A DNA stretch of 54,587 bases from an uncultured bacterium (GTDB lineage: Bacteria; Cyanobacteriota; Vampirovibrionia; Gastranaerophilales; Gastranaerophilaceae). The notes under the pieces were generated by a model that saw nothing but the letters and a program-made list of their open reading frames with translations, was not told where the DNA came from and ran no database searches. Positions 1-54,587 of the stretch are shown one piece after another (the stretch's first letter is position 1; each line of letters opens with the position of its first letter). The stretch lies in contig URFH01000016.1 in NCBI GenBank assembly GCA_900547155.1, positions 1 through 54,587 on the forward strand. The letters run 5' to 3'. Position numbers and translations under genes: made by a program.

Positions 1-213
1 GTGATTTTTATACTTATCTATCGCGATTGCCCCGCCGTAATTAATAATTATTGTCAGGAGCATTATTGCGAGATATTTTGGTTCTCCCCAGGCGTAAAAA
101 ATTATGCTCGCAATCAGTAAAATTGCGTTATGCAGCTCTTTTTTGGAGCAAAGATATATTAAACAAACTATTGGCAGGAATAGAAATATGAATGACATTG
201 AACTGAATAGCAT
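1..213 (-). CDS. MBOAT family O-acyltransferase (AlgI/DltB-like), N-terminal part only
   Basis: The first 71 residues of a membrane-bound O-acyltransferase; the rest lies beyond the window edge. Seen: a start at 213 and two hydrophobic segments, joined by a stretch containing ASIIFYAWGEPKY, which matches the conserved N-terminal signature of AlgI/PatA-like MBOAT proteins, followed by INYGGAIAIDKYK. Family knowledge: these polytopic inner-membrane proteins pass an acetyl group from the cytoplasm to a periplasmic partner that O-acetylates an exported polysaccharide. It starts 2 bp after the stop of the upstream AlgX-like gene, so the two form an operon in the usual transporter-transferase pairing. 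The gene itself looks intact as far as it goes. Confidence 0.85.
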   Translation of the reverse strand, partial: MLFSSMSFIFLFLPIVCLIYLCSKKELHNAILLIASIIFYAWGEPKYLAIMLLTIIINYGGAIAIDKYKNH

Positions 214-215
214 TT

Positions 216-1697
216 TTAGTTCTCACTTTCGTACATGTTTAGCATTGGAATGATATAGGCGCTTGTAATTGTCAAAATCAACACATCCGGCTTTAATTCC
301 AGAATCAAAGGTTGATAATCCGCCATTTTAAGGTCATTTATGGCTTGTCGCCGCCCGTTATTAGCTCTGAAATATTTTAAGTGCCTAAAGCTAAAAGGAA
401 GAAAATCATTGAAGTTTTCTGACATACTATTTCCAATTTCCACGGCGGTAAGGTTGTTTTTGGAGGGAAAATAAAAATCTTTTGTCATGTTTTCATAGTC
501 AATTTTTGTTTCCAGCAAATGATTTTGCTTGTATTCATAGTACAGGTATTCTACATCCAATATCTTTTTAGCAAATCTTGAGCCCTGAAGGTTTAAAAAT
601 GCACTTAAAGTCGTGCCGTTATGAAAATCACGCATAAAATCAGAACGAACCTGCTTTTCTTTGAAAATTTTAAAGTCATCTTCTTTCAACGGAACAAAAT
701 CGGGGAAATCCTTTTGAATCGCAGCAGAAAGCAACTTATATCCAATAAATGCGCCTGTATCAGTCCAATGATGATCCGTTTTAAAAAACAGGTAATCTTT
801 TTCTGCCCGATTTTTGAACTGTTGCGATGGAAAGATTAAATTAACATCCGTTTTAGATTTTATATAATCATATATTTGATGAAAATTTTCCTGTCCGTAT
901 GCAGGAAAATAGGGATCATGCTTTTTATAAATATCTTCTTTGGATGGAACAACAACAATATACAACTTGATATTATTTTTTGTACAAAATTGATTGAGCT
1001 TTACAAAATTATCAGATATTCTTTTCACAGTTTGCTCTTCCAATTTCTTGTAAATAGCACGTGAATAAGGCTCAATGCGAAACCCCCAGTGATTTTCTTT
1101 ATTAAAAACAGCATGACCGGGCACCACATAAAATTTATAAGCCAAATAATAGCGAAACTTACAGTACGTGCTCACAATTGCATCACGCAAAAAGAAATGG
1201 TCAGAAAAGTAGTTCGTGTAATTATTACCCCAGTTGAAATTGATTGCTCCGTCTTTAATAAAAGGCTGATATTGAGCAAATGGCCGCAGTTCTTTCACTG
1301 AATACACTTCTTTATCCAATTTCAACATCGGAATAAATAAAACGACGAAAATCAGGACCAAAAATAAAATATCGTTTCTGGATTGATTTTTCAGTGTTTT
1401 AAAATCAGCAAGATAATCGGAAAGCTTGTAAAACAGAAGAAAGGAGAGCACTAAAATAATTACAAAAACTTTAAAATCAAATTGCACAGCAGAACGGGCT
1501 TTTAATGGCTTGTTATAATAAATTGAAAACTCTTTTTCATGCGGCGTAACAACCAGCGAATCGCCCTGAATTTTCAAATCAGCATTTTCCGCAGAAAAAT
1601 TCTCTAAATCATTAAGCCTGTATTTGCCGCCTCTGAGCTTTATCCCTGAAATATAAAGGCTTCCAGCCCCCCCCCCCCATGGGGTTAAAATCCGCAC
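216..1697 (-). CDS. AlgX/AlgJ-like SGNH O-acetyltransferase, C-terminal part (out of frame with its own N-terminus)
   Basis: This frame carries the catalytic part of an AlgX/AlgJ-type acetyltransferase. Seen: two more membrane segments (VFVIILVLSFLLFYKL and ILFLVLIFVVLFIPML), then the periplasmic SGNH-like domain with VVVPSKEDIY, the FFKTDHHWTDTGAF signature (catalytic Asp-His) and EIGNSMSENF (nucleophile block with Ser). Family knowledge: such proteins take acetyl groups from an MBOAT partner, which here is the gene directly downstream. The reading frame has no natural start: its first codons lie in and before a run of 12 G at 1667-1678. The true N-terminus is in the other frame (1612-1968). 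With 11 or 14 G the two join into one protein of about 583 or 584 residues. As sequenced, the full protein is not made. Confidence 0.85.
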   Translation of the reverse strand: MRILTPWGGGAGSLYISGIKLRGGKYRLNDLENFSAENADLKIQGDSLVVTPHEKEFSIYYNKPLKARSAVQFDFKVFVIILVLSFLLFYKLSDYLADFKTLKNQSRNDILFLVLIFVVLFIPMLKLDKEVYSVKELRPFAQYQPFIKDGAINFNWGNNYTNYFSDHFFLRDAIVSTYCKFRYYLAYKFYVVPGHAVFNKENHWGFRIEPYSRAIYKKLEEQTVKRISDNFVKLNQFCTKNNIKLYIVVVPSKEDIYKKHDPYFPAYGQENFHQIYDYIKSKTDVNLIFPSQQFKNRAEKDYLFFKTDHHWTDTGAFIGYKLLSAAIQKDFPDFVPLKEDDFKIFKEKQVRSDFMRDFHNGTTLSAFLNLQGSRFAKKILDVEYLYYEYKQNHLLETKIDYENMTKDFYFPSKNNLTAVEIGNSMSENFNDFLPFSFRHLKYFRANNGRRQAINDLKMADYQPLILELKPDVLILTITSAYIIPMLNMYESEN

Positions 1698-1968
1698 GTA
1701 GAGAGAGTTTTAGCCGCTTAGGAGATGTAACATGATTCATTATTACTTCAAATTCTTGAGATTCAGATAAGTTAATTGTATTTTCAGCCTTTTTTACATG
1801 CTTAAACCTGGTATTATCCTCTTTATTCAGCAAAACTAGGATATTAACAATACCCTGCCCTTTTATATCAAAGCCAACTTGAAAAGGCCTAAATACAAGC
1901 CAATATCTATTTAAAGCAACAGCACAAAGTATTGTTAACACAAGTGCAATTATTGTTCTTCTACGCAT
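1612..1968 (-). CDS. N-terminal part of the AlgX-like acetyltransferase (upstream frame of a phase-variable gene)
   Basis: Upstream frame of the gene broken at the G run. I choose the ATG at 1968, preceded by GAGAG, over a TTG 15 bases upstream. Seen: a membrane anchor TIIALVLTILCAVAL, then a short extracytoplasmic beta-rich stretch ending in ADFNPM followed by a Gly run encoded by the homopolymer. After the run the frame continues for about 15 residues (WKPLYFRDKAQ...) that look like a shadow of the downstream frame and then stops at 1612. The first-frame product alone would be a short membrane-anchored peptide with no catalytic domain. Confidence 0.8.
   Translation of the reverse strand: MRRRTIIALVLTILCAVALNRYWLVFRPFQVGFDIKGQGIVNILVLLNKEDNTRFKHVKKAENTINLSESQEFEVIMNHVTSPKRLKLSLRADFNPMGGGGWKPLYFRDKAQRRQIQA
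1667..1678. repeat. 12-base C/G homopolymer in the AlgX-like gene, candidate phase-variation switch
   Basis: Twelve consecutive C on the plus strand (G in the coding strand). The coding sequence enters the run as AT-G and leaves it as G-CT-GGA. The frame is open only if the run is 11 or 14 bases; at 12 the protein is frameshifted. Such long G/C runs are very unusual in DNA this AT-rich and are known contingency sites in other bacteria. A sequencing or assembly length error is the alternative. Confidence 0.8.
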
Positions 1969-2036
1969 CGTTCCATCTCTCAATATATAATTTACAATTA
2001 TACAAAAGCCAACATTAATTGCAAATGTGTAAATTA

Positions 2037-2513
2037 TTATCGGATAACAAGCCTTTCGAGCCGTCTGACAAACCGCGTCAACCCCGGTTCTTCAAACCAG
2101 CTTATAGAATCAACCAGCACTGTTTTCATTCCGGCGAGCTTTCCCGCAAGAATGTCAGTAAGCGGCCTGTCGCCAACAATTGCTGAATTCTCTGGATTTA
2201 CGCCATGATTTTTGAGAAAATCAAGAATAATTTTCGGATTAGGCTTGTTCGCATAGCCGACAACCGTAAAATCAACCTGTTTCCGGGCGTTTTCAATGTA
2301 TTCTTTGTTTTTATTGTTGCTCGCAATCAAAAGCAAAAAATCTTTTTTCAAATTTTCAAATAAATCCATAGCTTCCTTTGAAAAAACACCGGATTTCGAC
2401 TTCATGACCGTACTGTCAAGGTCAAAAACCAGCGCAGTAACTCCGGAGGCTTTCAATTCGTCAAAATCGACCTCAAATACCGTTTTTGCTTCGTAATCAG
2501 GTTTTAAAATCAT
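2037..2513 (-). CDS. YqeG family HAD IIIA-type phosphatase
   Basis: A 158-residue HAD-superfamily protein of YqeG type, probably a cytoplasmic phosphatase of unknown physiological substrate. Seen: motif I as LVFDLDSTV (the two catalytic Asp), motif II-like LLIASNN, and the motif III/IV region with KPNPKI and VGDRPLTDILAGKLAGMKT. Length is typical of the family. Its ATG overlaps the stop of the upstream U32 protein gene by four bases, so the two are translationally coupled in one operon. No membrane segment or signal peptide is present. Other HAD subfamilies are possible but fit less well. Confidence 0.85.
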   Translation of the reverse strand: MILKPDYEAKTVFEVDFDELKASGVTALVFDLDSTVMKSKSGVFSKEAMDLFENLKKDFLLLIASNNKNKEYIENARKQVDFTVVGYANKPNPKIILDFLKNHGVNPENSAIVGDRPLTDILAGKLAGMKTVLVDSISWFEEPGLTRFVRRLERLVIR

Positions 2514-3742
2514 CTCTGGTTCTTAATCCCCACTGTTCTTCCTATTGCGTATTTATAATTTTCGGGCTTGCGGCTCAGATTCAGGTAAATTTCGTCATTT
2601 GTATTCCCGATTTCCTGCTCAAAACCGTCCCCGTCTTTTATTTCAAGCACCTGCGCCTCAAACATCTCATCAGGCGTGATGATTTCCACAATATCGCCCT
2701 TTTTAATCTTATTTTTAATCCTTACTTTAAAATTATCGTCTTTTTTGTCGAGAAATTCAAAGAGAAAATCCGCTCCGGCAAGCCCTTTTGAAATATCATA
2801 GCTGTAACCGTCGCCATCGGGCTTGTTAAGATAAAAACCTGTTGTATAACCGCGATTTCCGACCTTAAGAAGCTCTTGTTTGAAGCGGCTAAAGTCTTTT
2901 TCGCCGTTAAAATAAGCGTCAATTGCCATTCTGTAAGCTTTTGCAACCGCAGAAACATAATAAAGGCTCTTTGTGCGCCCCTCAACCTTAAAAGAGTCAA
3001 CACCGGCCTCAATAAGCTGCGGAATGTACTCAATAAGCGCCAAATCTTTGGGACTGAGAATGTGAGTGCCCCTTTCTGACTGCTCAATCTCAAAATACTG
3101 CCCCGGACGGGTTTCTTCAAGCAGTTTGTAACTCCAGCGGCAGGGCTGGGCGCACCCTCCATGATTAGCTTTACGCTCACCCTCCGTCATATAGTCGCTC
3201 AACAGGCAACGGCCGGAAAATGACACGCATTGCGAGCCATGAACAAAGGATTCAAGCTCAATATCGGGAACTGCGGCTCTTATCTCTTTGATTTGCGCAA
3301 TTGAAAGCTCTCGCGCAAGAATAACACGTTTTGCGCCAAAATCACGCCAGAATTTTACTGCCTCGAAGTTTAAAGTATTGGTCTGGGTGCTTATATGCAG
3401 GTCTATTTGCGGGAGTTCTTTCCTTATTATGTTCAAAATCCCGAAATCGCTCACAATCACAGAATCCGGAGCAGCGCCTGCAATAAGTTCAAGATTTTCG
3501 TATAAATTCTTAATATCTTCATTAAAAGCGTAAATATTTAGCGTTAAATAAGCTTTTTTCCCGTAAGAATGCGCCAAATCGACCGCTTTTTTCAAATTTT
3601 CCTGTGTAATAATTTCGCCTTTTCGCATTGAGCGCAGGCTAAAATCGACCATGCCCAGATAAACCGCGTCAGCGCCGTAATTTATTGCATAATCCAGTTT
3701 TTCAATGTTGCCTGCAGGCATTAAAAGTTCAGGTTTTTTCAT
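2510..3742 (-). CDS. Peptidase U32 family protein (TrhP/YegQ-like tRNA hydroxylation family)
   Basis: A 410-residue U32-family protein. Seen: the N-terminal ELLMPAGNIEKLDYAINYGA start typical of the family; the Cys-rich centre HGSQCVSFSGRCLLSDY followed by NHGGCAQPCRW (likely ligands of an Fe-S cluster); FKVEGRTKSLYYV; and a C-terminal beta-barrel-like region. Family knowledge: although named peptidases, characterised bacterial members with this Cys pattern (YegQ/TrhP) hydroxylate tRNA uridine-34, and others act on rRNA or in quinone synthesis. I therefore infer an RNA-modification role and do not assign a symbol. The start has a clear GGAGA ribosome site 6 bases upstream. It leads the operon with the YqeG-like gene. 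Confidence 0.85.
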   Translation of the reverse strand: MKKPELLMPAGNIEKLDYAINYGADAVYLGMVDFSLRSMRKGEIITQENLKKAVDLAHSYGKKAYLTLNIYAFNEDIKNLYENLELIAGAAPDSVIVSDFGILNIIRKELPQIDLHISTQTNTLNFEAVKFWRDFGAKRVILARELSIAQIKEIRAAVPDIELESFVHGSQCVSFSGRCLLSDYMTEGERKANHGGCAQPCRWSYKLLEETRPGQYFEIEQSERGTHILSPKDLALIEYIPQLIEAGVDSFKVEGRTKSLYYVSAVAKAYRMAIDAYFNGEKDFSRFKQELLKVGNRGYTTGFYLNKPDGDGYSYDISKGLAGADFLFEFLDKKDDNFKVRIKNKIKKGDIVEIITPDEMFEAQVLEIKDGDGFEQEIGNTNDEIYLNLSRKPENYKYAIGRTVGIKNQR

Positions 3743-3858
3743 GTCTTCTCCGATTCTTGTACAATTTTATTATAAATAGGGGGATTTAAAAACTCTTGTT
3801 AAAATTTATGATAATTGTTATTATATGAAAAGTCATAAACGGGGAAGAGAATCTAAAA

Positions 3859-4359
3859 ATGAAACTTCAAGGTGAATATAACTTTAAAGATTTCATGGAT
3901 TTGTATTTTAATAAATATTACTTTAATTCAAAGCAAAATCTCGCAAACAGGCTGATTTTAACGCTCGGAGGCGGAATTCTGGCGATTCAGCTGTTTTTAT
4001 TCCTGTTTTTAAATAATGTTTATACGGCTTTGAGCACTTATGTTGACGCAAAGCTTGTTATATTCCTGCTTTTGCTTTTCGGAGCGTCTTATTTTTTCAA
4101 GCCAAAGCTGATTTACGAAAATTACAAGAAAAACCACAATCCTAACAGCTATATTGAGGTAAATGAAAACGAATTAAAGCTGCACACAGGCAAAGAACTG
4201 CGTTTTGAAATGGCAAGGCTCAAAAATACTGTGGTTCTGAAACGCGGTTATTTTCTGGACTTTGACGAATCATTTATTTTTTATATCCCTCATAGATTTT
4301 TCAGAAGCACCGAAGATTTAAGAAATTTTCACAACCTTTGCCGCAAAAAAGGCGCATAG
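3859..4359 (+). CDS. YcxB-like membrane protein
   Basis: A 166-residue protein with a short cytoplasmic N-terminus, two adjacent hydrophobic helices (around residues 30-50 and 62-80) and a C-terminal soluble domain with the pattern ENELKLHTG ... YFLDFDESFIFYIPHRFF. This architecture and the last motif match YcxB-like proteins, whose function is unknown. It stands alone between the divergently read U32 operon and rpsU. The ribosome site (GAAGAGA) is weak. Nothing suggests transfer or truncation. Confidence 0.65.
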   Translation: MKLQGEYNFKDFMDLYFNKYYFNSKQNLANRLILTLGGGILAIQLFLFLFLNNVYTALSTYVDAKLVIFLLLLFGASYFFKPKLIYENYKKNHNPNSYIEVNENELKLHTGKELRFEMARLKNTVVLKRGYFLDFDESFIFYIPHRFFRSTEDLRNFHNLCRKKGA

Positions 4360-4361
4360 GG

Positions 4362-4390
4362 TTGAATTTGGAATCTGTGCATGCTAATAT
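4362..4390 (+). promoter_or_regulatory. Predicted sigma-70 promoter of rpsU
   Basis: TTGAAT at 4362-4367 and TAATAT at 4385-4390 with a 17-base spacer, 45 bases before the rpsU start. It begins just after the YcxB-like gene stops, so rpsU probably has its own promoter. Confidence 0.55.
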
Positions 4391-4435
4391 GGCTTCACAT
4401 AGTACATAATTCCGTTTAAAGGTGGTGAAAAATCA

Positions 4436-4609
4436 ATGCCAGAAGTTAAAGTCGGTGAAAACGAAAGTATCGAAAGCGCTTTGAAGAGATTCAAAAAGAA
4501 AGTTCAAAAAGCAGGTACTCTTTCCGAAGTTAAAAGACGCGAAGTTTACGAAAAACCGAGCATCAAAAGAAAAAGAAAATCTGAAGCTGCTAGAAAACGC
4601 AGAGTTTAA
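4436..4609 (+). CDS. rpsU: 30S ribosomal protein S21
   Basis: A 57-residue, strongly basic protein beginning [19 protein letters not shown] and ending in a Lys/Arg-rich tail [18 protein letters not shown]. This is the standard S21 pattern and length, and the protein sits in the small ribosomal subunit near the mRNA exit. The ribosome site AGGTGGTG lies 10 bases before the ATG. It has its own promoter and a strong terminator just downstream, so it is a single-gene unit. Confidence 0.95.
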
Positions 4610-4622
4610 GATAAATTTTAAC

Positions 4623-4656
4623 AAAAAACCCGTTGAACTAATCAACGGGTTTTTTA
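4623..4656 (+). terminator. Rho-independent terminator after rpsU, works in both directions
   Basis: Arms AACCCGTTGA and TCAACGGGTT around ACTAA, flanked by A-run and T-run. The gene on the other strand ends at 4671, so the hairpin can serve both converging transcripts. Confidence 0.9.
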
Positions 4657-4670
4657 TTTTATACTTTAAG

Positions 4671-5549
4671 CTAAACTCCAACCCCGGGAAGCTTTATTTG
4701 CTCGCAATCATACCGGTTTTTAGCAATATTATCGATTGTTCTGAAAATCTTTTCTGTGATTTCCTGAATATATTCGCTTGAAACAACCCCGTTCATAACG
4801 ATATCAGCGGTTTGCATAGCCGGACGAATGTACGTTTGCGCTGTTAAATTGACATTTTCAAACTGCATGTCGGCCGCTTTGCCGGTTTTACCTCTGGATT
4901 CGGCCCTAATGTACCATCTGTCCTTTATAATATCAAATGGCGTGAAAACATAGACTTTCACGTCCATAATATCCCTAACACCCTCATTAAGAACATAAAG
5001 TCCCTCATTAACGATGATTTTAGCCGGTTTTTTCAAAACTCCATGCGGTTTGCTTTCGCATGTTGCAAAATTGTAATCCGGACTTCTAACAGCAGAGCCG
5101 TTTTTCAGGGAAATCAAATGTTCTTTCATAAGCTGGAGGTTGACGGCTGCAGGTGTATCAAAACTGTACCCTTTTGCGAAAAATGCTTCGTAGCTTCCCG
5201 CTTCACGCAGCTCTTTTGACCAGTCATGGTAATAATCATCGCAGCAAACAATCGTATAAACATCGGTTCTTTCCTCTGCAATGCAGGAACGTATTGCATT
5301 TTGGACAAATGTCGTTTTACCGGAAGCAGATTCGCCTGCAATGCCTATCAAAAACCTTGTTCCGGGCTCGTTAAGCGCTCTTCTTGCGAGATTAAAAATC
5401 ACAGACTCTTTTACGTTTATAAAAAGAGGCTGGCGCTGCTTTTTGTCCTCCTCAAGAATCTTTTTGAGGCTTTCAACTATTTTCATCACAACAGGAAAGG
5501 TTGAGTTCACGTCTTGCTGCTGTAAATTTAAATCATTTTCTAATTGCAT
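4671..5549 (-). CDS. Uridine kinase-like / phosphoribulokinase-family P-loop kinase
   Basis: A 292-residue P-loop kinase. Seen: Walker A GIAGESASGKTTF near residue 85, the CCDDYYHDW substrate motif, SFDTPAAVNL, and NEGLYVL in the position of Walker B, followed by RWYIRAESRGKT (lid arginines). This order matches uridine kinase/phosphoribulokinase family proteins. The protein carries about 60 extra N-terminal residues, including a basic stretch, compared with a minimal uridine kinase, so the substrate is uncertain: it may be uridine or another small hydroxylated molecule. Single gene; ribosome site GGAAG. The upstream 5570-5864 stretch is AT-rich and holds no supported gene. Confidence 0.75.
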   Translation of the reverse strand: MQLENDLNLQQQDVNSTFPVVMKIVESLKKILEEDKKQRQPLFINVKESVIFNLARRALNEPGTRFLIGIAGESASGKTTFVQNAIRSCIAEERTDVYTIVCCDDYYHDWSKELREAGSYEAFFAKGYSFDTPAAVNLQLMKEHLISLKNGSAVRSPDYNFATCESKPHGVLKKPAKIIVNEGLYVLNEGVRDIMDVKVYVFTPFDIIKDRWYIRAESRGKTGKAADMQFENVNLTAQTYIRPAMQTADIVMNGVVSSEYIQEITEKIFRTIDNIAKNRYDCEQIKLPGVGV

Positions 5550-5864
5550 ATCAAACTTCCGTTAGCTTATATAATATACTAGAATAAAAGAGGAAAAATT
5601 TCTTTAATAACACTTAAATCGTAAAAAAAATTAATGTTGCTATTTCAGGCGCAGAAATTTAATAAATCTTATCATAATATTACGCCTGTAACACGCAATT
5701 TTATTGAAAAATTTTATGTAAATAAATGTTTCATTTCTCAAAGGCATGTAGCAAAAATTTTTTTGAGCTGATTTGAATAAAATAAGAGTTTGTGAATTTA
5801 AGTAAATTATAATTTTGCAAACCTTGAAAAACACTTTGTGAAGCATACAATAGAATAAGAGATT

Positions 5865-8681
5865 ATGAACATAAGCCGTCAATACACTACCCATCTTGAT
5901 AACAATGGATACATTAGGAAAAAAGAGGATGTATCCGGGATGTTGTCTTCACAAAAGCTTTCTAAAAATCATGTAACGCCTTTAAAGAGAGAATCCATCA
6001 ACTTTAAAGGCGTTTTCAATATTTTATACTCAAAAACAAAGCCCTTTAACTACCAAAAAGCGATAAAAGACCTTTCAGAAAGTATTGGCGGAGCACCATC
6101 AAGGCTCGCTCATAACATTGAATCTTATGAACAAATGAGCCGCTCTTATACAAAAAAAGGCGAAAACATTGTAATTAACGAAAAAAGGCCTCTGCTTTTG
6201 ATTTGTGACAGCCTACAGGAGCCTTTCAAAAGAATTCCTTTAACAATTTACGATAAAGCGATTAAATTCCTGCAAAAACACAAGATTCTTTCTCCGGAGC
6301 ACAAAGGGTTGTTCCAAAAACAGCGTCAATTGCTCAATAATGACGAACTTTTGAATTCTTTGGACGGATATTTGCAATCCGCTGACAAATACAGATATGA
6401 CACGGCAAAAGACCGCAATTCATTGCTTTTTGACAATGCAATGAAAATGTTTAATTCAAAAACCGGAAATTACAATGCCGTGCATGAACGAGCACTGACC
6501 AGAATAGTTACCGGAATGATTCCTGCGGTTTTTCTTGCCAATGACGCATACAATCTTTCAAGATTAATGGATGATGACCCGAAATTAGCTGAAAAAGAAA
6601 AGAAAACCCGTTTTAACCAGGAAGTAAAACGTATTTTTTCAAATGCTTACCTGCAGTTGATTACTTTTGGTGCGCTCGCCAAGCATATCAACGCAAGCAA
6701 GGGCATATACGTTATTACAACCATCGCAACCGTTCTGTTCACAGAAGCATACTCAAGACTTTCAAACGGCAAAAAGCTTCACCTTATTTCAAAAGAAGAA
6801 GCAATCGAAATCAACAGAAAAGAACGTGAAAAATACCTCAAAAAACATCCTGAAGCGGCTCAGGCAGAAAAAGCTAATGAAAAACCCGCACAGGAACCGG
6901 TTCAAGCAGCAGAACATCCAAATCAGGCGCAAAACCCTGCGTTCAAAGGCGCAGGCGCGTTTAAAGCTTTTGATAATGTTGCGAACCTTTCTTTCAATGA
7001 AAGGGTTAAAACGCCCCAAAAGAGCTTGCCGCAGCCAATCAGCCCCGACGACAAAACAGAAAACAAACAATCAAAAGATTCAGAGCCTTTAATTTCATTG
7101 AAAGGCATTGCAAAATGGGCAGTTTCAGTGATTGCAGCCGGCTATGCAATTAAATACAGCCGCAATATTAAAATTAATAAGGCAACTGTCGGTGAATACC
7201 TTGATGTGCTCTCAAAAATGAGGAAAAACTTATACAAAAAACTGACCGAAGAAAAACATCTGATTGCAAAAACCGAATTTGATGAAATAGTTGCAAAACT
7301 TGAAAAATATGACCCTCTCTTTGCCAAACGATTCAAAGAAATTACAATAGAGCATCAGCAGGCAGGAGCGGTCGGCAAAATTGCTGAAAAATTTGCTCAA
7401 AAGCTTAAAGACGCGGGTCTTAATGAGCTTGCAGCTGACTTTAATGCGCTTGCAAATAAAAAATTGAAGCCTGACTTCAAAAATATTGAAACAATTAAAG
7501 CCGCAGAAAAGCATTTCAATGGCATAATGGAAAAAGAAACCGTCAAAAAGCTTGAAGAATTTTTCAGCGTAATGAAAAAGGAAAACCTTAAGTCTGAGGC
7601 TGATGAAATAAGGAAAATTCTCACAAATCAAGACACTAAGCTTCTTGAAACAAAAAATTACACAGACGCGGTTAAAAAACTAAAAGAAATGGCAAAAGCT
7701 GCCAAAAACTCCAATGAAAAAGAAAATGCTGAAAAACTTGAGGTTCTGCAGCATACGTTCAACAACAAATTTAAAATCAACCAGAACGAAGCCGTAATAC
7801 AAATGTTCGAAAACGCGCTTTCACAGCTCAAAAAGAAAGATTCAGCAGCAGCTAAAGAGTTTGAAAACCTTCTTGAAAAAGCTAAAAATGCTGAAAACTA
7901 TGATTTGGGCTCAAAAAATAGAAAATATTACAAAGAGTTCACAGATTTCTTTACGCAGCCGTTTATATTTATTAAGGATTTAGTAATATTCCCTTATACT
8001 TTCTCGCAAAATGTCCCCAAATGGGTTAAAAGTGGCGTAAAAAAACCGGCATGGTCAGATGGAATTAAATCTGTTTCTAACGGCGTTAAAAAGCTCAAGT
8101 CAAAAATGAAACTTGACGATGAACAGTTCAAAAAATACATGGATTTAAGCATAAACAAGGCATTTAACACGACCACAATGTCAAGTGTGTCAAATGCAGA
8201 CCTTTCACTGCTTTCCAGATATGCGTCGCTTGCCGGCACAGCATGGTTCCTTGTTGCTGACAATTACAACATGGTTATGCTCAAATCAAACGGTGAGGAC
8301 AAATCTCTCGCCTCGTTAAAAGCAAAAGAAAGAATAGTTCAGGAAACATCCAGAACTTTCTGGAATAACCTATTCATACAGCTGTTTAACGGCACATTCA
8401 GTAGCGTTTATAACGGAAGCCTGCTCGGAGCGCAGCTGGTTAACGCAGCTTCAACAACGGTCGGCGAATATGCAAACAGAAAAGCAATAGGCATGCCTGT
8501 TGCTGCACAGAGCAGAGATGAAATTCTGCAAAATGAGCACAAAAATCTATCTGACCCCGGATTAAAAGGTAAATTCTTCAGATTTATGACCCGATTAACC
8601 GGCAAAAAGGCTATTACGCAACGTGTTAGCGACAAACCGGCCAAATCGGAGCAAACAGAAGAAGTCAAAAAGCAAAAATAA
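5865..8681 (+). CDS. Large helical membrane protein with FKG motifs, function unknown
   Basis: A 938-residue protein that I do not recognise. Seen: NFKG near residue 46 and NPAFKGAG near 357, the first ahead of the helical body and the second in a Pro/Gln/Ala-rich linker (about 330-400). Hydrophobic stretches lie near 215-235, 262-298, 415-433, 780-800 and 848-878. Between 440 and 700 it is Lys/Glu-rich and predicted to be coiled coil. No signal peptide and no catalytic motif are visible. The short FKG motif recurs in other proteins here (giant protein at 45144, small protein at 51515). Ribosome site AAGAG is weak. It ends at a strong terminator. I infer a lineage-specific structural or envelope protein, with low certainty. 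Confidence 0.7.
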   Translation: MNISRQYTTHLDNNGYIRKKEDVSGMLSSQKLSKNHVTPLKRESINFKGVFNILYSKTKPFNYQKAIKDLSESIGGAPSRLAHNIESYEQMSRSYTKKGENIVINEKRPLLLICDSLQEPFKRIPLTIYDKAIKFLQKHKILSPEHKGLFQKQRQLLNNDELLNSLDGYLQSADKYRYDTAKDRNSLLFDNAMKMFNSKTGNYNAVHERALTRIVTGMIPAVFLANDAYNLSRLMDDDPKLAEKEKKTRFNQEVKRIFSNAYLQLITFGALAKHINASKGIYVITTIATVLFTEAYSRLSNGKKLHLISKEEAIEINRKEREKYLKKHPEAAQAEKANEKPAQEPVQAAEHPNQAQNPAFKGAGAFKAFDNVANLSFNERVKTPQKSLPQPISPDDKTENKQSKDSEPLISLKGIAKWAVSVIAAGYAIKYSRNIKINKATVGEYLDVLSKMRKNLYKKLTEEKHLIAKTEFDEIVAKLEKYDPLFAKRFKEITIEHQQAGAVGKIAEKFAQKLKDAGLNELAADFNALANKKLKPDFKNIETIKAAEKHFNGIMEKETVKKLEEFFSVMKKENLKSEADEIRKILTNQDTKLLETKNYTDAVKKLKEMAKAAKNSNEKENAEKLEVLQHTFNNKFKINQNEAVIQMFENALSQLKKKDSAAAKEFENLLEKAKNAENYDLGSKNRKYYKEFTDFFTQPFIFIKDLVIFPYTFSQNVPKWVKSGVKKPAWSDGIKSVSNGVKKLKSKMKLDDEQFKKYMDLSINKAFNTTTMSSVSNADLSLLSRYASLAGTAWFLVADNYNMVMLKSNGEDKSLASLKAKERIVQETSRTFWNNLFIQLFNGTFSSVYNGSLLGAQLVNAASTTVGEYANRKAIGMPVAAQSRDEILQNEHKNLSDPGLKGKFFRFMTRLTGKKAITQRVSDKPAKSEQTEEVKKQK

Positions 8682-8703
8682 TTTTTCTTCATAAAAAATG
8701 TAC

Positions 8704-8737
8704 AAAAAAGCCGCAGTAAGCAAAACTGCGGCTTTTT
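8704..8737 (+). terminator. Rho-independent terminator between the 938-residue protein and trxA
   Basis: Arms GCCGCAGT and ACTGCGGC with loop AAGCAAA, A-run before and T-run after. It also suits the converging thioredoxin transcript on the minus strand. Confidence 0.9.
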
Positions 8738-8759
8738 GATAAAGATTTCAATGATAAAA

Positions 8760-9083
8760 CTAAATATGTTTTTCAATATTTGATACAATCGTAGATTTCG
8801 GCATGAGTCCGACCAATCTTTCAACCGGTTTTCCGCCTTTGAAAAGAAGCAAAGTCGGCAGCCCGCTGATTGAGTATTCTTTAGCTGTTTTGAGGTTTTC
8901 ATCAGTGTTTAGTTTAACAACTTTCAAAGAATCCCCGAATTCAGAGGCAACCTCATCAAGAACAGGCCCCAATTTACGGCATGGCCCGCACCATGGTGCC
9001 CAAAAATCTACAATAGTTAAAGATTCAGAGTTTACAACTTCTGCTTCAAATGTTGCGTCATTGATATCCATCGCATTTGACAT
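8760..9083 (-). CDS. trxA: Thioredoxin
   Basis: A 107-residue cytoplasmic thioredoxin. Seen: DFWAPWCGPCRKLGP with the WCGPC redox centre, the buried-Asp beta strand before it, the cis-Pro loop SGLPTLLLFKGGKPVE, and a terminal amphipathic helix. I start it at the ATG at 9083, which has AAGGAG 7 bases upstream; an in-frame extension of 16 residues further upstream is outside the fold and has no ribosome site. Single gene. Confidence 0.95.
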   Translation of the reverse strand: MSNAMDINDATFEAEVVNSESLTIVDFWAPWCGPCRKLGPVLDEVASEFGDSLKVVKLNTDENLKTAKEYSISGLPTLLLFKGGKPVERLVGLMPKSTIVSNIEKHI

Positions 9084-9169
9084 AATTTTCTCCTTAGAAC
9101 CAATTAAATTCTTCAACATTCTATCATACAAATATTTATTATAACAAAAAAGTTAAAGAAATTAATCAC

Positions 9170-9197
9170 TTGACGCATTGTATTCAGCGAGTAATAT
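9170..9197 (+). promoter_or_regulatory. Predicted promoter of the tRNA-Phe transcription unit
   Basis: TTGACG at 9170-9175 followed by TAATAT at 9192-9197 (16-base spacer; TATAGA at 9195 is an alternative with 19). It lies upstream of the repeat array, so the array would be transcribed as a leader of about 240 bases before the tRNA. Confidence 0.5.
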
Positions 9198-9203
9198 AGA
9201 ATA

Positions 9204-9449
9204 ACACACGGAGTTAAATTTCGTAGAGTTCGCTCTACCGGCTCCGAAAAAATTGAATAAAACATGCCGCGTTAGCTCCCCCAGTGGAGTGAAACGGAAC
9301 GGAGTTAGATTTCGTAGAGCTTGCTCTACCAACTCTGGAAAAAATTGAATAAAATATGCCGCGTTAGCTCCCCCAGTGGAGTGAAACGGAACGGAGTTAG
9401 ATTTCGTAGAGCTTGCTCTACCAACTCCGGAAAAAATTGAATAAAATAT
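9204..9449 (+). repeat. 92-bp tandem repeats in the tRNA-Phe leader, with hairpins and truncated tRNA 5' ends
   Basis: The tRNA 5' end (GCCGCGTTAGCTC) occurs three times, at 9266, 9358 and 9450, spaced exactly 92 bases; only the last continues into a complete tRNA. Between them lies a hairpin unit: GGAGTT...AACTCC outside and GTAGAGC/GCTCTAC inside. A more divergent copy of the hairpin (9204-9243) keeps pairing despite base changes. The segment CTTGCTCTACCAACT (9320-9334 and 9412-9426) is the exact reverse complement of the tRNA D-arm region 9463-9477. The 92-base period is seen directly; any regulatory role is inference. Confidence 0.85.
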
Positions 9450-9522
9450 GCCGCGTTAGCTCAGTTGGTAGAGCAAGGGACTGAAAATCCCTGTGTCCTT
9501 GGTTCGATTCCGAGACGCGGCA
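9450..9522 (+). tRNA. tRNA-Phe (anticodon GAA)
   Basis: A 73-base tRNA. Acceptor arm GCCGCGT pairs with ACGCGGC, discriminator A; D-loop TAGCTCAGTTGGTAGAGC; anticodon arm GGGA-CTGAAAA-TCCC with anticodon GAA; T-arm CTTGG-TTCGATT-CCGAG. CCA is not encoded. It follows the repeat array and is followed by AT-rich DNA before the ArnT-like gene. Confidence 0.97.
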
Positions 9523-9571
9523 TATTTTTATAGATAACTTAGCCTGGATTTTAGCACGGGGAGTTGAGATT

Positions 9572-11221
9572 ATGACCGGATTTTTAGAAAAACACAAGAA
9601 TTTATTCACTATAATCGGCTTATTTGCCGTGTTTTACCTGATTTTCTTCCACAATATCGGCTCCTACCCGCTTATGGATATTGACGAAACCCGATACGTG
9701 CTGATGTCCAGAGATATGCTCAAAAGCGGCAATTTTATGACGCTTTATCTGAACGGGGAATATTTTTTTGAAAAACCGCCTTTGTATTTCTGGATTGAAT
9801 GCCTGTCATTCAAGCTTTTTGGCGCTGTTAACGAGTTCAGCGCAAGATTTCCTGCTGCATTGTGCGGCATGGCGACTTCTTTCCTTGTTTATTTCTGCGG
9901 AAGAAAAATTGTTTCCGAAAAATACGGCATTGTGTCCTCACTGGTGCTTGCAACCTGCCTTGAATATACAATTCTGGCAAAATACGCTATTTTAGACATT
10001 TTTCTGTGTACACTTGCCGCTTTTTCGGTGTTTTCTTACTTCTTGACGCTCTTTGTGCAGGAAAAGAATAAAAAATACTTCTGGTGGCTTTTTTACATAT
10101 TTTCGGCGCTTGCTGTTATGGCAAAGGGCGTTCCGGGCGCAGCAATCCCGTTTGGAACAGCGTTTTTTGTTTCAATTTACACCCGAACCTTTAAAGAAAT
10201 CTTCAAACCGCTTTATATTTTGCCCGGAATAGCGCTTTTTCTGCTGATTACGCTGCCATGGCACATAATTATGCTAAAAACGCACCCGACTTTTTATCAC
10301 GAGTATATTGTAAAACATCATTTGCAGCGTTTTTTGAATTCCGAAGAACTGGGCCGAAAACAGCCATGGTATTATTTTTTAATCACTGTAACATGGGGAA
10401 TAGTGCCGTGGACGCTTTCTGTTTTTACAGCTGCGGGTGCAAAGCTGAAAAAACTCAAATCGCCGAACCTGAAGCCCACCTTTGAAAACGCAAAACTCTT
10501 TCTGGCAGTGAACATCATCGCAGCCCTGTTTACGCTGTTCTTTTTTTCATCCTCGAGCACAAAGCTAATAACTTATATTCTGCCGGTATACCCTTTTATG
10601 GCCTGTATTATCGGTTATATCTGGACAAAATACCTTTCAGAAGGCTGTTTTTCAAAAGAAATTGAGGTTTCTTCGTATATTTTCAGCGGATTTTGTATTT
10701 TATGCGGCGTCAGCGCAATATTTATGCAATTTTTTCTGCCGCAGGCAATTTATGCGGACATAAAATCCATACAATGGTTCTGCGTTGCGACAATTTTGCT
10801 TACACAGGTTCCGGCAGTGATTTTTCTTATAAAAAAGAATCGAAAAGCGCTTTTCGGGGCTTATATATTGTTTATCCTGATTCTTTCGGCATGGGGAACG
10901 CCGCAGTTTTACAGATTAGATTACGCATTCGGGCAGAATGATTTAATGGAGTATGCAAAACTGGCAAAAGAAAGCAATGCAACGATTTACGCAATCAACA
11001 CGGGGCGCCGCTTTTCTCTTAATTACTACGGTTATGGCGCAAAAGTGGTTTATCTGAAAGATGTTGATTACAGCGGGCTTTCAGAACTCGAATTTGCGCC
11101 GGAAGCACTGATACTAGTAAAAAATAAAGAGATAAAAAACAATGAAAAAGCTTTTGCCAATTTTACAGAAATAAAAAAGGGCCGAAAATACACACTCTTA
11201 AAAGAAAAAGAGCCTAATTAA
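9572..11221 (+). CDS. ArnT-like glycosyltransferase family 39 (GT-C) membrane protein
   Basis: A 549-residue polytopic GT-C enzyme. Seen: MDIDETRYVLMSRDML with the catalytic-type Asp-Glu in the first periplasmic loop, EYFFEKPPLYFW, at least ten hydrophobic helices, SSSTKLITYILPVYP, and a short soluble C-terminus. Family knowledge: ArnT and related PMT-family proteins move a sugar from undecaprenyl phosphate onto lipid A or a protein on the periplasmic face. Its end overlaps by 8 bases the end of the converging GT2 gene. With that gene and the deacetylase at 12220 it makes a set like FlmK/FlmF2/NaxD. The acceptor is unknown: lipid A and other glycans are both possible. Ribosome site GGGAG. Confidence 0.85.
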   Translation: MTGFLEKHKNLFTIIGLFAVFYLIFFHNIGSYPLMDIDETRYVLMSRDMLKSGNFMTLYLNGEYFFEKPPLYFWIECLSFKLFGAVNEFSARFPAALCGMATSFLVYFCGRKIVSEKYGIVSSLVLATCLEYTILAKYAILDIFLCTLAAFSVFSYFLTLFVQEKNKKYFWWLFYIFSALAVMAKGVPGAAIPFGTAFFVSIYTRTFKEIFKPLYILPGIALFLLITLPWHIIMLKTHPTFYHEYIVKHHLQRFLNSEELGRKQPWYYFLITVTWGIVPWTLSVFTAAGAKLKKLKSPNLKPTFENAKLFLAVNIIAALFTLFFFSSSSTKLITYILPVYPFMACIIGYIWTKYLSEGCFSKEIEVSSYIFSGFCILCGVSAIFMQFFLPQAIYADIKSIQWFCVATILLTQVPAVIFLIKKNRKALFGAYILFILILSAWGTPQFYRLDYAFGQNDLMEYAKLAKESNATIYAINTGRRFSLNYYGYGAKVVYLKDVDYSGLSELEFAPEALILVKNKEIKNNEKAFANFTEIKKGRKYTLLKEKEPN

Positions 11222-12173
11222 GCTCTTTTTCGATTATTGCTCTGGGGCGGCCTTTGACTTCTTGCAAAATTTGCCCGACATATTCGCCGATTATGCCAAT
11301 GCAGAGCATCTGGAGCCCTGACATAAACATTTCAAAAATTTCATAGTAATCAATAGCGCCGATTCTTGCCGGCAAGTCCGCCATAAGCCTGAAAATAGTC
11401 CAACAGCCCCAGCAAATACTAATGAGCGAGATTATTATGCCAATATAGAAAATAATCCGCAAAGGTCTGACGCTGAAAGAAGTAATTCCCGCCGCAGCAA
11501 GCCTGAAAAGCGAGCCGTAGCCAAATTTTGATTTACCAAACTCGCGTTTTTTTACGTCAAACTCGACAATTTCGCTTTTCAAACCCGTGTCAAAGAAAAT
11601 CCCTCTCAAAAACAGGTTGCGTTCAGGATACTGAGCAAGTATATCGAGCGCTTTACGGCTCATAAGACGATATTCGGAATGATTGGGCATGATATTTGCG
11701 CCCATAATGTTCATGAATTTGTAAAAAGCATTAGAAGTGAACTTTTTCCAGAAATTATCGGTTTTTCTGTCTTTTCTCACGCCATAAACAATTTCAGCGC
11801 CGTTGTTGAATTTAGCGAGAAACTCCTCGATTTTGGATTCATCCTGTTGTAAATCAGCATCAATTGTAACCGCACAATCGACTTCAAGTTTTTGCGCATA
11901 CTCAAGTCCGGCAATCAAAGCTTTTTGATTTCCGTAGTTTTTTGTAAATTTCAAAGCTTTTATGTGCCTGCTATCGTTCTGATGAGCATTTACAATGAGC
12001 TGCCAGGTTTTATCCTTGCTTCCGTCGTCAATAAAACAGATAAAACTGTCCTCGCTAATCAATTCTTTCTCCATCAGAAGAAAAAGCCTTTGTCTTAGCA
12101 GCTCTATATTAACTTTCAACGATTCTTCTTCGTTAAAGCATGGAACTATAACTCCGAGTTTGTTTTTACCCAT
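11214..12173 (-). CDS. Polyprenyl-phosphate glycosyltransferase, ArnC/GtrB-type GT2 with two C-terminal membrane helices
   Basis: A 319-residue GT2 enzyme. Seen: VIVPCFNEEESL at the start, DDGSKDKTW, KNYGNQKALIAGL, the metal-binding ITIDADLQQD, REFGKSKFGYGSL, and two hydrophobic helices near 225-255 and 285-310 ending in IGEYVGQILQEVKGRP. Family knowledge: DPM/ArnC/GtrB proteins load a sugar from a nucleotide donor onto undecaprenyl phosphate on the cytoplasmic face. I start at the ATG at 12173 with AAAGGA 8 bases upstream; a longer start 18 codons upstream lacks a site. It is divergent from the deacetylase gene with 46 bp between starts. Confidence 0.88.
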   Translation of the reverse strand: MGKNKLGVIVPCFNEEESLKVNIELLRQRLFLLMEKELISEDSFICFIDDGSKDKTWQLIVNAHQNDSRHIKALKFTKNYGNQKALIAGLEYAQKLEVDCAVTIDADLQQDESKIEEFLAKFNNGAEIVYGVRKDRKTDNFWKKFTSNAFYKFMNIMGANIMPNHSEYRLMSRKALDILAQYPERNLFLRGIFFDTGLKSEIVEFDVKKREFGKSKFGYGSLFRLAAAGITSFSVRPLRIIFYIGIIISLISICWGCWTIFRLMADLPARIGAIDYYEIFEMFMSGLQMLCIGIIGEYVGQILQEVKGRPRAIIEKELN

Positions 12174-12219
12174 ATATAAATCCTTTGTGATATTATTTCC
12201 ACATAGGAATTTTATATTA

Positions 12220-13053
12220 ATGACCACGAAAAAACAACTTATTATAAATGCGGACGATTTTGGTATCTCAAAATCTGCAAATCTCGCAATTTTAAAAGCT
12301 GCAAAAGACGGTGTGCTAACTTCGGCAAGTTTAATGGCAAATGCACCGGCTTTTGAGGACGCAGTTTCAATTTTGGAGCAACTGGAGGGGATAAGTATCG
12401 GAGTTCACCTGAATATCATTGAATTTTCGACATTAAAAGAGAAGTTGAAACATAATTCGCTTTTGTACGACCAGAACGGGCAGTATAAAAACGGTTTTGT
12501 GCAGATACTTCTAAAATCCTTTAATGAGGAGTTTTTAGAAGAAGTTGAACAGGATTTTCGCCTGCAAATCGAAAAAATCCTTGAAAAAACAAAGGTTTCT
12601 CATATAGATTCCCATGTTCATGTCCATGCAATCCCCGGGATTTTCAGGATTGCCTGCAAGCTGGCAAAAGAATACGCAATTAAAAATATCAGAACTCAAT
12701 TTGAAATACCTTATCTGGTGCCTGATATTTCAAAATATATTTCATTCAAATACCCGATAAACCTTATAAAAGTAGCATTATTAAACAGTTTTACGCTTAT
12801 AAATTGGCGCTGCGCAAAGGAGTTCGGGCTTTCGACGAATGAAAACCTTATTGGCGTGAATTATACAGGCTATATGGACAATAAAACCATCGAATTTGCA
12901 TTGAAAAACGTAAAATCTCTCACAGAACTTCTTCTTCACCCCTCAATCTCCAGCGAAAAAAGTTCCGGATACAAAGAATTTTTAGCAGTGGCGGATACTT
13001 CATTAAATGAGAGGCTAAAAACTGCCGATATCACAGCCGTCGGGTGGAAATAA
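12220..13053 (+). CDS. ChbG/HpnK (YdjC) family carbohydrate deacetylase
   Basis: A 277-residue deacetylase of the YdjC/ChbG family. Seen: IINADDFGISKSAN (catalytic Asp-Asp), GVHLNI, HIDSHVHVHAIPG (metal-binding His) and ELLLHPS near the end. Family knowledge: members remove N-acetyl groups from sugars; NaxD acts on undecaprenyl-phosphate N-acetylgalactosamine and HpnK on a hopanoid-linked sugar. The start at 12220 has AGGAA 8 bases upstream and gives the expected N-terminus; reading further upstream would run into the divergent GT2 gene. The position beside a polyprenyl-phosphate glycosyltransferase and an ArnT-like enzyme supports a lipid-linked aminosugar substrate (inference). Confidence 0.85.
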   Translation: MTTKKQLIINADDFGISKSANLAILKAAKDGVLTSASLMANAPAFEDAVSILEQLEGISIGVHLNIIEFSTLKEKLKHNSLLYDQNGQYKNGFVQILLKSFNEEFLEEVEQDFRLQIEKILEKTKVSHIDSHVHVHAIPGIFRIACKLAKEYAIKNIRTQFEIPYLVPDISKYISFKYPINLIKVALLNSFTLINWRCAKEFGLSTNENLIGVNYTGYMDNKTIEFALKNVKSLTELLLHPSISSEKSSGYKEFLAVADTSLNERLKTADITAVGWK

Positions 13054-13111
13054 GAATTTTTCTTTTCATACTTCATATTTATATACATTGATACTAAAAA
13101 AAATTTGTTTG

Positions 13112-13215
13112 TGCTAGAATTTTTCCTAGCAAGTAGTTTACAACATTTTGGAGAATATGTTGTATTGAATGTAAAGCGGGAGTTGGAGACCGGCTTTCCT
13201 TAGGAAAGAATTGAC
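13112..13215 (+). promoter_or_regulatory. Promoter and structured leader of the glycan locus
   Basis: An extended -10 (TGC-TAGAAT, 13112-13120) is followed by two hairpins: TACAACAT/ATGTTGTA at 13139-13164, and CTTTCC-TTA-GGAAAG at 13194-13208. The second contains the AGGAAAG ribosome site of the first gene, so it could hide that site. A TGCTAG/CTAGCA repeat overlaps the -10. I find no JUMPstart/ops element. Confidence 0.4.
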
Positions 13216-14310
13216 ATGCAACAGTGTGATAAGATATACGTGACAAAATCCTTTTTGCCGCCGATAGAAGAATATAACAAGTGGATAGCAAAAATCTTTG
13301 AAAATGGGCAACTCACAAATCAAGGCCCGCTGTTACGTGAGTTGGAATCCAGACTTTCAACTTATCTGGGAGTTAAAAATTTCCATTATGTCACTAACGG
13401 TACAATTGCTATTCAAATAGCCCTAAAAGCGCTGGGGATAACCGAAGGAGAAATTATCACAACTCCTTTTTCATACGTTGCAACGACCAGCTCTATCCTC
13501 TGGGAACGCTGCAAACCTGTTTTTGTTGATATTGAGCCGGAAAATTTCACAATTGACGCAGATAAAATTGAAGCGGCCATAACGCCCAATACAAAGGCGA
13601 TTTTAGCCGTGCATGTTTTCGGATATGCCTGTGACGTCGAAAAAATTGAAAAAATTGCTAAAAAACACAATATTTTTGTAATCTACGACGCGGCTCATGC
13701 CTTTGCGTCAAAATACAAAGGCAAATCCCTGCTTGATTACGGCGATATTTCGACCTGTAGTTTCCACGCAACCAAGCTTTTCCACACGATAGAAGGCGGT
13801 GCTTGCATTGTCAAGGAGGACGCAGTTTCTCAAAGATTAGACCTTATAAAACGTTTCGGGCATGACGGCGACAATCATTACTGTTTGGGCATAAATGCTA
13901 AACAAACGGAAATGAATGCTGCAATGGGGCTTTCAAATTTGCCGTATTTGTCTGAAATTATTTCAGAAAGAAGAAAAATTAGCGAGTTGTACGATACATA
14001 CCTGGAAAATTGCCTCAAAAGACCCGCCAAACAAAAAGATTTAATGTACAATTTTGCATATTATCCTGTTCTTTTTGAATCAGAAACCGAGTTAAAAGAA
14101 GTCTTCAATGCCTTGAGCAAAGATGGTATTCACCCCAGAAGATACTTTTATCCAAGCCTTAACAAACTTCCATATCTGGAAAATACGCTCGATTGCCCAA
14201 TTTCGGAGGATATAGCCAGCAGAATCGCGTGCCTTCCATTGTTTATCGGATTAGAGCTTGGAACAATTGAGAAAATTTGTAAAATTATCAGGGGAGTTTG
14301 CAAAGTATGA
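13216..14310 (+). CDS. DegT/DnrJ/EryC1/StrS sugar aminotransferase
   Basis: A 364-residue PLP-dependent aminotransferase of the DegT family. Seen: GQLTNQGPLLRELESRL, YVTNGTIAIQIAL (phosphate-binding turn), PFSYVATTSSI, IYDAAHAF (Asp that contacts the pyridine N), SFHATKLFHTIEGG with Lys187 as the Schiff-base lysine, and RYFYPSLNKLPY. Family knowledge: converts keto-sugar nucleotides to amino sugars. It begins the long co-directional glycan locus; its stop overlaps the next ATG. The exact sugar cannot be read from sequence, and no dedicated dehydratase is next to it. Confidence 0.92.
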   Translation: MQQCDKIYVTKSFLPPIEEYNKWIAKIFENGQLTNQGPLLRELESRLSTYLGVKNFHYVTNGTIAIQIALKALGITEGEIITTPFSYVATTSSILWERCKPVFVDIEPENFTIDADKIEAAITPNTKAILAVHVFGYACDVEKIEKIAKKHNIFVIYDAAHAFASKYKGKSLLDYGDISTCSFHATKLFHTIEGGACIVKEDAVSQRLDLIKRFGHDGDNHYCLGINAKQTEMNAAMGLSNLPYLSEIISERRKISELYDTYLENCLKRPAKQKDLMYNFAYYPVLFESETELKEVFNALSKDGIHPRRYFYPSLNKLPYLENTLDCPISEDIASRIACLPLFIGLELGTIEKICKIIRGVCKV

Positions 14311-15476
14311 CAAATTTCTTTGATAAAATCTTTTCTTATAAAAAAGATGATATTAACACGGTTTGGCGGGTTTTAGGCTTTAAAATTTCATACAAAAACA
14401 AAGAAAACACTTTAAAAGCCATAACACAACAGAATAATTATGACCTCACGGAGTTAAAAACGGCAAAAGAACTGATTATATTTTTTGTGCCTAAAATTGA
14501 AATGATAACTGGAGGAATTCTATCTATATATTCAATTTGTAAGTATTCTAGAGAAATTTGCCCTAATGCTATGTGTTTGATTTCGACACCGCCAGGAAAC
14601 AGAACATATAGTCACAATAACTATTTCAATAACGAAGAAAAGATATACAGATGGTCACAAATAACAGATAATGCTTCAGCTGAAAAGATTACTGTTCATT
14701 TGCCGGAGTTTTTGGCTGATAAGTTCTACAACTCATTGTCCCTGAAAGAAAAGAAGTTTTTAAAATCCACCAAGGATTTGCAAATCAATATATTAAATCA
14801 AAATATTGATTTGATGCCGGAACCGTCAAAAATACAAAATCTCAAAAAATTAACAGCTAATATTACGCAAACTATAGGCCACGACAAATGTGCAACACAA
14901 GAAATATGTAACAAATGGGGCATACCAACTCATTTTTTATCAGTAGGTATCGAAACTTCAATATATAAAATTTTGCCCTTTGAATCTAAAGAAAAAATTA
15001 TAGTATTTTCTCCGGATTGTTGTCCGGAAAAGTCAAAAATACAGAAAAAAATAGAAAAAGAACTGCCTGACTATAAAATCGTCACTGTAAAGAACATGAG
15101 ATTTCAGGATTATATGGATTTGATTGCACGTTCTTATTTTTCTGTAACCTTTGGGGAAGGGTTTGACGGGTATTTTATTATACCTGCGCTGGTGGGAAGC
15201 ATTGGTTTTGCGGTTTACAACGACAAATTTTTCCCGGACAAAAGCTGGAAAGAGCTGCCTTTGACATATGATTCCTTTGACGAAATGTATAAAAAAATTA
15301 CAAATGATATGATTTCACTACTGCAGAATAAAGAAGAATACATAAAATTAGCAAATACCTTAAAAGAAAAGCATGACAGCATATACAACATTGATTGTTT
15401 TAAAAATAATTTAAAACTGTTTTACCAGGGAAAATACAGCTTTCTTCCCACTATAGAGGGAGGGATTTCACAATGA
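14307..15476 (+). CDS. GT-B-type glycosyltransferase-like protein with a short shared N-terminal module
   Basis: A 389-residue protein. The first 35 residues (MTNFFDKIFSYKKDD...LGFKISYKNK) match, in pattern, the starts of two unrelated proteins downstream (18381, 19280). The body looks like a GT-B glycosyltransferase: ITGGILSIYSICKYSRE in the N-terminal lobe, QTIGHDKCATQEICNKWGIP, and FGEGFDGYFIIPALVGSIGF in the donor-binding position. Start at the ATG at 14307, inside the preceding stop (ATGA overlap), giving coupled translation; a TTG three codons upstream is less likely. It overlaps the next gene by 4 bases. Sugar and linkage are unknown. Confidence 0.65.
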   Translation: MTNFFDKIFSYKKDDINTVWRVLGFKISYKNKENTLKAITQQNNYDLTELKTAKELIIFFVPKIEMITGGILSIYSICKYSREICPNAMCLISTPPGNRTYSHNNYFNNEEKIYRWSQITDNASAEKITVHLPEFLADKFYNSLSLKEKKFLKSTKDLQINILNQNIDLMPEPSKIQNLKKLTANITQTIGHDKCATQEICNKWGIPTHFLSVGIETSIYKILPFESKEKIIVFSPDCCPEKSKIQKKIEKELPDYKIVTVKNMRFQDYMDLIARSYFSVTFGEGFDGYFIIPALVGSIGFAVYNDKFFPDKSWKELPLTYDSFDEMYKKITNDMISLLQNKEEYIKLANTLKEKHDSIYNIDCFKNNLKLFYQGKYSFLPTIEGGISQ

Positions 15477-16189
15477 AGCTTGGAATTATGCAGCCTTATT
15501 TTTTCCCATATCTAGGCTATTTTAGCTTAATAAAACATACAGATAAATTCATACTTTTTGATCCTGTTCAGTTTATAAGACATGGCTGGATAGAAAGAAA
15601 TCGTGTACTAAAACCGGAAAATGACTGGCAATATATCAATGTTCCACTGGAAAAACACTCATTGGACACGAAAATAAAAGATATTAAGATAAATAATGAA
15701 AATGACTGGAAATCAAAAATTTTGAGCCAGTTGCAGCATTACAAGAAAAAATCACCTTTCTACAAGCAAACTGTTGCTGTGGTAGAAGATGGTTTAGATA
15801 TTATTACAGATAGCATTGTTGAATTAAATGCACACACAATGGAGTCTGTATGCAGATATCTTGGTATCAACTTCGACTATGAAATATTTTCACAGATGAA
15901 TCTAAAAATAGATGAGGTTAACGCTCCTGATGAATGGGCATTGAATATCTGTAAAGCCTATCCGGATGCCGATGAATACTGGAACCCCCAGGGTGGTTTG
16001 GAATTTTTCGACAGAAACAAATATGAACAAGCAGGAATTAAGCTATTTTTCCAAAAAGTCAACATAAAACCCTATCCTCAAAGAAGAGGTCCTGAAAATA
16101 TCATAACTGGCCTATCTATCATTGATGTAATGATGTTCAATTCACCAGAAAAAATATCGGAGATGCTCGATGACTTTGAATTGCTCTAA
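15473..16189 (+). CDS. WbqC family protein
   Basis: A 238-residue WbqC-family protein. Seen: the family start LGIMQPYFFPYLGYFSLIK, then FDPVQFIRHGWIERNRVL, and the conserved C-terminal YWNPQGGLEFFD plus MMFNSPEKI. Length is typical. Family knowledge: WbqC proteins occur in O-antigen and other glycan clusters; the biochemical role is not settled, and an acylation or aminosugar step has been suggested by context. Ribosome site GAGGGAGG is strong. It overlaps both neighbours (4 bases before, 20 after), which ties it to the flanking aminotransferase-like gene. Confidence 0.85.
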   Translation: MKLGIMQPYFFPYLGYFSLIKHTDKFILFDPVQFIRHGWIERNRVLKPENDWQYINVPLEKHSLDTKIKDIKINNENDWKSKILSQLQHYKKKSPFYKQTVAVVEDGLDIITDSIVELNAHTMESVCRYLGINFDYEIFSQMNLKIDEVNAPDEWALNICKAYPDADEYWNPQGGLEFFDRNKYEQAGIKLFFQKVNIKPYPQRRGPENIITGLSIIDVMMFNSPEKISEMLDDFELL

Positions 16190-17111
16190 AGAACTGGGCG
16201 GATATCCCGGCCTAGAGCTGGGTGAATGTGCTTTTAACATAAAATCTAACAGCATATCCTTAAACACGGCAAGAAATAGTTTAAGATATGTTATCAGGGC
16301 ATACAATATTAAAGAAATTTTTGTACCGTATTACACCTGTCCTGTCGTTTGGCAGGCAATAAAAAAAGAAAATTGCAAAATTAATTTTTATCACGTTAAC
16401 AAAGACTTTTTACCCCGGGAGGAGTTCGCAGAAGACGCTTTTGTCCTCTATACAAACTATTTTGGAATTTGCGCCAAAAACGTAAAACTACTTGCTAAAA
16501 AATACAGAAACCTGATTATTGATAACGCTCAGGCATTTTATATGCCAAAATACGGAATTGCTTCATTCAATTCCATTCGGAAGTTTTTTGGAGTTCCTGA
16601 CGGATCATTGCTCTATTGCGACAAAAAATTGGAGGACGAATTTGAAACTGATATTTCTTATCCAAGATTCACACATCTGTTAAAAAGATTGGATATTGAC
16701 GCAAGTTCAGGATATCAGGACTTTTGCAAAGATGAAGAACTCCTGAATAATGAGCCGGTTAAATATATGTCAAATTTAACATATAAAATCTTCAATCAGA
16801 TTGATACACAACGAGCAAAAGCCATCCGGCTTGAAAATTTTAGGATTTTGCATGAATCGTTAAAAAATAGCAACGAATTGAAATTTGAATTAGACACTGA
16901 CGATGTACCTATGGCATATCCATATCTTGTAGAGGAGAATGGTCTCAAGCAAAAACTTATAAGTAAAAAAATCTACTGTGCTACATATTGGAATCCGCTT
17001 CCTGACGAATATACCGAGGGATATTTTCAAAAATACCTCGTGCCGCTCCCTCTGGACCAACGATACTGTGCAAACGATATGCACAGAGTATTGGAGGTAG
17101 TTTATGAGTAA
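16170..17111 (+). CDS. Divergent DegT-like PLP-fold protein
   Basis: A 313-residue protein with DegT-family order but low similarity. Seen: NTARNSLRYVIRAY (phosphate-binding region), PYYTCPVVWQAIKK, LIIDNAQAFYMP (in the place of the PLP-contacting Asp) and NSIRKFFGVPDGSLLY, whose Lys is in the place of the Schiff-base lysine. It is shorter than the first aminotransferase. Function could be aminotransferase, dehydratase or a non-catalytic relative; the sequence does not decide. The start at 16170 lies inside the WbqC gene with CGGAG upstream. It overlaps the next start by 8 bases. Confidence 0.65.
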   Translation: MTLNCSKELGGYPGLELGECAFNIKSNSISLNTARNSLRYVIRAYNIKEIFVPYYTCPVVWQAIKKENCKINFYHVNKDFLPREEFAEDAFVLYTNYFGICAKNVKLLAKKYRNLIIDNAQAFYMPKYGIASFNSIRKFFGVPDGSLLYCDKKLEDEFETDISYPRFTHLLKRLDIDASSGYQDFCKDEELLNNEPVKYMSNLTYKIFNQIDTQRAKAIRLENFRILHESLKNSNELKFELDTDDVPMAYPYLVEENGLKQKLISKKIYCATYWNPLPDEYTEGYFQKYLVPLPLDQRYCANDMHRVLEVVYE

Positions 17112-18378
17112 AATCAGAGTATTAATATTCCCGGCCGGTGAAATCAATTCTGTTGAGCTGCATGACGCACTTTCTACATGTGTCAATATTGAGCTTTTCG
17201 GTGCTTCTTCTGTGGAACGACACGGAAGTTATATTTTCAAAAACTACATTGCAAATGTTCCTTTAATTAGCGAGCCTGATTTCTTTGAGAAGTTCAATAA
17301 AATCCTTGACGAAAACAAAATAGACGTAATTTTTCCTACGCATGACACAGTTGCAGAATTTTTTGCCCAAAATCCCGAAAAACTCAATTCTGTTGTTGTT
17401 TGTTCAGACAAAAAGACCGCAGAAGTATGCAGGGATAAAAAGGCAACCTTTGAAATTTTCAAAAACGAAGATTTCTGCCCAAAAATATACTCAACAATAG
17501 AAGATTTACCTGTATTTATCAAGCCCAGAAAAGGTCAGGGTTCTGTGGGAGCAAAGCTGATTAAAGCGAAAACCGACCTCCCTGCAAACCTGAACACCGA
17601 AGAGTACATAATTTCTGAATACTTACCAGGTGATGAATATACAGTTGATTGTATTACAGATAAAAATGGCATCCTGAAAGCAGTTCTGCCGCGTTCCAGA
17701 AAAAGGCTTCTGGCCGGGGTCTGCGTTGCAGGACAAAATGAAGCGCTTACACCGGAAATTCAGAAAATTGCTGATAAAATCAACGATAAACTCAAATTTC
17801 GCGGATTATGGTTCTTCCAGATTAAAAAAGACAACAATGGAAAATTCAAGCTTCTCGAAATCTCCGTACGATGCGCAGGTACAATGTGTCTATCTCGAGC
17901 TATGGGAGTAAATTTAGCGCTATTGAGTATTTACACTGCAATAGGTCAGGAAATAGAAGTTTTTAAAAATCCTTACAATCTCAAAATGGATAGAACTTTG
18001 ATATCCAGGTATAAAATGGACTATGAATACTCAAAAGTTTATTTTGACTTCGATGATACATTAATTATCAACAATAAGGTACATTTACCGGCAATTTCAT
18101 TTTTATATCAATGCAAAAACGAGGATAAAAAAATAGTTTTGCTCACAAAACACGAATACGACCTGCAAAAAACGTTATCCCGTTTTTCGATATGCAAAGA
18201 GTTATTCGATGAAATTATTGTCCTAAAGCCTAATGAAGAAAAATCACCTCACATCAAGCCTGAAAAGGCAATTTTTGTTGACAACTCATATAAAGAACGA
18301 AAAAAAGTTCATGAAATTTTTAAAATTCCGGTTTTTGATGTTGACGGAATTGAGGTATTGGCGGATTGGAAGAGGTAA
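17104..18378 (+). CDS. ATP-grasp ligase fused to a HAD-like domain
   Basis: A 424-residue two-domain protein. Residues 1-300: ATP-grasp of the carbamoyl-phosphate-synthase-like group, with FPAGEINSVELHDAL, PTHDTVAEFF, FIKPRKGQGSVGAKLI (ATP-binding loop), EYLPGDEYTVDCI and LEISVRCAGT (metal ligands). From about 312: a HAD-like domain with KVYFDFDDTLI (catalytic Asp pair), LLTKHEYD and IFVDNSYKERKKV. Family knowledge: ATP-grasp enzymes ligate a carboxylate to an amine or thiol; HAD domains often remove phosphate. In this locus I infer attachment of an acid or amino acid to an aminosugar. Ribosome site GGAGG. Confidence 0.85.
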   Translation: MSKIRVLIFPAGEINSVELHDALSTCVNIELFGASSVERHGSYIFKNYIANVPLISEPDFFEKFNKILDENKIDVIFPTHDTVAEFFAQNPEKLNSVVVCSDKKTAEVCRDKKATFEIFKNEDFCPKIYSTIEDLPVFIKPRKGQGSVGAKLIKAKTDLPANLNTEEYIISEYLPGDEYTVDCITDKNGILKAVLPRSRKRLLAGVCVAGQNEALTPEIQKIADKINDKLKFRGLWFFQIKKDNNGKFKLLEISVRCAGTMCLSRAMGVNLALLSIYTAIGQEIEVFKNPYNLKMDRTLISRYKMDYEYSKVYFDFDDTLIINNKVHLPAISFLYQCKNEDKKIVLLTKHEYDLQKTLSRFSICKELFDEIIVLKPNEEKSPHIKPEKAIFVDNSYKERKKVHEIFKIPVFDVDGIEVLADWKR

Positions 18379-18380
18379 TA

Positions 18381-19277
18381 ATGGAAGTTAAACAGTTTTT
18401 AAGGAACATGCTTTCGGTGCATGAAGATAAAAATCATTTGGTGTTCTGCTTTTGTGGCATAAAACTCAAATTCAGAATAAAGAAGAATGAATTCATCGTC
18501 CATACATTGAGCAGAAAAGTTGATGAAAGTAAAAACATTATTTTCACTGTTAAAAGTGATATTATAAATGAAATCAAAGCGCTGAATGCGGCCCGGGAGC
18601 TCCACAAAGAAACTTTCAAAAAATATAAGAACTGTAATGCAGGAAAAGAGGTTGTGCTCGTCGCAACGGGACCTACGTTGAATGATTACATTCCCATTGA
18701 AAATGCTGTTCATGTGGGTGTAAACAGAGCTTATATGTTCGACAAAATTACGTTTGATATTTTGTTTATGCAAGATTATCTTGCCGTAAAAAACTACATA
18801 GAAGACTCTTATAACTATAAAAACAAAGAATTAAAGAGATTTTACGGCTTGTTGCAGCCCGAGTTGGTTGAAAACTGGGTTATTCCTGAATCTTATGCAA
18901 TAAAACATAAGGCAGAAAGATATTATGCACGCTCTTCCTGGGCACCCAATGCAAGCAATCCTGTTATTAATTTTACCTATGATATATCGTCAGAGCCATT
19001 AATTTGCCACGGTTCGGTGGTATTCCCTGCAATGCAGTTTATTTTATATACAAATCCATCAAAAATCTACCTTGTGGGCTGCGACTGTTCAACCCAAGGA
19101 TATTTCAACGGCCCGCCACTCTTTCCGCTTGATCCCGAGTGGATGCACAGATGGTGGAATGAGCTAAAAAACTTTGCACAGATGTATTATCCAGAAACAG
19201 AGATTATATCGGTAAACCCAGTAGGGTTAAAAGGGTTGTTTACAGATACTTATCAAGATACAACGAGGGAAGAATAA
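18381..19277 (+). CDS. DUF115/GT42-like protein with the shared N-terminal module
   Basis: A 298-residue protein. The first 37 residues (FLRNMLSV...CGIKLKFRIKK) repeat the module seen at 14307 and 19280. From about 90: VVLVATGPTLNDYIP (Gly-rich nucleotide loop), VGVNRAYMF, and later HGSVVFPAMQFILYTN and IYLVGCDCSTQGYF. This order matches the DUF115/MptE-like fold, which is also seen in CMP-sialic-acid-type GT42 transferases and flagellin-glycosylation proteins. It could be a glycosyltransferase using a CMP-sugar, which would fit the cytidylyltransferase-like gene at 20107 (inference). Start at the ATG at 18381 with AGAGGT. Confidence 0.6.
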   Translation: MEVKQFLRNMLSVHEDKNHLVFCFCGIKLKFRIKKNEFIVHTLSRKVDESKNIIFTVKSDIINEIKALNAARELHKETFKKYKNCNAGKEVVLVATGPTLNDYIPIENAVHVGVNRAYMFDKITFDILFMQDYLAVKNYIEDSYNYKNKELKRFYGLLQPELVENWVIPESYAIKHKAERYYARSSWAPNASNPVINFTYDISSEPLICHGSVVFPAMQFILYTNPSKIYLVGCDCSTQGYFNGPPLFPLDPEWMHRWWNELKNFAQMYYPETEIISVNPVGLKGLFTDTYQDTTREE

Positions 19278-19279
19278 TC

Positions 19280-20107
19280 ATGACAAAAAAATTTTTTCAA
19301 ACAATTTTTTCAATAAAAAATGAAAAAAATCATAAAGTACTGACATTTATGGGATTAAAAGTTAAATTGAAAAAAAGAATCAATTTAGACAACCTTGACG
19401 AAATATTAAATAGTTTATCTGAAAAAATATCAAGCGATATAGCATATAAAGATTGGTGGGACAGAACATCAATCTATAATTCACTAGAAAAAGAAGCACA
19501 TCAAGAAACACTTCAATTTATCAAAACTCATATTGATTTAAATAAAGTAATTTTACTCAAAGACAGATGGCAGAATTTATTATATTGCATTGATAAGGCG
19601 AAAAAAATACCAGGTTTATATATTGAATGCGGAGTTCATAGCGGAAGAAGCATAAATCACGCAGCGAGGCACAATAGAAATATAACATTCCATGGATTCG
19701 ATTCATTTGAAGGATTACCTGAGGAATGGTCAGGCAATTCAATGCAAACAGGCGCTTTTGACTTAGGAGGATGCTTACCGGAAGTCGAAAAAAATGTTCG
19801 ACTATATAAAGGCTGGTTCAATGAATCATTAACGAAATTTTTCAAGGAGCAAGATGAAAAAATCGCATTTTTACATGTCGATTGCGATATTTATCAGTCA
19901 ACAGTAGATATATTCAATATAGTTGAACAATACTTACAAAAGGGTACAATTATTGTTTTTGATGAGTATTTTAATTACCCGAACTGGCAAAATCACGAAT
20001 TCAAAGCATTTAATGAATTTATAACCAGGACAAATTTCAAGTTTGAATACATATCAATAGGACATTTGCAGGTAGGTATAAGAATACTTGAAGTTGGGAG
20101 TAAATAA
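19280..20107 (+). CDS. TylF-like class I SAM methyltransferase with the shared N-terminal module
   Basis: A 275-residue protein. First 35 residues (FFQTIFSIKNEKNHKV...GLKVKLKK) belong to the shared module. The enzyme part carries YIECGVHSGRSINHAAR (SAM loop), FHGFDSFEGLPEEWSG, GAFDLGG, FLHVDCDIYQSTVDI (metal-binding Asp region) and FDEYFNYPNW. These match TylF/MycF-type O-methyltransferases, which methylate sugar hydroxyls. It overlaps the next gene by one base (TAATG). The DNA is visibly more AT-rich than the housekeeping genes, as expected for a laterally acquired glycan locus. Confidence 0.8.
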   Translation: MTKKFFQTIFSIKNEKNHKVLTFMGLKVKLKKRINLDNLDEILNSLSEKISSDIAYKDWWDRTSIYNSLEKEAHQETLQFIKTHIDLNKVILLKDRWQNLLYCIDKAKKIPGLYIECGVHSGRSINHAARHNRNITFHGFDSFEGLPEEWSGNSMQTGAFDLGGCLPEVEKNVRLYKGWFNESLTKFFKEQDEKIAFLHVDCDIYQSTVDIFNIVEQYLQKGTIIVFDEYFNYPNWQNHEFKAFNEFITRTNFKFEYISIGHLQVGIRILEVGSK

Positions 20108-21426
20108 TGAAAGTATATGCATTTGTACCTGCCAAAGGCAGCAGTGAACGGGTCGAAAACAAAAATATGAGATATCTAGACGGAGAAAGGCTTTATGCCA
20201 AAGCTCTGAAAACCTTGTTGAACTGCAAAGAAATCGACCAGGTTTTTCTTGACACCGAATCCGAGGAAATGTACAAGGCTGTGGATTATCTGCCCATCAC
20301 ATTTATGAAAAGAGATGCTTCTCTCGCTAATAATAAAACAGACGGGCACAAAATGTTCATGAATGAGGTCAATTCTTATCCTGATGCAGATATTTACGTA
20401 CAAATGTTATGCACCTCGCCTTTTATTCATCCAGACACAATTGACTCTGCAATTTTAATGCTAAAGGACCCCAATAGCACATATGACTCTGCAATTTTGA
20501 TGAAAAAAGACAAATTTTATTTTTGGAAAGATGGCAAACCCACTTATGATATAAATCACATCCCGAACAGTAAAGACCTGCCTGAAACAATAATTGAGTC
20601 AATGGGGTTATATATAGTAAAAAAAGAGACCGCCCTAAAATTCAACAGACGTTTTGGGGATAATCCTTACTTATTCTACGGCGAGCTTGAAGAGCTTATT
20701 GATGTAAATACACCTGAAGATTTGGAATTTGCAAGAAACTATGCAAGAGGTTTGAGGCAGGCCGAAAACGAAAAATTACGTCTTATCAAGCATTTCATAT
20801 CTTCTCCGGCCCTTTCTGACCTTTTGGACGATATGAGAATCGAAAAAAATGAAGAATGCGGCGTTGTCATAAACGAGTGGAAAACAAATATGCCCGGCAC
20901 AAAGCTCCTCGGCAGAGCGAACACTCTGAAACTCAGGGCGTTGAAAAAAGATGAAGATTTCAAAGGAATTTACAAAGCTATTGAGTCATATGAGGGCATT
21001 ACACAAAACGACATAATAATTGTAGAAAATGAAGTCAAAGAATATGCCTACTTTGGTGATTTAAATGCGAGATTAGCAATTAAAAACGGCGCCTCCGGTG
21101 CGGTAATAGACGGCGCAACCAGAGATGTTAGGCAAACTCAGCTTCTAAATTTTCCAGTGTTTGCCAGAAGCTACAACGCTGCCGATGTAAGAAGAAGAGC
21201 AACAGTTGATTATATCAACAAACCTGTAAAAATCGACGGAAAAACAATTAATCCCGGAGATTTGATATTTATTGATGAATGCGCAATGGTCGTTATTTAT
21301 AAAAAATACGAACAAGAAGTCATAAAACGTGTACTGGACGTTTTTTACAATGAAAAAGCTATTGTTAATGACATCGTCAATAACAAACATATCGATGAAA
21401 TTCTTGAAAACAGAGGAACATTTTAA
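20107..21426 (+). CDS. CMP-sugar synthetase-like domain fused to an RraA-like aldolase/decarboxylase domain
   Basis: A 439-residue fusion. Residues 1-225: acylneuraminate cytidylyltransferase-like, with VPAKGSSERVENKNMRYLDG, LDTESEEMY, MLCTSPFIHPDTID and ELIDVNTPEDLEFA. Residues 240-430: RraA/HMG-aldolase-like, with GRANTLKLRAL, YAYFGDLNARLAIKNGASG, AVIDGATRDVRQ (metal-binding Asp-Gly...Arg-Asp) and NPGDLIFIDECAMVVI. Family knowledge: the first activates ulosonic acids with CTP; the second family cleaves or decarboxylates 2-oxo acids with pyruvate. I see no NeuB-type synthase in the window. The two joined domains suggest one pathway for a 2-oxo-acid sugar. Ribosome site GGGAG. Confidence 0.85.
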   Translation: MKVYAFVPAKGSSERVENKNMRYLDGERLYAKALKTLLNCKEIDQVFLDTESEEMYKAVDYLPITFMKRDASLANNKTDGHKMFMNEVNSYPDADIYVQMLCTSPFIHPDTIDSAILMLKDPNSTYDSAILMKKDKFYFWKDGKPTYDINHIPNSKDLPETIIESMGLYIVKKETALKFNRRFGDNPYLFYGELEELIDVNTPEDLEFARNYARGLRQAENEKLRLIKHFISSPALSDLLDDMRIEKNEECGVVINEWKTNMPGTKLLGRANTLKLRALKKDEDFKGIYKAIESYEGITQNDIIIVENEVKEYAYFGDLNARLAIKNGASGAVIDGATRDVRQTQLLNFPVFARSYNAADVRRRATVDYINKPVKIDGKTINPGDLIFIDECAMVVIYKKYEQEVIKRVLDVFYNEKAIVNDIVNNKHIDEILENRGTF

Positions 21427-21427
21427 C

Positions 21428-22396
21428 ATGCCAATTTGCACAGTACTACTTATTACGTATAATCATGCCGAATACATAAGAAAAGCAATAGATTCAGTTT
21501 TAGAACAAAAAACGCAATATGATTTTGTTATACATATATTTGATGACGCATCAAATGACGGTACATCAGATATAATAAGAGAATATGCCCAAAACTATCC
21601 GGATAAAATAAGACCCTTTATATCAGAAACAAATAAAGGTGCACAAAACAACATCTGGAACGCTTATAAATCGGTAAAAACCAAGTATTGTGCGTTACTT
21701 GAGGGCGATGATTACTGGGGTGACGAAAACAAGCTGGAGTTGCAAATTGCAGCTCTGGAGCAGCATCCTGAATGTGCAAGTTGTGCCGGGAATACTATAA
21801 TGTTTAATAAAGGGGACAAATATGACAAAGCCAAAAACGGTTCATTACTAGTTTCAAAAGATTTAATAGATAAAAGCCCAATCTTTACCAGAGAAAGACT
21901 TAAAGGCAAATTCTGCGGTTACATTAATCACATTTCGACAAGAATAATAAACATGGAAAAGGTCAATCTTGATGAAATTAGAGATTTAGAAAGTTTTTGC
22001 TATGATAATGCACAATTCTTTTATCTGCTAAGTAAAGGACCGATAATTATGATTGACAAAATTTTTAGTGTAAGAATAATGACGGGGAGCGGTATTTTTT
22101 CCAGTCTTAACACTAACAAAAAGCTAAGAATACATTTAAATGCACTAATTGAAGTAAATCGGCAAATAGATTATCAATTAGAAGAAATCATATATGAACA
22201 TCTACAAAGTTACTTGTCATACTTTACAGGGGCACAAAAACAAATAGGTGCTCAAAGAATACAAATTATTGAGAATATAAGACAACTTAACAATATAAAA
22301 AAACTGAAACATTATATTCTATCAGATTTTTTGATAGATATATTAGATTTACCACGAGATATTTTTAGAATAATGAAAAATAGAAAGGAACATTAA
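21428..22396 (+). CDS. Glycosyltransferase family 2
   Basis: A 322-residue GT-A enzyme. Seen: CTVLLITYNHAEYIRKAIDS at the start, IFDDASNDGTSDI, NKGAQNNIWNAYK, LLEGDDYWGDENKL (metal-binding DDYW), and a helical C-terminus of about 120 residues. No membrane helix, so it acts in the cytoplasm, adding a sugar from a nucleotide donor. Start at the ATG at 21428, with GAGGAA 10 bases upstream and the previous stop 1 base before. It directly abuts the radical SAM gene. Confidence 0.88.
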   Translation: MPICTVLLITYNHAEYIRKAIDSVLEQKTQYDFVIHIFDDASNDGTSDIIREYAQNYPDKIRPFISETNKGAQNNIWNAYKSVKTKYCALLEGDDYWGDENKLELQIAALEQHPECASCAGNTIMFNKGDKYDKAKNGSLLVSKDLIDKSPIFTRERLKGKFCGYINHISTRIINMEKVNLDEIRDLESFCYDNAQFFYLLSKGPIIMIDKIFSVRIMTGSGIFSSLNTNKKLRIHLNALIEVNRQIDYQLEEIIYEHLQSYLSYFTGAQKQIGAQRIQIIENIRQLNNIKKLKHYILSDFLIDILDLPRDIFRIMKNRKEH

Positions 22397-23554
22397 ATGA
22401 AATACTGCACATTGGCATACGAAAATCTTTACTTTGATACTTACAATGGAGAAGTTTATCTTTGCCCTTGGATGGACCCCAAAATATCCTGCATAGGAAA
22501 TATCTTGGAAGATGATCTTGGAACTCTTTGGAACAGTGATATAGCACAAAAGCTCAGAGATAGCCATACCGATAACTCTTTCTGCTATTGTCGGCCTCAA
22601 GCCTGCCCTCATATTCAAAACAATGATTTTACTGAAATTACAGATGAAAATCAATATAAAGAATTGACAAAAACCAGAGAATATCCAACAATTTTGAACC
22701 TGGCTTATGATTTTGTTTGTAACCAGTCATGTGAAACTTGTCGTCCAGAGGTATTTATCCCGCCTAAAGATTACGCAAAAAAAATAGAAAAACTTCAAAA
22801 AAGAATTGCCCCTTATTTGGATAAAGCAAAAAAGATAAGCGCTTCAGGTCACGGAGATCCTTTTGCTTCACCATACATGATGAAGTTGTTGGAAAATCTA
22901 CATCCGGAGGACCCTGAACTATGCTTGCAGCTGGAAACAAACGGAGTATTTTTCGATGAAGAACATTGGAAAAGAATTGAACATTTAAAAGATTTTAAAA
23001 TTGATACTTTAGTTACTGTTAACAGTTATAACAAGTTTACTTATGAACACATATCAAGAGGCGGCAATTTTGAAAAATTAATGAAAAATTTAGAATTTAT
23101 ATCAGAATTAAGAAAGAAAAATCATATTAATAACTTAATGTTTGCGCTTGTAACACAAGATAGAAACTTTAGAGAAATACCTTCTTTCATAGAAACAACT
23201 TTTAATAATTACTGTGTTGATAAAATTCTGCTGCGCCCAGTTTACCAATGGGGAACCATGCCTGAAAAAGCTTTCTGGTTCAAAGATGTATTAAATCCCA
23301 AGCACCCTTACCACGCAGAATACTTAGAAATTCTCCAACATCCAGCACTAAAGGATAAAAGAGTGTACAACTTTGGAGGAGAAATGGATCATCCAGCACG
23401 CGATTTTTACATTGAAGAAACATGTCAGTGCTGTTGTCAAGAAGAAAAACCCAAAGTAAGCCCAGCAAAAAATTTCGTTGCTCATGCAATTTCATCACTA
23501 ATTCCATGTAGCGAAATCCGAAGAAATGTGAGAAATAAATTATTAAAAGGCTAA
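22397..23554 (+). CDS. Radical SAM protein with an N-terminal SPASM-like Cys region
   Basis: A 385-residue protein. Residues 1-65 resemble a SPASM auxiliary-cluster segment (VYLCPWMDPKISCIGNI, GTLWNS, CYCRPQACPH), placed before rather than after the radical core. The core has CNQSCETC near 109-116 as the SAM-cluster motif (CX3CX2C), SASGHGDPFAS and LQLETNGVFF. A further CQCCC cluster sits near the end, and the last 25 residues (LIPCSEIRRNVRNKLLKG) form a basic amphipathic tail. Substrate unknown; in this setting a sugar, lipid-linked sugar or peptide is possible. It starts at the base after the GT2 stop. Confidence 0.75.
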   Translation: MKYCTLAYENLYFDTYNGEVYLCPWMDPKISCIGNILEDDLGTLWNSDIAQKLRDSHTDNSFCYCRPQACPHIQNNDFTEITDENQYKELTKTREYPTILNLAYDFVCNQSCETCRPEVFIPPKDYAKKIEKLQKRIAPYLDKAKKISASGHGDPFASPYMMKLLENLHPEDPELCLQLETNGVFFDEEHWKRIEHLKDFKIDTLVTVNSYNKFTYEHISRGGNFEKLMKNLEFISELRKKNHINNLMFALVTQDRNFREIPSFIETTFNNYCVDKILLRPVYQWGTMPEKAFWFKDVLNPKHPYHAEYLEILQHPALKDKRVYNFGGEMDHPARDFYIEETCQCCCQEEKPKVSPAKNFVAHAISSLIPCSEIRRNVRNKLLKG

Positions 23555-23555
23555 A

Positions 23556-23783
23556 ATGAGAAAATTGTTCATAAAATTACACAATCTCATAGTCAGAATT
23601 CTAACATCTTTTATTTTTATAAAAGATGTTAGAAAACGGCTTAGAACCCTGTTATTACACCCCCCCCCCCCAAACCCGCACAACACAAGCCATTCAGGGA
23701 TATACCAATGTATGGGGAATACCTATCAAAATAGGAAAAAATTCATATCTTGGCGAAAATTCAAAAATTTGGCATTACAATAG
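23556..23783 (+). CDS. N-terminal part of the hexapeptide acetyltransferase (upstream frame of a phase-variable gene)
   Basis: Upstream frame of the gene broken at the C run. It starts with ATG one base after the radical SAM gene stop, so it is translated with the operon. Seen: a basic, amphipathic start (MRKLFIKLHNLIVRILTSF...KDVRKRLRTLLL) like the tail of the preceding protein, then a Pro run encoded by the homopolymer, then out-of-frame sequence to a stop at 23783. With 11 or 14 C it would continue into the acetyltransferase frame. Confidence 0.75.
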   Translation: MRKLFIKLHNLIVRILTSFIFIKDVRKRLRTLLLHPPPPNPHNTSHSGIYQCMGNTYQNRKKFISWRKFKNLALQ

Positions 23784-24252
23784 TAAAATTGGCGCTTTCT
23801 GTTGCATTTCTTGGAATGTGTGCATAGGCCCACCATCACATCCACAAGATAGACTCACTATACATACATTTACCTATAGGCAGAAGCGGGATGATTATGA
23901 TATATTTCTTGAGAAAAATAAATTATATGCCTTTAACGAGGGAATCCAGCCAGTTTTAATAGGAAATGATGTTTGGATTGGATGCAATGTTGTCATAAAG
24001 GGCAACATAACAGTCGGTGACGGTGCTATTATCGGAGCCGGGTCGGTTGTGACCAAAGATGTTCCCCCATATGCAATTGTCGGTGGCGTACCAGCAAAAA
24101 TTATTCGTTATCGCTTTGACGAAGAAACTATATCAGAACTTCTTAAACTAAAATGGTGGGAACTAGATGACGATATAATCAAAGAATTACCGTTTAACGA
24201 TATAAAAGCCTCCATAAAAAAACTAAAAGAAATTAGGGGCACAAAAAAATAA
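23626..24252 (+). CDS. CatB/VatD-type hexapeptide acetyltransferase, main part (out of frame with its natural start)
   Basis: This frame holds a left-handed beta-helix acetyltransferase. Seen: hexad repeats (IKIGKNSYLGENSKIW...), CISWNVCIGPPSHP with the catalytic-type His region, VLIGNDVWIGCNVVIKGNITVGDGAIIGAGSVVT (written here only as the VWIGCNVVIKG and IGAGSVVTKDVPPYAI motifs) and VGGVPAKIIRYRF, then the terminal helix. Family knowledge: transfers acetyl from acetyl-CoA to sugars or antibiotics; in a glycan locus a sugar is likely. An internal ATG at 23626 could give a product that reads through the Pro run, but it has no good ribosome site. The natural start is 23556 in the other frame, giving about 231 residues at 11 C. 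Confidence 0.85.
   Translation: MLENGLEPCYYTPPPQTRTTQAIQGYTNVWGIPIKIGKNSYLGENSKIWHYNSKIGAFCCISWNVCIGPPSHPQDRLTIHTFTYRQKRDDYDIFLEKNKLYAFNEGIQPVLIGNDVWIGCNVVIKGNITVGDGAIIGAGSVVTKDVPPYAIVGGVPAKIIRYRFDEETISELLKLKWWELDDDIIKELPFNDIKASIKKLKEIRGTKK
23660..23671. repeat. 12-base C homopolymer in the hexapeptide acetyltransferase, candidate phase-variation switch
   Basis: Twelve C in the coding strand. The upstream frame enters as CA-C and the acetyltransferase frame leaves as C-AA-ACC; they join only at 11 or 14. At 12 the gene is off. Same length and same off-by-one state as the run at 1667-1678. Confidence 0.8.
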
Positions 24253-24262
24253 AACTTTCAGC

Positions 24263-24274
24263 TATAATCATAAT
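24263..24274 (+). promoter_or_regulatory. -10 box directly before menA
   Basis: TATAAT at 24263-24268 with six bases to the menA ATG and no ribosome site between. This would give a leaderless or nearly leaderless mRNA. No convincing -35 is visible. Confidence 0.35.
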
Positions 24275-25162
24275 ATGCTGAAAAAAATCACATACTTTTT
24301 CTACACCGTTTCGCGCGGATATTCGCTGCCGACAAGCTTTACAAGCTGGCTTGTGTGTTTTGTTTACTGTTTGGGATATGGCGGCGATTTTATCAACGGA
24401 ATTATCGCACTTATTGGCGTAACATTTGCACATCTGGGCACAAACCTCCTCGATGACTGCATTGACACGATATTCAAAGTACCAAAGCAAAAATGCAAAA
24501 CAGAATATCTGGACAAAGGCCATTTTACGCTTAAATTTATCAGCATTGCCTGCGGAATTTACTTTTTGATTGCGGCTGCGGCGGGTTTTTATTTGTTTTT
24601 GCAGTCCGGCGTAAAAGTTTTGCTTATTGCTGCGATTGCCGCCATAATAATCCTGCTCTATCCGCGGCTGAATCACTATGCACTCGGAGAAATCGCTGTT
24701 GCGCTGACATACGGCGTGCTTTTGTTCTCGGGTATAAGCGTTGTAATGACCGGTGTAGTCACATTTAAGCTTCTTTTGCTTTCCGTGCCGGTTTCTTTGT
24801 TAATAATGAACCTCCTGTACGCCCATTCGCTGATGGATTATGACTTTGACAGCCTGAATTGCAAAAAAACGCTTTGCGTGCGGCTTGGTTCAAAAAAATT
24901 GGCGCTCAAACTTTTTTTGTTCATTGGATTGATTGCGGTTTTAATTCACTTTGTGCTCATAATGAAAAATATACTCCCGATTTGCGCGGGAATTATCGTG
25001 ATTCCCGTGATATTGTACTATTTAAGGGCATTTTCGCTGCTTAAAAACTACATAAAAACAACAGAGCATAAAGAAAACGATTTTATGAACATCTTCAAAC
25101 TTGCAAGAAACGCTTCAATGGTCTATAATTTGCTCGTTGCAGCGGTTTTGATAGTAAAATGA
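24275..25162 (+). CDS. menA: UbiA-family prenyltransferase, probably MenA
   Basis: A 295-residue polytopic prenyltransferase. Seen: TFAHLGTNLLDDCIDTIF (first Asp-rich motif, preceded by the Asn), nine hydrophobic helices, and NLLYAHSLMDYDFDSLNCKKTL (second Asp-rich motif and following Lys). Family knowledge: MenA attaches a polyprenyl chain to 1,4-dihydroxy-2-naphthoate in the membrane, the step before the methyltransferase encoded next. The stop overlaps the ubiE/menG start by four bases, which supports the menaquinone assignment over other UbiA members. It has its own -10 box and is not part of the glycan locus. Confidence 0.8.
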   Translation: MLKKITYFFYTVSRGYSLPTSFTSWLVCFVYCLGYGGDFINGIIALIGVTFAHLGTNLLDDCIDTIFKVPKQKCKTEYLDKGHFTLKFISIACGIYFLIAAAAGFYLFLQSGVKVLLIAAIAAIIILLYPRLNHYALGEIAVALTYGVLLFSGISVVMTGVVTFKLLLLSVPVSLLIMNLLYAHSLMDYDFDSLNCKKTLCVRLGSKKLALKLFLFIGLIAVLIHFVLIMKNILPICAGIIVIPVILYYLRAFSLLKNYIKTTEHKENDFMNIFKLARNASMVYNLLVAAVLIVK

Positions 25163-25851
25163 TTGACAAAAATCCCGAAAAAATTAAAAATATGTTCAAT
25201 GCTCTGGCTTCGCGCTACGATTTTATGAATTTTGCGATATCACTGGGCATTCAAAAAATAATCAAGCAAAAAAGCGTCGGGTTTATAAAAATTAAAAAAG
25301 GCGCCCGAATAGCCGATTTATGCAGCGGAACCGGCGAAATTGCGGAACTTCTCGCCCGAAATGAAAATGTTGATAAGGTTTTTGCGCTTGATTTTTCCCC
25401 CGACATGCTCCAAATTGCAAAAACAAAGCGCAAATCAGGCAAAATCAGCTTCATTGAGGGCGATTGCTCTAATTTGCCTTTTGAATCGTCATCGCTCGAC
25501 GGCTGCACGCTGGGTTTCGGGCTGAGAAATTTTGAAAACTATGAAAAAGTTGTCTCAGAAATCGCCAGAGTGCTCAAAAACGGCGGATTTTTCCTGCATC
25601 TTGACCTTTTTAAAGGCAATGAGCCTGTGAACAAAATATTTGATATTCTTGCCGTAATTTTAGCAAAAATATTCAGCAAATCGCCTGAATCCTACAAATA
25701 TTTAATTTTGTCCAAAAACAGCTTTTTATCACCCGAAAAACTGGCCTGCGCAATAGAAACTCAGGGCCTGAAATGCTGTAAAATCCGCAAATGGGCATTC
25801 GGAATGGTAAGCGCGCAGCTTTTTATTAAAGATTGTTCTCAACAGGGATAA
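25159..25851 (+). CDS. ubiE: Demethylmenaquinone methyltransferase (UbiE/MenG)
   Basis: A 230-residue SAM methyltransferase. Seen: the family start MFNALASRYDFMN, ADLCSGTGEIAELLAR (SAM loop), ALDFSPDMLQIAK, GFGLRNFENYEKV (the UbiE signature) and EIARVLKNGGFF. It methylates demethylmenaquinone at the last step of menaquinone synthesis. Start overlaps menA by four bases (coupled). Its end overlaps by 26 bases the end of the converging tolC-like gene. Confidence 0.93.
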   Translation: MIDKNPEKIKNMFNALASRYDFMNFAISLGIQKIIKQKSVGFIKIKKGARIADLCSGTGEIAELLARNENVDKVFALDFSPDMLQIAKTKRKSGKISFIEGDCSNLPFESSSLDGCTLGFGLRNFENYEKVVSEIARVLKNGGFFLHLDLFKGNEPVNKIFDILAVILAKIFSKSPESYKYLILSKNSFLSPEKLACAIETQGLKCCKIRKWAFGMVSAQLFIKDCSQQG

Positions 25852-27514
25852 TCGGTGCGCCCACAACCCTTTCGAGGTTGGCAGCCGAGGTATTGTACTG
25901 CGTGAGCGTGTTGTAATAGCCCAATTGCGCATTCAAATAGGTAGTTTGCGCGTCTTTCAACTCAACCGCATCGCCCAATCCGACCTTATATCTGCCAGCA
26001 GCAAGGTCATAGCGGTCTTTTGCCTCATTCATTGAAGAAAGCGCAACCGGAATCGACTCCTGTGCATTTTTAAACTGAATATATGCCTGTTTTACTTCAA
26101 GATAAACGCTCTGACGCTGAACCTCATAGTCCGCTTTGTCCTTTAAGTAGGTAAGTTTTGCCTCATCCACCTGCTGTTTCAGCAAGAGCAAATTAAGGTT
26201 CTGATATGCAACCTGGGCGCCTATCTGGTAGCCATAATCGGTTCCCGGAGTTTTTCCGCCCCTTGTATAGCTGCCAAATCCCGTAACATCCGGCAAAAAC
26301 GCGTATTTCGACGCTTTAATCAAAATTTTTGACCCCTCCATTTTCTTCTTTGCCGCAAGAAGTTGAGGACGCTGTTCATAAGCCGTTTTGATTATATCGT
26401 CAAAAATAATATCGTATTTTCTGGAGGTAAGCTTTTCTTTTATTTCATAATCGGCAAATTCAGGAAGCCCCATTGCGTTATTTAAATTTGCATAAGCCAT
26501 ATCAACAGTATTTTTCGCCTGAATCAAATCCAATTTTGCGTTATTGAGGTTGTACTGGGCCGTAGTGACGTCAATTTTGGCTTTTGAGCCGATATTGTAA
26601 TAAGCCTCGGCCTGTTTCAGGTGAATTTCATACTGCGCAACGGCTTCTTCCTGAACTTCTACCTGCTGAAGCGCGTACAGAAGCGAATAGTAGGCATTTT
26701 TAACGTTGTAGATAATTTCATTGATATTAGCCTGAAGATTTTCTTCCGACGCTTCAAAAGTTTTCTTTGCAACACCCGCAGAAGCAGAAGTTTTGCCAAA
26801 GTCAAACAAAAGCAGGTTCACGCCTGCGCTGGGCGCGTTCCAAAGGGTATATTTTTGCATGGGGAACTTGAAGTTCGTCATCAGCATATCATTTTTTGAA
26901 GCACTGACGCCAAGATTAATTGTAGGGAAGTAATTTGCCCACGCCTGCGCAATTTTATTTTTGTAAATATCCCTGTTCATCATCTGTGAAACGATAGAAG
27001 GGTTGTTTTCAAGCGCCAATTTTACGCAATCATCAACGGAAATGATTTTATTTGCCGTAATAGAGCCGGTCATTACCTGCTGTGTTGTTTGAATTTCCGC
27101 ATTATTGCCGGAATTTTCGCTGTTTAGATTTACTTCGATTTCCTGTGCGTCTTTTTTTGCGGATTTTTTCTTTTTGGGCTGCTTTCTGGCAGCTTTTTTA
27201 CCGGCTTTTTCTTCTTCTTTGCGGTTTTTGTAAGATTCTTCCGCATATTTTGTTGCGTTTTTAAAGCTGCGTTCTTTGGTTTTTTGTTCTGTATTTTCCG
27301 TTTTTTTCTTTTTATTAAATAATTTGAATTGCTTCTTTTCCTTTTTTTGAGCAGCAGGAAGCTCTTCAGCCTGTTCTTCAAGCGCCTGTTCATTTGACGC
27401 AGGCGAAAAAGCTTCATCTACCTGCGCGATTCTCACGTCATAAGCCATAGAAACAGGCATATATGCCGAGAACAGCGATATTATCATTATTAATGTTGTT
27501 AGTTTTTTTATCAT
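25826..27514 (-). CDS. TolC family outer-membrane efflux protein with a Lys-rich N-terminal extension
   Basis: A 562-residue outer-membrane channel protein, third gene of the RND operon. Seen: a signal peptide (MIKKLTTLIMIISLFSAYMPVSMA), then about 110 residues with Lys/Glu-rich, predicted-disordered sequence (FKLFNKKKKTEN, AARKQPKKKKSAKKD), then the TolC repeat pair: ISVDDCVKLALENNP and, later, IIKTAYEQRPQLLAAKKKMEG, each followed by long helices and ending in LERVVGAPIIP. The basic extension is not usual in TolC; it may contact peptidoglycan or lipid (inference). Ribosome site AGAGGA. Confidence 0.9.
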   Translation of the reverse strand: MIKKLTTLIMIISLFSAYMPVSMAYDVRIAQVDEAFSPASNEQALEEQAEELPAAQKKEKKQFKLFNKKKKTENTEQKTKERSFKNATKYAEESYKNRKEEEKAGKKAARKQPKKKKSAKKDAQEIEVNLNSENSGNNAEIQTTQQVMTGSITANKIISVDDCVKLALENNPSIVSQMMNRDIYKNKIAQAWANYFPTINLGVSASKNDMLMTNFKFPMQKYTLWNAPSAGVNLLLFDFGKTSASAGVAKKTFEASEENLQANINEIIYNVKNAYYSLLYALQQVEVQEEAVAQYEIHLKQAEAYYNIGSKAKIDVTTAQYNLNNAKLDLIQAKNTVDMAYANLNNAMGLPEFADYEIKEKLTSRKYDIIFDDIIKTAYEQRPQLLAAKKKMEGSKILIKASKYAFLPDVTGFGSYTRGGKTPGTDYGYQIGAQVAYQNLNLLLLKQQVDEAKLTYLKDKADYEVQRQSVYLEVKQAYIQFKNAQESIPVALSSMNEAKDRYDLAAGRYKVGLGDAVELKDAQTTYLNAQLGYYNTLTQYNTSAANLERVVGAPIIPVENNL

Positions 27515-27560
27515 TTCTTCCTCTTATTCATAATAGATAGAGTTTTAGCTACATTATGTA

Positions 27561-30500
27561 TTATTTTTCTTCATTTTTCTTGTGGTGAAGTTTATTTTCC
27601 ACTTTATCAACCATAGACTGGATGATTACATAAAAAGCAGGCGTCAGGAGCGTACCGATTGTACCTGCTGCAACCATACCGCCAAAAACCGTACTACCAA
27701 GTGAAATACGGCTCTGTGCACCCGCGCCCGTAGCAAGAACAAGCGGCAAAATACCCAGTACGAACGCCACAACCGTCATCATAATTGCCCTGAACCTTAT
27801 GTGAGCTGCCTCAATTGCAGCTTCTTCGATAGTCTTTCCGTTTTCTTCATGAAGAACCTTCGCAAACTCAACAATAAGGATTGCCTGTTTTGCAGCCATA
27901 CCGATAAGCATAATCATACCTACCTGTGAGTACAAATCGAAAGCCTGACCCATCATAAGCTGGAAAATAAGCGCACCAACCGCGGCAAGAGGACAAATCA
28001 GCAATACCGCCATAGGAATTGTCCAACTTTCATAAAGTGCGACAAGAAACAGATATACAAACGTTAAAGCCATTGCAACAATAAAGCCTGTTTGTCCGGA
28101 AGATTCAATTTCCTGTTTTGAAGTACCCGACCATTCAAACGAAATGTCATTTGGCAGCGTTTTTACAGAAACTTCTTCCATTGCTTTCATTGCTTCGCCG
28201 GAGCTTTTGCCCGATGCAGGCTGACCGCTGAACTGAACGTTTCTATACTGGTTGTACCTTGTAATCTGGTTTGCACCGACAGATTGTTTTAAATCAACCA
28301 TCGTCGAAATAGGCGTCATTATGCCTTTTGAGTTTTTAACATATATACCGGAAATATCAGTCGCCTTACGTCTGTATTTTTGTTCTGCCTGCAGCTGCAC
28401 CCTGAATACACGGCCGAGTTTGTTGAAATCATTTACGTAATATGTGCCGAGCGTAGATGAAAGCGTGCTGTAAAGGTCAGAAAGATTTACGCCCTGCGAC
28501 ATTGCTTTTTCGTAATCAACATCCACAATGTACTGCGGAACGTTCGCCTGATAAGTCGTATAAACGTTGTTCAAATCTTTGTTCTGGTTTGCCGCCATAA
28601 GGAGTTTATTTGCCCAGGTTTCCATTTCCTGAGGCGTATATTCGCCTTTGGAGAGCATTTGGAACTCAAAACCGCCCAGCATACTCATACCGGAAATAGC
28701 CGGAGGCGAGAAAACACCAACCTGTGCATCCCGAATCGGCGCAATTGCCTGCCTTACGCGGCCAAGAATCGCATTCATAGAAAGGTCGGTTTCTTTACCC
28801 TGAATCATTCTGACAAATTTTTGCCAGATATTAAATTCACGTTCGCCCCATTCTTTCAGCTCAATAACCATGAAAGCCGAGTTTGAGGGGCCGATTCCTA
28901 CGAACATAATTCTGTTGCTAACGCCCTCAATATTGCGAATTGCCTGGTCCATCTGCTGTGCGGCCTGTGTTGTACGGCTGATAGACGAACCGGCCGGCAA
29001 AGTAATTTGCGCCATCAATACGCCCTGGTCTTCATCAGGAATAAAGCCCGAAGGAATGGCCTTAAAAAGAATTAACAGCAGAATCAAAAATCCGCCATAT
29101 ACTTTGAGCGTTAATTTTTTATCATAGACAAAAACTTTAACATATTTCATATAAACATCGGTAAGTTCTTTGAAATAAACGTTAAATTTTTCAAAAACAA
29201 ATTTAATAGCAGCCGAAGCTTTGTTTGAGGGTTTTCTGTTCGGGTCTTCTTTTCTCAAAATAATCGAACACAAAGCAGGCGACAGAGTAAGCGCACAAAC
29301 CGCAGAAAGTGCAATGGAAACAGCAATACAAACAGCAAACTGCTTGTACATTAAGCCCGACAGGCCCGGAACAAAGCCCATAGGAACAAATACCGCCATC
29401 AAAACGAGCGCCATTGCGACCAGAGCGCCGCCGACCTCTTCCATTGTGAGCTGAGTTGCTTCAATAGGGTCTTTTCCCTCCTCAAGGTGCCTTTTTACGT
29501 TTTCAATTACAACAATCGCGTCATCGACTACTGTGGCGACCGCCAGCACCATTGCAAACAGCGATAACAGGTTAATCGACATGCCAAAAAGCGGCAAAAC
29601 CGAAAAAGTACCAATCAATGACACCGGAATCGCAAGAAGCGGAACCAGAGTGGCTCTCGGGTCGCCCAGAAAGATGAAGATAATCGCAATAACGATTATT
29701 GACGCTTCAAGGATTGTGTGGACAACCTCGGACATTGATTCGCGGATAAATTGCGTATCATCGTGCATGATTTTGACACTTATTCCGTCAGGAAGCGTTT
29801 TTTGGATTTCTGCGAGCTTATCTTTTACTTCATTTACGATTTCGATTGCATTCGCGCCCGGAATCTGAACAATCTGCATCAATGCAGCAGGTTTTGCGTT
29901 GACTTCACCGTAAATATTATAAGATTCCGCGCCGAGCTCGACCCTGCCGATATCTTTCATCCTGATAATTGAACCGTCAAGATTTGCACGGATTATTATG
30001 TTTTCAAATTCTTCAGGCTCAAGCAAACGGCCTTTTGTTCTCAAAGTTATCTGGAATTTTTGCTTATCCGGCCCCGGTTCCTGACCGAGAGCGCCCGCTG
30101 AAACCTGAATGTTTTGAGTTTGGATTGCAGCCTGAATTTCTGCGACAGAAACGCCCAGATTAGCCATTTTTTCGGTATCAAGCCAGATACGCATACTATA
30201 ATTGCCCGCACCGAATACATTTACCTCGCCAACGCCGTTAAGACGGGCGATTTCATCTTTAATAAAGATAGAAGCGTAGTTTGTCAAATCCAGCTGCGAC
30301 CATGAGCCGTCTTCTGAAATTACGTTCAAAATACAAACACCGGAACCGCTTACCTGTTGTTTAGCCGTAACACCGAGCCTTTTAACGTCCTCGGGGAGTT
30401 TTGGCTGAATCTGCTGGATACGGTTTTGTACGTTTACAAGGTCGATATTCCTGTCAGAACCGACTTTAAAATAAATCTGGAGCTTGTATGACTCATCCGA

Positions 30501-30785
30501 GCTAGTCGAAATCATATAAAGCATATCCTCAACGCCGTTTACCTGCGATTCAACAACCGCAGCGACCGAGGATTCAACAACATCGGCACTTGCGCCGGGA
30601 TACGACGCTGAAACGGCAATCTGCGGCGGAGTAATATCAGGATATTTCTCAAGCTGCAGCCCCATAATCGAGATTATACCCAGCAAAGTAATAAATATTG
30701 AAATTACTATCGCAAATCTGGGCTTCTGGATAAAGAAATATAGATTTTTCTTATCTTTGTGTCCGTTGTTGTTCTGTTCGATCAT
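27561..30785 (-). CDS. RND family efflux transporter inner-membrane pump (HAE1/AcrB type)
   Basis: A 1074-residue resistance-nodulation-division pump. Seen: FIQKPRFAIVISIFITLLG at the N-terminus, GLQLEKYPDITPPQIAVSA, the TM4 VVDDAIVVIENVKRHLEEG with the proton-relay Asp pair, two large periplasmic loops of similar length, and 12 hydrophobic helices, ending MIMLIGMAAKQAILIVEFAK and TPAFYVIIQSMVDK. Family knowledge: a proton-driven trimeric pump exporting hydrophobic drugs, detergents or lipids with the adaptor and TolC encoded on either side. Overlaps the adaptor stop by one base. No truncation. Confidence 0.97.
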   Translation of the reverse strand: MIEQNNNGHKDKKNLYFFIQKPRFAIVISIFITLLGIISIMGLQLEKYPDITPPQIAVSASYPGASADVVESSVAAVVESQVNGVEDMLYMISTSSDESYKLQIYFKVGSDRNIDLVNVQNRIQQIQPKLPEDVKRLGVTAKQQVSGSGVCILNVISEDGSWSQLDLTNYASIFIKDEIARLNGVGEVNVFGAGNYSMRIWLDTEKMANLGVSVAEIQAAIQTQNIQVSAGALGQEPGPDKQKFQITLRTKGRLLEPEEFENIIIRANLDGSIIRMKDIGRVELGAESYNIYGEVNAKPAALMQIVQIPGANAIEIVNEVKDKLAEIQKTLPDGISVKIMHDDTQFIRESMSEVVHTILEASIIVIAIIFIFLGDPRATLVPLLAIPVSLIGTFSVLPLFGMSINLLSLFAMVLAVATVVDDAIVVIENVKRHLEEGKDPIEATQLTMEEVGGALVAMALVLMAVFVPMGFVPGLSGLMYKQFAVCIAVSIALSAVCALTLSPALCSIILRKEDPNRKPSNKASAAIKFVFEKFNVYFKELTDVYMKYVKVFVYDKKLTLKVYGGFLILLLILFKAIPSGFIPDEDQGVLMAQITLPAGSSISRTTQAAQQMDQAIRNIEGVSNRIMFVGIGPSNSAFMVIELKEWGEREFNIWQKFVRMIQGKETDLSMNAILGRVRQAIAPIRDAQVGVFSPPAISGMSMLGGFEFQMLSKGEYTPQEMETWANKLLMAANQNKDLNNVYTTYQANVPQYIVDVDYEKAMSQGVNLSDLYSTLSSTLGTYYVNDFNKLGRVFRVQLQAEQKYRRKATDISGIYVKNSKGIMTPISTMVDLKQSVGANQITRYNQYRNVQFSGQPASGKSSGEAMKAMEEVSVKTLPNDISFEWSGTSKQEIESSGQTGFIVAMALTFVYLFLVALYESWTIPMAVLLICPLAAVGALIFQLMMGQAFDLYSQVGMIMLIGMAAKQAILIVEFAKVLHEENGKTIEEAAIEAAHIRFRAIMMTVVAFVLGILPLVLATGAGAQSRISLGSTVFGGMVAAGTIGTLLTPAFYVIIQSMVDKVENKLHHKKNEEK

Positions 30786-31972
30786 TATTTATTATCTTTC
30801 TCATTGTTGTTGTTTTCAGTTTGTGAATTTTGGGCATTTGATGGAGTTTCTTCAACTTTTACGGGCACGCCCGGGCGAAGTTTTTGGACGCCGGTCGAAA
30901 TAACCTTTTCACCCTCCTGCAATCCTTCAAGAACTTCCCAGTCCGTGTTGATTGCATTGCCGATTTTTATGCTTTTTTGCTGTGCAAGCCCGTCTTTATC
31001 AATAACCCAGACATAATATCCGGCAGTACTGTCAGAAACAGCCACCTGAGGCACGAGCAGCACATGGCGCGGCGCTTTTGAGGTTGCTGTTACGTTGATA
31101 AAGTCACCCGGCACAAGCAAATGGTCTTTATTCTGGAAAGTTGCCCTCAGGGTAATAGTTCCCGCGGTCGGGTCAACTTCGTTGTTTACAAACTCGAGTT
31201 TTCCGGTTTCTTTATACTCGCTTCCGTCGGAAAGTTTGATTTTTACATCCATGTTTGAAAAATCTTTGTCAGAATTGTCGCCTTTTTTGAATTTCAGGTA
31301 ATCTTCGCTCTTTAAAGTAAAAATTCCGTAAATCGGGCTGGTGCTGACGATTTTAGCAAGCGTTCCGGACTGGGCATTGACGAGGTTTCCTTCTGTAATA
31401 AGGATTTTACCGATTTTCCCGTCAACAGGAGAGGCAATCCGCGTGTAGCTGAGGTTTAATTTTGCATTTGCAAGGTTTGCCCGGGCTGCTTCGAGCGCAG
31501 CTTTGTTCTGGTCGCGTGTTGCCAGCGCCTGATCATAGTAGGATTTGCTTACAAAATCGTTTTTAACGAGTTCCTGCGCACGTTTAAGCTCTTTTTCTGA
31601 ATTAACAAGCGCAGCCTGATTCTGATTCACGGTTGCCTGCGCCTGCTGGACTGCAATTGCATATTCATTAGGCTGGATAAGGAAAAGCGTTTGCCCTTTT
31701 TTGACATAATCGCCCTCTTTGAAATAACGCTTCTGGAGCCACCCGTTTATACGGGCGACGACGTCAACAGAGTATTTTGCTTCGATTCTGCCCACGGATT
31801 CGGTTTTCTGGTAGATATCTTCGCCTTTAACCTCGGCAACCTGAACGATTTGCGGTCTTTTTGCCGCTTCTGCAGCCATTTTTGCGCCGATTACAGTCAT
31901 AACTTTATTGAACACGATAGGAACAATCATTACCGCAAGAATTATACCTATCCACAGCTTCTTTTTATCCAT
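30785..31972 (-). CDS. RND efflux periplasmic adaptor (membrane fusion protein)
   Basis: A 395-residue adaptor. Seen: an N-terminal membrane anchor (LWIGIILAVMIVPIVF), not a lipobox; SVDVVARINGWLQKRYFKEGDYVKKG (first half lipoyl-like), a helical hairpin of about 75 residues, TRIASPVDGKIGKILITEGN (second half), and beta-barrel and membrane-proximal domains. It bridges the pump and the TolC protein. It leads the operon adaptor-pump-channel behind the palindrome at 32010. A TetR- or MarR-type repressor is not encoded nearby. Ribosome site AGAGGT. Confidence 0.95.
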   Translation of the reverse strand: MDKKKLWIGIILAVMIVPIVFNKVMTVIGAKMAAEAAKRPQIVQVAEVKGEDIYQKTESVGRIEAKYSVDVVARINGWLQKRYFKEGDYVKKGQTLFLIQPNEYAIAVQQAQATVNQNQAALVNSEKELKRAQELVKNDFVSKSYYDQALATRDQNKAALEAARANLANAKLNLSYTRIASPVDGKIGKILITEGNLVNAQSGTLAKIVSTSPIYGIFTLKSEDYLKFKKGDNSDKDFSNMDVKIKLSDGSEYKETGKLEFVNNEVDPTAGTITLRATFQNKDHLLVPGDFINVTATSKAPRHVLLVPQVAVSDSTAGYYVWVIDKDGLAQQKSIKIGNAINTDWEVLEGLQEGEKVISTGVQKLRPGVPVKVEETPSNAQNSQTENNNNEKDNK

Positions 31973-32009
31973 GTAAAACCTCTATATTTCATGATATATC
32001 GTTAGTGTA

Positions 32010-32046
32010 CTAATGTTATCATAATAACATTAGCATGTACAGGCAA
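32010..32046 (-). promoter_or_regulatory. Promoter and operator-like palindrome of the RND efflux operon
   Basis: On the minus strand: TTGCCT (32046-32041), 17-base spacer, TATGAT (32023-32018). A perfect palindrome with 10-base arms CTAATGTTAT/ATAACATTAG and a 4-base centre (32010-32033) covers the -10. A second palindrome, TTAGT-GT-ACTAA (32002-32013), overlaps its edge. This fits a repressor site of TetR/MarR type. The repressor is not in the window. Confidence 0.7.
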
Positions 32047-32092
32047 CATTTTTACATTAATATACACAAAATAAAATATACCTTTTGAGCCT

Positions 32093-32120
32093 AAAAAAGC
32101 TCCCTTGGGGGGAGCTTTTC
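32093..32120 (-). terminator. Rho-independent terminator after pgk
   Basis: Arms AAAAGCTCCC and GGGAGCTTTT, with a T-run on the minus-strand 3' side. It separates pgk from the efflux operon promoter. Confidence 0.85.
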
Positions 32121-32140
32121 AGGATTAATTCAAATATTAA

Positions 32141-33343
32141 TTAGTCATCCAGTGCGGCTACGCCGGGAAGAACTTTTCCTTCGATAAATTCGAGGGAAGC
32201 TCCGCCGCCGGTAGAAACATGGGTGAAATCTTCAGCATTGCAGAATTTTTTAGCCGCAGAAACCGAATCGCCGCCGCCGATAACTGAGATAGCGCCGTCT
32301 TTTGTTGCTTCTACAATCGCTTTCAGAACAGCTTTTGTGCCTTCTGCGAAAGCAGGGTTTTCAAATGCACCCACAGGGCCGTTCATGAGGATTGTTTTTG
32401 AGTTTTTAATTACGTCAGCGAACGCTTTTTGGGTTTCCGGGCCTGCGTCTACGCCTTCAAAGCCGTCAGGAATTTCGTTTACGTTGACGACTTTGTTTGT
32501 GCCGTTGCCGGAGAAGTCATCAGTAACCAAAACGTCAGTAGCCATGATGATTTTAACGCCCTTGTCAGCAGCTTTCTTTTCGATTGCTTTTGCAACGTCC
32601 ATCTGGTCGTCTTCGCAGATTGAATTTCCGATTTTTCCGCCGTTAGCTTTTACAAATGTATAAGCCATGCCGCCGCCGATAATCAGATTGTCAACTTTGT
32701 CAATTAAGTTTTCAAGAACGCCGATTTTTGAAGAAACTTTAGCGCCGCCAACAACAGCAGTGAAAGGTCTTACAGGATTATCGAGCGCCTGAGAAAGACA
32801 TCTGAGTTCTTTTTCCATCAAAAGGCCGGAAACTGCGGGTTTTAAAACTTTTGCGAGTTTTGCTGTTGAAGTGTGGTTTCTGTGAGCAGCGCCGAAAGCG
32901 TCATTTACATAGAAATCGCCGAGTTTTGCAAGTTCATTTGCAAAAGTCATGTCATCGTCTTTTGCTTCTTCAGCTTTGTAGAATCTGATGTTTTCAAGCA
33001 AAGCAACCTGACCGTCTTTTAAGGCTTCAAGCTCTTTATCAGCGCCCTGGCCGACAGGTGATTTAACAAAAAGAACATCTTCGCCGAGAACTTTGCCAAG
33101 ATATTTAGCAACGGGCTCGAGGGAGAATTCTTCGGCTTTCCATTCGCCTTTGGGTCTGCCGAGGTGAGCCATAAGGATGATTTTTGCGCCTTTATCTTTC
33201 AAGAATTTTACAGTCGGCAAAATAGCCTGAATTCTTGTGTCATCAGTAACATTTTTGTTTTCGTCCATAGGAACGTTAACATCTACGCGGACAAGAGCTC
33301 TTTTGCCCTTGATATCGCCTAAATCTTTGAGTGATTTTTTCAT
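32141..33343 (-). CDS. pgk: Phosphoglycerate kinase
   Basis: A 400-residue glycolytic enzyme that makes ATP from 1,3-bisphosphoglycerate. Seen: ALVRVDVNVPMDENKNVTDD, LMAHLGRPKGE, LENIRFYKAEE, NDAFGAAHRNHTSTA, AVVGGAKVSSKIGVLENL, GGGMAYTF and the C-terminal GGGDSVSAAKKF and STGGGASLEFIEGK. Length is normal and both domains are complete. Ribosome site AAGAGGT. Single gene with its own terminator. Confidence 0.98.
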   Translation of the reverse strand: MKKSLKDLGDIKGKRALVRVDVNVPMDENKNVTDDTRIQAILPTVKFLKDKGAKIILMAHLGRPKGEWKAEEFSLEPVAKYLGKVLGEDVLFVKSPVGQGADKELEALKDGQVALLENIRFYKAEEAKDDDMTFANELAKLGDFYVNDAFGAAHRNHTSTAKLAKVLKPAVSGLLMEKELRCLSQALDNPVRPFTAVVGGAKVSSKIGVLENLIDKVDNLIIGGGMAYTFVKANGGKIGNSICEDDQMDVAKAIEKKAADKGVKIIMATDVLVTDDFSGNGTNKVVNVNEIPDGFEGVDAGPETQKAFADVIKNSKTILMNGPVGAFENPAFAEGTKAVLKAIVEATKDGAISVIGGGDSVSAAKKFCNAEDFTHVSTGGGASLEFIEGKVLPGVAALDD

Positions 33344-33441
33344 AGATACCTCTTTTCGTCATCTCCGTACATGGTTTATTTTCGTAAAAACATAAAAATT
33401 AGTAAAGCCACCCCGCCTAACTAATATTTACGCATACAAAG

Positions 33442-33563
33442 GGAAACAGGCAGGATTACTCTTTTCCGTTCCGATTCCTCCGGCTTGCGGGGCTTTTTGA
33501 TGGTTTTCTTGTTCTTGGAAGCCTCCCCCATAGTCACTCCAAAGAGTAATCCTGCCTGTTTCC
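33442..33563. repeat. 122-bp element with perfect 23-base inverted ends
   Basis: Bases 33442-33464 (GGAAACAGGCAGG...) are exactly reverse-complementary to 33541-33563, with 76 bases between. The inside has GC-rich short segments and no coding sequence. It may be a miniature inverted-repeat element or a large RNA hairpin between pgk and lepA. No flanking target duplication is obvious. Confidence 0.75.
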
Positions 33564-33592
33564 AGCCTGTTCCCTGCACGCCACCGGCAAAC

Positions 33593-33620
33593 TTGATAAA
33601 AACTCTTTTTGAGCTATACT
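33593..33620 (+). promoter_or_regulatory. Promoter of lepA placed for a leaderless mRNA
   Basis: TTGATA (33593-33598), 16-base spacer, TATACT (33615-33620), then only seven bases to the lepA ATG at 33628 and no ribosome site. The transcript should start at or next to the ATG. Confidence 0.6.
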
Positions 33621-33627
33621 AAATCGT

Positions 33628-35430
33628 ATGAAAACTATTGATAACGTACGCAATTTTTGTATAATCGCGCATATTGACCACGGAAAATCAACACTTGCCG
33701 ACAGGCTTCTTGAAGCCACCGGAACCATTGCTGAACGCGACATGCAAGACCAGCTAATGGACACAATGGACATTGAGCGTGAGCGGGGCATTACAATTAA
33801 GCTTAATGCGGCGAGAATGAATTACAAAGCAGAAGATGGCAAGGATTATATCCTGAATCTCATTGATACACCGGGTCATGTGGACTTTTCTTATGAAGTT
33901 TCGCGTTCGCTTGCGGCCTGCGAGGGTGCGCTGTTGATTGTTGACGCAACTCAGGGTGTAGAAGCGCAGACTTTGTCCAATGTTTACCTCGCAATTGAAC
34001 AAAATCTTGAAATTATTCCGGTTATCAACAAAATTGACCTTCCGTCAGCGGATGTTGAGCGCGTAAAAGAAGAAATTGAAGAAGTTCTCGGCATTGACGC
34101 CTCAATGGCAATCCCCGTAAGCGCAAAAACCGGCGAAGGCATTGACAAAGTTCTTGAAGCAGTGGTGAATTTCGTACCCCCGCCGCAGGATACTTCCGAT
34201 AAACCGCTCAGAGCGCTGGTTTTTGACAGCGCGTATGACCCTTATCTCGGTACATTGTGCTTTTTTAAGGTAATTGACGGAAATATAAGGCTCGGCGACA
34301 AAGTAAAATTCATGGCGTCAGGAAAAGAGTATGAAATCGTTGAGCTGGGTTATTTAAACCCGAAACGCGTGCCGGTTCAGGAGCTGAAAACCGGTGATGT
34401 AGGCTATATGGCGGGTTCTATAAAAGAATTAACGCGTTTTGTGGGCGATACTGTCACACTTGCAGAAATGCCTGCCGCAGAACCGCTCCCGGGGTACAAA
34501 GAAGCCCTGCCGATGGTATTTTCCGGCATGTATCCGGTCGATAATGACGATTATCAAGACCTAAAAGAGGCGCTTGAAAAGCTAAAACTCAACGATTCAT
34601 CGATTACGTTCGAGCCTGAAACCTCATCGGCGCTCGGATTCGGCTTCAGGTGCGGATTTTTAGGAATGCTGCATATGGAGATTGCGCAGGAAAGGCTGGA
34701 GCGCGAATACGACCTTTCAATCGTCACAACAGCGCCGTCAGTTGTTTACAGAGTCCACAAAACAAACGGCGAAGTGGTCGAAATCGACAACCCCGCAAAT
34801 CTGCCCGCCGCACAGTACAGAGATTTTATTGAAGAGCCTTATGTAAAGGTCAATATCATCGCTCCAAACGATTATACGGGCACTTTGATGGATTTGGCGC
34901 AGTCAAAACGTGGTATTTTCATAAATATGCACTATATTGACAAAATTCGCGTTGATTTGGAATACGAAATCCCGTTGAGCGAAGTTATTGTTGATTTTTA
35001 CGACCAATTAAAGTCCAGAACAAAAGGATATGCAAGCATGGACTACGAGTTCAAAGAATACAAGCGCTCTGACCTTGTAAAACTCGATATTATGCTTGCG
35101 GGAGAGGTTGTTGACGCGCTGAGCGCGATTGTGCATAAAGATAACGCATTTTATATCGGCCAAAAGCTTACAGCAAAGCTAAAAGACATTATTCCGCGCC
35201 AGATGTTTGAAGTTCCGATTCAAGCTGCCTACGGCGGAAGAATCATTGCAAGAACGAACATAAAAGCGCTTAGAAAAAGCGTTTTGGACAAGTGTTACGG
35301 CGGCGACATCTCGCGAAAACGCAAACTGCTCGAAAAACAGAAAAAAGGTAAAAAGCGTATGAAAGCCATAGGGCGAGTAGAGGTTCCGCAAGAAGCGTTT
35401 ATGGCTGTTCTTTCGCTTAATGATGATTAA
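33628..35430 (+). CDS. lepA: Elongation factor 4 (LepA)
   Basis: A 600-residue translational GTPase. Seen: [19 protein letters not shown] (P-loop), [15 protein letters not shown] (switch I), [29 protein letters not shown], then EF-G-like domains II, III and V, and the LepA-specific C-terminus with [20 protein letters not shown]. Length is standard. The start is fixed by the conserved N-terminus. It binds ribosomes and acts in translation fidelity or assembly. Its promoter suggests leaderless translation. Confidence 0.98.
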
Positions 35431-35535
35431 TTTGTAAAGTTTTTTGTAATATTTCTTAATATTTTGTCTTTCAATGGCAATTTCTGAAAGTATATAACGT
35501 TTATATAAGTAAGAAATAAAAAATTGAGGACAGAG

Positions 35536-36501
35536 ATGAGCACGATTAACGTAAAAATCACAGATACCGGCTGGCTTCTTACGAAAGGCGACAAAAGCAT
35601 TTCGATAAAAGACAACGGCGATGGAAAACTTGCAAACGGCGATGAACTTTCGAGCGAATTGTCAGGCTCAGGGTTCACTCAACAAGATATTTTGCTTGTT
35701 GCTAACGAACTTAATAATCCGCAGGCTCAAGCAGCAGGCGGAAAGAAAAAAGGCAATTTCTGGGGCAATCTGCAAGGATTTATGAACGGATTTATGGGCG
35801 GAATCTCCTCAATGTTTACATTAGGCGGATTGTTCGGCTTCGGCGGCGGCTTTTGGGGCGGACAGGACTCCTGGGCGTTCAATGGCTGCGGCGGCGTTGG
35901 TTTCAACGACATGCGCGTCTGGAATTACGGATTAAATTCAATGTGGAGCGGCGATATCGGTTACACAGGCAGCACTCAGGGCGCTTATGCAGTGCTCAAC
36001 GGTGCCGGTCTGGGCAATATTCCGGGTGGACTCGGCGGAATGAACGGCTTGTATGGAAACGGAAACCCCTATGGATTATACGGCAATCCTAATGCAGGAT
36101 TAGAGCTCACTGTAGCTAAAAATCAAGACACAGATAACAACGGAAATAACAATGGTGCAGAAGAAAGCACAGCAGGCAGCGAAAACAGCCGGAGAACAGT
36201 AAACAGTAATACTACAGACCAATCAGTCAATGCAAATGACGGGAACAATGGCAATAATAACGGTGCAGACAATGGCGCAACAGGCGCCGGAAACGGACAA
36301 AGAACAGGCGACGGCGCACAAAGCGGCAAAACAGGCAACGGAAACGGAAATAACGACAATACTGACGCAAATGGAAACGGAAACGGCAGCGGAAACAAAA
36401 AAACCGGCCCGAGGTTCTATACAGGCAATGATGCCGACATTGCAGCGGCAAATAACGGAAACGGCAGCGGAGCCGGCGGCAGAAGAAGCATTACAGATTA
36501 A
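35536..36501 (+). CDS. Gly/Asn-rich low-complexity protein with a small N-terminal domain, function unknown
   Basis: A 321-residue protein that I do not recognise. Seen: an N-terminal segment of about 60 residues with GWLLTKGDKSISIKDNGDGK and GDELSSELSGSG (a loop resembling but not matching an EF-hand), then Gly/Phe/Trp-rich sequence (GFMNGFMGGISSMF, GGLFGFGGGFWGG), a Tyr/Gly/Asn stretch and a C-terminal half of Asn/Gly/Thr repeats (NGNNNGA, NGNGNGSGN). No signal peptide is evident. Start at the ATG at 35536 with GAGGA upstream. It ends at a strong terminator. Such composition suggests an extracellular, aggregating or surface material, but the export route is unclear. Confidence 0.7.
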   Translation: MSTINVKITDTGWLLTKGDKSISIKDNGDGKLANGDELSSELSGSGFTQQDILLVANELNNPQAQAAGGKKKGNFWGNLQGFMNGFMGGISSMFTLGGLFGFGGGFWGGQDSWAFNGCGGVGFNDMRVWNYGLNSMWSGDIGYTGSTQGAYAVLNGAGLGNIPGGLGGMNGLYGNGNPYGLYGNPNAGLELTVAKNQDTDNNGNNNGAEESTAGSENSRRTVNSNTTDQSVNANDGNNGNNNGADNGATGAGNGQRTGDGAQSGKTGNGNGNNDNTDANGNGNGSGNKKTGPRFYTGNDADIAAANNGNGSGAGGRRSITD

Positions 36502-36526
36502 AAAAAGCGCATTAAGCGCTTTTTTT
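36501..36526 (+). terminator. Rho-independent terminator between the Gly/Asn-rich gene and the cyclase
   Basis: Arms AAAAAAGCGC and GCGCTTTTTT around ATTAA, symmetrical A- and T-runs, so it can end both converging transcripts. Confidence 0.85.
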
Positions 36527-37616
36527 ATTGTTCAGTAACTCTCAAAACCTCATATATGTTGATTTTTTTTGCCTTGCCCTTGATAGAAACCTCGCGAATC
36601 TTTATTACATCAACAATATGAGAAATTTTTGCGTAAGTGAACTGACTGATTAGAATATGGGTTTTGTAAATTTTGTTATAATCCTCTATTCTGCTTGCAA
36701 TATTGACAGCGTCGCCAATCACGGTATATTCAAACCTGTCAGCGGTTCCAACGTTGCCGACAAAGGCTTCTCCGGTATTTACGCCTATGCCGATGTCAAT
36801 TTTGGGTTTTCCTTCGCTTATCCATTTTTCCTGTATGCTTTTAACCTTTTTATTCAGCTCATAAGCGCATAAAACCGCATTTCTGGCATGGTTTTTATCC
36901 TGAATCGGCTCACCGAAGATTACAAGCACGGCATCACCGATAAATTTATTGATTACGCCGTTGTATTTGTTTATTACCGGCTCAATCAGGGAAAAATACT
37001 CATTCAGCAGGCTGGAAACCTCCTCCGCGCTGTGGGTTTCCGAAAGTGAGGTAAACCCCCTTATATCTGCGAACATAATCGAAATTTCCGCCTTTTTTCC
37101 GCCGAGTTCTGCATTTGTACCGTTTTTCAGGATTTTATTTTTTATGTCTTTTGAGATATATTTGCCCAGAATTTTTTCTATTTTGTTATTTTTACGTTCA
37201 AGGAAAATTCTGCGGTAGGTTCCGGCAAAAAACGGGGTGAAAATCATTGCTCCGAGAGGGCCGGCAAGGCTGACAAAAATATAATGGTCAAAAAGCAGTT
37301 TGTACGCAGCAAAATATGCCAGCATGAAAAAAATCAGAAAAATGTATTTCACCCAGCTTTGAACAGCAAGCATGAGCACAAGTACCGCAAAAGAAACCGT
37401 CAAAATCATAAGAAGCCGGGTATTTTCATCTGCCAACCTGACATTTTGCCGGGAAAGCGCCTGATTTATCACGTTTGTGTCGTACGTATCGAATTTTTGC
37501 TCAATAACGTACCTGTCAATTCTATGGTCAATATACTTAAAACTCAGGTGGTTTATAGAATATATGACACATAAAAAAGAAACTATAAAAATGATTAATA
37601 AATTTTTCATTTCCAT
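36525..37616 (-). CDS. Membrane-anchored class III adenylate/guanylate cyclase
   Basis: A 363-residue protein. Seen: a first membrane helix (LLIIFIVSFLCVIYSI), a short extracytoplasmic part, two to three more helices near 70-135, then a class III catalytic domain: IMFADIRGFTSLSETHSAEE (metal Asp), NKFIGDAVLVIFGEP (second metal Asp), NTGEAFVGNVG and RFEYTVIGDAVNIASRIE (purine and transition-state residues). The pattern fits adenylate cyclase, making cAMP. It follows the ExbD gene by 39 bases and may be transcribed with the TonB operon. No cAMP receptor is in the window. Confidence 0.88.
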   Translation of the reverse strand: MEMKNLLIIFIVSFLCVIYSINHLSFKYIDHRIDRYVIEQKFDTYDTNVINQALSRQNVRLADENTRLLMILTVSFAVLVLMLAVQSWVKYIFLIFFMLAYFAAYKLLFDHYIFVSLAGPLGAMIFTPFFAGTYRRIFLERKNNKIEKILGKYISKDIKNKILKNGTNAELGGKKAEISIMFADIRGFTSLSETHSAEEVSSLLNEYFSLIEPVINKYNGVINKFIGDAVLVIFGEPIQDKNHARNAVLCAYELNKKVKSIQEKWISEGKPKIDIGIGVNTGEAFVGNVGTADRFEYTVIGDAVNIASRIEDYNKIYKTHILISQFTYAKISHIVDVIKIREVSIKGKAKKINIYEVLRVTEQ

Positions 37617-37655
37617 AGTTTCATTTTACTTTTAAGGCTTTTTTTAGGCAAATTG

Positions 37656-38042
37656 TTATGATTCCGCAATAGATATGCTCGTTACGCCGGCATTTCTTGC
37701 TTCATCCATCAATTTCACGAGCGCGCCATGCGATGCTTCGGGCTGGGCGAGGATTAAAAGCCCGTCGGGAAGTTCTTTTGACTTGTCTTTTATTACGGGA
37801 ATAAGCTGCGCCGCCGAAACTTCCGAATCGTCAATAAGGTATTTGTCATCGTTTGTCACTGTGATAGAAATAAGCTTGCTGTCTTTGACATCTTCGACCT
37901 CAACATTGTTAGGAACAGCGAGGTTCAAGCCCTGTTGGTCGAGCAAAGGCGCTATTACCATCATAATGATTAACAGAACAAGAAAGATATCTGTCAGCGG
38001 AGTAATATTAATATCATTAAATTCGTTACGTTCTCTAGCCAC
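37656..38042 (-). CDS. ExbD/TolR family biopolymer transport protein (second copy)
   Basis: A 128-residue protein with one membrane helix: FNDINITPLTDIFLVLLIIMMVIAPLL, where the Asp in TPLTDI is the proton-carrying residue, then a periplasmic domain. GTG start with CAGAGGT 8 bases upstream. It works with the ExbB/TolQ protein to use proton motive force. Two ExbD genes in one operon is a pattern seen in some TonB systems. It lies 18 bases after the first copy. Confidence 0.9.
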   Translation of the reverse strand: MARERNEFNDINITPLTDIFLVLLIIMMVIAPLLDQQGLNLAVPNNVEVEDVKDSKLISITVTNDDKYLIDDSEVSAAQLIPVIKDKSKELPDGLLILAQPEASHGALVKLMDEARNAGVTSISIAES

Positions 38043-38060
38043 GTTTTTTACCTCTGTTGA

Positions 38061-38564
38061 TTACTCTTCGGACGGAATCTCGCCGAGAGTACCTCTGTAT
38101 TCATCATTATTCTGGTTTTCTTCACTGTTTTCAGGATTTTGAAGAGCATTTTGTTCTTTTTTGCTCAACGGTTCACCCGCAACAATGAGTTTTTCATATT
38201 CAGCAGCCTGAGCAGCCTGCATGACCTTCATTATTTCCTTGCTTCTGGCGTCTTTGTCAGCTTTTACGACGACTTCTTTCTTCTCAAGGCCGTCTTTTAT
38301 CTTCGTAAGCTCGGAAGCAATCTGCTCCGGTTGAACTTTTGTTCCATTTACGAAGAACGAGCCGTCTTTGGTCACCGAAACAGTCGCATTTTTCTGCTCA
38401 ACCGCTATTCCGCTGTTGATTTCGGGCACTTTTATGTTGTTATCAATAGACTGAAACGTCGGAGCGATAACCATCATGATAATCAGCAGCACCAGAAAGA
38501 TATCTGTGAGCGGAGTTATGTTGATTTCTGTGAATAATGAACCTTTTGATTTTTTAATAGCCAT
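38061..38564 (-). CDS. ExbD/TolR family biopolymer transport protein (first copy)
   Basis: A 167-residue ExbD. Seen: FTEINITPLTDIFLVLLIIMMVIAP, almost the same as the second copy, then the periplasmic domain with GSFFVNGTKV and an extra acidic/Asn-rich tail of about 30 residues (NPENSEENQNNDEY), absent from the second copy. The two likely arose by duplication. It follows the proton channel gene by 11 bases. The tail may be a species-specific interaction element (inference). Confidence 0.9.
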   Translation of the reverse strand: MAIKKSKGSLFTEINITPLTDIFLVLLIIMMVIAPTFQSIDNNIKVPEINSGIAVEQKNATVSVTKDGSFFVNGTKVQPEQIASELTKIKDGLEKKEVVVKADKDARSKEIMKVMQAAQAAEYEKLIVAGEPLSKKEQNALQNPENSEENQNNDEYRGTLGEIPSEE

Positions 38565-38575
38565 TTCTTTGCTTT

Positions 38576-39226
38576 CTATAATGCAATGTTGGTTTGGTTC
38601 CCTGCGAGGGTGACTTCGTCGTTGTTATCAACAAAGCTCAGGAAGAGCAGCTTGATTAACTGGAAATCATCTTCAAATCTTTTAACGATTGACTGGAAAT
38701 AGTTGTAGAAAATAACCGCAACAATCGCAACGCCAAGACCTAAAGCCGTAGCAATCAACGCTGACGCAATACCTGTTGCAACAGCGGCAGACTGGTTGCC
38801 CTGCAATGCCAAATCCTGAAAAGTATAAAGAATTCTTACAACTGTACCGAACAAACCTAAGAACGGGCAAACACCGCCGATTGTACCGAGAATTGTAAGG
38901 TGAGTTTCCAATTTTCTGGTAGCAAGCGCTGCAGCAATGTCAAATGAACGTGAAAAACCCGATTTTTGTTCTGAAAAAATTCTTACAGCTTCTTCAGAAA
39001 CCTCTCCGACAATACCGCCGAGCTGAACGCTCAAATTTTGGGCAGAATCAAGGTTGTTTCTTGCAAGTTCCTTCTGGAGCTTCGGAATGAACAGTACAAC
39101 GTCGCGTTTGTTCTTGTTGTAGTAGTACAATCTGTTGATAACAACGCCGAGCGTCAAAAAGGAGCACAGAAGAATCGGGGCAACAATCCAGATATCTTCA
39201 ATCATCGCTTTTAAAAGTAAATCCAT
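38576..39226 (-). CDS. exbB: MotA/TolQ/ExbB proton channel family protein
   Basis: A 216-residue inner-membrane protein with three membrane helices. Seen: WIVAPILLCSFLTLGVVINRLYYY, ETHLTILGTIGGVCPFLGLFGTVVRI (the family signature), and a long helix ATGIASALIATALGLGVAIVAVIFYNYF. It forms the proton channel for the TonB/TolA-like protein upstream and the two ExbD proteins downstream. ExbB or TolQ cannot be told apart with certainty by sequence. Ribosome site AGAGGA. Confidence 0.9.
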   Translation of the reverse strand: MDLLLKAMIEDIWIVAPILLCSFLTLGVVINRLYYYNKNKRDVVLFIPKLQKELARNNLDSAQNLSVQLGGIVGEVSEEAVRIFSEQKSGFSRSFDIAAALATRKLETHLTILGTIGGVCPFLGLFGTVVRILYTFQDLALQGNQSAAVATGIASALIATALGLGVAIVAVIFYNYFQSIVKRFEDDFQLIKLLFLSFVDNNDEVTLAGNQTNIAL

Positions 39227-39255
39227 AGTTTTAATCCTCTTTTCTATAATATTTC

Positions 39256-40419
39256 TTAGTAATAACTTGTTGCGCCAAAGACATTGTAATCAAATGTAAA
39301 CTGGATATCGACACTGCTGCCTTTGTATTCCGGAGGGAGCGGTTTGAACGGTGCGGTCAGCTCAACTGCGGCTTTTGCGGCGTTATCTGCAACCGCCAGT
39401 CCCGACGATTTGAGAACTTTGTTGGAAAGGAGCCTTCCATCGCGCCCGATTCTGAACAAAAGTACTACTCTCTTACTTTCGTTGCCTTTTGGCGGTTCCC
39501 AGTTCATTTTTATGCGTCTTTGCAGCTCTCTCATGTACGGGCCGAAATCCGGTTCTTTAACTGCGTCAATACCCGGTGCGCCTTTGGGGTTTCCGGGGCC
39601 GGGATTGCCGACATTACCCCTGCTTCCGCTGCTTCCGGAGGAAGAGAACCTTCCGCCTGAGCTGCTTCCGCTTGGTGCAAAGCTTGGTGACGGCGCAGAA
39701 GTTCCGCTTCCGGATTTTGAGCCTGAACCTGCTCTTGAGCCGGTTACAGGGCCGCCCGGAGTACCAGCGAGCTTAGGTGCTGCGGTTTTTGGTATGGGAA
39801 TATTGAAATTGCCCTGAGGTTTGGCCGTTGGTTTGGGCGAAGTCGGTTTTAGTGCAGGTCGCGGAGCCGGTGCAAGAGCCTTAGGCGTTGTTGCTTTCGG
39901 GGCAGGTGCCTGTTTTTGAACCGGTTTGTTCTCCCATGGCATTTTAAATTCCTGTTTTTTGGGTGCCTGTTTAGGTTTTTGCTGCGGAGCCGGCTGTTTT
40001 TTCGGTGCAGGCTTCGCAGGAGCGGCTTTTTGCTGTTGTTTTGCAGGTGCCGCTGACGGAGTGGGCATGGACACAGGGCGTTTTGGGTCATGGATTCCGC
40101 CTGCTCTGGAGTTCATGTCAGCTCTGTAGGGTGTATTTTTATTAATCGGTTCCGCCTCTTTATTTACAAGCACAAACTCAATATCTTTCGGCGGCTGCGC
40201 AGGTTTGTGAAAAAGTTCAAGATTCACACCCAATAACGCCAGCACAAAGACAACAAGCCATGCTAGACCCGCCACCGTCGGGTGCAAAAGCGCTGAAATA
40301 AAAACACAGGATTTTAAAGGCAATTCGTCATTTGTGTCTTCTTGATATATGGAGGGAACAACGTATTCCTCCCGCAGTTCTTCTTCCTCATATATATTTT
40401 TATCGCCGAGTAGTGTCAT
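39256..40419 (-). CDS. tonB: TonB/TolA-like energy transducer with a long Pro/Ala/Lys-rich spacer
   Basis: A 387-residue protein leading the operon. Seen: about 50 cytoplasmic residues, a membrane helix (AGLAWLVVFVLALLGVNL), a long spacer of Pro/Ala/Lys/Gln repeats (APAKQQQKAAPAKPAPKKQ) followed by a Ser/Gly-rich stretch, and a C-terminal domain with FGPYMRELQRRIKMNWEPP, VLLFRIGRDGRL and the VELTAPFKPLPPEYKG ending that matches TonB_C/TolA-type. It spans the periplasm to energise outer-membrane receptors or keep envelope integrity. No TonB-dependent receptor is in the window. Ribosome site GGGGAA. Confidence 0.85.
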   Translation of the reverse strand: MTLLGDKNIYEEEELREEYVVPSIYQEDTNDELPLKSCVFISALLHPTVAGLAWLVVFVLALLGVNLELFHKPAQPPKDIEFVLVNKEAEPINKNTPYRADMNSRAGGIHDPKRPVSMPTPSAAPAKQQQKAAPAKPAPKKQPAPQQKPKQAPKKQEFKMPWENKPVQKQAPAPKATTPKALAPAPRPALKPTSPKPTAKPQGNFNIPIPKTAAPKLAGTPGGPVTGSRAGSGSKSGSGTSAPSPSFAPSGSSSGGRFSSSGSSGSRGNVGNPGPGNPKGAPGIDAVKEPDFGPYMRELQRRIKMNWEPPKGNESKRVVLLFRIGRDGRLLSNKVLKSSGLAVADNAAKAAVELTAPFKPLPPEYKGSSVDIQFTFDYNVFGATSYY

Positions 40420-40435
40420 TTTTTCCCCAAATCTC

Positions 40436-40459
40436 GTTTATAAATAAGAATTTATAAAC
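40436..40459. promoter_or_regulatory. 24-base palindrome upstream of the TonB operon
   Basis: Arms GTTTATAAAT and ATTTATAAAC with AAGA between, 17 bases before the tonB-like start. Same 10-4-10 geometry as the efflux operon palindrome but unrelated sequence. It does not match a Fur box. Confidence 0.5.
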
Positions 40460-40539
40460 ATTTTATTTCTGACTTCGTAATAAGTCTAGCAAAAAATTTA
40501 TCACAAAACAAATTGCCTGATTAACTTATATTGCATGTA

Positions 40540-41262
40540 CTATTGTTGAACCGTAACTGTCACAGGCTGGTCAACAACAATATCAATCTGGCTTCCTGCG
40601 GGGATTTCGACATCAACACCCTTATCCCAGAGCGATTTTGCCAGACCTACACCCGCACCGACTGCTGTTCCGTATGCAGCGCCTTTGCCGACCTTTCCGC
40701 CGGAAAGTGCACCCATGACAACGCCTCCGACTGCACCGGCGCCCGCACCAACAGCAACATCTTTAGCATATTCTTTTGCGCTGTCAGCTTTTGTGCCTCC
40801 GACAAGAAGCCCTGTGCCGTCATCGGTTTTGATATGACCGGAAATAGGTATCATTTGGCCGTAAGGAGTAATGATATTTGTGAATTTAATCATGAGTTGT
40901 CCGTTTATTCCTGCTCTGCCGGCTTTTTTTACCTGTACAACAGTACCGTTTATGCTGCTGCCCGACGGCGCAACCAGAGAATTGCTGTAATAAAAGTTGT
41001 TACAAACAGGAACAGATACGCTCTGACCGAGAGAAAGCGATTCCGAGCTCAAAACCATGTTTGTCATGGCAGGAATGCTGACTCCGGCAGGAATCATCAC
41101 GACTTTACCTTTCAATGTCTGTGTATTATACGACGGCTGCTGTGTATATGTAGAATAAGGATTTGCTGCCTGTTGTACCTGATAATTTGCAGCGGCAAAT
41201 ACTCCTGCATTGCTGCATGCCATTGCTGCGATAAGTGCTGCTGATAAAATCTTTTTATTCAT
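40540..41262 (-). CDS. Secreted protein with a glycine-zipper segment, function unknown
   Basis: A 240-residue protein with a signal peptide (MNKKILSAALIAAMACSNAGVFAA). Seen: GKVVMIPAGVSIPAM and NGTVVQVKKAGRAGINGQL, a beta-rich domain like that of TrbI/VirB10 C-termini; then a glycine zipper VAVGAGAGAVGGVVMGAL plus AYGTAVGAGVGLAKSLWDKG, and a final PAGSQIDIVVDQPVTV strand. I infer an envelope or outer-membrane-inserting protein. Strong ribosome site GGAGG 9 bases upstream. Stands alone upstream of the TonB operon; no terminator found. Confidence 0.7.
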   Translation of the reverse strand: MNKKILSAALIAAMACSNAGVFAAANYQVQQAANPYSTYTQQPSYNTQTLKGKVVMIPAGVSIPAMTNMVLSSESLSLGQSVSVPVCNNFYYSNSLVAPSGSSINGTVVQVKKAGRAGINGQLMIKFTNIITPYGQMIPISGHIKTDDGTGLLVGGTKADSAKEYAKDVAVGAGAGAVGGVVMGALSGGKVGKGAAYGTAVGAGVGLAKSLWDKGVDVEIPAGSQIDIVVDQPVTVTVQQ

Positions 41263-41594
41263 GGTGTTTTGCCTCCGTAATTAATCTGGTTCACTAATTA
41301 TAATGTCCGATAAGTTAATTTACAATACATTTTGATTATTATATGTTCAAAAATCAAATTGTGTTGTATAATCAATAAAACTGTATCTGAATTAATAACG
41401 AAATTCGGTTTAGAATGTTCAAAATCAATGAAATTTTGTTCGGGAAAGTGTAATCAATGTAACAAATTGTTAAAATTTACAAAAATTTTTCCCAAAATGC
41501 GCAACAAAAATCTTGTTCGGTTCTTTAACGAAATACAAAGGTGAAAGTTACTAATATTATATAAAAAATCTTAAAAAGTGGAGGTTAAAACTAA

Positions 41595-42479
41595 ATGGCT
41601 ATTCAAGCAATTTCATTCGGACAGAATGACCAGGTACAAAAGAAAAGTGCTATGCCCGCAGCAGCAGCCGCAACAGTAGTTCTTACAGGCGCAGGTGCAG
41701 CTGGCGGATATTTTGGAACTAAATTAAACGAAGACTCTTTCGTAAGAGCTGCAGTTGCTGATCAGGAAAAATCAGCACAAAAAGAGATTAAAAAAGCTGA
41801 AAAAGAACTTGATGGCTTTCTTAAAAAAGTAGACGGCACTGCAAAAGAAACATATGAAGCAGGCCTGAAAGATTTAAGTAATGATGTTAAAGCAAGAGAA
41901 AACTTAAGAGCAGCTGAAGAAAACTTCAAAAAAGCAGAAGCTGATTTGAAAAAATTGTCAGACAAAGATGGCAACAAATTAGCAGATGTTGCTGAAGACA
42001 AATTCAACAAGGCAAAAAAAGCTGTTGAGACAGCAACAACGGATAAAGATAATGCATTCAAAGAATATGACAAATTGCCAAATGACAAGAAATTCAGCAA
42101 TGAACAGCTTGAACAAAGAGCTAAAGATCTCAAAAAAACAGCTCTTGAATCATTACAGGGCGACGACAAAAAAGCAGTAGAAGCTGCACAAAAAGTCATC
42201 ACTGAAAAAACTCCCTTGATGAACGAAGCAAAAACAGCAGCTGAAGAACTTAAAACAACAAAAGACCTTTCAAAATCTGAAAATGCTCTTGTTAACAAAT
42301 TCAAAAGCTGGTTTACTGTAAAAGAAGGCGAAAAACGCGCAGACGAAGCAGAAAAATTAGTTTCAAAATTAACTAAAGCTGCTAAAAAATCCAAAGCAAT
42401 GCTTTACGGCGGAATCGGTCTTGCTGTAGGTGCTGCAGCAATGCTCGTAACTCACTTCACAGGCAGCAAAAAAGCTTAA
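41595..42479 (+). CDS. Coiled-coil protein with SFG start motif and C-terminal membrane helix
   Basis: A 294-residue protein that I do not recognise. Seen: MAIQAISFGQND at the start (the short SFG motif common to this set), a first hydrophobic Ala/Gly stretch (AAAAATVVLTGAGAAGGYFG, residues 23-42), a Lys/Glu-rich coiled coil of about 210 residues, and a C-terminal helix MLYGGIGLAVGAAAMLVTHF. Very strong ribosome site GGAGGT and simple codon use suggest high expression. The 41263-41594 stretch before it is AT-rich, contains two TTGTTCGG copies and a TATAAT near 41366, and no gene that I can support. Confidence 0.75.
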   Translation: MAIQAISFGQNDQVQKKSAMPAAAAATVVLTGAGAAGGYFGTKLNEDSFVRAAVADQEKSAQKEIKKAEKELDGFLKKVDGTAKETYEAGLKDLSNDVKARENLRAAEENFKKAEADLKKLSDKDGNKLADVAEDKFNKAKKAVETATTDKDNAFKEYDKLPNDKKFSNEQLEQRAKDLKKTALESLQGDDKKAVEAAQKVITEKTPLMNEAKTAAEELKTTKDLSKSENALVNKFKSWFTVKEGEKRADEAEKLVSKLTKAAKKSKAMLYGGIGLAVGAAAMLVTHFTGSKKA

Positions 42480-42505
42480 TTAGTCATTTAACTTCTATAA
42501 TGAAT

Positions 42506-42536
42506 AAAAAGAGTCCGAAAATTTCGGGCTCTTTTT
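42506..42536 (+). terminator. Rho-independent terminator after the coiled-coil gene
   Basis: Long arms AAAAAGAGTCCGAAA and TTTCGGGCTCTTTTT (one wobble pair). Confidence 0.9.
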
Positions 42537-42628
42537 ATTTTTGAGAATTTATTACCCCCTCTTTTTTCTTGCGCAAATTTGAGGATTTTCTGGTATAATA
42601 AGCAAAAGTTTATTTACGGAGGTAAAAT

Positions 42629-43129
42629 ATGGCAAAAGACAGCAGTTTCGACGTAGTATCCGAGTTCGATAAGCAGGAGCTTTTAAACGCGGTTGACCAG
42701 ACTATGCGTGATATAAATTCCCGCTTCGACCTGAAGAACACAAACTCAAACATTGAGCTGGACGCTGACAAAAGTATCACAATCACAACATCAGATGATA
42801 TGAAATTGAGAAATATTCTCGACATCCTCCAGTCAAAGCTGGTAAAAAGAAACCTCGACATAAAAATTCTTGACCCGCAGCCGGCAGAAAACGCGCTGGG
42901 CGGCAATATCAGGCAGGTTTTCAACCTCAAAAAAGGTCTTTCACAGGAAATTGCGAAAAAAATCGTTGCGGACATTAAAAATTCAAAAATAAAAGTTCAA
43001 GCTTCAATCCAGGGCGAACAGGTGAGAGTTTCAGGAAAAAGCCGCGATGATTTGCAAGAAGTCATAAAACTCCTCAAAGAAAACACAGAAAGCTACAACC
43101 TGCCGCTTCAATTCACGAATTACAGATAA
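42629..43129 (+). CDS. yajQ: YajQ family nucleotide-binding protein
   Basis: A 166-residue cytoplasmic protein. Seen: DSSFDVVSEFDKQELLNAVDQ at the start (shortened here: FDVVSEFDKQEL), ISRFD-like DINSRFDLKNT, AENALGGNIRQVFNLKKGL, and the ending YNLPLQFTNYR, all diagnostic. Family knowledge: two ferredoxin-like domains; binds nucleotides, and a homologue binds cyclic di-GMP and alters transcription. Strong GGAGG ribosome site; an extended -10 (TGGTATAAT) lies about 30 bases upstream. Confidence 0.93.
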   Translation: MAKDSSFDVVSEFDKQELLNAVDQTMRDINSRFDLKNTNSNIELDADKSITITTSDDMKLRNILDILQSKLVKRNLDIKILDPQPAENALGGNIRQVFNLKKGLSQEIAKKIVADIKNSKIKVQASIQGEQVRVSGKSRDDLQEVIKLLKENTESYNLPLQFTNYR

Positions 43130-43140
43130 AATAATGAAAA

Positions 43141-43170
43141 GCCGCCTTACGGGGCGGCTCGAATTTTTCA
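43141..43170 (+). terminator. Hairpin after yajQ, probable terminator
   Basis: GCCGCC-TTACGG-GGCGGC followed after four bases by a short T-run. Weaker than the others in the window. Confidence 0.5.
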
Positions 43171-43349
43171 TCATGGAGAAAAGGAGTGGAAGAGAAAGTA
43201 TAAAGAGAATTGGCTACATGTATATAATGCCCGGATTTAACACTTTCTAAACATATACAACGTATATATTTTACATATCTTTACAAATGGCAGGAAAATC
43301 ACAAATTTGGTAAGATAAATTCAGTAAATATAAAAAAGACGGGGCAAAA

Positions 43350-44597
43350 ATGGGACAAACAATTGCAGAAAAAATTATTTCACAACATGCAGGAAAAAAA
43401 GTTAAAGCCGGCGAGCTTTGCATAGCAAAAGTCGATGTAGCGGCTGTTCAGGACGGAACAGGGCCATTAATGGTTCAGGAATTCAAAAAACTGGGCAAAA
43501 AAACGCTGGCAAACCCGCAAAGAAGCATACTTTTTATCGACCATGCTTCTCCAAGCCCCAGAAAAGAGCTTTCTAACACGCATCTTGTGCTCAGGGAATT
43601 CGCAAAAGAAACAGGAGCAGTGCTCTCAGACACAGGAGCCGGCGTTTGCCACCAGAGGCTCGTAGAATCTTTTGTAAATCCCGGCGAAATCCTTGTAGGC
43701 GCTGATTCACACACCTGCACGTCCGGCGCACTGGGCGCTTTTGCAACCGGCATGGGCTCAACCGATGTAGCTGTCGCAATGGCGCTCGGAAAAACCTGGC
43801 TTAAAGTCCCATCTACCTTCAAAATCGAAGTAAACGGCGAATTTCAAAAAGGTGTTTACGCAAAAGACCTTATTTTGCATCTAATCGGCGAAATCGGCGC
43901 AGATGGAGCGACTTACAGAGCACTGGAGTTTTGCGGTTCTACAGTCGAAAACATGTCAATGGCTGACCGCTTTACACTCGCGAATATGGCCGTTGAGGCG
44001 GGAGCAAAGGCGGGATTGTTTGTTTCTGATGAAAAAACCAGAGAATATCTTGAAAAACAGGGCCGCGGCGATAAATTTACGGAAATTAAACCGGATGAAG
44101 ACGCGGTTTATGAGCGAATTATAAAGATTGACGCGTCAAAACTGGAGCCAACAGTATCATGCCCGCACACAGTCGATAATACAAAACCAGCAAAAGCCTT
44201 AAAAGACGTAAAAATTAATCAGGTTTTCATCGGAACATGCACAAACGGACGAATTGAGGACTTGAGGATTGCTGCGGAAATCCTGAAAGGGAAAAAAGTA
44301 AATCCAGATGTACGCCTGATTGTGGTTCCGGCGTCAAAACAGGTTTATTTGCAGGCAATGGATGAAGGTTTGTTGAAAATTTTTGTAGAATCCGGAGGCC
44401 AAATCCTCGGCCCGGGCTGCGGGCCCTGTGTTGGCGTTCATGCCGGAACTCTCGGCGACGGAGAGGTTTGCCTTGCCACCCAGAACAGGAATTTTCAGGG
44501 AAGAATGGGCAACACAAAAGGGTTCATTTACCTTTGTTCGCCGGCCACGGCAGCTGTTTCGGCAATCAACGGCTATATCACGGATCCTCGCGGATAA
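43350..44597 (+). CDS. leuC: 3-isopropylmalate dehydratase large subunit (LeuC/HacA type)
   Basis: A 415-residue aconitase-family protein of the short LeuC type. Seen: QDGTGPLMVQEF, FIDHASPSP, LVGADSHTCTSGALGAFATG (cluster Cys), FIGTCTNGRIEDLRIAAEIL and LGPGCGPCVGVHAG (the other two cluster Cys), and NRNFQGRMGN. With a small subunit it interconverts isopropylmalates in leucine synthesis, or homoaconitate-like substrates. The small subunit (leuD) is not next to it: the following gene is on the other strand. Ribosome site is a weak GGGG. Confidence 0.92.
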   Translation: MGQTIAEKIISQHAGKKVKAGELCIAKVDVAAVQDGTGPLMVQEFKKLGKKTLANPQRSILFIDHASPSPRKELSNTHLVLREFAKETGAVLSDTGAGVCHQRLVESFVNPGEILVGADSHTCTSGALGAFATGMGSTDVAVAMALGKTWLKVPSTFKIEVNGEFQKGVYAKDLILHLIGEIGADGATYRALEFCGSTVENMSMADRFTLANMAVEAGAKAGLFVSDEKTREYLEKQGRGDKFTEIKPDEDAVYERIIKIDASKLEPTVSCPHTVDNTKPAKALKDVKINQVFIGTCTNGRIEDLRIAAEILKGKKVNPDVRLIVVPASKQVYLQAMDEGLLKIFVESGGQILGPGCGPCVGVHAGTLGDGEVCLATQNRNFQGRMGNTKGFIYLCSPATAAVSAINGYITDPRG

Positions 44598-44599
44598 TC

Positions 44600-45046
44600 T
44601 TATTTTTTCACAAAAGAGCGGAAGAGTTTGAGCATATTTCGGAAAATTTCTTTGCCTTGCGGTGATTCTACAGGATTGGAGTTGATTTTTACTAAATCCA
44701 GCCCCGAATCATAAGAGGCAAGCCCTTTATCAAAGCCAACTGCAAGGATTTTTCTTGAGCCGTCTTCTTTAAACGTTGTTGTAATAATGCTTTCAGGATA
44801 AAGTTCTCTGACATTTAAGGCGCTGCCGATTTTATGCGGATTATTCGTTGCGGATAACTCAGAAATTATTATTGTTCCGTTGCTTTTCAGGATTTGTTTT
44901 TTGGCTTTTCCGCCGCCGAGGTTTACATATTGGACAACAGAGCCTTTTGGCGTTGTTGTTCTGAATTCAGCGTATTTGTTGTTCGGGGCGAACAGGGCTT
45001 TTTTCATTGCACTTATATTCTGACTATGAAATCTTACAGGGTTCAT
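44600..45046 (-). CDS. Small hypothetical protein
   Basis: A 148-residue protein that I do not recognise. Seen: NPVRFHSQNISAMKKALF at the start, several short beta-like stretches (VVQYVNLGGGKAKKQILK, GTIIISELSA, SIITTTFKEDGSRKIL) and a helical basic tail. No signal peptide or membrane helix. Ribosome site AGGAA 8 bases upstream. It converges on leuC with 2 bp between stops, and may form a unit with the giant gene upstream (97 bp). Confidence 0.65.
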   Translation of the reverse strand: MNPVRFHSQNISAMKKALFAPNNKYAEFRTTTPKGSVVQYVNLGGGKAKKQILKSNGTIIISELSATNNPHKIGSALNVRELYPESIITTTFKEDGSRKILAVGFDKGLASYDSGLDLVKINSNPVESPQGKEIFRNMLKLFRSFVKK

Positions 45047-45143
45047 TTACAAATTCCTAATTTTTAATATGCAGGGTAAAAACTCCTGAATAAGATTATT
45101 TACCAGAGAATTTCAGGATTATTTACAAAGTTTTACATTCAAA

Positions 45144-48100
45144 TCAAAGATTGTACGAACCTTTGATATCTTTTCTGTTGTCTACCCTTGCAAAAACCTC
45201 TGTACTGTATTCAATAACCGGCATAAATTTTTCTTCAAAGATTTTTGCGGCCTTAGCACGGTTTTCCGGCGCACCATTGAACTGCAAATCAAAGATTTTT
45301 TCCTGAATTGCGTTATATTTTTCCCTTACGGTCGGCATAAGCGTATTGTATTCTTCAAGGGTTTTTATTTTATCAATGGAATCCAAATCCGCTTTCCACT
45401 GCGCCAGCACATAGTCAAGGCCGGCTTCATCATTGAGAATATCGAGGTTCTGCATTTTTTGCTGAAAATCTTCAACGCCCCAGTCGATTTTATAACCGTT
45501 AATCGCCCTAAGGGAGCGCACATCGGAAAGATTCGACTCATCAAAGATGAATTTTCCGCCGACTTCTTTCAGATTCGGCAATGAAGTTGCGTTTGAGTTT
45601 TTAAAATCGGCATCGCCCTCGATTTTTGACACATTAGAGAGGAGTTCGCTTTCTTTTACGCCCAATTCAGAAAGAGTGAATCTACCAACATTGGGATTGT
45701 AGTGTGATATTGACATAGTGCCATCTTCAAGCGGTTTAACTGTTATTCCCATAGATTCAAGTATGGATTTATAGTCCTTTTGGGCTTCAGCATTACGATA
45801 TTCTGTTCTCAGGCGATCATATTCGGGTTTTGCACTTAATGCGTTATCTATGCCTTTCTGACAGCCGGATTGAGCAGTCAAACCATTTCTGGACATGTAA
45901 TCGCTGATTACATTTATATAAGGAATCGGAACAGTAGCGTTTTGCTGGCGTTTTTGTATTTCATATACACTGCCGGGTGCGTTTTCTCTAACGCATACCT
46001 GAGTTAAGCCGTTTTCATCAACAAAAAAGTGCATTGCGCCCTGAGTTACATAGGGTCCTGCATTAAAAGTCCTTATGCACCAGTTTGTTCCGTCGGAAAA
46101 AGCCTTGACTTTATCGACATTCGCTTTGTAGGACGGCGAACTCGAGTCGGTCTGGGGAACGGTGAACCATTTTCCTTTGATTCCATCGACTTCGACTTCT
46201 TCTACATTGCTGCCGGACATAGCTTTTTCCCTGATTCTCTGCGAATAAAGGCTGGAGAAGGACACATTGCGGCTGTTGTCAGCTGCTGAGGCAAGAATTT
46301 CTTTTACAAGCCCTTTATCAAGCTGCGGCGGGATATCCGCGTTTTCGGGAAGCAAATCTTTTGTTATAAAGTCAGCAACAACGATTTTTGCGCAGGTGTT
46401 GTCCTTGAGTTCCGGCTCATTGTCCATAAAATCGAACCATTCTTTGAGCATTTTATCTCTGTGTTCGTTAGCTTGAGCATAGGTTCTTGACTGATAATCA
46501 CCGTTTTTGATTGAATCATATTTTTCCTGTGCCCATTGTTTTGTAGCGGCTTCATTTCGCCAGATTTTCTCATCCGGGTTGTATTTGTCGATGATAATTC
46601 GTTCAAAGCCTTTGATATTCTGTTTTGAGCGCAATCCTGAGCTAACTTTTACTTTTTGGGGCACATTTCCTGTTTCTTTGACGATTTTTGAGTCGAGTTT
46701 TGAACTTATCGCATCCAAATCAAAGCCTTTTTCGCGAAGCGTGCTTTGCATTTCAGGAGAAAGCCCCTGAATCATACCTTTTAGCTGTTTTTTAAGCTTG
46801 GAATTGAATTTTACTGCAACATCAGCGCCCGAAATATTGTTCAAAATAGCAAGATTTTTCTCAAGAAGCGGATTTAGCCCCATATTTTGCAAATTAACGA
46901 AATCATCAACGATTTTCGGGTTGTAATCCCCTGTTATTTTCGCAGAATTTATTATATCGCCGATTTTGTTCTTCGCAATTCCCGATTTTGCGAGCTCAAT
47001 TGCCTTTGATTGCAGCGCTAAATCCACTACCCCGTCAGAAGAAGCCGCTTTTATTACAGAGGCAGCCTCTTTTTCATTGAAACCGTTTGATTCCAGCGTT
47101 TTGAACGCGTCTTGCTGCTCGAAAGACATATTTGCAGAAGCAGACTTTTTCGCAGGGTTGTTTTGGGTTGTGTTCTTTTCATTTTCGAGTTTTTGCCGGG
47201 TTTTTGACAAAAATGCCGCAGTATCAATATCCACACCCTCATTAAGCAGTTTTACGACAAAAGGCGAGGATTTCGGGCTCTGCAAAAGGTTTGTGTAGCG
47301 TTTTACCTTATTTGTATCGGTTTTTCCGTGGTTTATGCCTTCCTTAAGAACCAGAGAGCTTAAAATATCGGGCAAACATCCCTTATTCAGCCCGTTAGTT
47401 TCCAGAACCGTTTCACAAAGAGGCATGCTATCATTATTCACATTACGTAAAGCTGCAGCTATTTTATCTTTTGGATAATCCTTATCACCACAGAGTTTTT
47501 CGGCAAATTTAGTGTTATCTTTAGTTGTTGTTGATAAAATATCAACAACATATGCTTTAGGCACATCATATTCACTGCCGAAGAGTAATTTTTCAGCAAA
47601 AGCACTGTTCTCTTTACTACAGCAATTTATAACAGGCCAGATTTTTGACGGAGAATCCTTAATTTCAGGGTCCAGCAACAATTTCAATGCAATATGCTTA
47701 TTTTCCTGCGTACAGGAACCAAGCGCCTGAACAGTGGCAGCAGGGGAGTCGGAAAGAGGATGTTTTTTAAGCACTGCCTTAAATTCTTCAATCGTCAGCG
47801 GATTAGAAGCGGCTTTTAAATGAGAATAGGCTTCTTTTGACTCTGCATTTTCACACAACAAATCTAATTTGGCTTTAAATTCATCAAATTTCGTTACAGA
47901 AGAATCTGCAATATAATTAGTCAGTGAGGATTCAATTTTAAAGCCCTTTGAATCAAAATATTCAAGCATTTTTAAATGCTCAATACCGTTTTTATCTCTT
48001 AAAAGCACAGTTGCGTTATGTTTTGAGAGGCTGATATTGTTTTTTTCAACATAATCAAGAACTTCTATGGCAGTTTTATATGAGAAATTCTCATTCCGGA

Positions 48101-51100
48101 CAGAAGCACCGAGCAAATAATAAGCGTCTATGCCATTTTTGTGGTGTTTTTTCAGTTTTTCAAAAAATTCAGCTGCGCCTTTGTAATCACCATTTTTTAC
48201 AGTCAGGTACTCTTTGCAAGTGTGCGAGTACTCAAGCAAATTTGTACCTTTCATTGATTTTATCAAATCATTCAGCCCTGCATAGTCGGTTATACCAAGC
48301 TCTTTAATCATTCTTGAGTCAAAAGCACACCGACCATAGTCAGGAGCCTTAATTGTATTGTAAATCCCTGCAATTTCAACCGCTGCCGGAGAATCACCCT
48401 CAGCCAAATGCCTTAACCCTTCATCTTTAGCAGCAGGAGTGAGCGTATTTACGAATTTTTGGACGTCAGAAAGGTCTTTTCTATTGGCTATATTTACAAG
48501 ATAGTAAGATGAAACTTTTTCCCCCGATTCAAGCTTCAAATCCATCGGATAACGTTCCAGCATGTCAGAAACAGCTTTCATTTTGGCGCCGGCTTCCGCC
48601 AAATCACCGGTTGAAGAAAATTCAACAGGGAATTTTGAAGCACGGTTAGCCTCTTTAACGTAATTTTGAACATTTTCACCTGAAGTATTTCGCAAATAGC
48701 TCAAATCTGAAACTTTAATCATAAATTGTTCCGGCACCTGTTCATTGATTTTACGGACAATTTCAATGCATTGAGGAGTGATTTTGGCCAAGTCATCAGC
48801 GTATACCCACGCCAAATCTTTTAAATTTTCAGCGCTTAATTTTCCATCAGGCGACATTTTTGAAAGAATCGGAAGTTTTTCAAAAACAGCTTTGATATTT
48901 CCATTACCATATGACATACAATCGGAAATAAAACGCATTTTTTGCTCAAAATCACAATCAGATTTTATATATTTGTCCAAATATTCAAGATTTTCTTTAT
49001 TTACATACTTAAAAGTTTTTGCTTCATCAGAATTAGGATTTTTTAGTAATTCACTAAACTCTGACCTGAATTCTGCGTCAGAAAAGTCCCAATCCTCGGG
49101 CATTTTATTTTCAGAAATAAGTTTAAAAGCGGAAACTATCGAAGAAGCCTCTTTATCATTAAGGTCTATTGATTTAATTTCCTCATCCGTAAACTGCAAA
49201 GATTTTAAAGCAGATTTAAACTCATCCGGAGTTAGTGAAACTGCCTCTTTCAAAACAAACGGCACGTCGCTGCTCTTAGAAGCGCCCTTAAAGGCGGGAA
49301 TGCCCGTATCCGGAGTTTTTATCGTATTTATTTGGTCATTTTCATGGATTTTATCACCTAAAAATGGATTTGCAGGTTTCTTTTTGACCTTGGAAGCAGA
49401 GGTTTCCAGACCGGCACCGACTTTGGCAAAGATACCGCCCAGCAGGGATTCGGGGGAGTCGGCGATGTAATTTTTTCCGTCGGGAGTTATTAATTCGTAC
49501 TTGTTGCCGGCGGTTTGGCGAATTTTTGCGTTTTCGAGCCCTGCATTACGTAATGCAGCTTTGGCGGCGGCGTTTGCGCGGCCGCCTGTCAGCATTGAGC
49601 CGAATTTATTAAAGAGGCGGGCTTGAGATTCGCCCGTTGCGTTATTTTGGAGGATATTTAACAGCTCGCCGTCAGATATTGCCAGTTCAAAGAGCGCATC
49701 AGCAGTGATTTCGGAGGCGAATCCGGTCGTTTGAGCGCTTGTGTTGAAAGCTTTTTGGAGGATTTGGGGGGTTGAGGGGGAGGATTTGAGTGCGGAGGTT
49801 ATTTTTGAGCCGAGTGGGCCTGACACGAAAGCGCCGAAGAAAGCGTATGGGATTGCATTTTTAGCTGTTGTGAGGATTTGTTCATTTTTTTCTTTGGTTA
49901 ATCCTGATTGCGACGAGAGGGCGCCTGCGTAGTCGAGTGTGGTAGAGGCAGCGAGCCCGTAGACTGTATTTTTAGCGATTTGGGCAGTTTTTATGAGGGT
50001 TGTAGCTGTAGGGTTGACAACACCTCCGGAGAGGGCCGTGGCAGCGATAGTGAGGGCGAATTTCACGCCGAGAGCGCCATTTTGTTGATTTTCGAGCCAG
50101 GATTTTGTAAATTCTTCGGTATTTGAGGAGCCGAAAGCTAGTTTGTGAGCGGCTTCGTATTCATTTTTATGTTGGTTGTAGGATTTTCCGTTGAGTTGCT
50201 GATTCAGGGAATGTTTTGTTTGGTTGTTGAGGTTTTGGAGGTAGTTTAGGATATCTTTTTTAGGGGGAAGCTGGGATTTTGAGCCGGCGTCATTTGAGAT
50301 TTGGGAGATTAGTTGTTTTTTGAGGTTTTCGTTGCCATTGCAGTAGTTATCAATAGTTTGGAGAAATTTTGTTTCAAAGTTTGTGGAGGGATAGGCAGAG
50401 GCGGGAATATTTTGGCCCATATTTTTGAGTTTTTGGAGGGCTTGTTCTTTTTTATAGATATTTTGGAGTTCTTTGAAATCGTTGTTGAGGGTATCGGATT
50501 TATCTTTAAGTACGGAGAGTTGGAGGAATGATTCTGATTGTTTTTTAAAGTTTAGGACGTTGGCGGGGTTGAATTCAATGCCTCTGGTTTTGAGGAATTG
50601 GAATTCGAAAGCGCCTTTTTGTTTTGAGTTTTTAAGGATTTGTGCGGAGTTATATTCTTCATCGAGGAAAGCCACGAGTTCTTTGTTGGTGGTTATGGCT
50701 TTTCCGTCGGGGGAGGTGTCGAGGAGGTTGGCAGTATTTTTGAGGCCCGACCACATTCTATCGAGGAAAGAGTAGTTTTGGGCGTAGGTATTTTTCAGGT
50801 TCATTGCGGATTCGGTGGCGGTGGTCAGGTATTCTTTGGTGAATTCCCGGGCTGCGCGTTCTTCTGCGGGGGTAATTTTTTTCGCCGGAGCAGGATTTTT
50901 CGCTGAGGAAGCAGAAAAAGAGAGATAATCACCATAGTTATTTACAATTGAGGATTGCCAGATATTTCCGTCATATTTTTCCTGTTCTTTTGGCAGTTCA
51001 ACAAAATTTTTGAATGTAACCTCCTCAGGAGCAGCGTTTGAGAGCATAGTTGAGAGCTCCGCAAGCGATTTTGTGTGGAGCTCCTGTTTTAATTTATTCA

Positions 51101-51176
51101 AATCCTCGCCCGTAAGTGAAGACTGGGCGAGGATTTGGGTTATTAGTTCTGCTTTATTTATGCTCATTTCATTCAC
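45144..51176 (-). CDS. Giant 2010-residue protein with helical repeats, FKG motif and a C-terminal WC-type domain
   Basis: I do not recognise the whole. Seen: helical N-terminal 350 residues; Gly/Ala-rich hydrophobic stretches near 372-400 and 440-460; PAFKGAS near 625; long helical middle; four tandem units of about 31 residues near 1152-1265 (each NxxFAEKLL-like then P..IxxIL); another helical block; and near 1700 a domain with TNWCIRTFNAGPYVTQG, MHFFVDENGL and YINVISDYM, followed by a single leucine-rich unit (SLPNLKEVGGKF). The WC domain recalls PcfJ-like domains of mobile elements (tentative). No signal peptide. An effector, toxin or large scaffold are all possible. Ribosome site AAAGG. 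Confidence 0.7.
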   Translation of the reverse strand: MNEMSINKAELITQILAQSSLTGEDLNKLKQELHTKSLAELSTMLSNAAPEEVTFKNFVELPKEQEKYDGNIWQSSIVNNYGDYLSFSASSAKNPAPAKKITPAEERAAREFTKEYLTTATESAMNLKNTYAQNYSFLDRMWSGLKNTANLLDTSPDGKAITTNKELVAFLDEEYNSAQILKNSKQKGAFEFQFLKTRGIEFNPANVLNFKKQSESFLQLSVLKDKSDTLNNDFKELQNIYKKEQALQKLKNMGQNIPASAYPSTNFETKFLQTIDNYCNGNENLKKQLISQISNDAGSKSQLPPKKDILNYLQNLNNQTKHSLNQQLNGKSYNQHKNEYEAAHKLAFGSSNTEEFTKSWLENQQNGALGVKFALTIAATALSGGVVNPTATTLIKTAQIAKNTVYGLAASTTLDYAGALSSQSGLTKEKNEQILTTAKNAIPYAFFGAFVSGPLGSKITSALKSSPSTPQILQKAFNTSAQTTGFASEITADALFELAISDGELLNILQNNATGESQARLFNKFGSMLTGGRANAAAKAALRNAGLENAKIRQTAGNKYELITPDGKNYIADSPESLLGGIFAKVGAGLETSASKVKKKPANPFLGDKIHENDQINTIKTPDTGIPAFKGASKSSDVPFVLKEAVSLTPDEFKSALKSLQFTDEEIKSIDLNDKEASSIVSAFKLISENKMPEDWDFSDAEFRSEFSELLKNPNSDEAKTFKYVNKENLEYLDKYIKSDCDFEQKMRFISDCMSYGNGNIKAVFEKLPILSKMSPDGKLSAENLKDLAWVYADDLAKITPQCIEIVRKINEQVPEQFMIKVSDLSYLRNTSGENVQNYVKEANRASKFPVEFSSTGDLAEAGAKMKAVSDMLERYPMDLKLESGEKVSSYYLVNIANRKDLSDVQKFVNTLTPAAKDEGLRHLAEGDSPAAVEIAGIYNTIKAPDYGRCAFDSRMIKELGITDYAGLNDLIKSMKGTNLLEYSHTCKEYLTVKNGDYKGAAEFFEKLKKHHKNGIDAYYLLGASVRNENFSYKTAIEVLDYVEKNNISLSKHNATVLLRDKNGIEHLKMLEYFDSKGFKIESSLTNYIADSSVTKFDEFKAKLDLLCENAESKEAYSHLKAASNPLTIEEFKAVLKKHPLSDSPAATVQALGSCTQENKHIALKLLLDPEIKDSPSKIWPVINCCSKENSAFAEKLLFGSEYDVPKAYVVDILSTTTKDNTKFAEKLCGDKDYPKDKIAAALRNVNNDSMPLCETVLETNGLNKGCLPDILSSLVLKEGINHGKTDTNKVKRYTNLLQSPKSSPFVVKLLNEGVDIDTAAFLSKTRQKLENEKNTTQNNPAKKSASANMSFEQQDAFKTLESNGFNEKEAASVIKAASSDGVVDLALQSKAIELAKSGIAKNKIGDIINSAKITGDYNPKIVDDFVNLQNMGLNPLLEKNLAILNNISGADVAVKFNSKLKKQLKGMIQGLSPEMQSTLREKGFDLDAISSKLDSKIVKETGNVPQKVKVSSGLRSKQNIKGFERIIIDKYNPDEKIWRNEAATKQWAQEKYDSIKNGDYQSRTYAQANEHRDKMLKEWFDFMDNEPELKDNTCAKIVVADFITKDLLPENADIPPQLDKGLVKEILASAADNSRNVSFSSLYSQRIREKAMSGSNVEEVEVDGIKGKWFTVPQTDSSSPSYKANVDKVKAFSDGTNWCIRTFNAGPYVTQGAMHFFVDENGLTQVCVRENAPGSVYEIQKRQQNATVPIPYINVISDYMSRNGLTAQSGCQKGIDNALSAKPEYDRLRTEYRNAEAQKDYKSILESMGITVKPLEDGTMSISHYNPNVGRFTLSELGVKESELLSNVSKIEGDADFKNSNATSLPNLKEVGGKFIFDESNLSDVRSLRAINGYKIDWGVEDFQQKMQNLDILNDEAGLDYVLAQWKADLDSIDKIKTLEEYNTLMPTVREKYNAIQEKIFDLQFNGAPENRAKAAKIFEEKFMPVIEYSTEVFARVDNRKDIKGSYNL

Positions 51177-51248
51177 ACTGCCTTTATATTATTTTTATCG
51201 GCATTTGAAAGCTTAACTTTAGGATTAATACTCAATTATTAAAATATT

Positions 51249-51270
51249 GTTACAAACGGCCATTTGTAAC
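51249..51270. promoter_or_regulatory. Palindrome between the giant gene and the divergent small gene
   Basis: GTTACAAA-CGGCCA-TTTGTAAC, extended by AATATT on both sides. It lies 73 bases before the giant gene start; a shared repressor or activator site is possible. Confidence 0.4.
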
Positions 51271-51323
51271 GAAATATTAAGAAAGTATATACTATACACT
51301 TATTCTTTTTTTCCTTAATATTA

Positions 51324-51352
51324 TTGACTTTCAGAAAAAATGAGTATAAAAT
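51324..51352 (+). promoter_or_regulatory. Promoter of the 120-residue protein gene, with a structured leader
   Basis: TTGACT (51324-51329), 17-base spacer, TAAAAT (51347-51352). The leader to 51514 is about 155 bases and contains a 9-base inverted repeat (TCGTGTTTT at 51404, AAAACACGA at 51454) and a smaller GGGC/GCCC hairpin. No known riboswitch is recognised. Confidence 0.5.
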
Positions 51353-51514
51353 TTTAAAAAATTAATATATATTTTTTAAATTAACTAGCAAAAAATTTTT
51401 AGTTCGTGTTTTAAAGCATGCAACAGGAATTAATTAAAATAAATTAATAGCCGAAAACACGAGATGGGCCCAAAAAGCCCGCACAACGACAAAATAATAA
51501 TGGAGAGCAAATAA

Positions 51515-51877
51515 ATGGCAGAACTCAACAACAATTTAAACATCGGCGCAATGTCGCAAGGCTATGCTCCGAACTTCAAGAAAGGGGATGACAAAACTCC
51601 TCCGACTATTGAAGAAAAGGCTGCTGCACCGAAACAGGAAACTTCGCTCGACAATGACCCCAAAGCTATTGCCGGAAAATCACAAATCAGCAAAACTTCT
51701 ACGGTAAATTTCAAAGCCGACATGGATGTTTTTATGAAGAATCCGAAACTCGCTATGCACGCTATCAATGCAGGCGACCATGCTTATGAACTTATGGAAG
51801 CAGAAGGGGTCGCCAACGCTTATGAAAAAGCCTGCTGCGGCTCGCTGGATGCAGCATACGAAAAATGTAAAAAATAA
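51515..51877 (+). CDS. Small hypothetical protein with an NFKA motif
   Basis: A 120-residue protein that I do not recognise. Seen: a disordered Lys/Pro/Ala-rich start (GYAPNFKKGDDKTPPTIEEK), TVNFKADMDVFMKNPKLAM, then a compact helical end with two Cys pairs (EKACCGSLDAAYEKCKK). No signal peptide. Strong ribosome site GGAGAG. It has its own promoter with a long leader. The NFK motif links it in style to the other lineage-specific proteins. Confidence 0.7.
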   Translation: MAELNNNLNIGAMSQGYAPNFKKGDDKTPPTIEEKAAAPKQETSLDNDPKAIAGKSQISKTSTVNFKADMDVFMKNPKLAMHAINAGDHAYELMEAEGVANAYEKACCGSLDAAYEKCKK

Positions 51878-51898
51878 GCTGGATTACAGAATTTATTG

Positions 51899-51904
51899 TA
51901 TAAT
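51899..51904 (+). promoter_or_regulatory. -10 box directly before nadK
   Basis: TATAAT six bases before the nadK ATG, with no ribosome site between; -35 is poor. Fits a leaderless mRNA. Confidence 0.4.
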
Positions 51905-51910
51905 TTTCAT

Positions 51911-52750
51911 ATGGATATGTCAGAAAAAACGCCTTATGAAAAGATTTCTTTCCAAAAAATCGCCATCATCTATAATGAAGATGTGCGGGAATCCTTAACC
52001 ACCGCAAAATTACTTCAAGAAGAGCTTTGCACAAACAATTTGAGCTCTACAGTAATTCCCTCCGATAAGAAAATCGACGCTGATTTTGTAATAACAGTCG
52101 GCGGCGACGGCACGCTATTAAAGGCGGCAAGGCTATACCCTGAAACGCCTGTATTCGGCATAAATCTCGGGCGTCTGGGCTTTCTTGCGCAGGCAAAACC
52201 CGCAGAAATAAAAACAGCGGTAAAAAAGCTTATCAACGGCGAATATACGGTGCAAAAAAGGATGATGCTGGAAGCTTCCGGCGAAAAAGCGACCGCACTC
52301 AACGATATTGTGATAAAAGGCGATTCTTTTTCAAGAACTTCACGGTTATATCTTTCAATAAACGGAAAACCCGTGTGCGACTACCTTGCAGACGGAATAA
52401 TCATAGCTACGCCCACAGGCTCAACCGCATACACGCTTTCTGCGGGCGGCCCGGTGATTTATCCGGGCATGGAGGCCATTGTAATCGTCCCGATTTGCCC
52501 GCATACGCTTACAGCGCGCCCGCTTGTTGTTCCGTCGAATGAAAAAATAGAAATTTCAAGCTGCGAAAGCTGCACGGGGATGAAACTCTCTGCTGACGGG
52601 CAGAAAACAATAGATATCAGGCAAAATCAGACAGTAACTATTGAAAAAAGCAGAAAAACTGCTAAACTTGTTGTATTGAAGCGGGAAAACAATGGTTTTT
52701 ACAGCGTTTTGAGAGAAAAATTACAATGGGGGGTCGCGCCGCGCGCTTAG
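51911..52750 (+). CDS. nadK: NAD kinase
   Basis: A 279-residue enzyme that makes NADP from NAD. Seen: IAIIYNEDV, FVITVGGDGTLLKAAR (the GGDGT motif), GINLGRLGFLA, LNDIVIKG, YLADGIIIATPTGSTAYTLSAGGPV (active-site block, given as GIIIATPTGSTAYTLSAGG) and PICPHTLTARPLVV. I place the start at the ATG at 51911, six bases after a TATAAT; another ATG two codons later is possible. The recN gene follows within two bases. Confidence 0.96.
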   Translation: MDMSEKTPYEKISFQKIAIIYNEDVRESLTTAKLLQEELCTNNLSSTVIPSDKKIDADFVITVGGDGTLLKAARLYPETPVFGINLGRLGFLAQAKPAEIKTAVKKLINGEYTVQKRMMLEASGEKATALNDIVIKGDSFSRTSRLYLSINGKPVCDYLADGIIIATPTGSTAYTLSAGGPVIYPGMEAIVIVPICPHTLTARPLVVPSNEKIEISSCESCTGMKLSADGQKTIDIRQNQTVTIEKSRKTAKLVVLKRENNGFYSVLREKLQWGVAPRA

Positions 52751-52751
52751 T

Positions 52752-54404
52752 ATGATTAAGACGCTTTGTATAAAAGATTTTATATTGATTGATGAGCTTG
52801 AAATTGCGTTTGACAAAGGCTTTAACGTCATCACGGGCGAAACCGGCGCAGGGAAAAGTATCATAATCAACGCAATTGACCTCGCATTCGGCGCAAGAGC
52901 GAGCAAAGAGGTCATAAAAACGGGGAAAACCCGTGCAATCATTGAATTAACGCTCAAAACTGAAAAAGATTTTTCAAAAGAGCTTTTTGAGGAGCAGGGG
53001 ATTGAGATGATGGGCGAAGAGCTTGTTATTTCAAGAGAAATCACCGAATCAGGCTCGCGTTCGCGCATTAACGGCGTAATGGTTTCACAGGATGTCATGA
53101 AACAAATCCGCGAACAGCTTATCGACATTCATTCCCAGCACATGACCTACACTTATATCCAGCCAAAGCACCACATACGGCTTTTGGACAATTACGGCGG
53201 AAATGAGCATTTGGCAACGCTTAACAGCTACAAAGAAATTTACACCCGCTGCAACAATGTCCTAAAAAGGCTGGAAGAAGCCAAAAACAAAACAGAATTA
53301 AGCGAACAGCAGGTTGAATTTCTGAAATTTCAGATAAATGAGATTGAAGACGCGCATATTGAGGACATTTCAGAGGACGAGCAGCTTGAAAATGAGCTGC
53401 AGGTGCTTGCAAACGCCGAAAAGCTTAAAGAATACACTTATTCCTCCTACTGGAGCCTGTACGGTGATGATGCAGGAATTGTGCCGGTTTTAGGCAAAAT
53501 CAAAACAAATATCAGCAAAGCCGGCGAATTCGACACAAATCTTTCGGAAATCGAGTCCGAATTAATCAACTGTCAGGAGATTTTGAGGGATATTTCCTCA
53601 AGGCTAAGGGATTATGCGGACAATATGGAGCTTGATGAGGCGCGATTGAACGGGATTCAGGAGCGTTTGGACACGCTTGAAAAAATCAAGCGCAAATACG
53701 GAAACACTCTGGAAAAAGTTCTTGAAACTTACGATGGATTTGTTAAAGAGCTTAATGCTGTTGAGTTTTCAGAAGATGAAATTCAGCGGCTTGAGGCTGA
53801 AAAAAGCGCTTTATTGCGCGAAATGACCGCTATAAGCGAAAAATTAACAATTTCCAGAAAAAATATTGCCGCAGAGCTCGGTGAAATTTTGAGTGCAGAG
53901 CTTGAAAAACTTGATATGCCGAAAGTTCGCTTTGAAATCGACGTGAAACCCTGTGATTTCAACGCAAACGGGGCAAACAACGTTGAATTTTTAATTTCCA
54001 CCAACATTTCAGAAGCGCCCAGGCCGCTTGCAAAAATTGCGTCAGGCGGGGAGATTTCCCGCGTAATGCTTGCAATTAAGACCATTTTCGCCCACACAGA
54101 CAACATAAACACAATTATTTTTGATGAAATTGACACGGGAATTTCCGGAAAAGCCTGTCAGGCGGTCGCAGAAGAGATTGCCGCACTTGCAAAATCCCAC
54201 CAGATAATCTCAATCACGCACCAGCCAATCATTGCAGCCAAGTCAGACAGGCATTTTTACGTTTCCAAAAGCCAGGAAGACCGCACCCGCGTAAAAGTTT
54301 ACACGCTGGACGAAGAAAACCGCGTAAAAGCCATTGCAATGCTCGCTGCAGGCGATATTACCGAGGATTCTTTAAAATTTGCAAGGCAGCTAATAAACGC
54401 CTAA
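52752..54404 (+). CDS. recN: DNA repair protein RecN
   Basis: A 550-residue SMC-like ATPase. Seen: IKDFILIDELEIAFDKGFNV, ITGETGAGKSIIINAIDLAFG (Walker A), DIHSQHMTY, a long coiled coil broken by a central region, KIASGGEISRVMLAIKTIF (ABC signature), IIFDEIDTGISGKACQAV (Walker B) and ISITHQPIIAAKSDRHF. It acts in double-strand break repair by recombination. Usual length. The nadK-recN order is common in bacteria. Confidence 0.97.
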   Translation: MIKTLCIKDFILIDELEIAFDKGFNVITGETGAGKSIIINAIDLAFGARASKEVIKTGKTRAIIELTLKTEKDFSKELFEEQGIEMMGEELVISREITESGSRSRINGVMVSQDVMKQIREQLIDIHSQHMTYTYIQPKHHIRLLDNYGGNEHLATLNSYKEIYTRCNNVLKRLEEAKNKTELSEQQVEFLKFQINEIEDAHIEDISEDEQLENELQVLANAEKLKEYTYSSYWSLYGDDAGIVPVLGKIKTNISKAGEFDTNLSEIESELINCQEILRDISSRLRDYADNMELDEARLNGIQERLDTLEKIKRKYGNTLEKVLETYDGFVKELNAVEFSEDEIQRLEAEKSALLREMTAISEKLTISRKNIAAELGEILSAELEKLDMPKVRFEIDVKPCDFNANGANNVEFLISTNISEAPRPLAKIASGGEISRVMLAIKTIFAHTDNINTIIFDEIDTGISGKACQAVAEEIAALAKSHQIISITHQPIIAAKSDRHFYVSKSQEDRTRVKVYTLDEENRVKAIAMLAAGDITEDSLKFARQLINA

Positions 54405-54428
54405 ATTTTTATATCGTAAACATTAACC

Positions 54429-54458
54429 GCCGGAACCAACAGTTCCGGCTTTTTTTTA
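54429..54458 (+). terminator. Rho-independent terminator after recN
   Basis: Arms GCCGGAAC and GTTCCGGC around CAACA, then eight T. The remaining 54459-54587 is G-rich on this strand, has two GGGAGATTC copies and a run of 8 G, and shows no gene. Confidence 0.92.
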
Positions 54459-54587
54459 ATATTGGGCGGGAGATTCATGCAGTTTTCTCACATTGGGCGT
54501 GGTTGCTTAGGGGCGCAGCCCTGTCATATAGTGGGTGCGGTTTATCATGGGGGGGGAGATTCTTGGGGTTGTAGTTTTCCCTCTCCG

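Follow-up and report, generated by a model that had tools for sequence, protein, structure and literature searches.

Phase-variable surface acetyltransferases are known from other bacteria. In Neisseria, pglI encodes an acyltransferase-3 protein of this kind, which is switched by a G tract. Campylobacter is without functional MutS mismatch repair. The gut Melainabacteria are widespread and almost uncultured. H. influenzae oafA, an acyltransferase-3 protein, is described as a phase-variable surface acetyltransferase in a passage of the AT3 review PMC9558356. The Campylobacter poly-G phasome, as presented with PhasomeIt in part of PMC6321876, consists of tracts of at least 7 bases, mostly in ORFs and prominently in surface-modifying genes, with 5-81 phase-variable genes per strain. 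C-terminal sequence switching via 3′-end tracts is reported for Helicobacter canadensis in part of PMC2823697. A literature search for phase-variable, MBOAT and acetyltransferase together gave only PMC9558356, PMC5084427 had no mention of 'acetyltransferase', 'acetylase' or 'pglI', and the available part of PMC12355684 did not name Melainabacteria. No report of phase variation in Gastranaerophilales was found in the literature search. The author of an earlier note on this DNA knew of no phase-variable acetylation system described in the lineage; within the literature searched, only the lineage is new, the kind of system being already known from oafA (PMC9558356, in the passage cited).

The window, i.e., the whole stretch of 54,587 nt that was analysed, comes from Candidatus Gastranaerophilales (gut Melainabacteria, relatives of cyanobacteria), and the genome has 40% GC. 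The longest G/C homopolymers found by scanning the window were C12 at 1667-1678 and C12 at 23660-23671. The third and last G/C run of at least 7 bases, G8 at 54549-54556, falls in no confidently called gene, and neither A/T runs of at least 9 nor short tandem repeats with at least 5 units were listed in the window scan. Runs of at least 12 bases were expected 3.3e-4 times in the window for independent bases and about 2e-4 times under a 4th-order Markov model; chance is excluded as the origin of the two C12 runs. Each of them breaks an acyltransferase gene, here called A and B, and in both, the frame past the tract is shifted by 1 relative to that before it. At 12 bases inside a coding frame, both tracts exceed the working cut-off for G/C homopolymers (at least 7) given in part of PMC6321876. 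The rescan and the frame comparison thus agree with the earlier note that these are the only long G/C runs in window genes and share a one-base offset. The note had also taken equal length and phase as a signal, which we rejected: because the junction tract in A homologs has 7 to 13 bases, is G or C and shows offsets of 0, 1 or 2, the match between A and B looks like a coincidence. A phage origin of window 1-24300 was rejected, as megablast against the phage collection gave no match.

Gene A lies on the minus strand. Its upstream part (1679-1968), which is in the other frame, starts with an ATG at 1968 and encodes a predicted first TM segment and the first half of a beta domain. The tract (1667-1678, C12 on the plus strand and G12 in gene sense) is followed by the downstream part (216-1666, stop codon at 216-218), in which the N-terminal beta domain ends and is followed by two predicted TM helices and a catalytic SGNH (PatB/AlgJ/AlgX-like) domain. 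Pfam matched the downstream part to ALGX (PF16822, E 3.6e-13) and DHHW (PF14286, E 1.3e-5) and gave no match for the upstream part. Over 106 residues, the upstream part shares 97.2% identity with the beginning of the in-frame protein P0001. Reference structures were Bacillus cereus PatB1 (5v8d) and Pseudomonas AlgJ (4o8v) and AlgX (4knc), and PatB1 was the nearest solved structure. Among 57 near-full-length proteins (alignment A1, from 120 matches listed of 156), His401 and Ser515 (P0001 numbering) were invariant in 57/57, and residue 399 was Asp in 48 and Glu in 9. Helices 3-18, 166-192 and 198-216 of the structure model are compatible with three TM segments, judged from the model helices only. 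The tract corresponds to residues 98-101 of in-frame P0001, where residues 99-102 had pLDDT <50, and is thus modelled to encode a disordered loop.

Two bases past the stop of A begins an MBOAT acyltransferase gene on the same strand, of which the first 71 codons (1-213) lie in the window and the remainder beyond its end. These codons agree with the beginning of the MBOAT gene following A in G065, G092 and G035, and a PF03062 match adjoins A in 6/6 genomes tested (one per genome, E 2e-34 to 2e-36). The gene had been overlooked in the earlier note; its product should be the putative acetyl-group exporter and partner of A. A is predicted to be a PatB1/AlgJ/AlgX-like SGNH O-acetyltransferase, probably periplasmic and working with the MBOAT protein. 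The periplasmic placement proposed earlier fits the PatB1-like structure and the MBOAT neighbour, and reading A and B as acyltransferases is borne out by the ALGX/SGNH domain in A and PF00132 in B. Like the PatA/PatB and AlgI/AlgJ/AlgX O-acetylation systems, A has an SGNH domain, a conserved Ser, a (D/E)xH motif and an adjacent MBOAT gene; unlike PatB, AlgJ and AlgX, it bears an extra N-terminal beta domain, which holds the tract. Random on/off switching of one acetyl decoration on a surface glycan, as with oafA and pglI, is proposed for A. However, oafA and pglI are acyltransferase-3 proteins, whereas in A the SGNH enzyme and its MBOAT partner are encoded separately.

We infer a mechanism in which slipped-strand mispairing during replication would alter the G/C count within a population, putting the downstream coding part in or out of frame. 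In frame, A would be a membrane-anchored periplasmic SGNH acetyltransferase; the adjacent MBOAT protein would pass acetyl groups across the membrane, and A would put them on cell-envelope glycan. Out of frame, a stop shortly past the tract would abolish acetylation by A. In B, which closes a glycan cluster, the tract would link a helical module at the N-terminus with a cytoplasmic hexapeptide acyltransferase, and its switch would abolish the enzyme or remove the module. Both genes would be part of a larger lineage repertoire that also takes in flagellins, acyltransferase-3 enzymes, glycosyltransferases and prepilin-like genes. That both tracts are simple-sequence contingency loci working as proposed is, in our judgment, highly probable. 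The tracts and split frames were observed directly, as were, for A, the near-identical copies in and out of frame, the place of the tract in homologs, purifying selection and the MBOAT neighbour.

Gene B has the same layout as A, with weaker evidence for phase variation. It lies on the plus strand and closes a surface-glycan gene cluster (9572-23554), for which Pfam identified a PMT-type GT, GT2, YdjC, DegT aminotransferase, WbqC, ATP-grasp, MptE-like, TylF methyltransferase, cytidylyltransferase+RraA, GT2 and radical SAM; two further genes were without a Pfam match. The upstream part of B (23556-23659) starts with an ATG at 23556, with AAAAGG five bases ahead, and encodes the helical module; after the C12 tract (23660-23671), the downstream part (23672-24252) encodes a left-handed beta-helix hexapeptide acyltransferase (PF00132, E 1.8e-14). 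P0122 begins with 34 residues identical to the start of B and reads on in frame to the catalytic domain. These 34 and about the last 65 residues are common to both, and the middle differs. In the structure model, the module forms two helices (2-17 and 23-33). These are connected to the beta-helix by an unstructured linker that contains residues 37-40, the Pro run of P0122 (pLDDT 81 for block 31-40 and 61 for block 41-50). No in-frame copy of the exact B allele was found in database proteins. Among 30 fetched B-homolog loci (alignment A2 held 36 of 120 B matches listed, from 7997 found), 3 had a run of at least 7: in one locus it was inside the homolog itself, at the C-terminus, and in the other two it was where an upstream gene ends (GT2-like by eye). 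As a family-wide trait of B homologs, the tract is therefore a weak candidate, with a run in the gene at 1/30 loci. In the matches listed, the named NCBIfam families closest to B included the CatB and Vat drug acetyltransferases. All 25 matches listed (of 45) were far under the curated cut-offs, and assignments as CatB (104.5 bits, cut-off 350) or Vat (108.3 bits, cut-off 300) were rejected.

The B switch could instead exchange a long form carrying the helical module for a short catalytic form, so that location, not activity, would change. Because an internal ATG at 23626 is already in the catalytic frame (alternative ORF 23626-24252, plus strand, 208 aa, without the module), turning B 'off' may change the form of the product instead of abolishing it. 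The only near-identical database ORF, P0121 (210 aa), starts like this alternative ORF and is of the same short type, and the tract is located at the module boundary. On the other hand, the internal ATG has no well-spaced ribosome-binding site by eye, whereas the upstream ATG has one in AAAAGG. We regard such a form swap as possible but rather doubtful. The four surface states of the earlier note are not supported, one reason being that 'off' B may give a shorter enzyme.

For A, an in-frame/out-of-frame comparison could be made with near-identical genes. No A homolog was present in 3/3 genomes of the genus of G001, and the comparison was widened to the family; the genomes compared belong to other species than that of the window, whose A is 60-63% identical to A of G065, G035 and G092. 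Eight pairs were found, seven OFF/ON and one ON/OFF. The OFF/ON pairs were 95.7-99.8% identical in the downstream part: window/P0001 (99.6%, the in-frame copy being known as protein sequence, not DNA), G065/P0006 (99.8%), G035/P0007 (95.7%), G092/P0010 (96.1%), G110/P0014 (99.2%), G184/P0033 (99.4%) and G077/P0034 (98.6%, G077 having a second frame break). In the ON/OFF pair, G037 was in frame and P0065, a short off-type ORF, was 98.9% identical. From the best 30 A homolog loci, both gene parts could be placed in 24. A G/C run of at least 7 was present at the junction in 11/24, and 6 of these 11 were out of frame. The other 13 lacked such a run and 12 of them were in frame; in the sole exception, an own G10 further upstream opens the frame. 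Three more of the 13 carried a run of 9 or 13, in frame, at another place in the domain that holds the junction.

These comparisons bear on whether the tracts are truly in frame and were miscounted through assembly or PCR error, with genes that are always on. Homopolymers of 12 bases are prone to error, and six tracts of G043 are no more than about 160 bases away from the end of a contig. However, such an artefact does not make 12 identical bases arise in a row at 40% GC, nor does it place G or C runs at one and the same junction in 11/24 homologs, and loci without a junction run are nearly all in frame. The 20 genomes examined from other groups, most of which are MAGs, were also nearly free of runs of at least 10 (11 runs in total, 0-2 each). 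We therefore consider miscounting improbable. Long homopolymers are able to slip during expression, and transcriptional or ribosomal slippage on the G run could let a single DNA sequence give both full-length and truncated protein in constant proportion, with no DNA switching. This would also account for purifying selection on out-of-frame genes, but the frame state differs among relatives at 95.7-99.8% identity and tract length varies between homologs; we give this explanation an equally small chance. Among pairs of genes reading OFF, dN/dS was about 0.1-0.2 on either side of the A tract (C-part: G065-G035 0.088/0.897, G065-G092 0.132/0.698, G035-G092 0.138/1.098; N-part: G065-G035 0.143/1.15), indicating purifying selection on both sides. 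Permanently broken, decaying pseudogenes, to which the out-of-frame state of A, seen in the window as well as in the genomes of the four best matches (G065, G035, G092 and G110), would point, are very improbable given this selection, the invariant catalytic residues, the in-frame copies and the retained MBOAT partner. Together with the location of the tract and the pairs in opposite frame states, the purifying selection on either side makes it very likely that A is a phase-variable gene switched by slipped-strand mispairing, not a pseudogene.

Runs of at least 10 were present in 217/288 family genomes (median 4, mean 16.8, maximum 176 per genome over all 288). The search for runs outside surface genes proposed earlier was carried out in four relatives: 25 of the 30 runs of at least 9 fell in genes for surface structures or surface-glycan enzymes (one assigned by eye), and 5 are unassigned. 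Flagellins held 15 of the 30 tracts and acyltransferases 8. Prepilin-like motifs were near 16/26 sampled tracts in two tract-rich genomes, and glycosyltransferases too carry tracts in the lineage. The enrichment rests on the four relatives and on 620 kb of sampled sequence. The tract system is thus not specific to acetylation, and the 'acetylation code' of the earlier note was too narrow. MutS (MutS_I, PF01624) was present in 279/288 family genomes, so no hypermutator background is apparent; the nine without MutS held 0-18 runs each, and MutS loss was rejected as the cause of the tracts. The system resembles the Campylobacter phasome, as far as PMC6321876 was available, in having G/C tracts of at least 7, mostly in ORFs, with surface-modifying genes prominent. 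Unlike Campylobacter, these bacteria have tracts in flagellin structural genes themselves and keep MutS.

The junction run of A changes between poly-G and poly-C among close relatives, and further A homologs have theirs in different loops of this domain. Because slippage cannot flip or relocate runs, tracts may be renewed through conversion or micro-inversion, or may regrow repeatedly where selection favours a switchable A gene. A tentative extension, which we think unlikely as a whole, is that surface states are drawn in a combinatorial lottery across the genome: glycan acetylation, individual flagellins (out of as many as 23 in a set) and prepilin-like genes would switch independently and tracts would be re-created. 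If flagellins, prepilin-like proteins and acetylation do switch at random, published genomes would each record one frozen state, truncated surface genes as annotated would mislead, and models of host recognition or phage receptors for this group would need surface state as a variable. An MBOAT/SGNH pair under a frame switch would be a natural on/off experiment on a pathway usually studied as constant. With many tracts per genome despite MutS, the survival of long G/C tracts under mismatch repair becomes directly testable.

The coding flanks of many tracts resembled one another between loci in G043 and G049; contig breaks at tracts were therefore set aside as proof of length mixtures, as repeats break contigs too. 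In G092, G035 and G110, tracts were found at the 3′ end of acyltransferase-3 genes, altering only the C-terminus, like those of Helicobacter canadensis, whereas the A and B tracts of the window precede the catalytic domain.

G/C runs of seven or more were counted in the window (54,587 bases, 39.7% GC). Two C12 runs were found, one at 1667-1678 in gene A, an SGNH O-acetyltransferase gene on the minus strand (216..1968), and one at 23660-23671 in gene B, a hexapeptide acyltransferase gene on the plus strand (23556..24252). A third and shorter run, a G8 at 54549-54556, lies at the window end, outside any confidently called gene. The window would be expected to contain about 3e-4 runs of at least 12 bases. 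Both C12 runs split their gene and offset the downstream frame by one, exactly as the earlier note had described. Gene B has an additional open 208-aa frame starting at an internal ATG (23626). The neighbouring U32 peptidase showed 64-70% identity to its 13 best loci, which come from Candidatus Gastranaerophilales MAGs and other gut bacteria.

The in-frame (ON) and out-of-frame (OFF) copies of gene A were compared. The database protein P0001 is the window's A in frame (584 aa), with 99.6% identity over the 486 residues downstream of the tract and 97.2% over the 106 residues upstream. Other OFF genomes were likewise paired with in-frame proteins: G065 with P0006 (99.8%), G035 with P0007 (95.7%), G092 with P0010 (96.1%), G110 with P0014 (99.2%), G184 with P0033 (99.4%) and G077, which has a second frame break, with P0034 (98.6%). 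The reverse pair was also found, G037 being ON and P0065 a short off-type ORF (98.9%). A search of 383 family genomes found a relative of A in 115. With one locus taken per genome, the 30 best were examined, and 24 of them allowed both gene parts to be located. In 11 of these 24 a run of at least seven bases (G7 up to G13, or C10-C11, as read in the direction of the gene) stood at the junction, the position of the window's tract, and six of the 11 were out of frame. Without such a run, 12 of 13 loci were in frame; the single exception, L071, has its own G10 further upstream, where the open frame begins. If the OFF copies were decaying pseudogenes, relaxed constraint would be expected. Among the OFF-reading genes of G065, G035 and G092, dN/dS of the downstream part was 0.10-0.19, and the OFF-reading pair G065-G035 gave 0.12 in the upstream part; comparisons with the window pointed in the same direction, with silent sites near saturation (dS 1.5 or more). 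The low dN/dS between OFF-reading copies argues strongly against pseudogene decay. Phase variation, the core idea of the earlier note, is thus well supported for A by the near-identical ON/OFF pairs, the junction runs and the low dN/dS.

The tract of A is neither fixed in place nor in polarity. Three in-frame loci (L060, L066, L070) carry a run of 9 or 13 elsewhere within the same domain. With these and L071, tracts occupy several loops of the N-terminal domain, the window's junction being the commonest site. Runs of 9 to 13 bases at other points of this domain were seen in the A homologs L060, L063, L066, L070, L071 and L156, and at L063 a paralog beside the A homolog is split at such a run. 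Junction labels, read from protein as a proxy for polarity (that of P0026 is doubtful), were GGG in 17, PPP in 5 and neither in 35 of the 57 sequences on the tree of the A downstream part, on which 9 changes are required to account for them. The PPP-type P0007 and P0012 share a well-supported four-member clade with P0006 and P0010, both G-type, and this clade is nested within a mostly G-type clade of ten. A flip was confirmed in DNA, where the junction holds G13 in G065 and C10 in its close relative G035 (loci L045 and L046). Because slippage cannot turn G into C, these flips indicate that A tracts are probably lost and regained, inverted or converted.

Downstream of the tract, A matched the Pfam families ALGX (PF16822, 3.6e-13) and DHHW. 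The nearest solved structures in a profile search were Bacillus cereus PatB1 (2.3e-25), AlgJ and AlgX, and Foldseek with the AlphaFold2 model of P0001 (pLDDT 89.4) returned PatB1 first (1.3e-13), followed by a DHHW protein, AlgJ and AlgX. Among 57 aligned homologs, His401 and Ser515 were invariant and residue 399 was Asp in 48 homologs and Glu in the other 9 (P0001 numbering). An MBOAT gene (PF03062) adjoins A on the same strand in all six genomes tested, with one match per genome; the window's copy, on the minus strand, begins at 213, two bases past the A stop, and is cut by the window end. Judged from the structure matches, the invariant residues and this neighbour, A and the MBOAT protein probably make up a pair resembling PatA/PatB or AlgI/AlgJ. 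In the model, the tract encodes residues 98-101, and residues 99-102 (pLDDT under 50) connect two strands of an additional beta domain at the N-terminus; such a site should tolerate length changes.

Gene B is the last gene of a surface-glycan cluster. The NCBIfam families for B (WbbJ, NeuD, CatB and Vat among the matches listed) scored far below their cut-offs, so B was given no substrate. The relative P0122 shares its first 34 residues with B, in frame through the proline run, and about the last 65 residues are identical, with 40-55% identity in 20-column blocks of the middle. A like pattern was seen for P0129 and P0141 (ends 70-100%, middle 10-65%). The near-identical ends and divergent middles suggest that B-type alleles exchange their substrate-facing part by recombination. 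PPP or GGG stands at the module boundary in five relatives with a B-like N-terminal module (P0122, P0127, P0129, P0131 and P0141), and in the predicted structure of P0122 the run falls in a linker that joins two helices to a beta-helix. A tract lay inside the gene in one of 30 fetched B-homolog loci, at the C-terminus (191 genomes searched with P0122), and the evidence for phase variation of B is therefore weaker than that for A.

Of 288 family genomes, 217 had runs of ten or more (a median of 4, a mean of 16.8 and a maximum of 176), and 20 control genomes of other groups, reached through U32 peptidase matches, had 11 in total, 0-2 each (Mann-Whitney p 4.9e-6, indicative since the genomes are related). 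MutS is kept in 279 of the 288. Every run of at least nine bases in four A-bearing relatives was examined, 30 in total (15 in G092 and 5 each in G065, G035 and G110). They fell in flagellins (15), A (4), acyltransferase-3 genes near the C-terminus (3), a hexapeptide acyltransferase (1), a GT56-like glycosyltransferase (1) and a repeat protein, 1,419 aa or longer, judged surface by eye (1); five were unassigned. The earlier note's placement of tracts in surface genes held in these relatives, 25 of 30 being surface-associated by plain count rather than enrichment test, but acyltransferases made up just 8. Flagellin is thus the largest class, with 12 of its 15 tracts from one genome, G092, where 23 Flagellin_N matches were found; by open-frame length these 12 were 5 ON, 6 OFF and 1 cut by a contig end. 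Tracts were carried by 2 of 10 flagellins in G065 and 1 of 10 in G035, and Flagellin_N had no match in G110, G043 or G049. Two of three in-frame examples scanned had Flagellin_N, GLUG and Flagellin_C, and Flagellin_N was seen in the third, which was truncated where the fetched stretch ended. The four-state acetylation code proposed earlier would cover just a small part of a contingency system that extends across the lineage.

The mechanism and the type of system are already known elsewhere. Poly-G phase variation is established in Campylobacter (PMC6321876), C-terminal switching in Helicobacter canadensis (PMC2823697) and phase-variable acetyltransferases (PMC9558356), and flagella are known in some lineage members (PMC9029806, PMC5877343). 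No report of phase variation in Gastranaerophilales was found, provisionally, as most subscription journals and preprints lay outside coverage; for Melainabacteria, phase variation came up once, incidentally, in a paper on flagellins, and mentions of homopolymers look incidental. New here are the lineage in which the system occurs, the targeting of an MBOAT/SGNH pair, the tracts in multiple flagellins and the flips of tract polarity.

Several further observations were made. In the G092 flagellins (L105, L106, L108-L112, L114-L118) the tract, of either polarity, lies just past Flagellin_N. In the acyltransferase-3 genes L113, L148 and L150 the G tract sits close to the 3' end, so that a switch would affect the C-terminus alone. 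Two open frames of the window, 2,010 aa at 45144-51176 (minus strand) and 938 aa at 5865-8681, had no Pfam match at E 0.001. Two tract-rich genomes were sampled, over 400 kb in G043 and 220 kb in G049. Of the 26 tracts sampled there, 16 are followed, 102-481 bases downstream, by a prepilin-like motif (FTLAEVLI/FTMAEILL) located by pattern search, and these might regulate pilins. At the motif-linked loci (L133, L136-L138, L141 and L144 in G043; L154, L156, L157, L159 and L163 in G049), tract and motif often share a single open frame and the flanks are alike, which looks like the copying of a leader that bears the tract.
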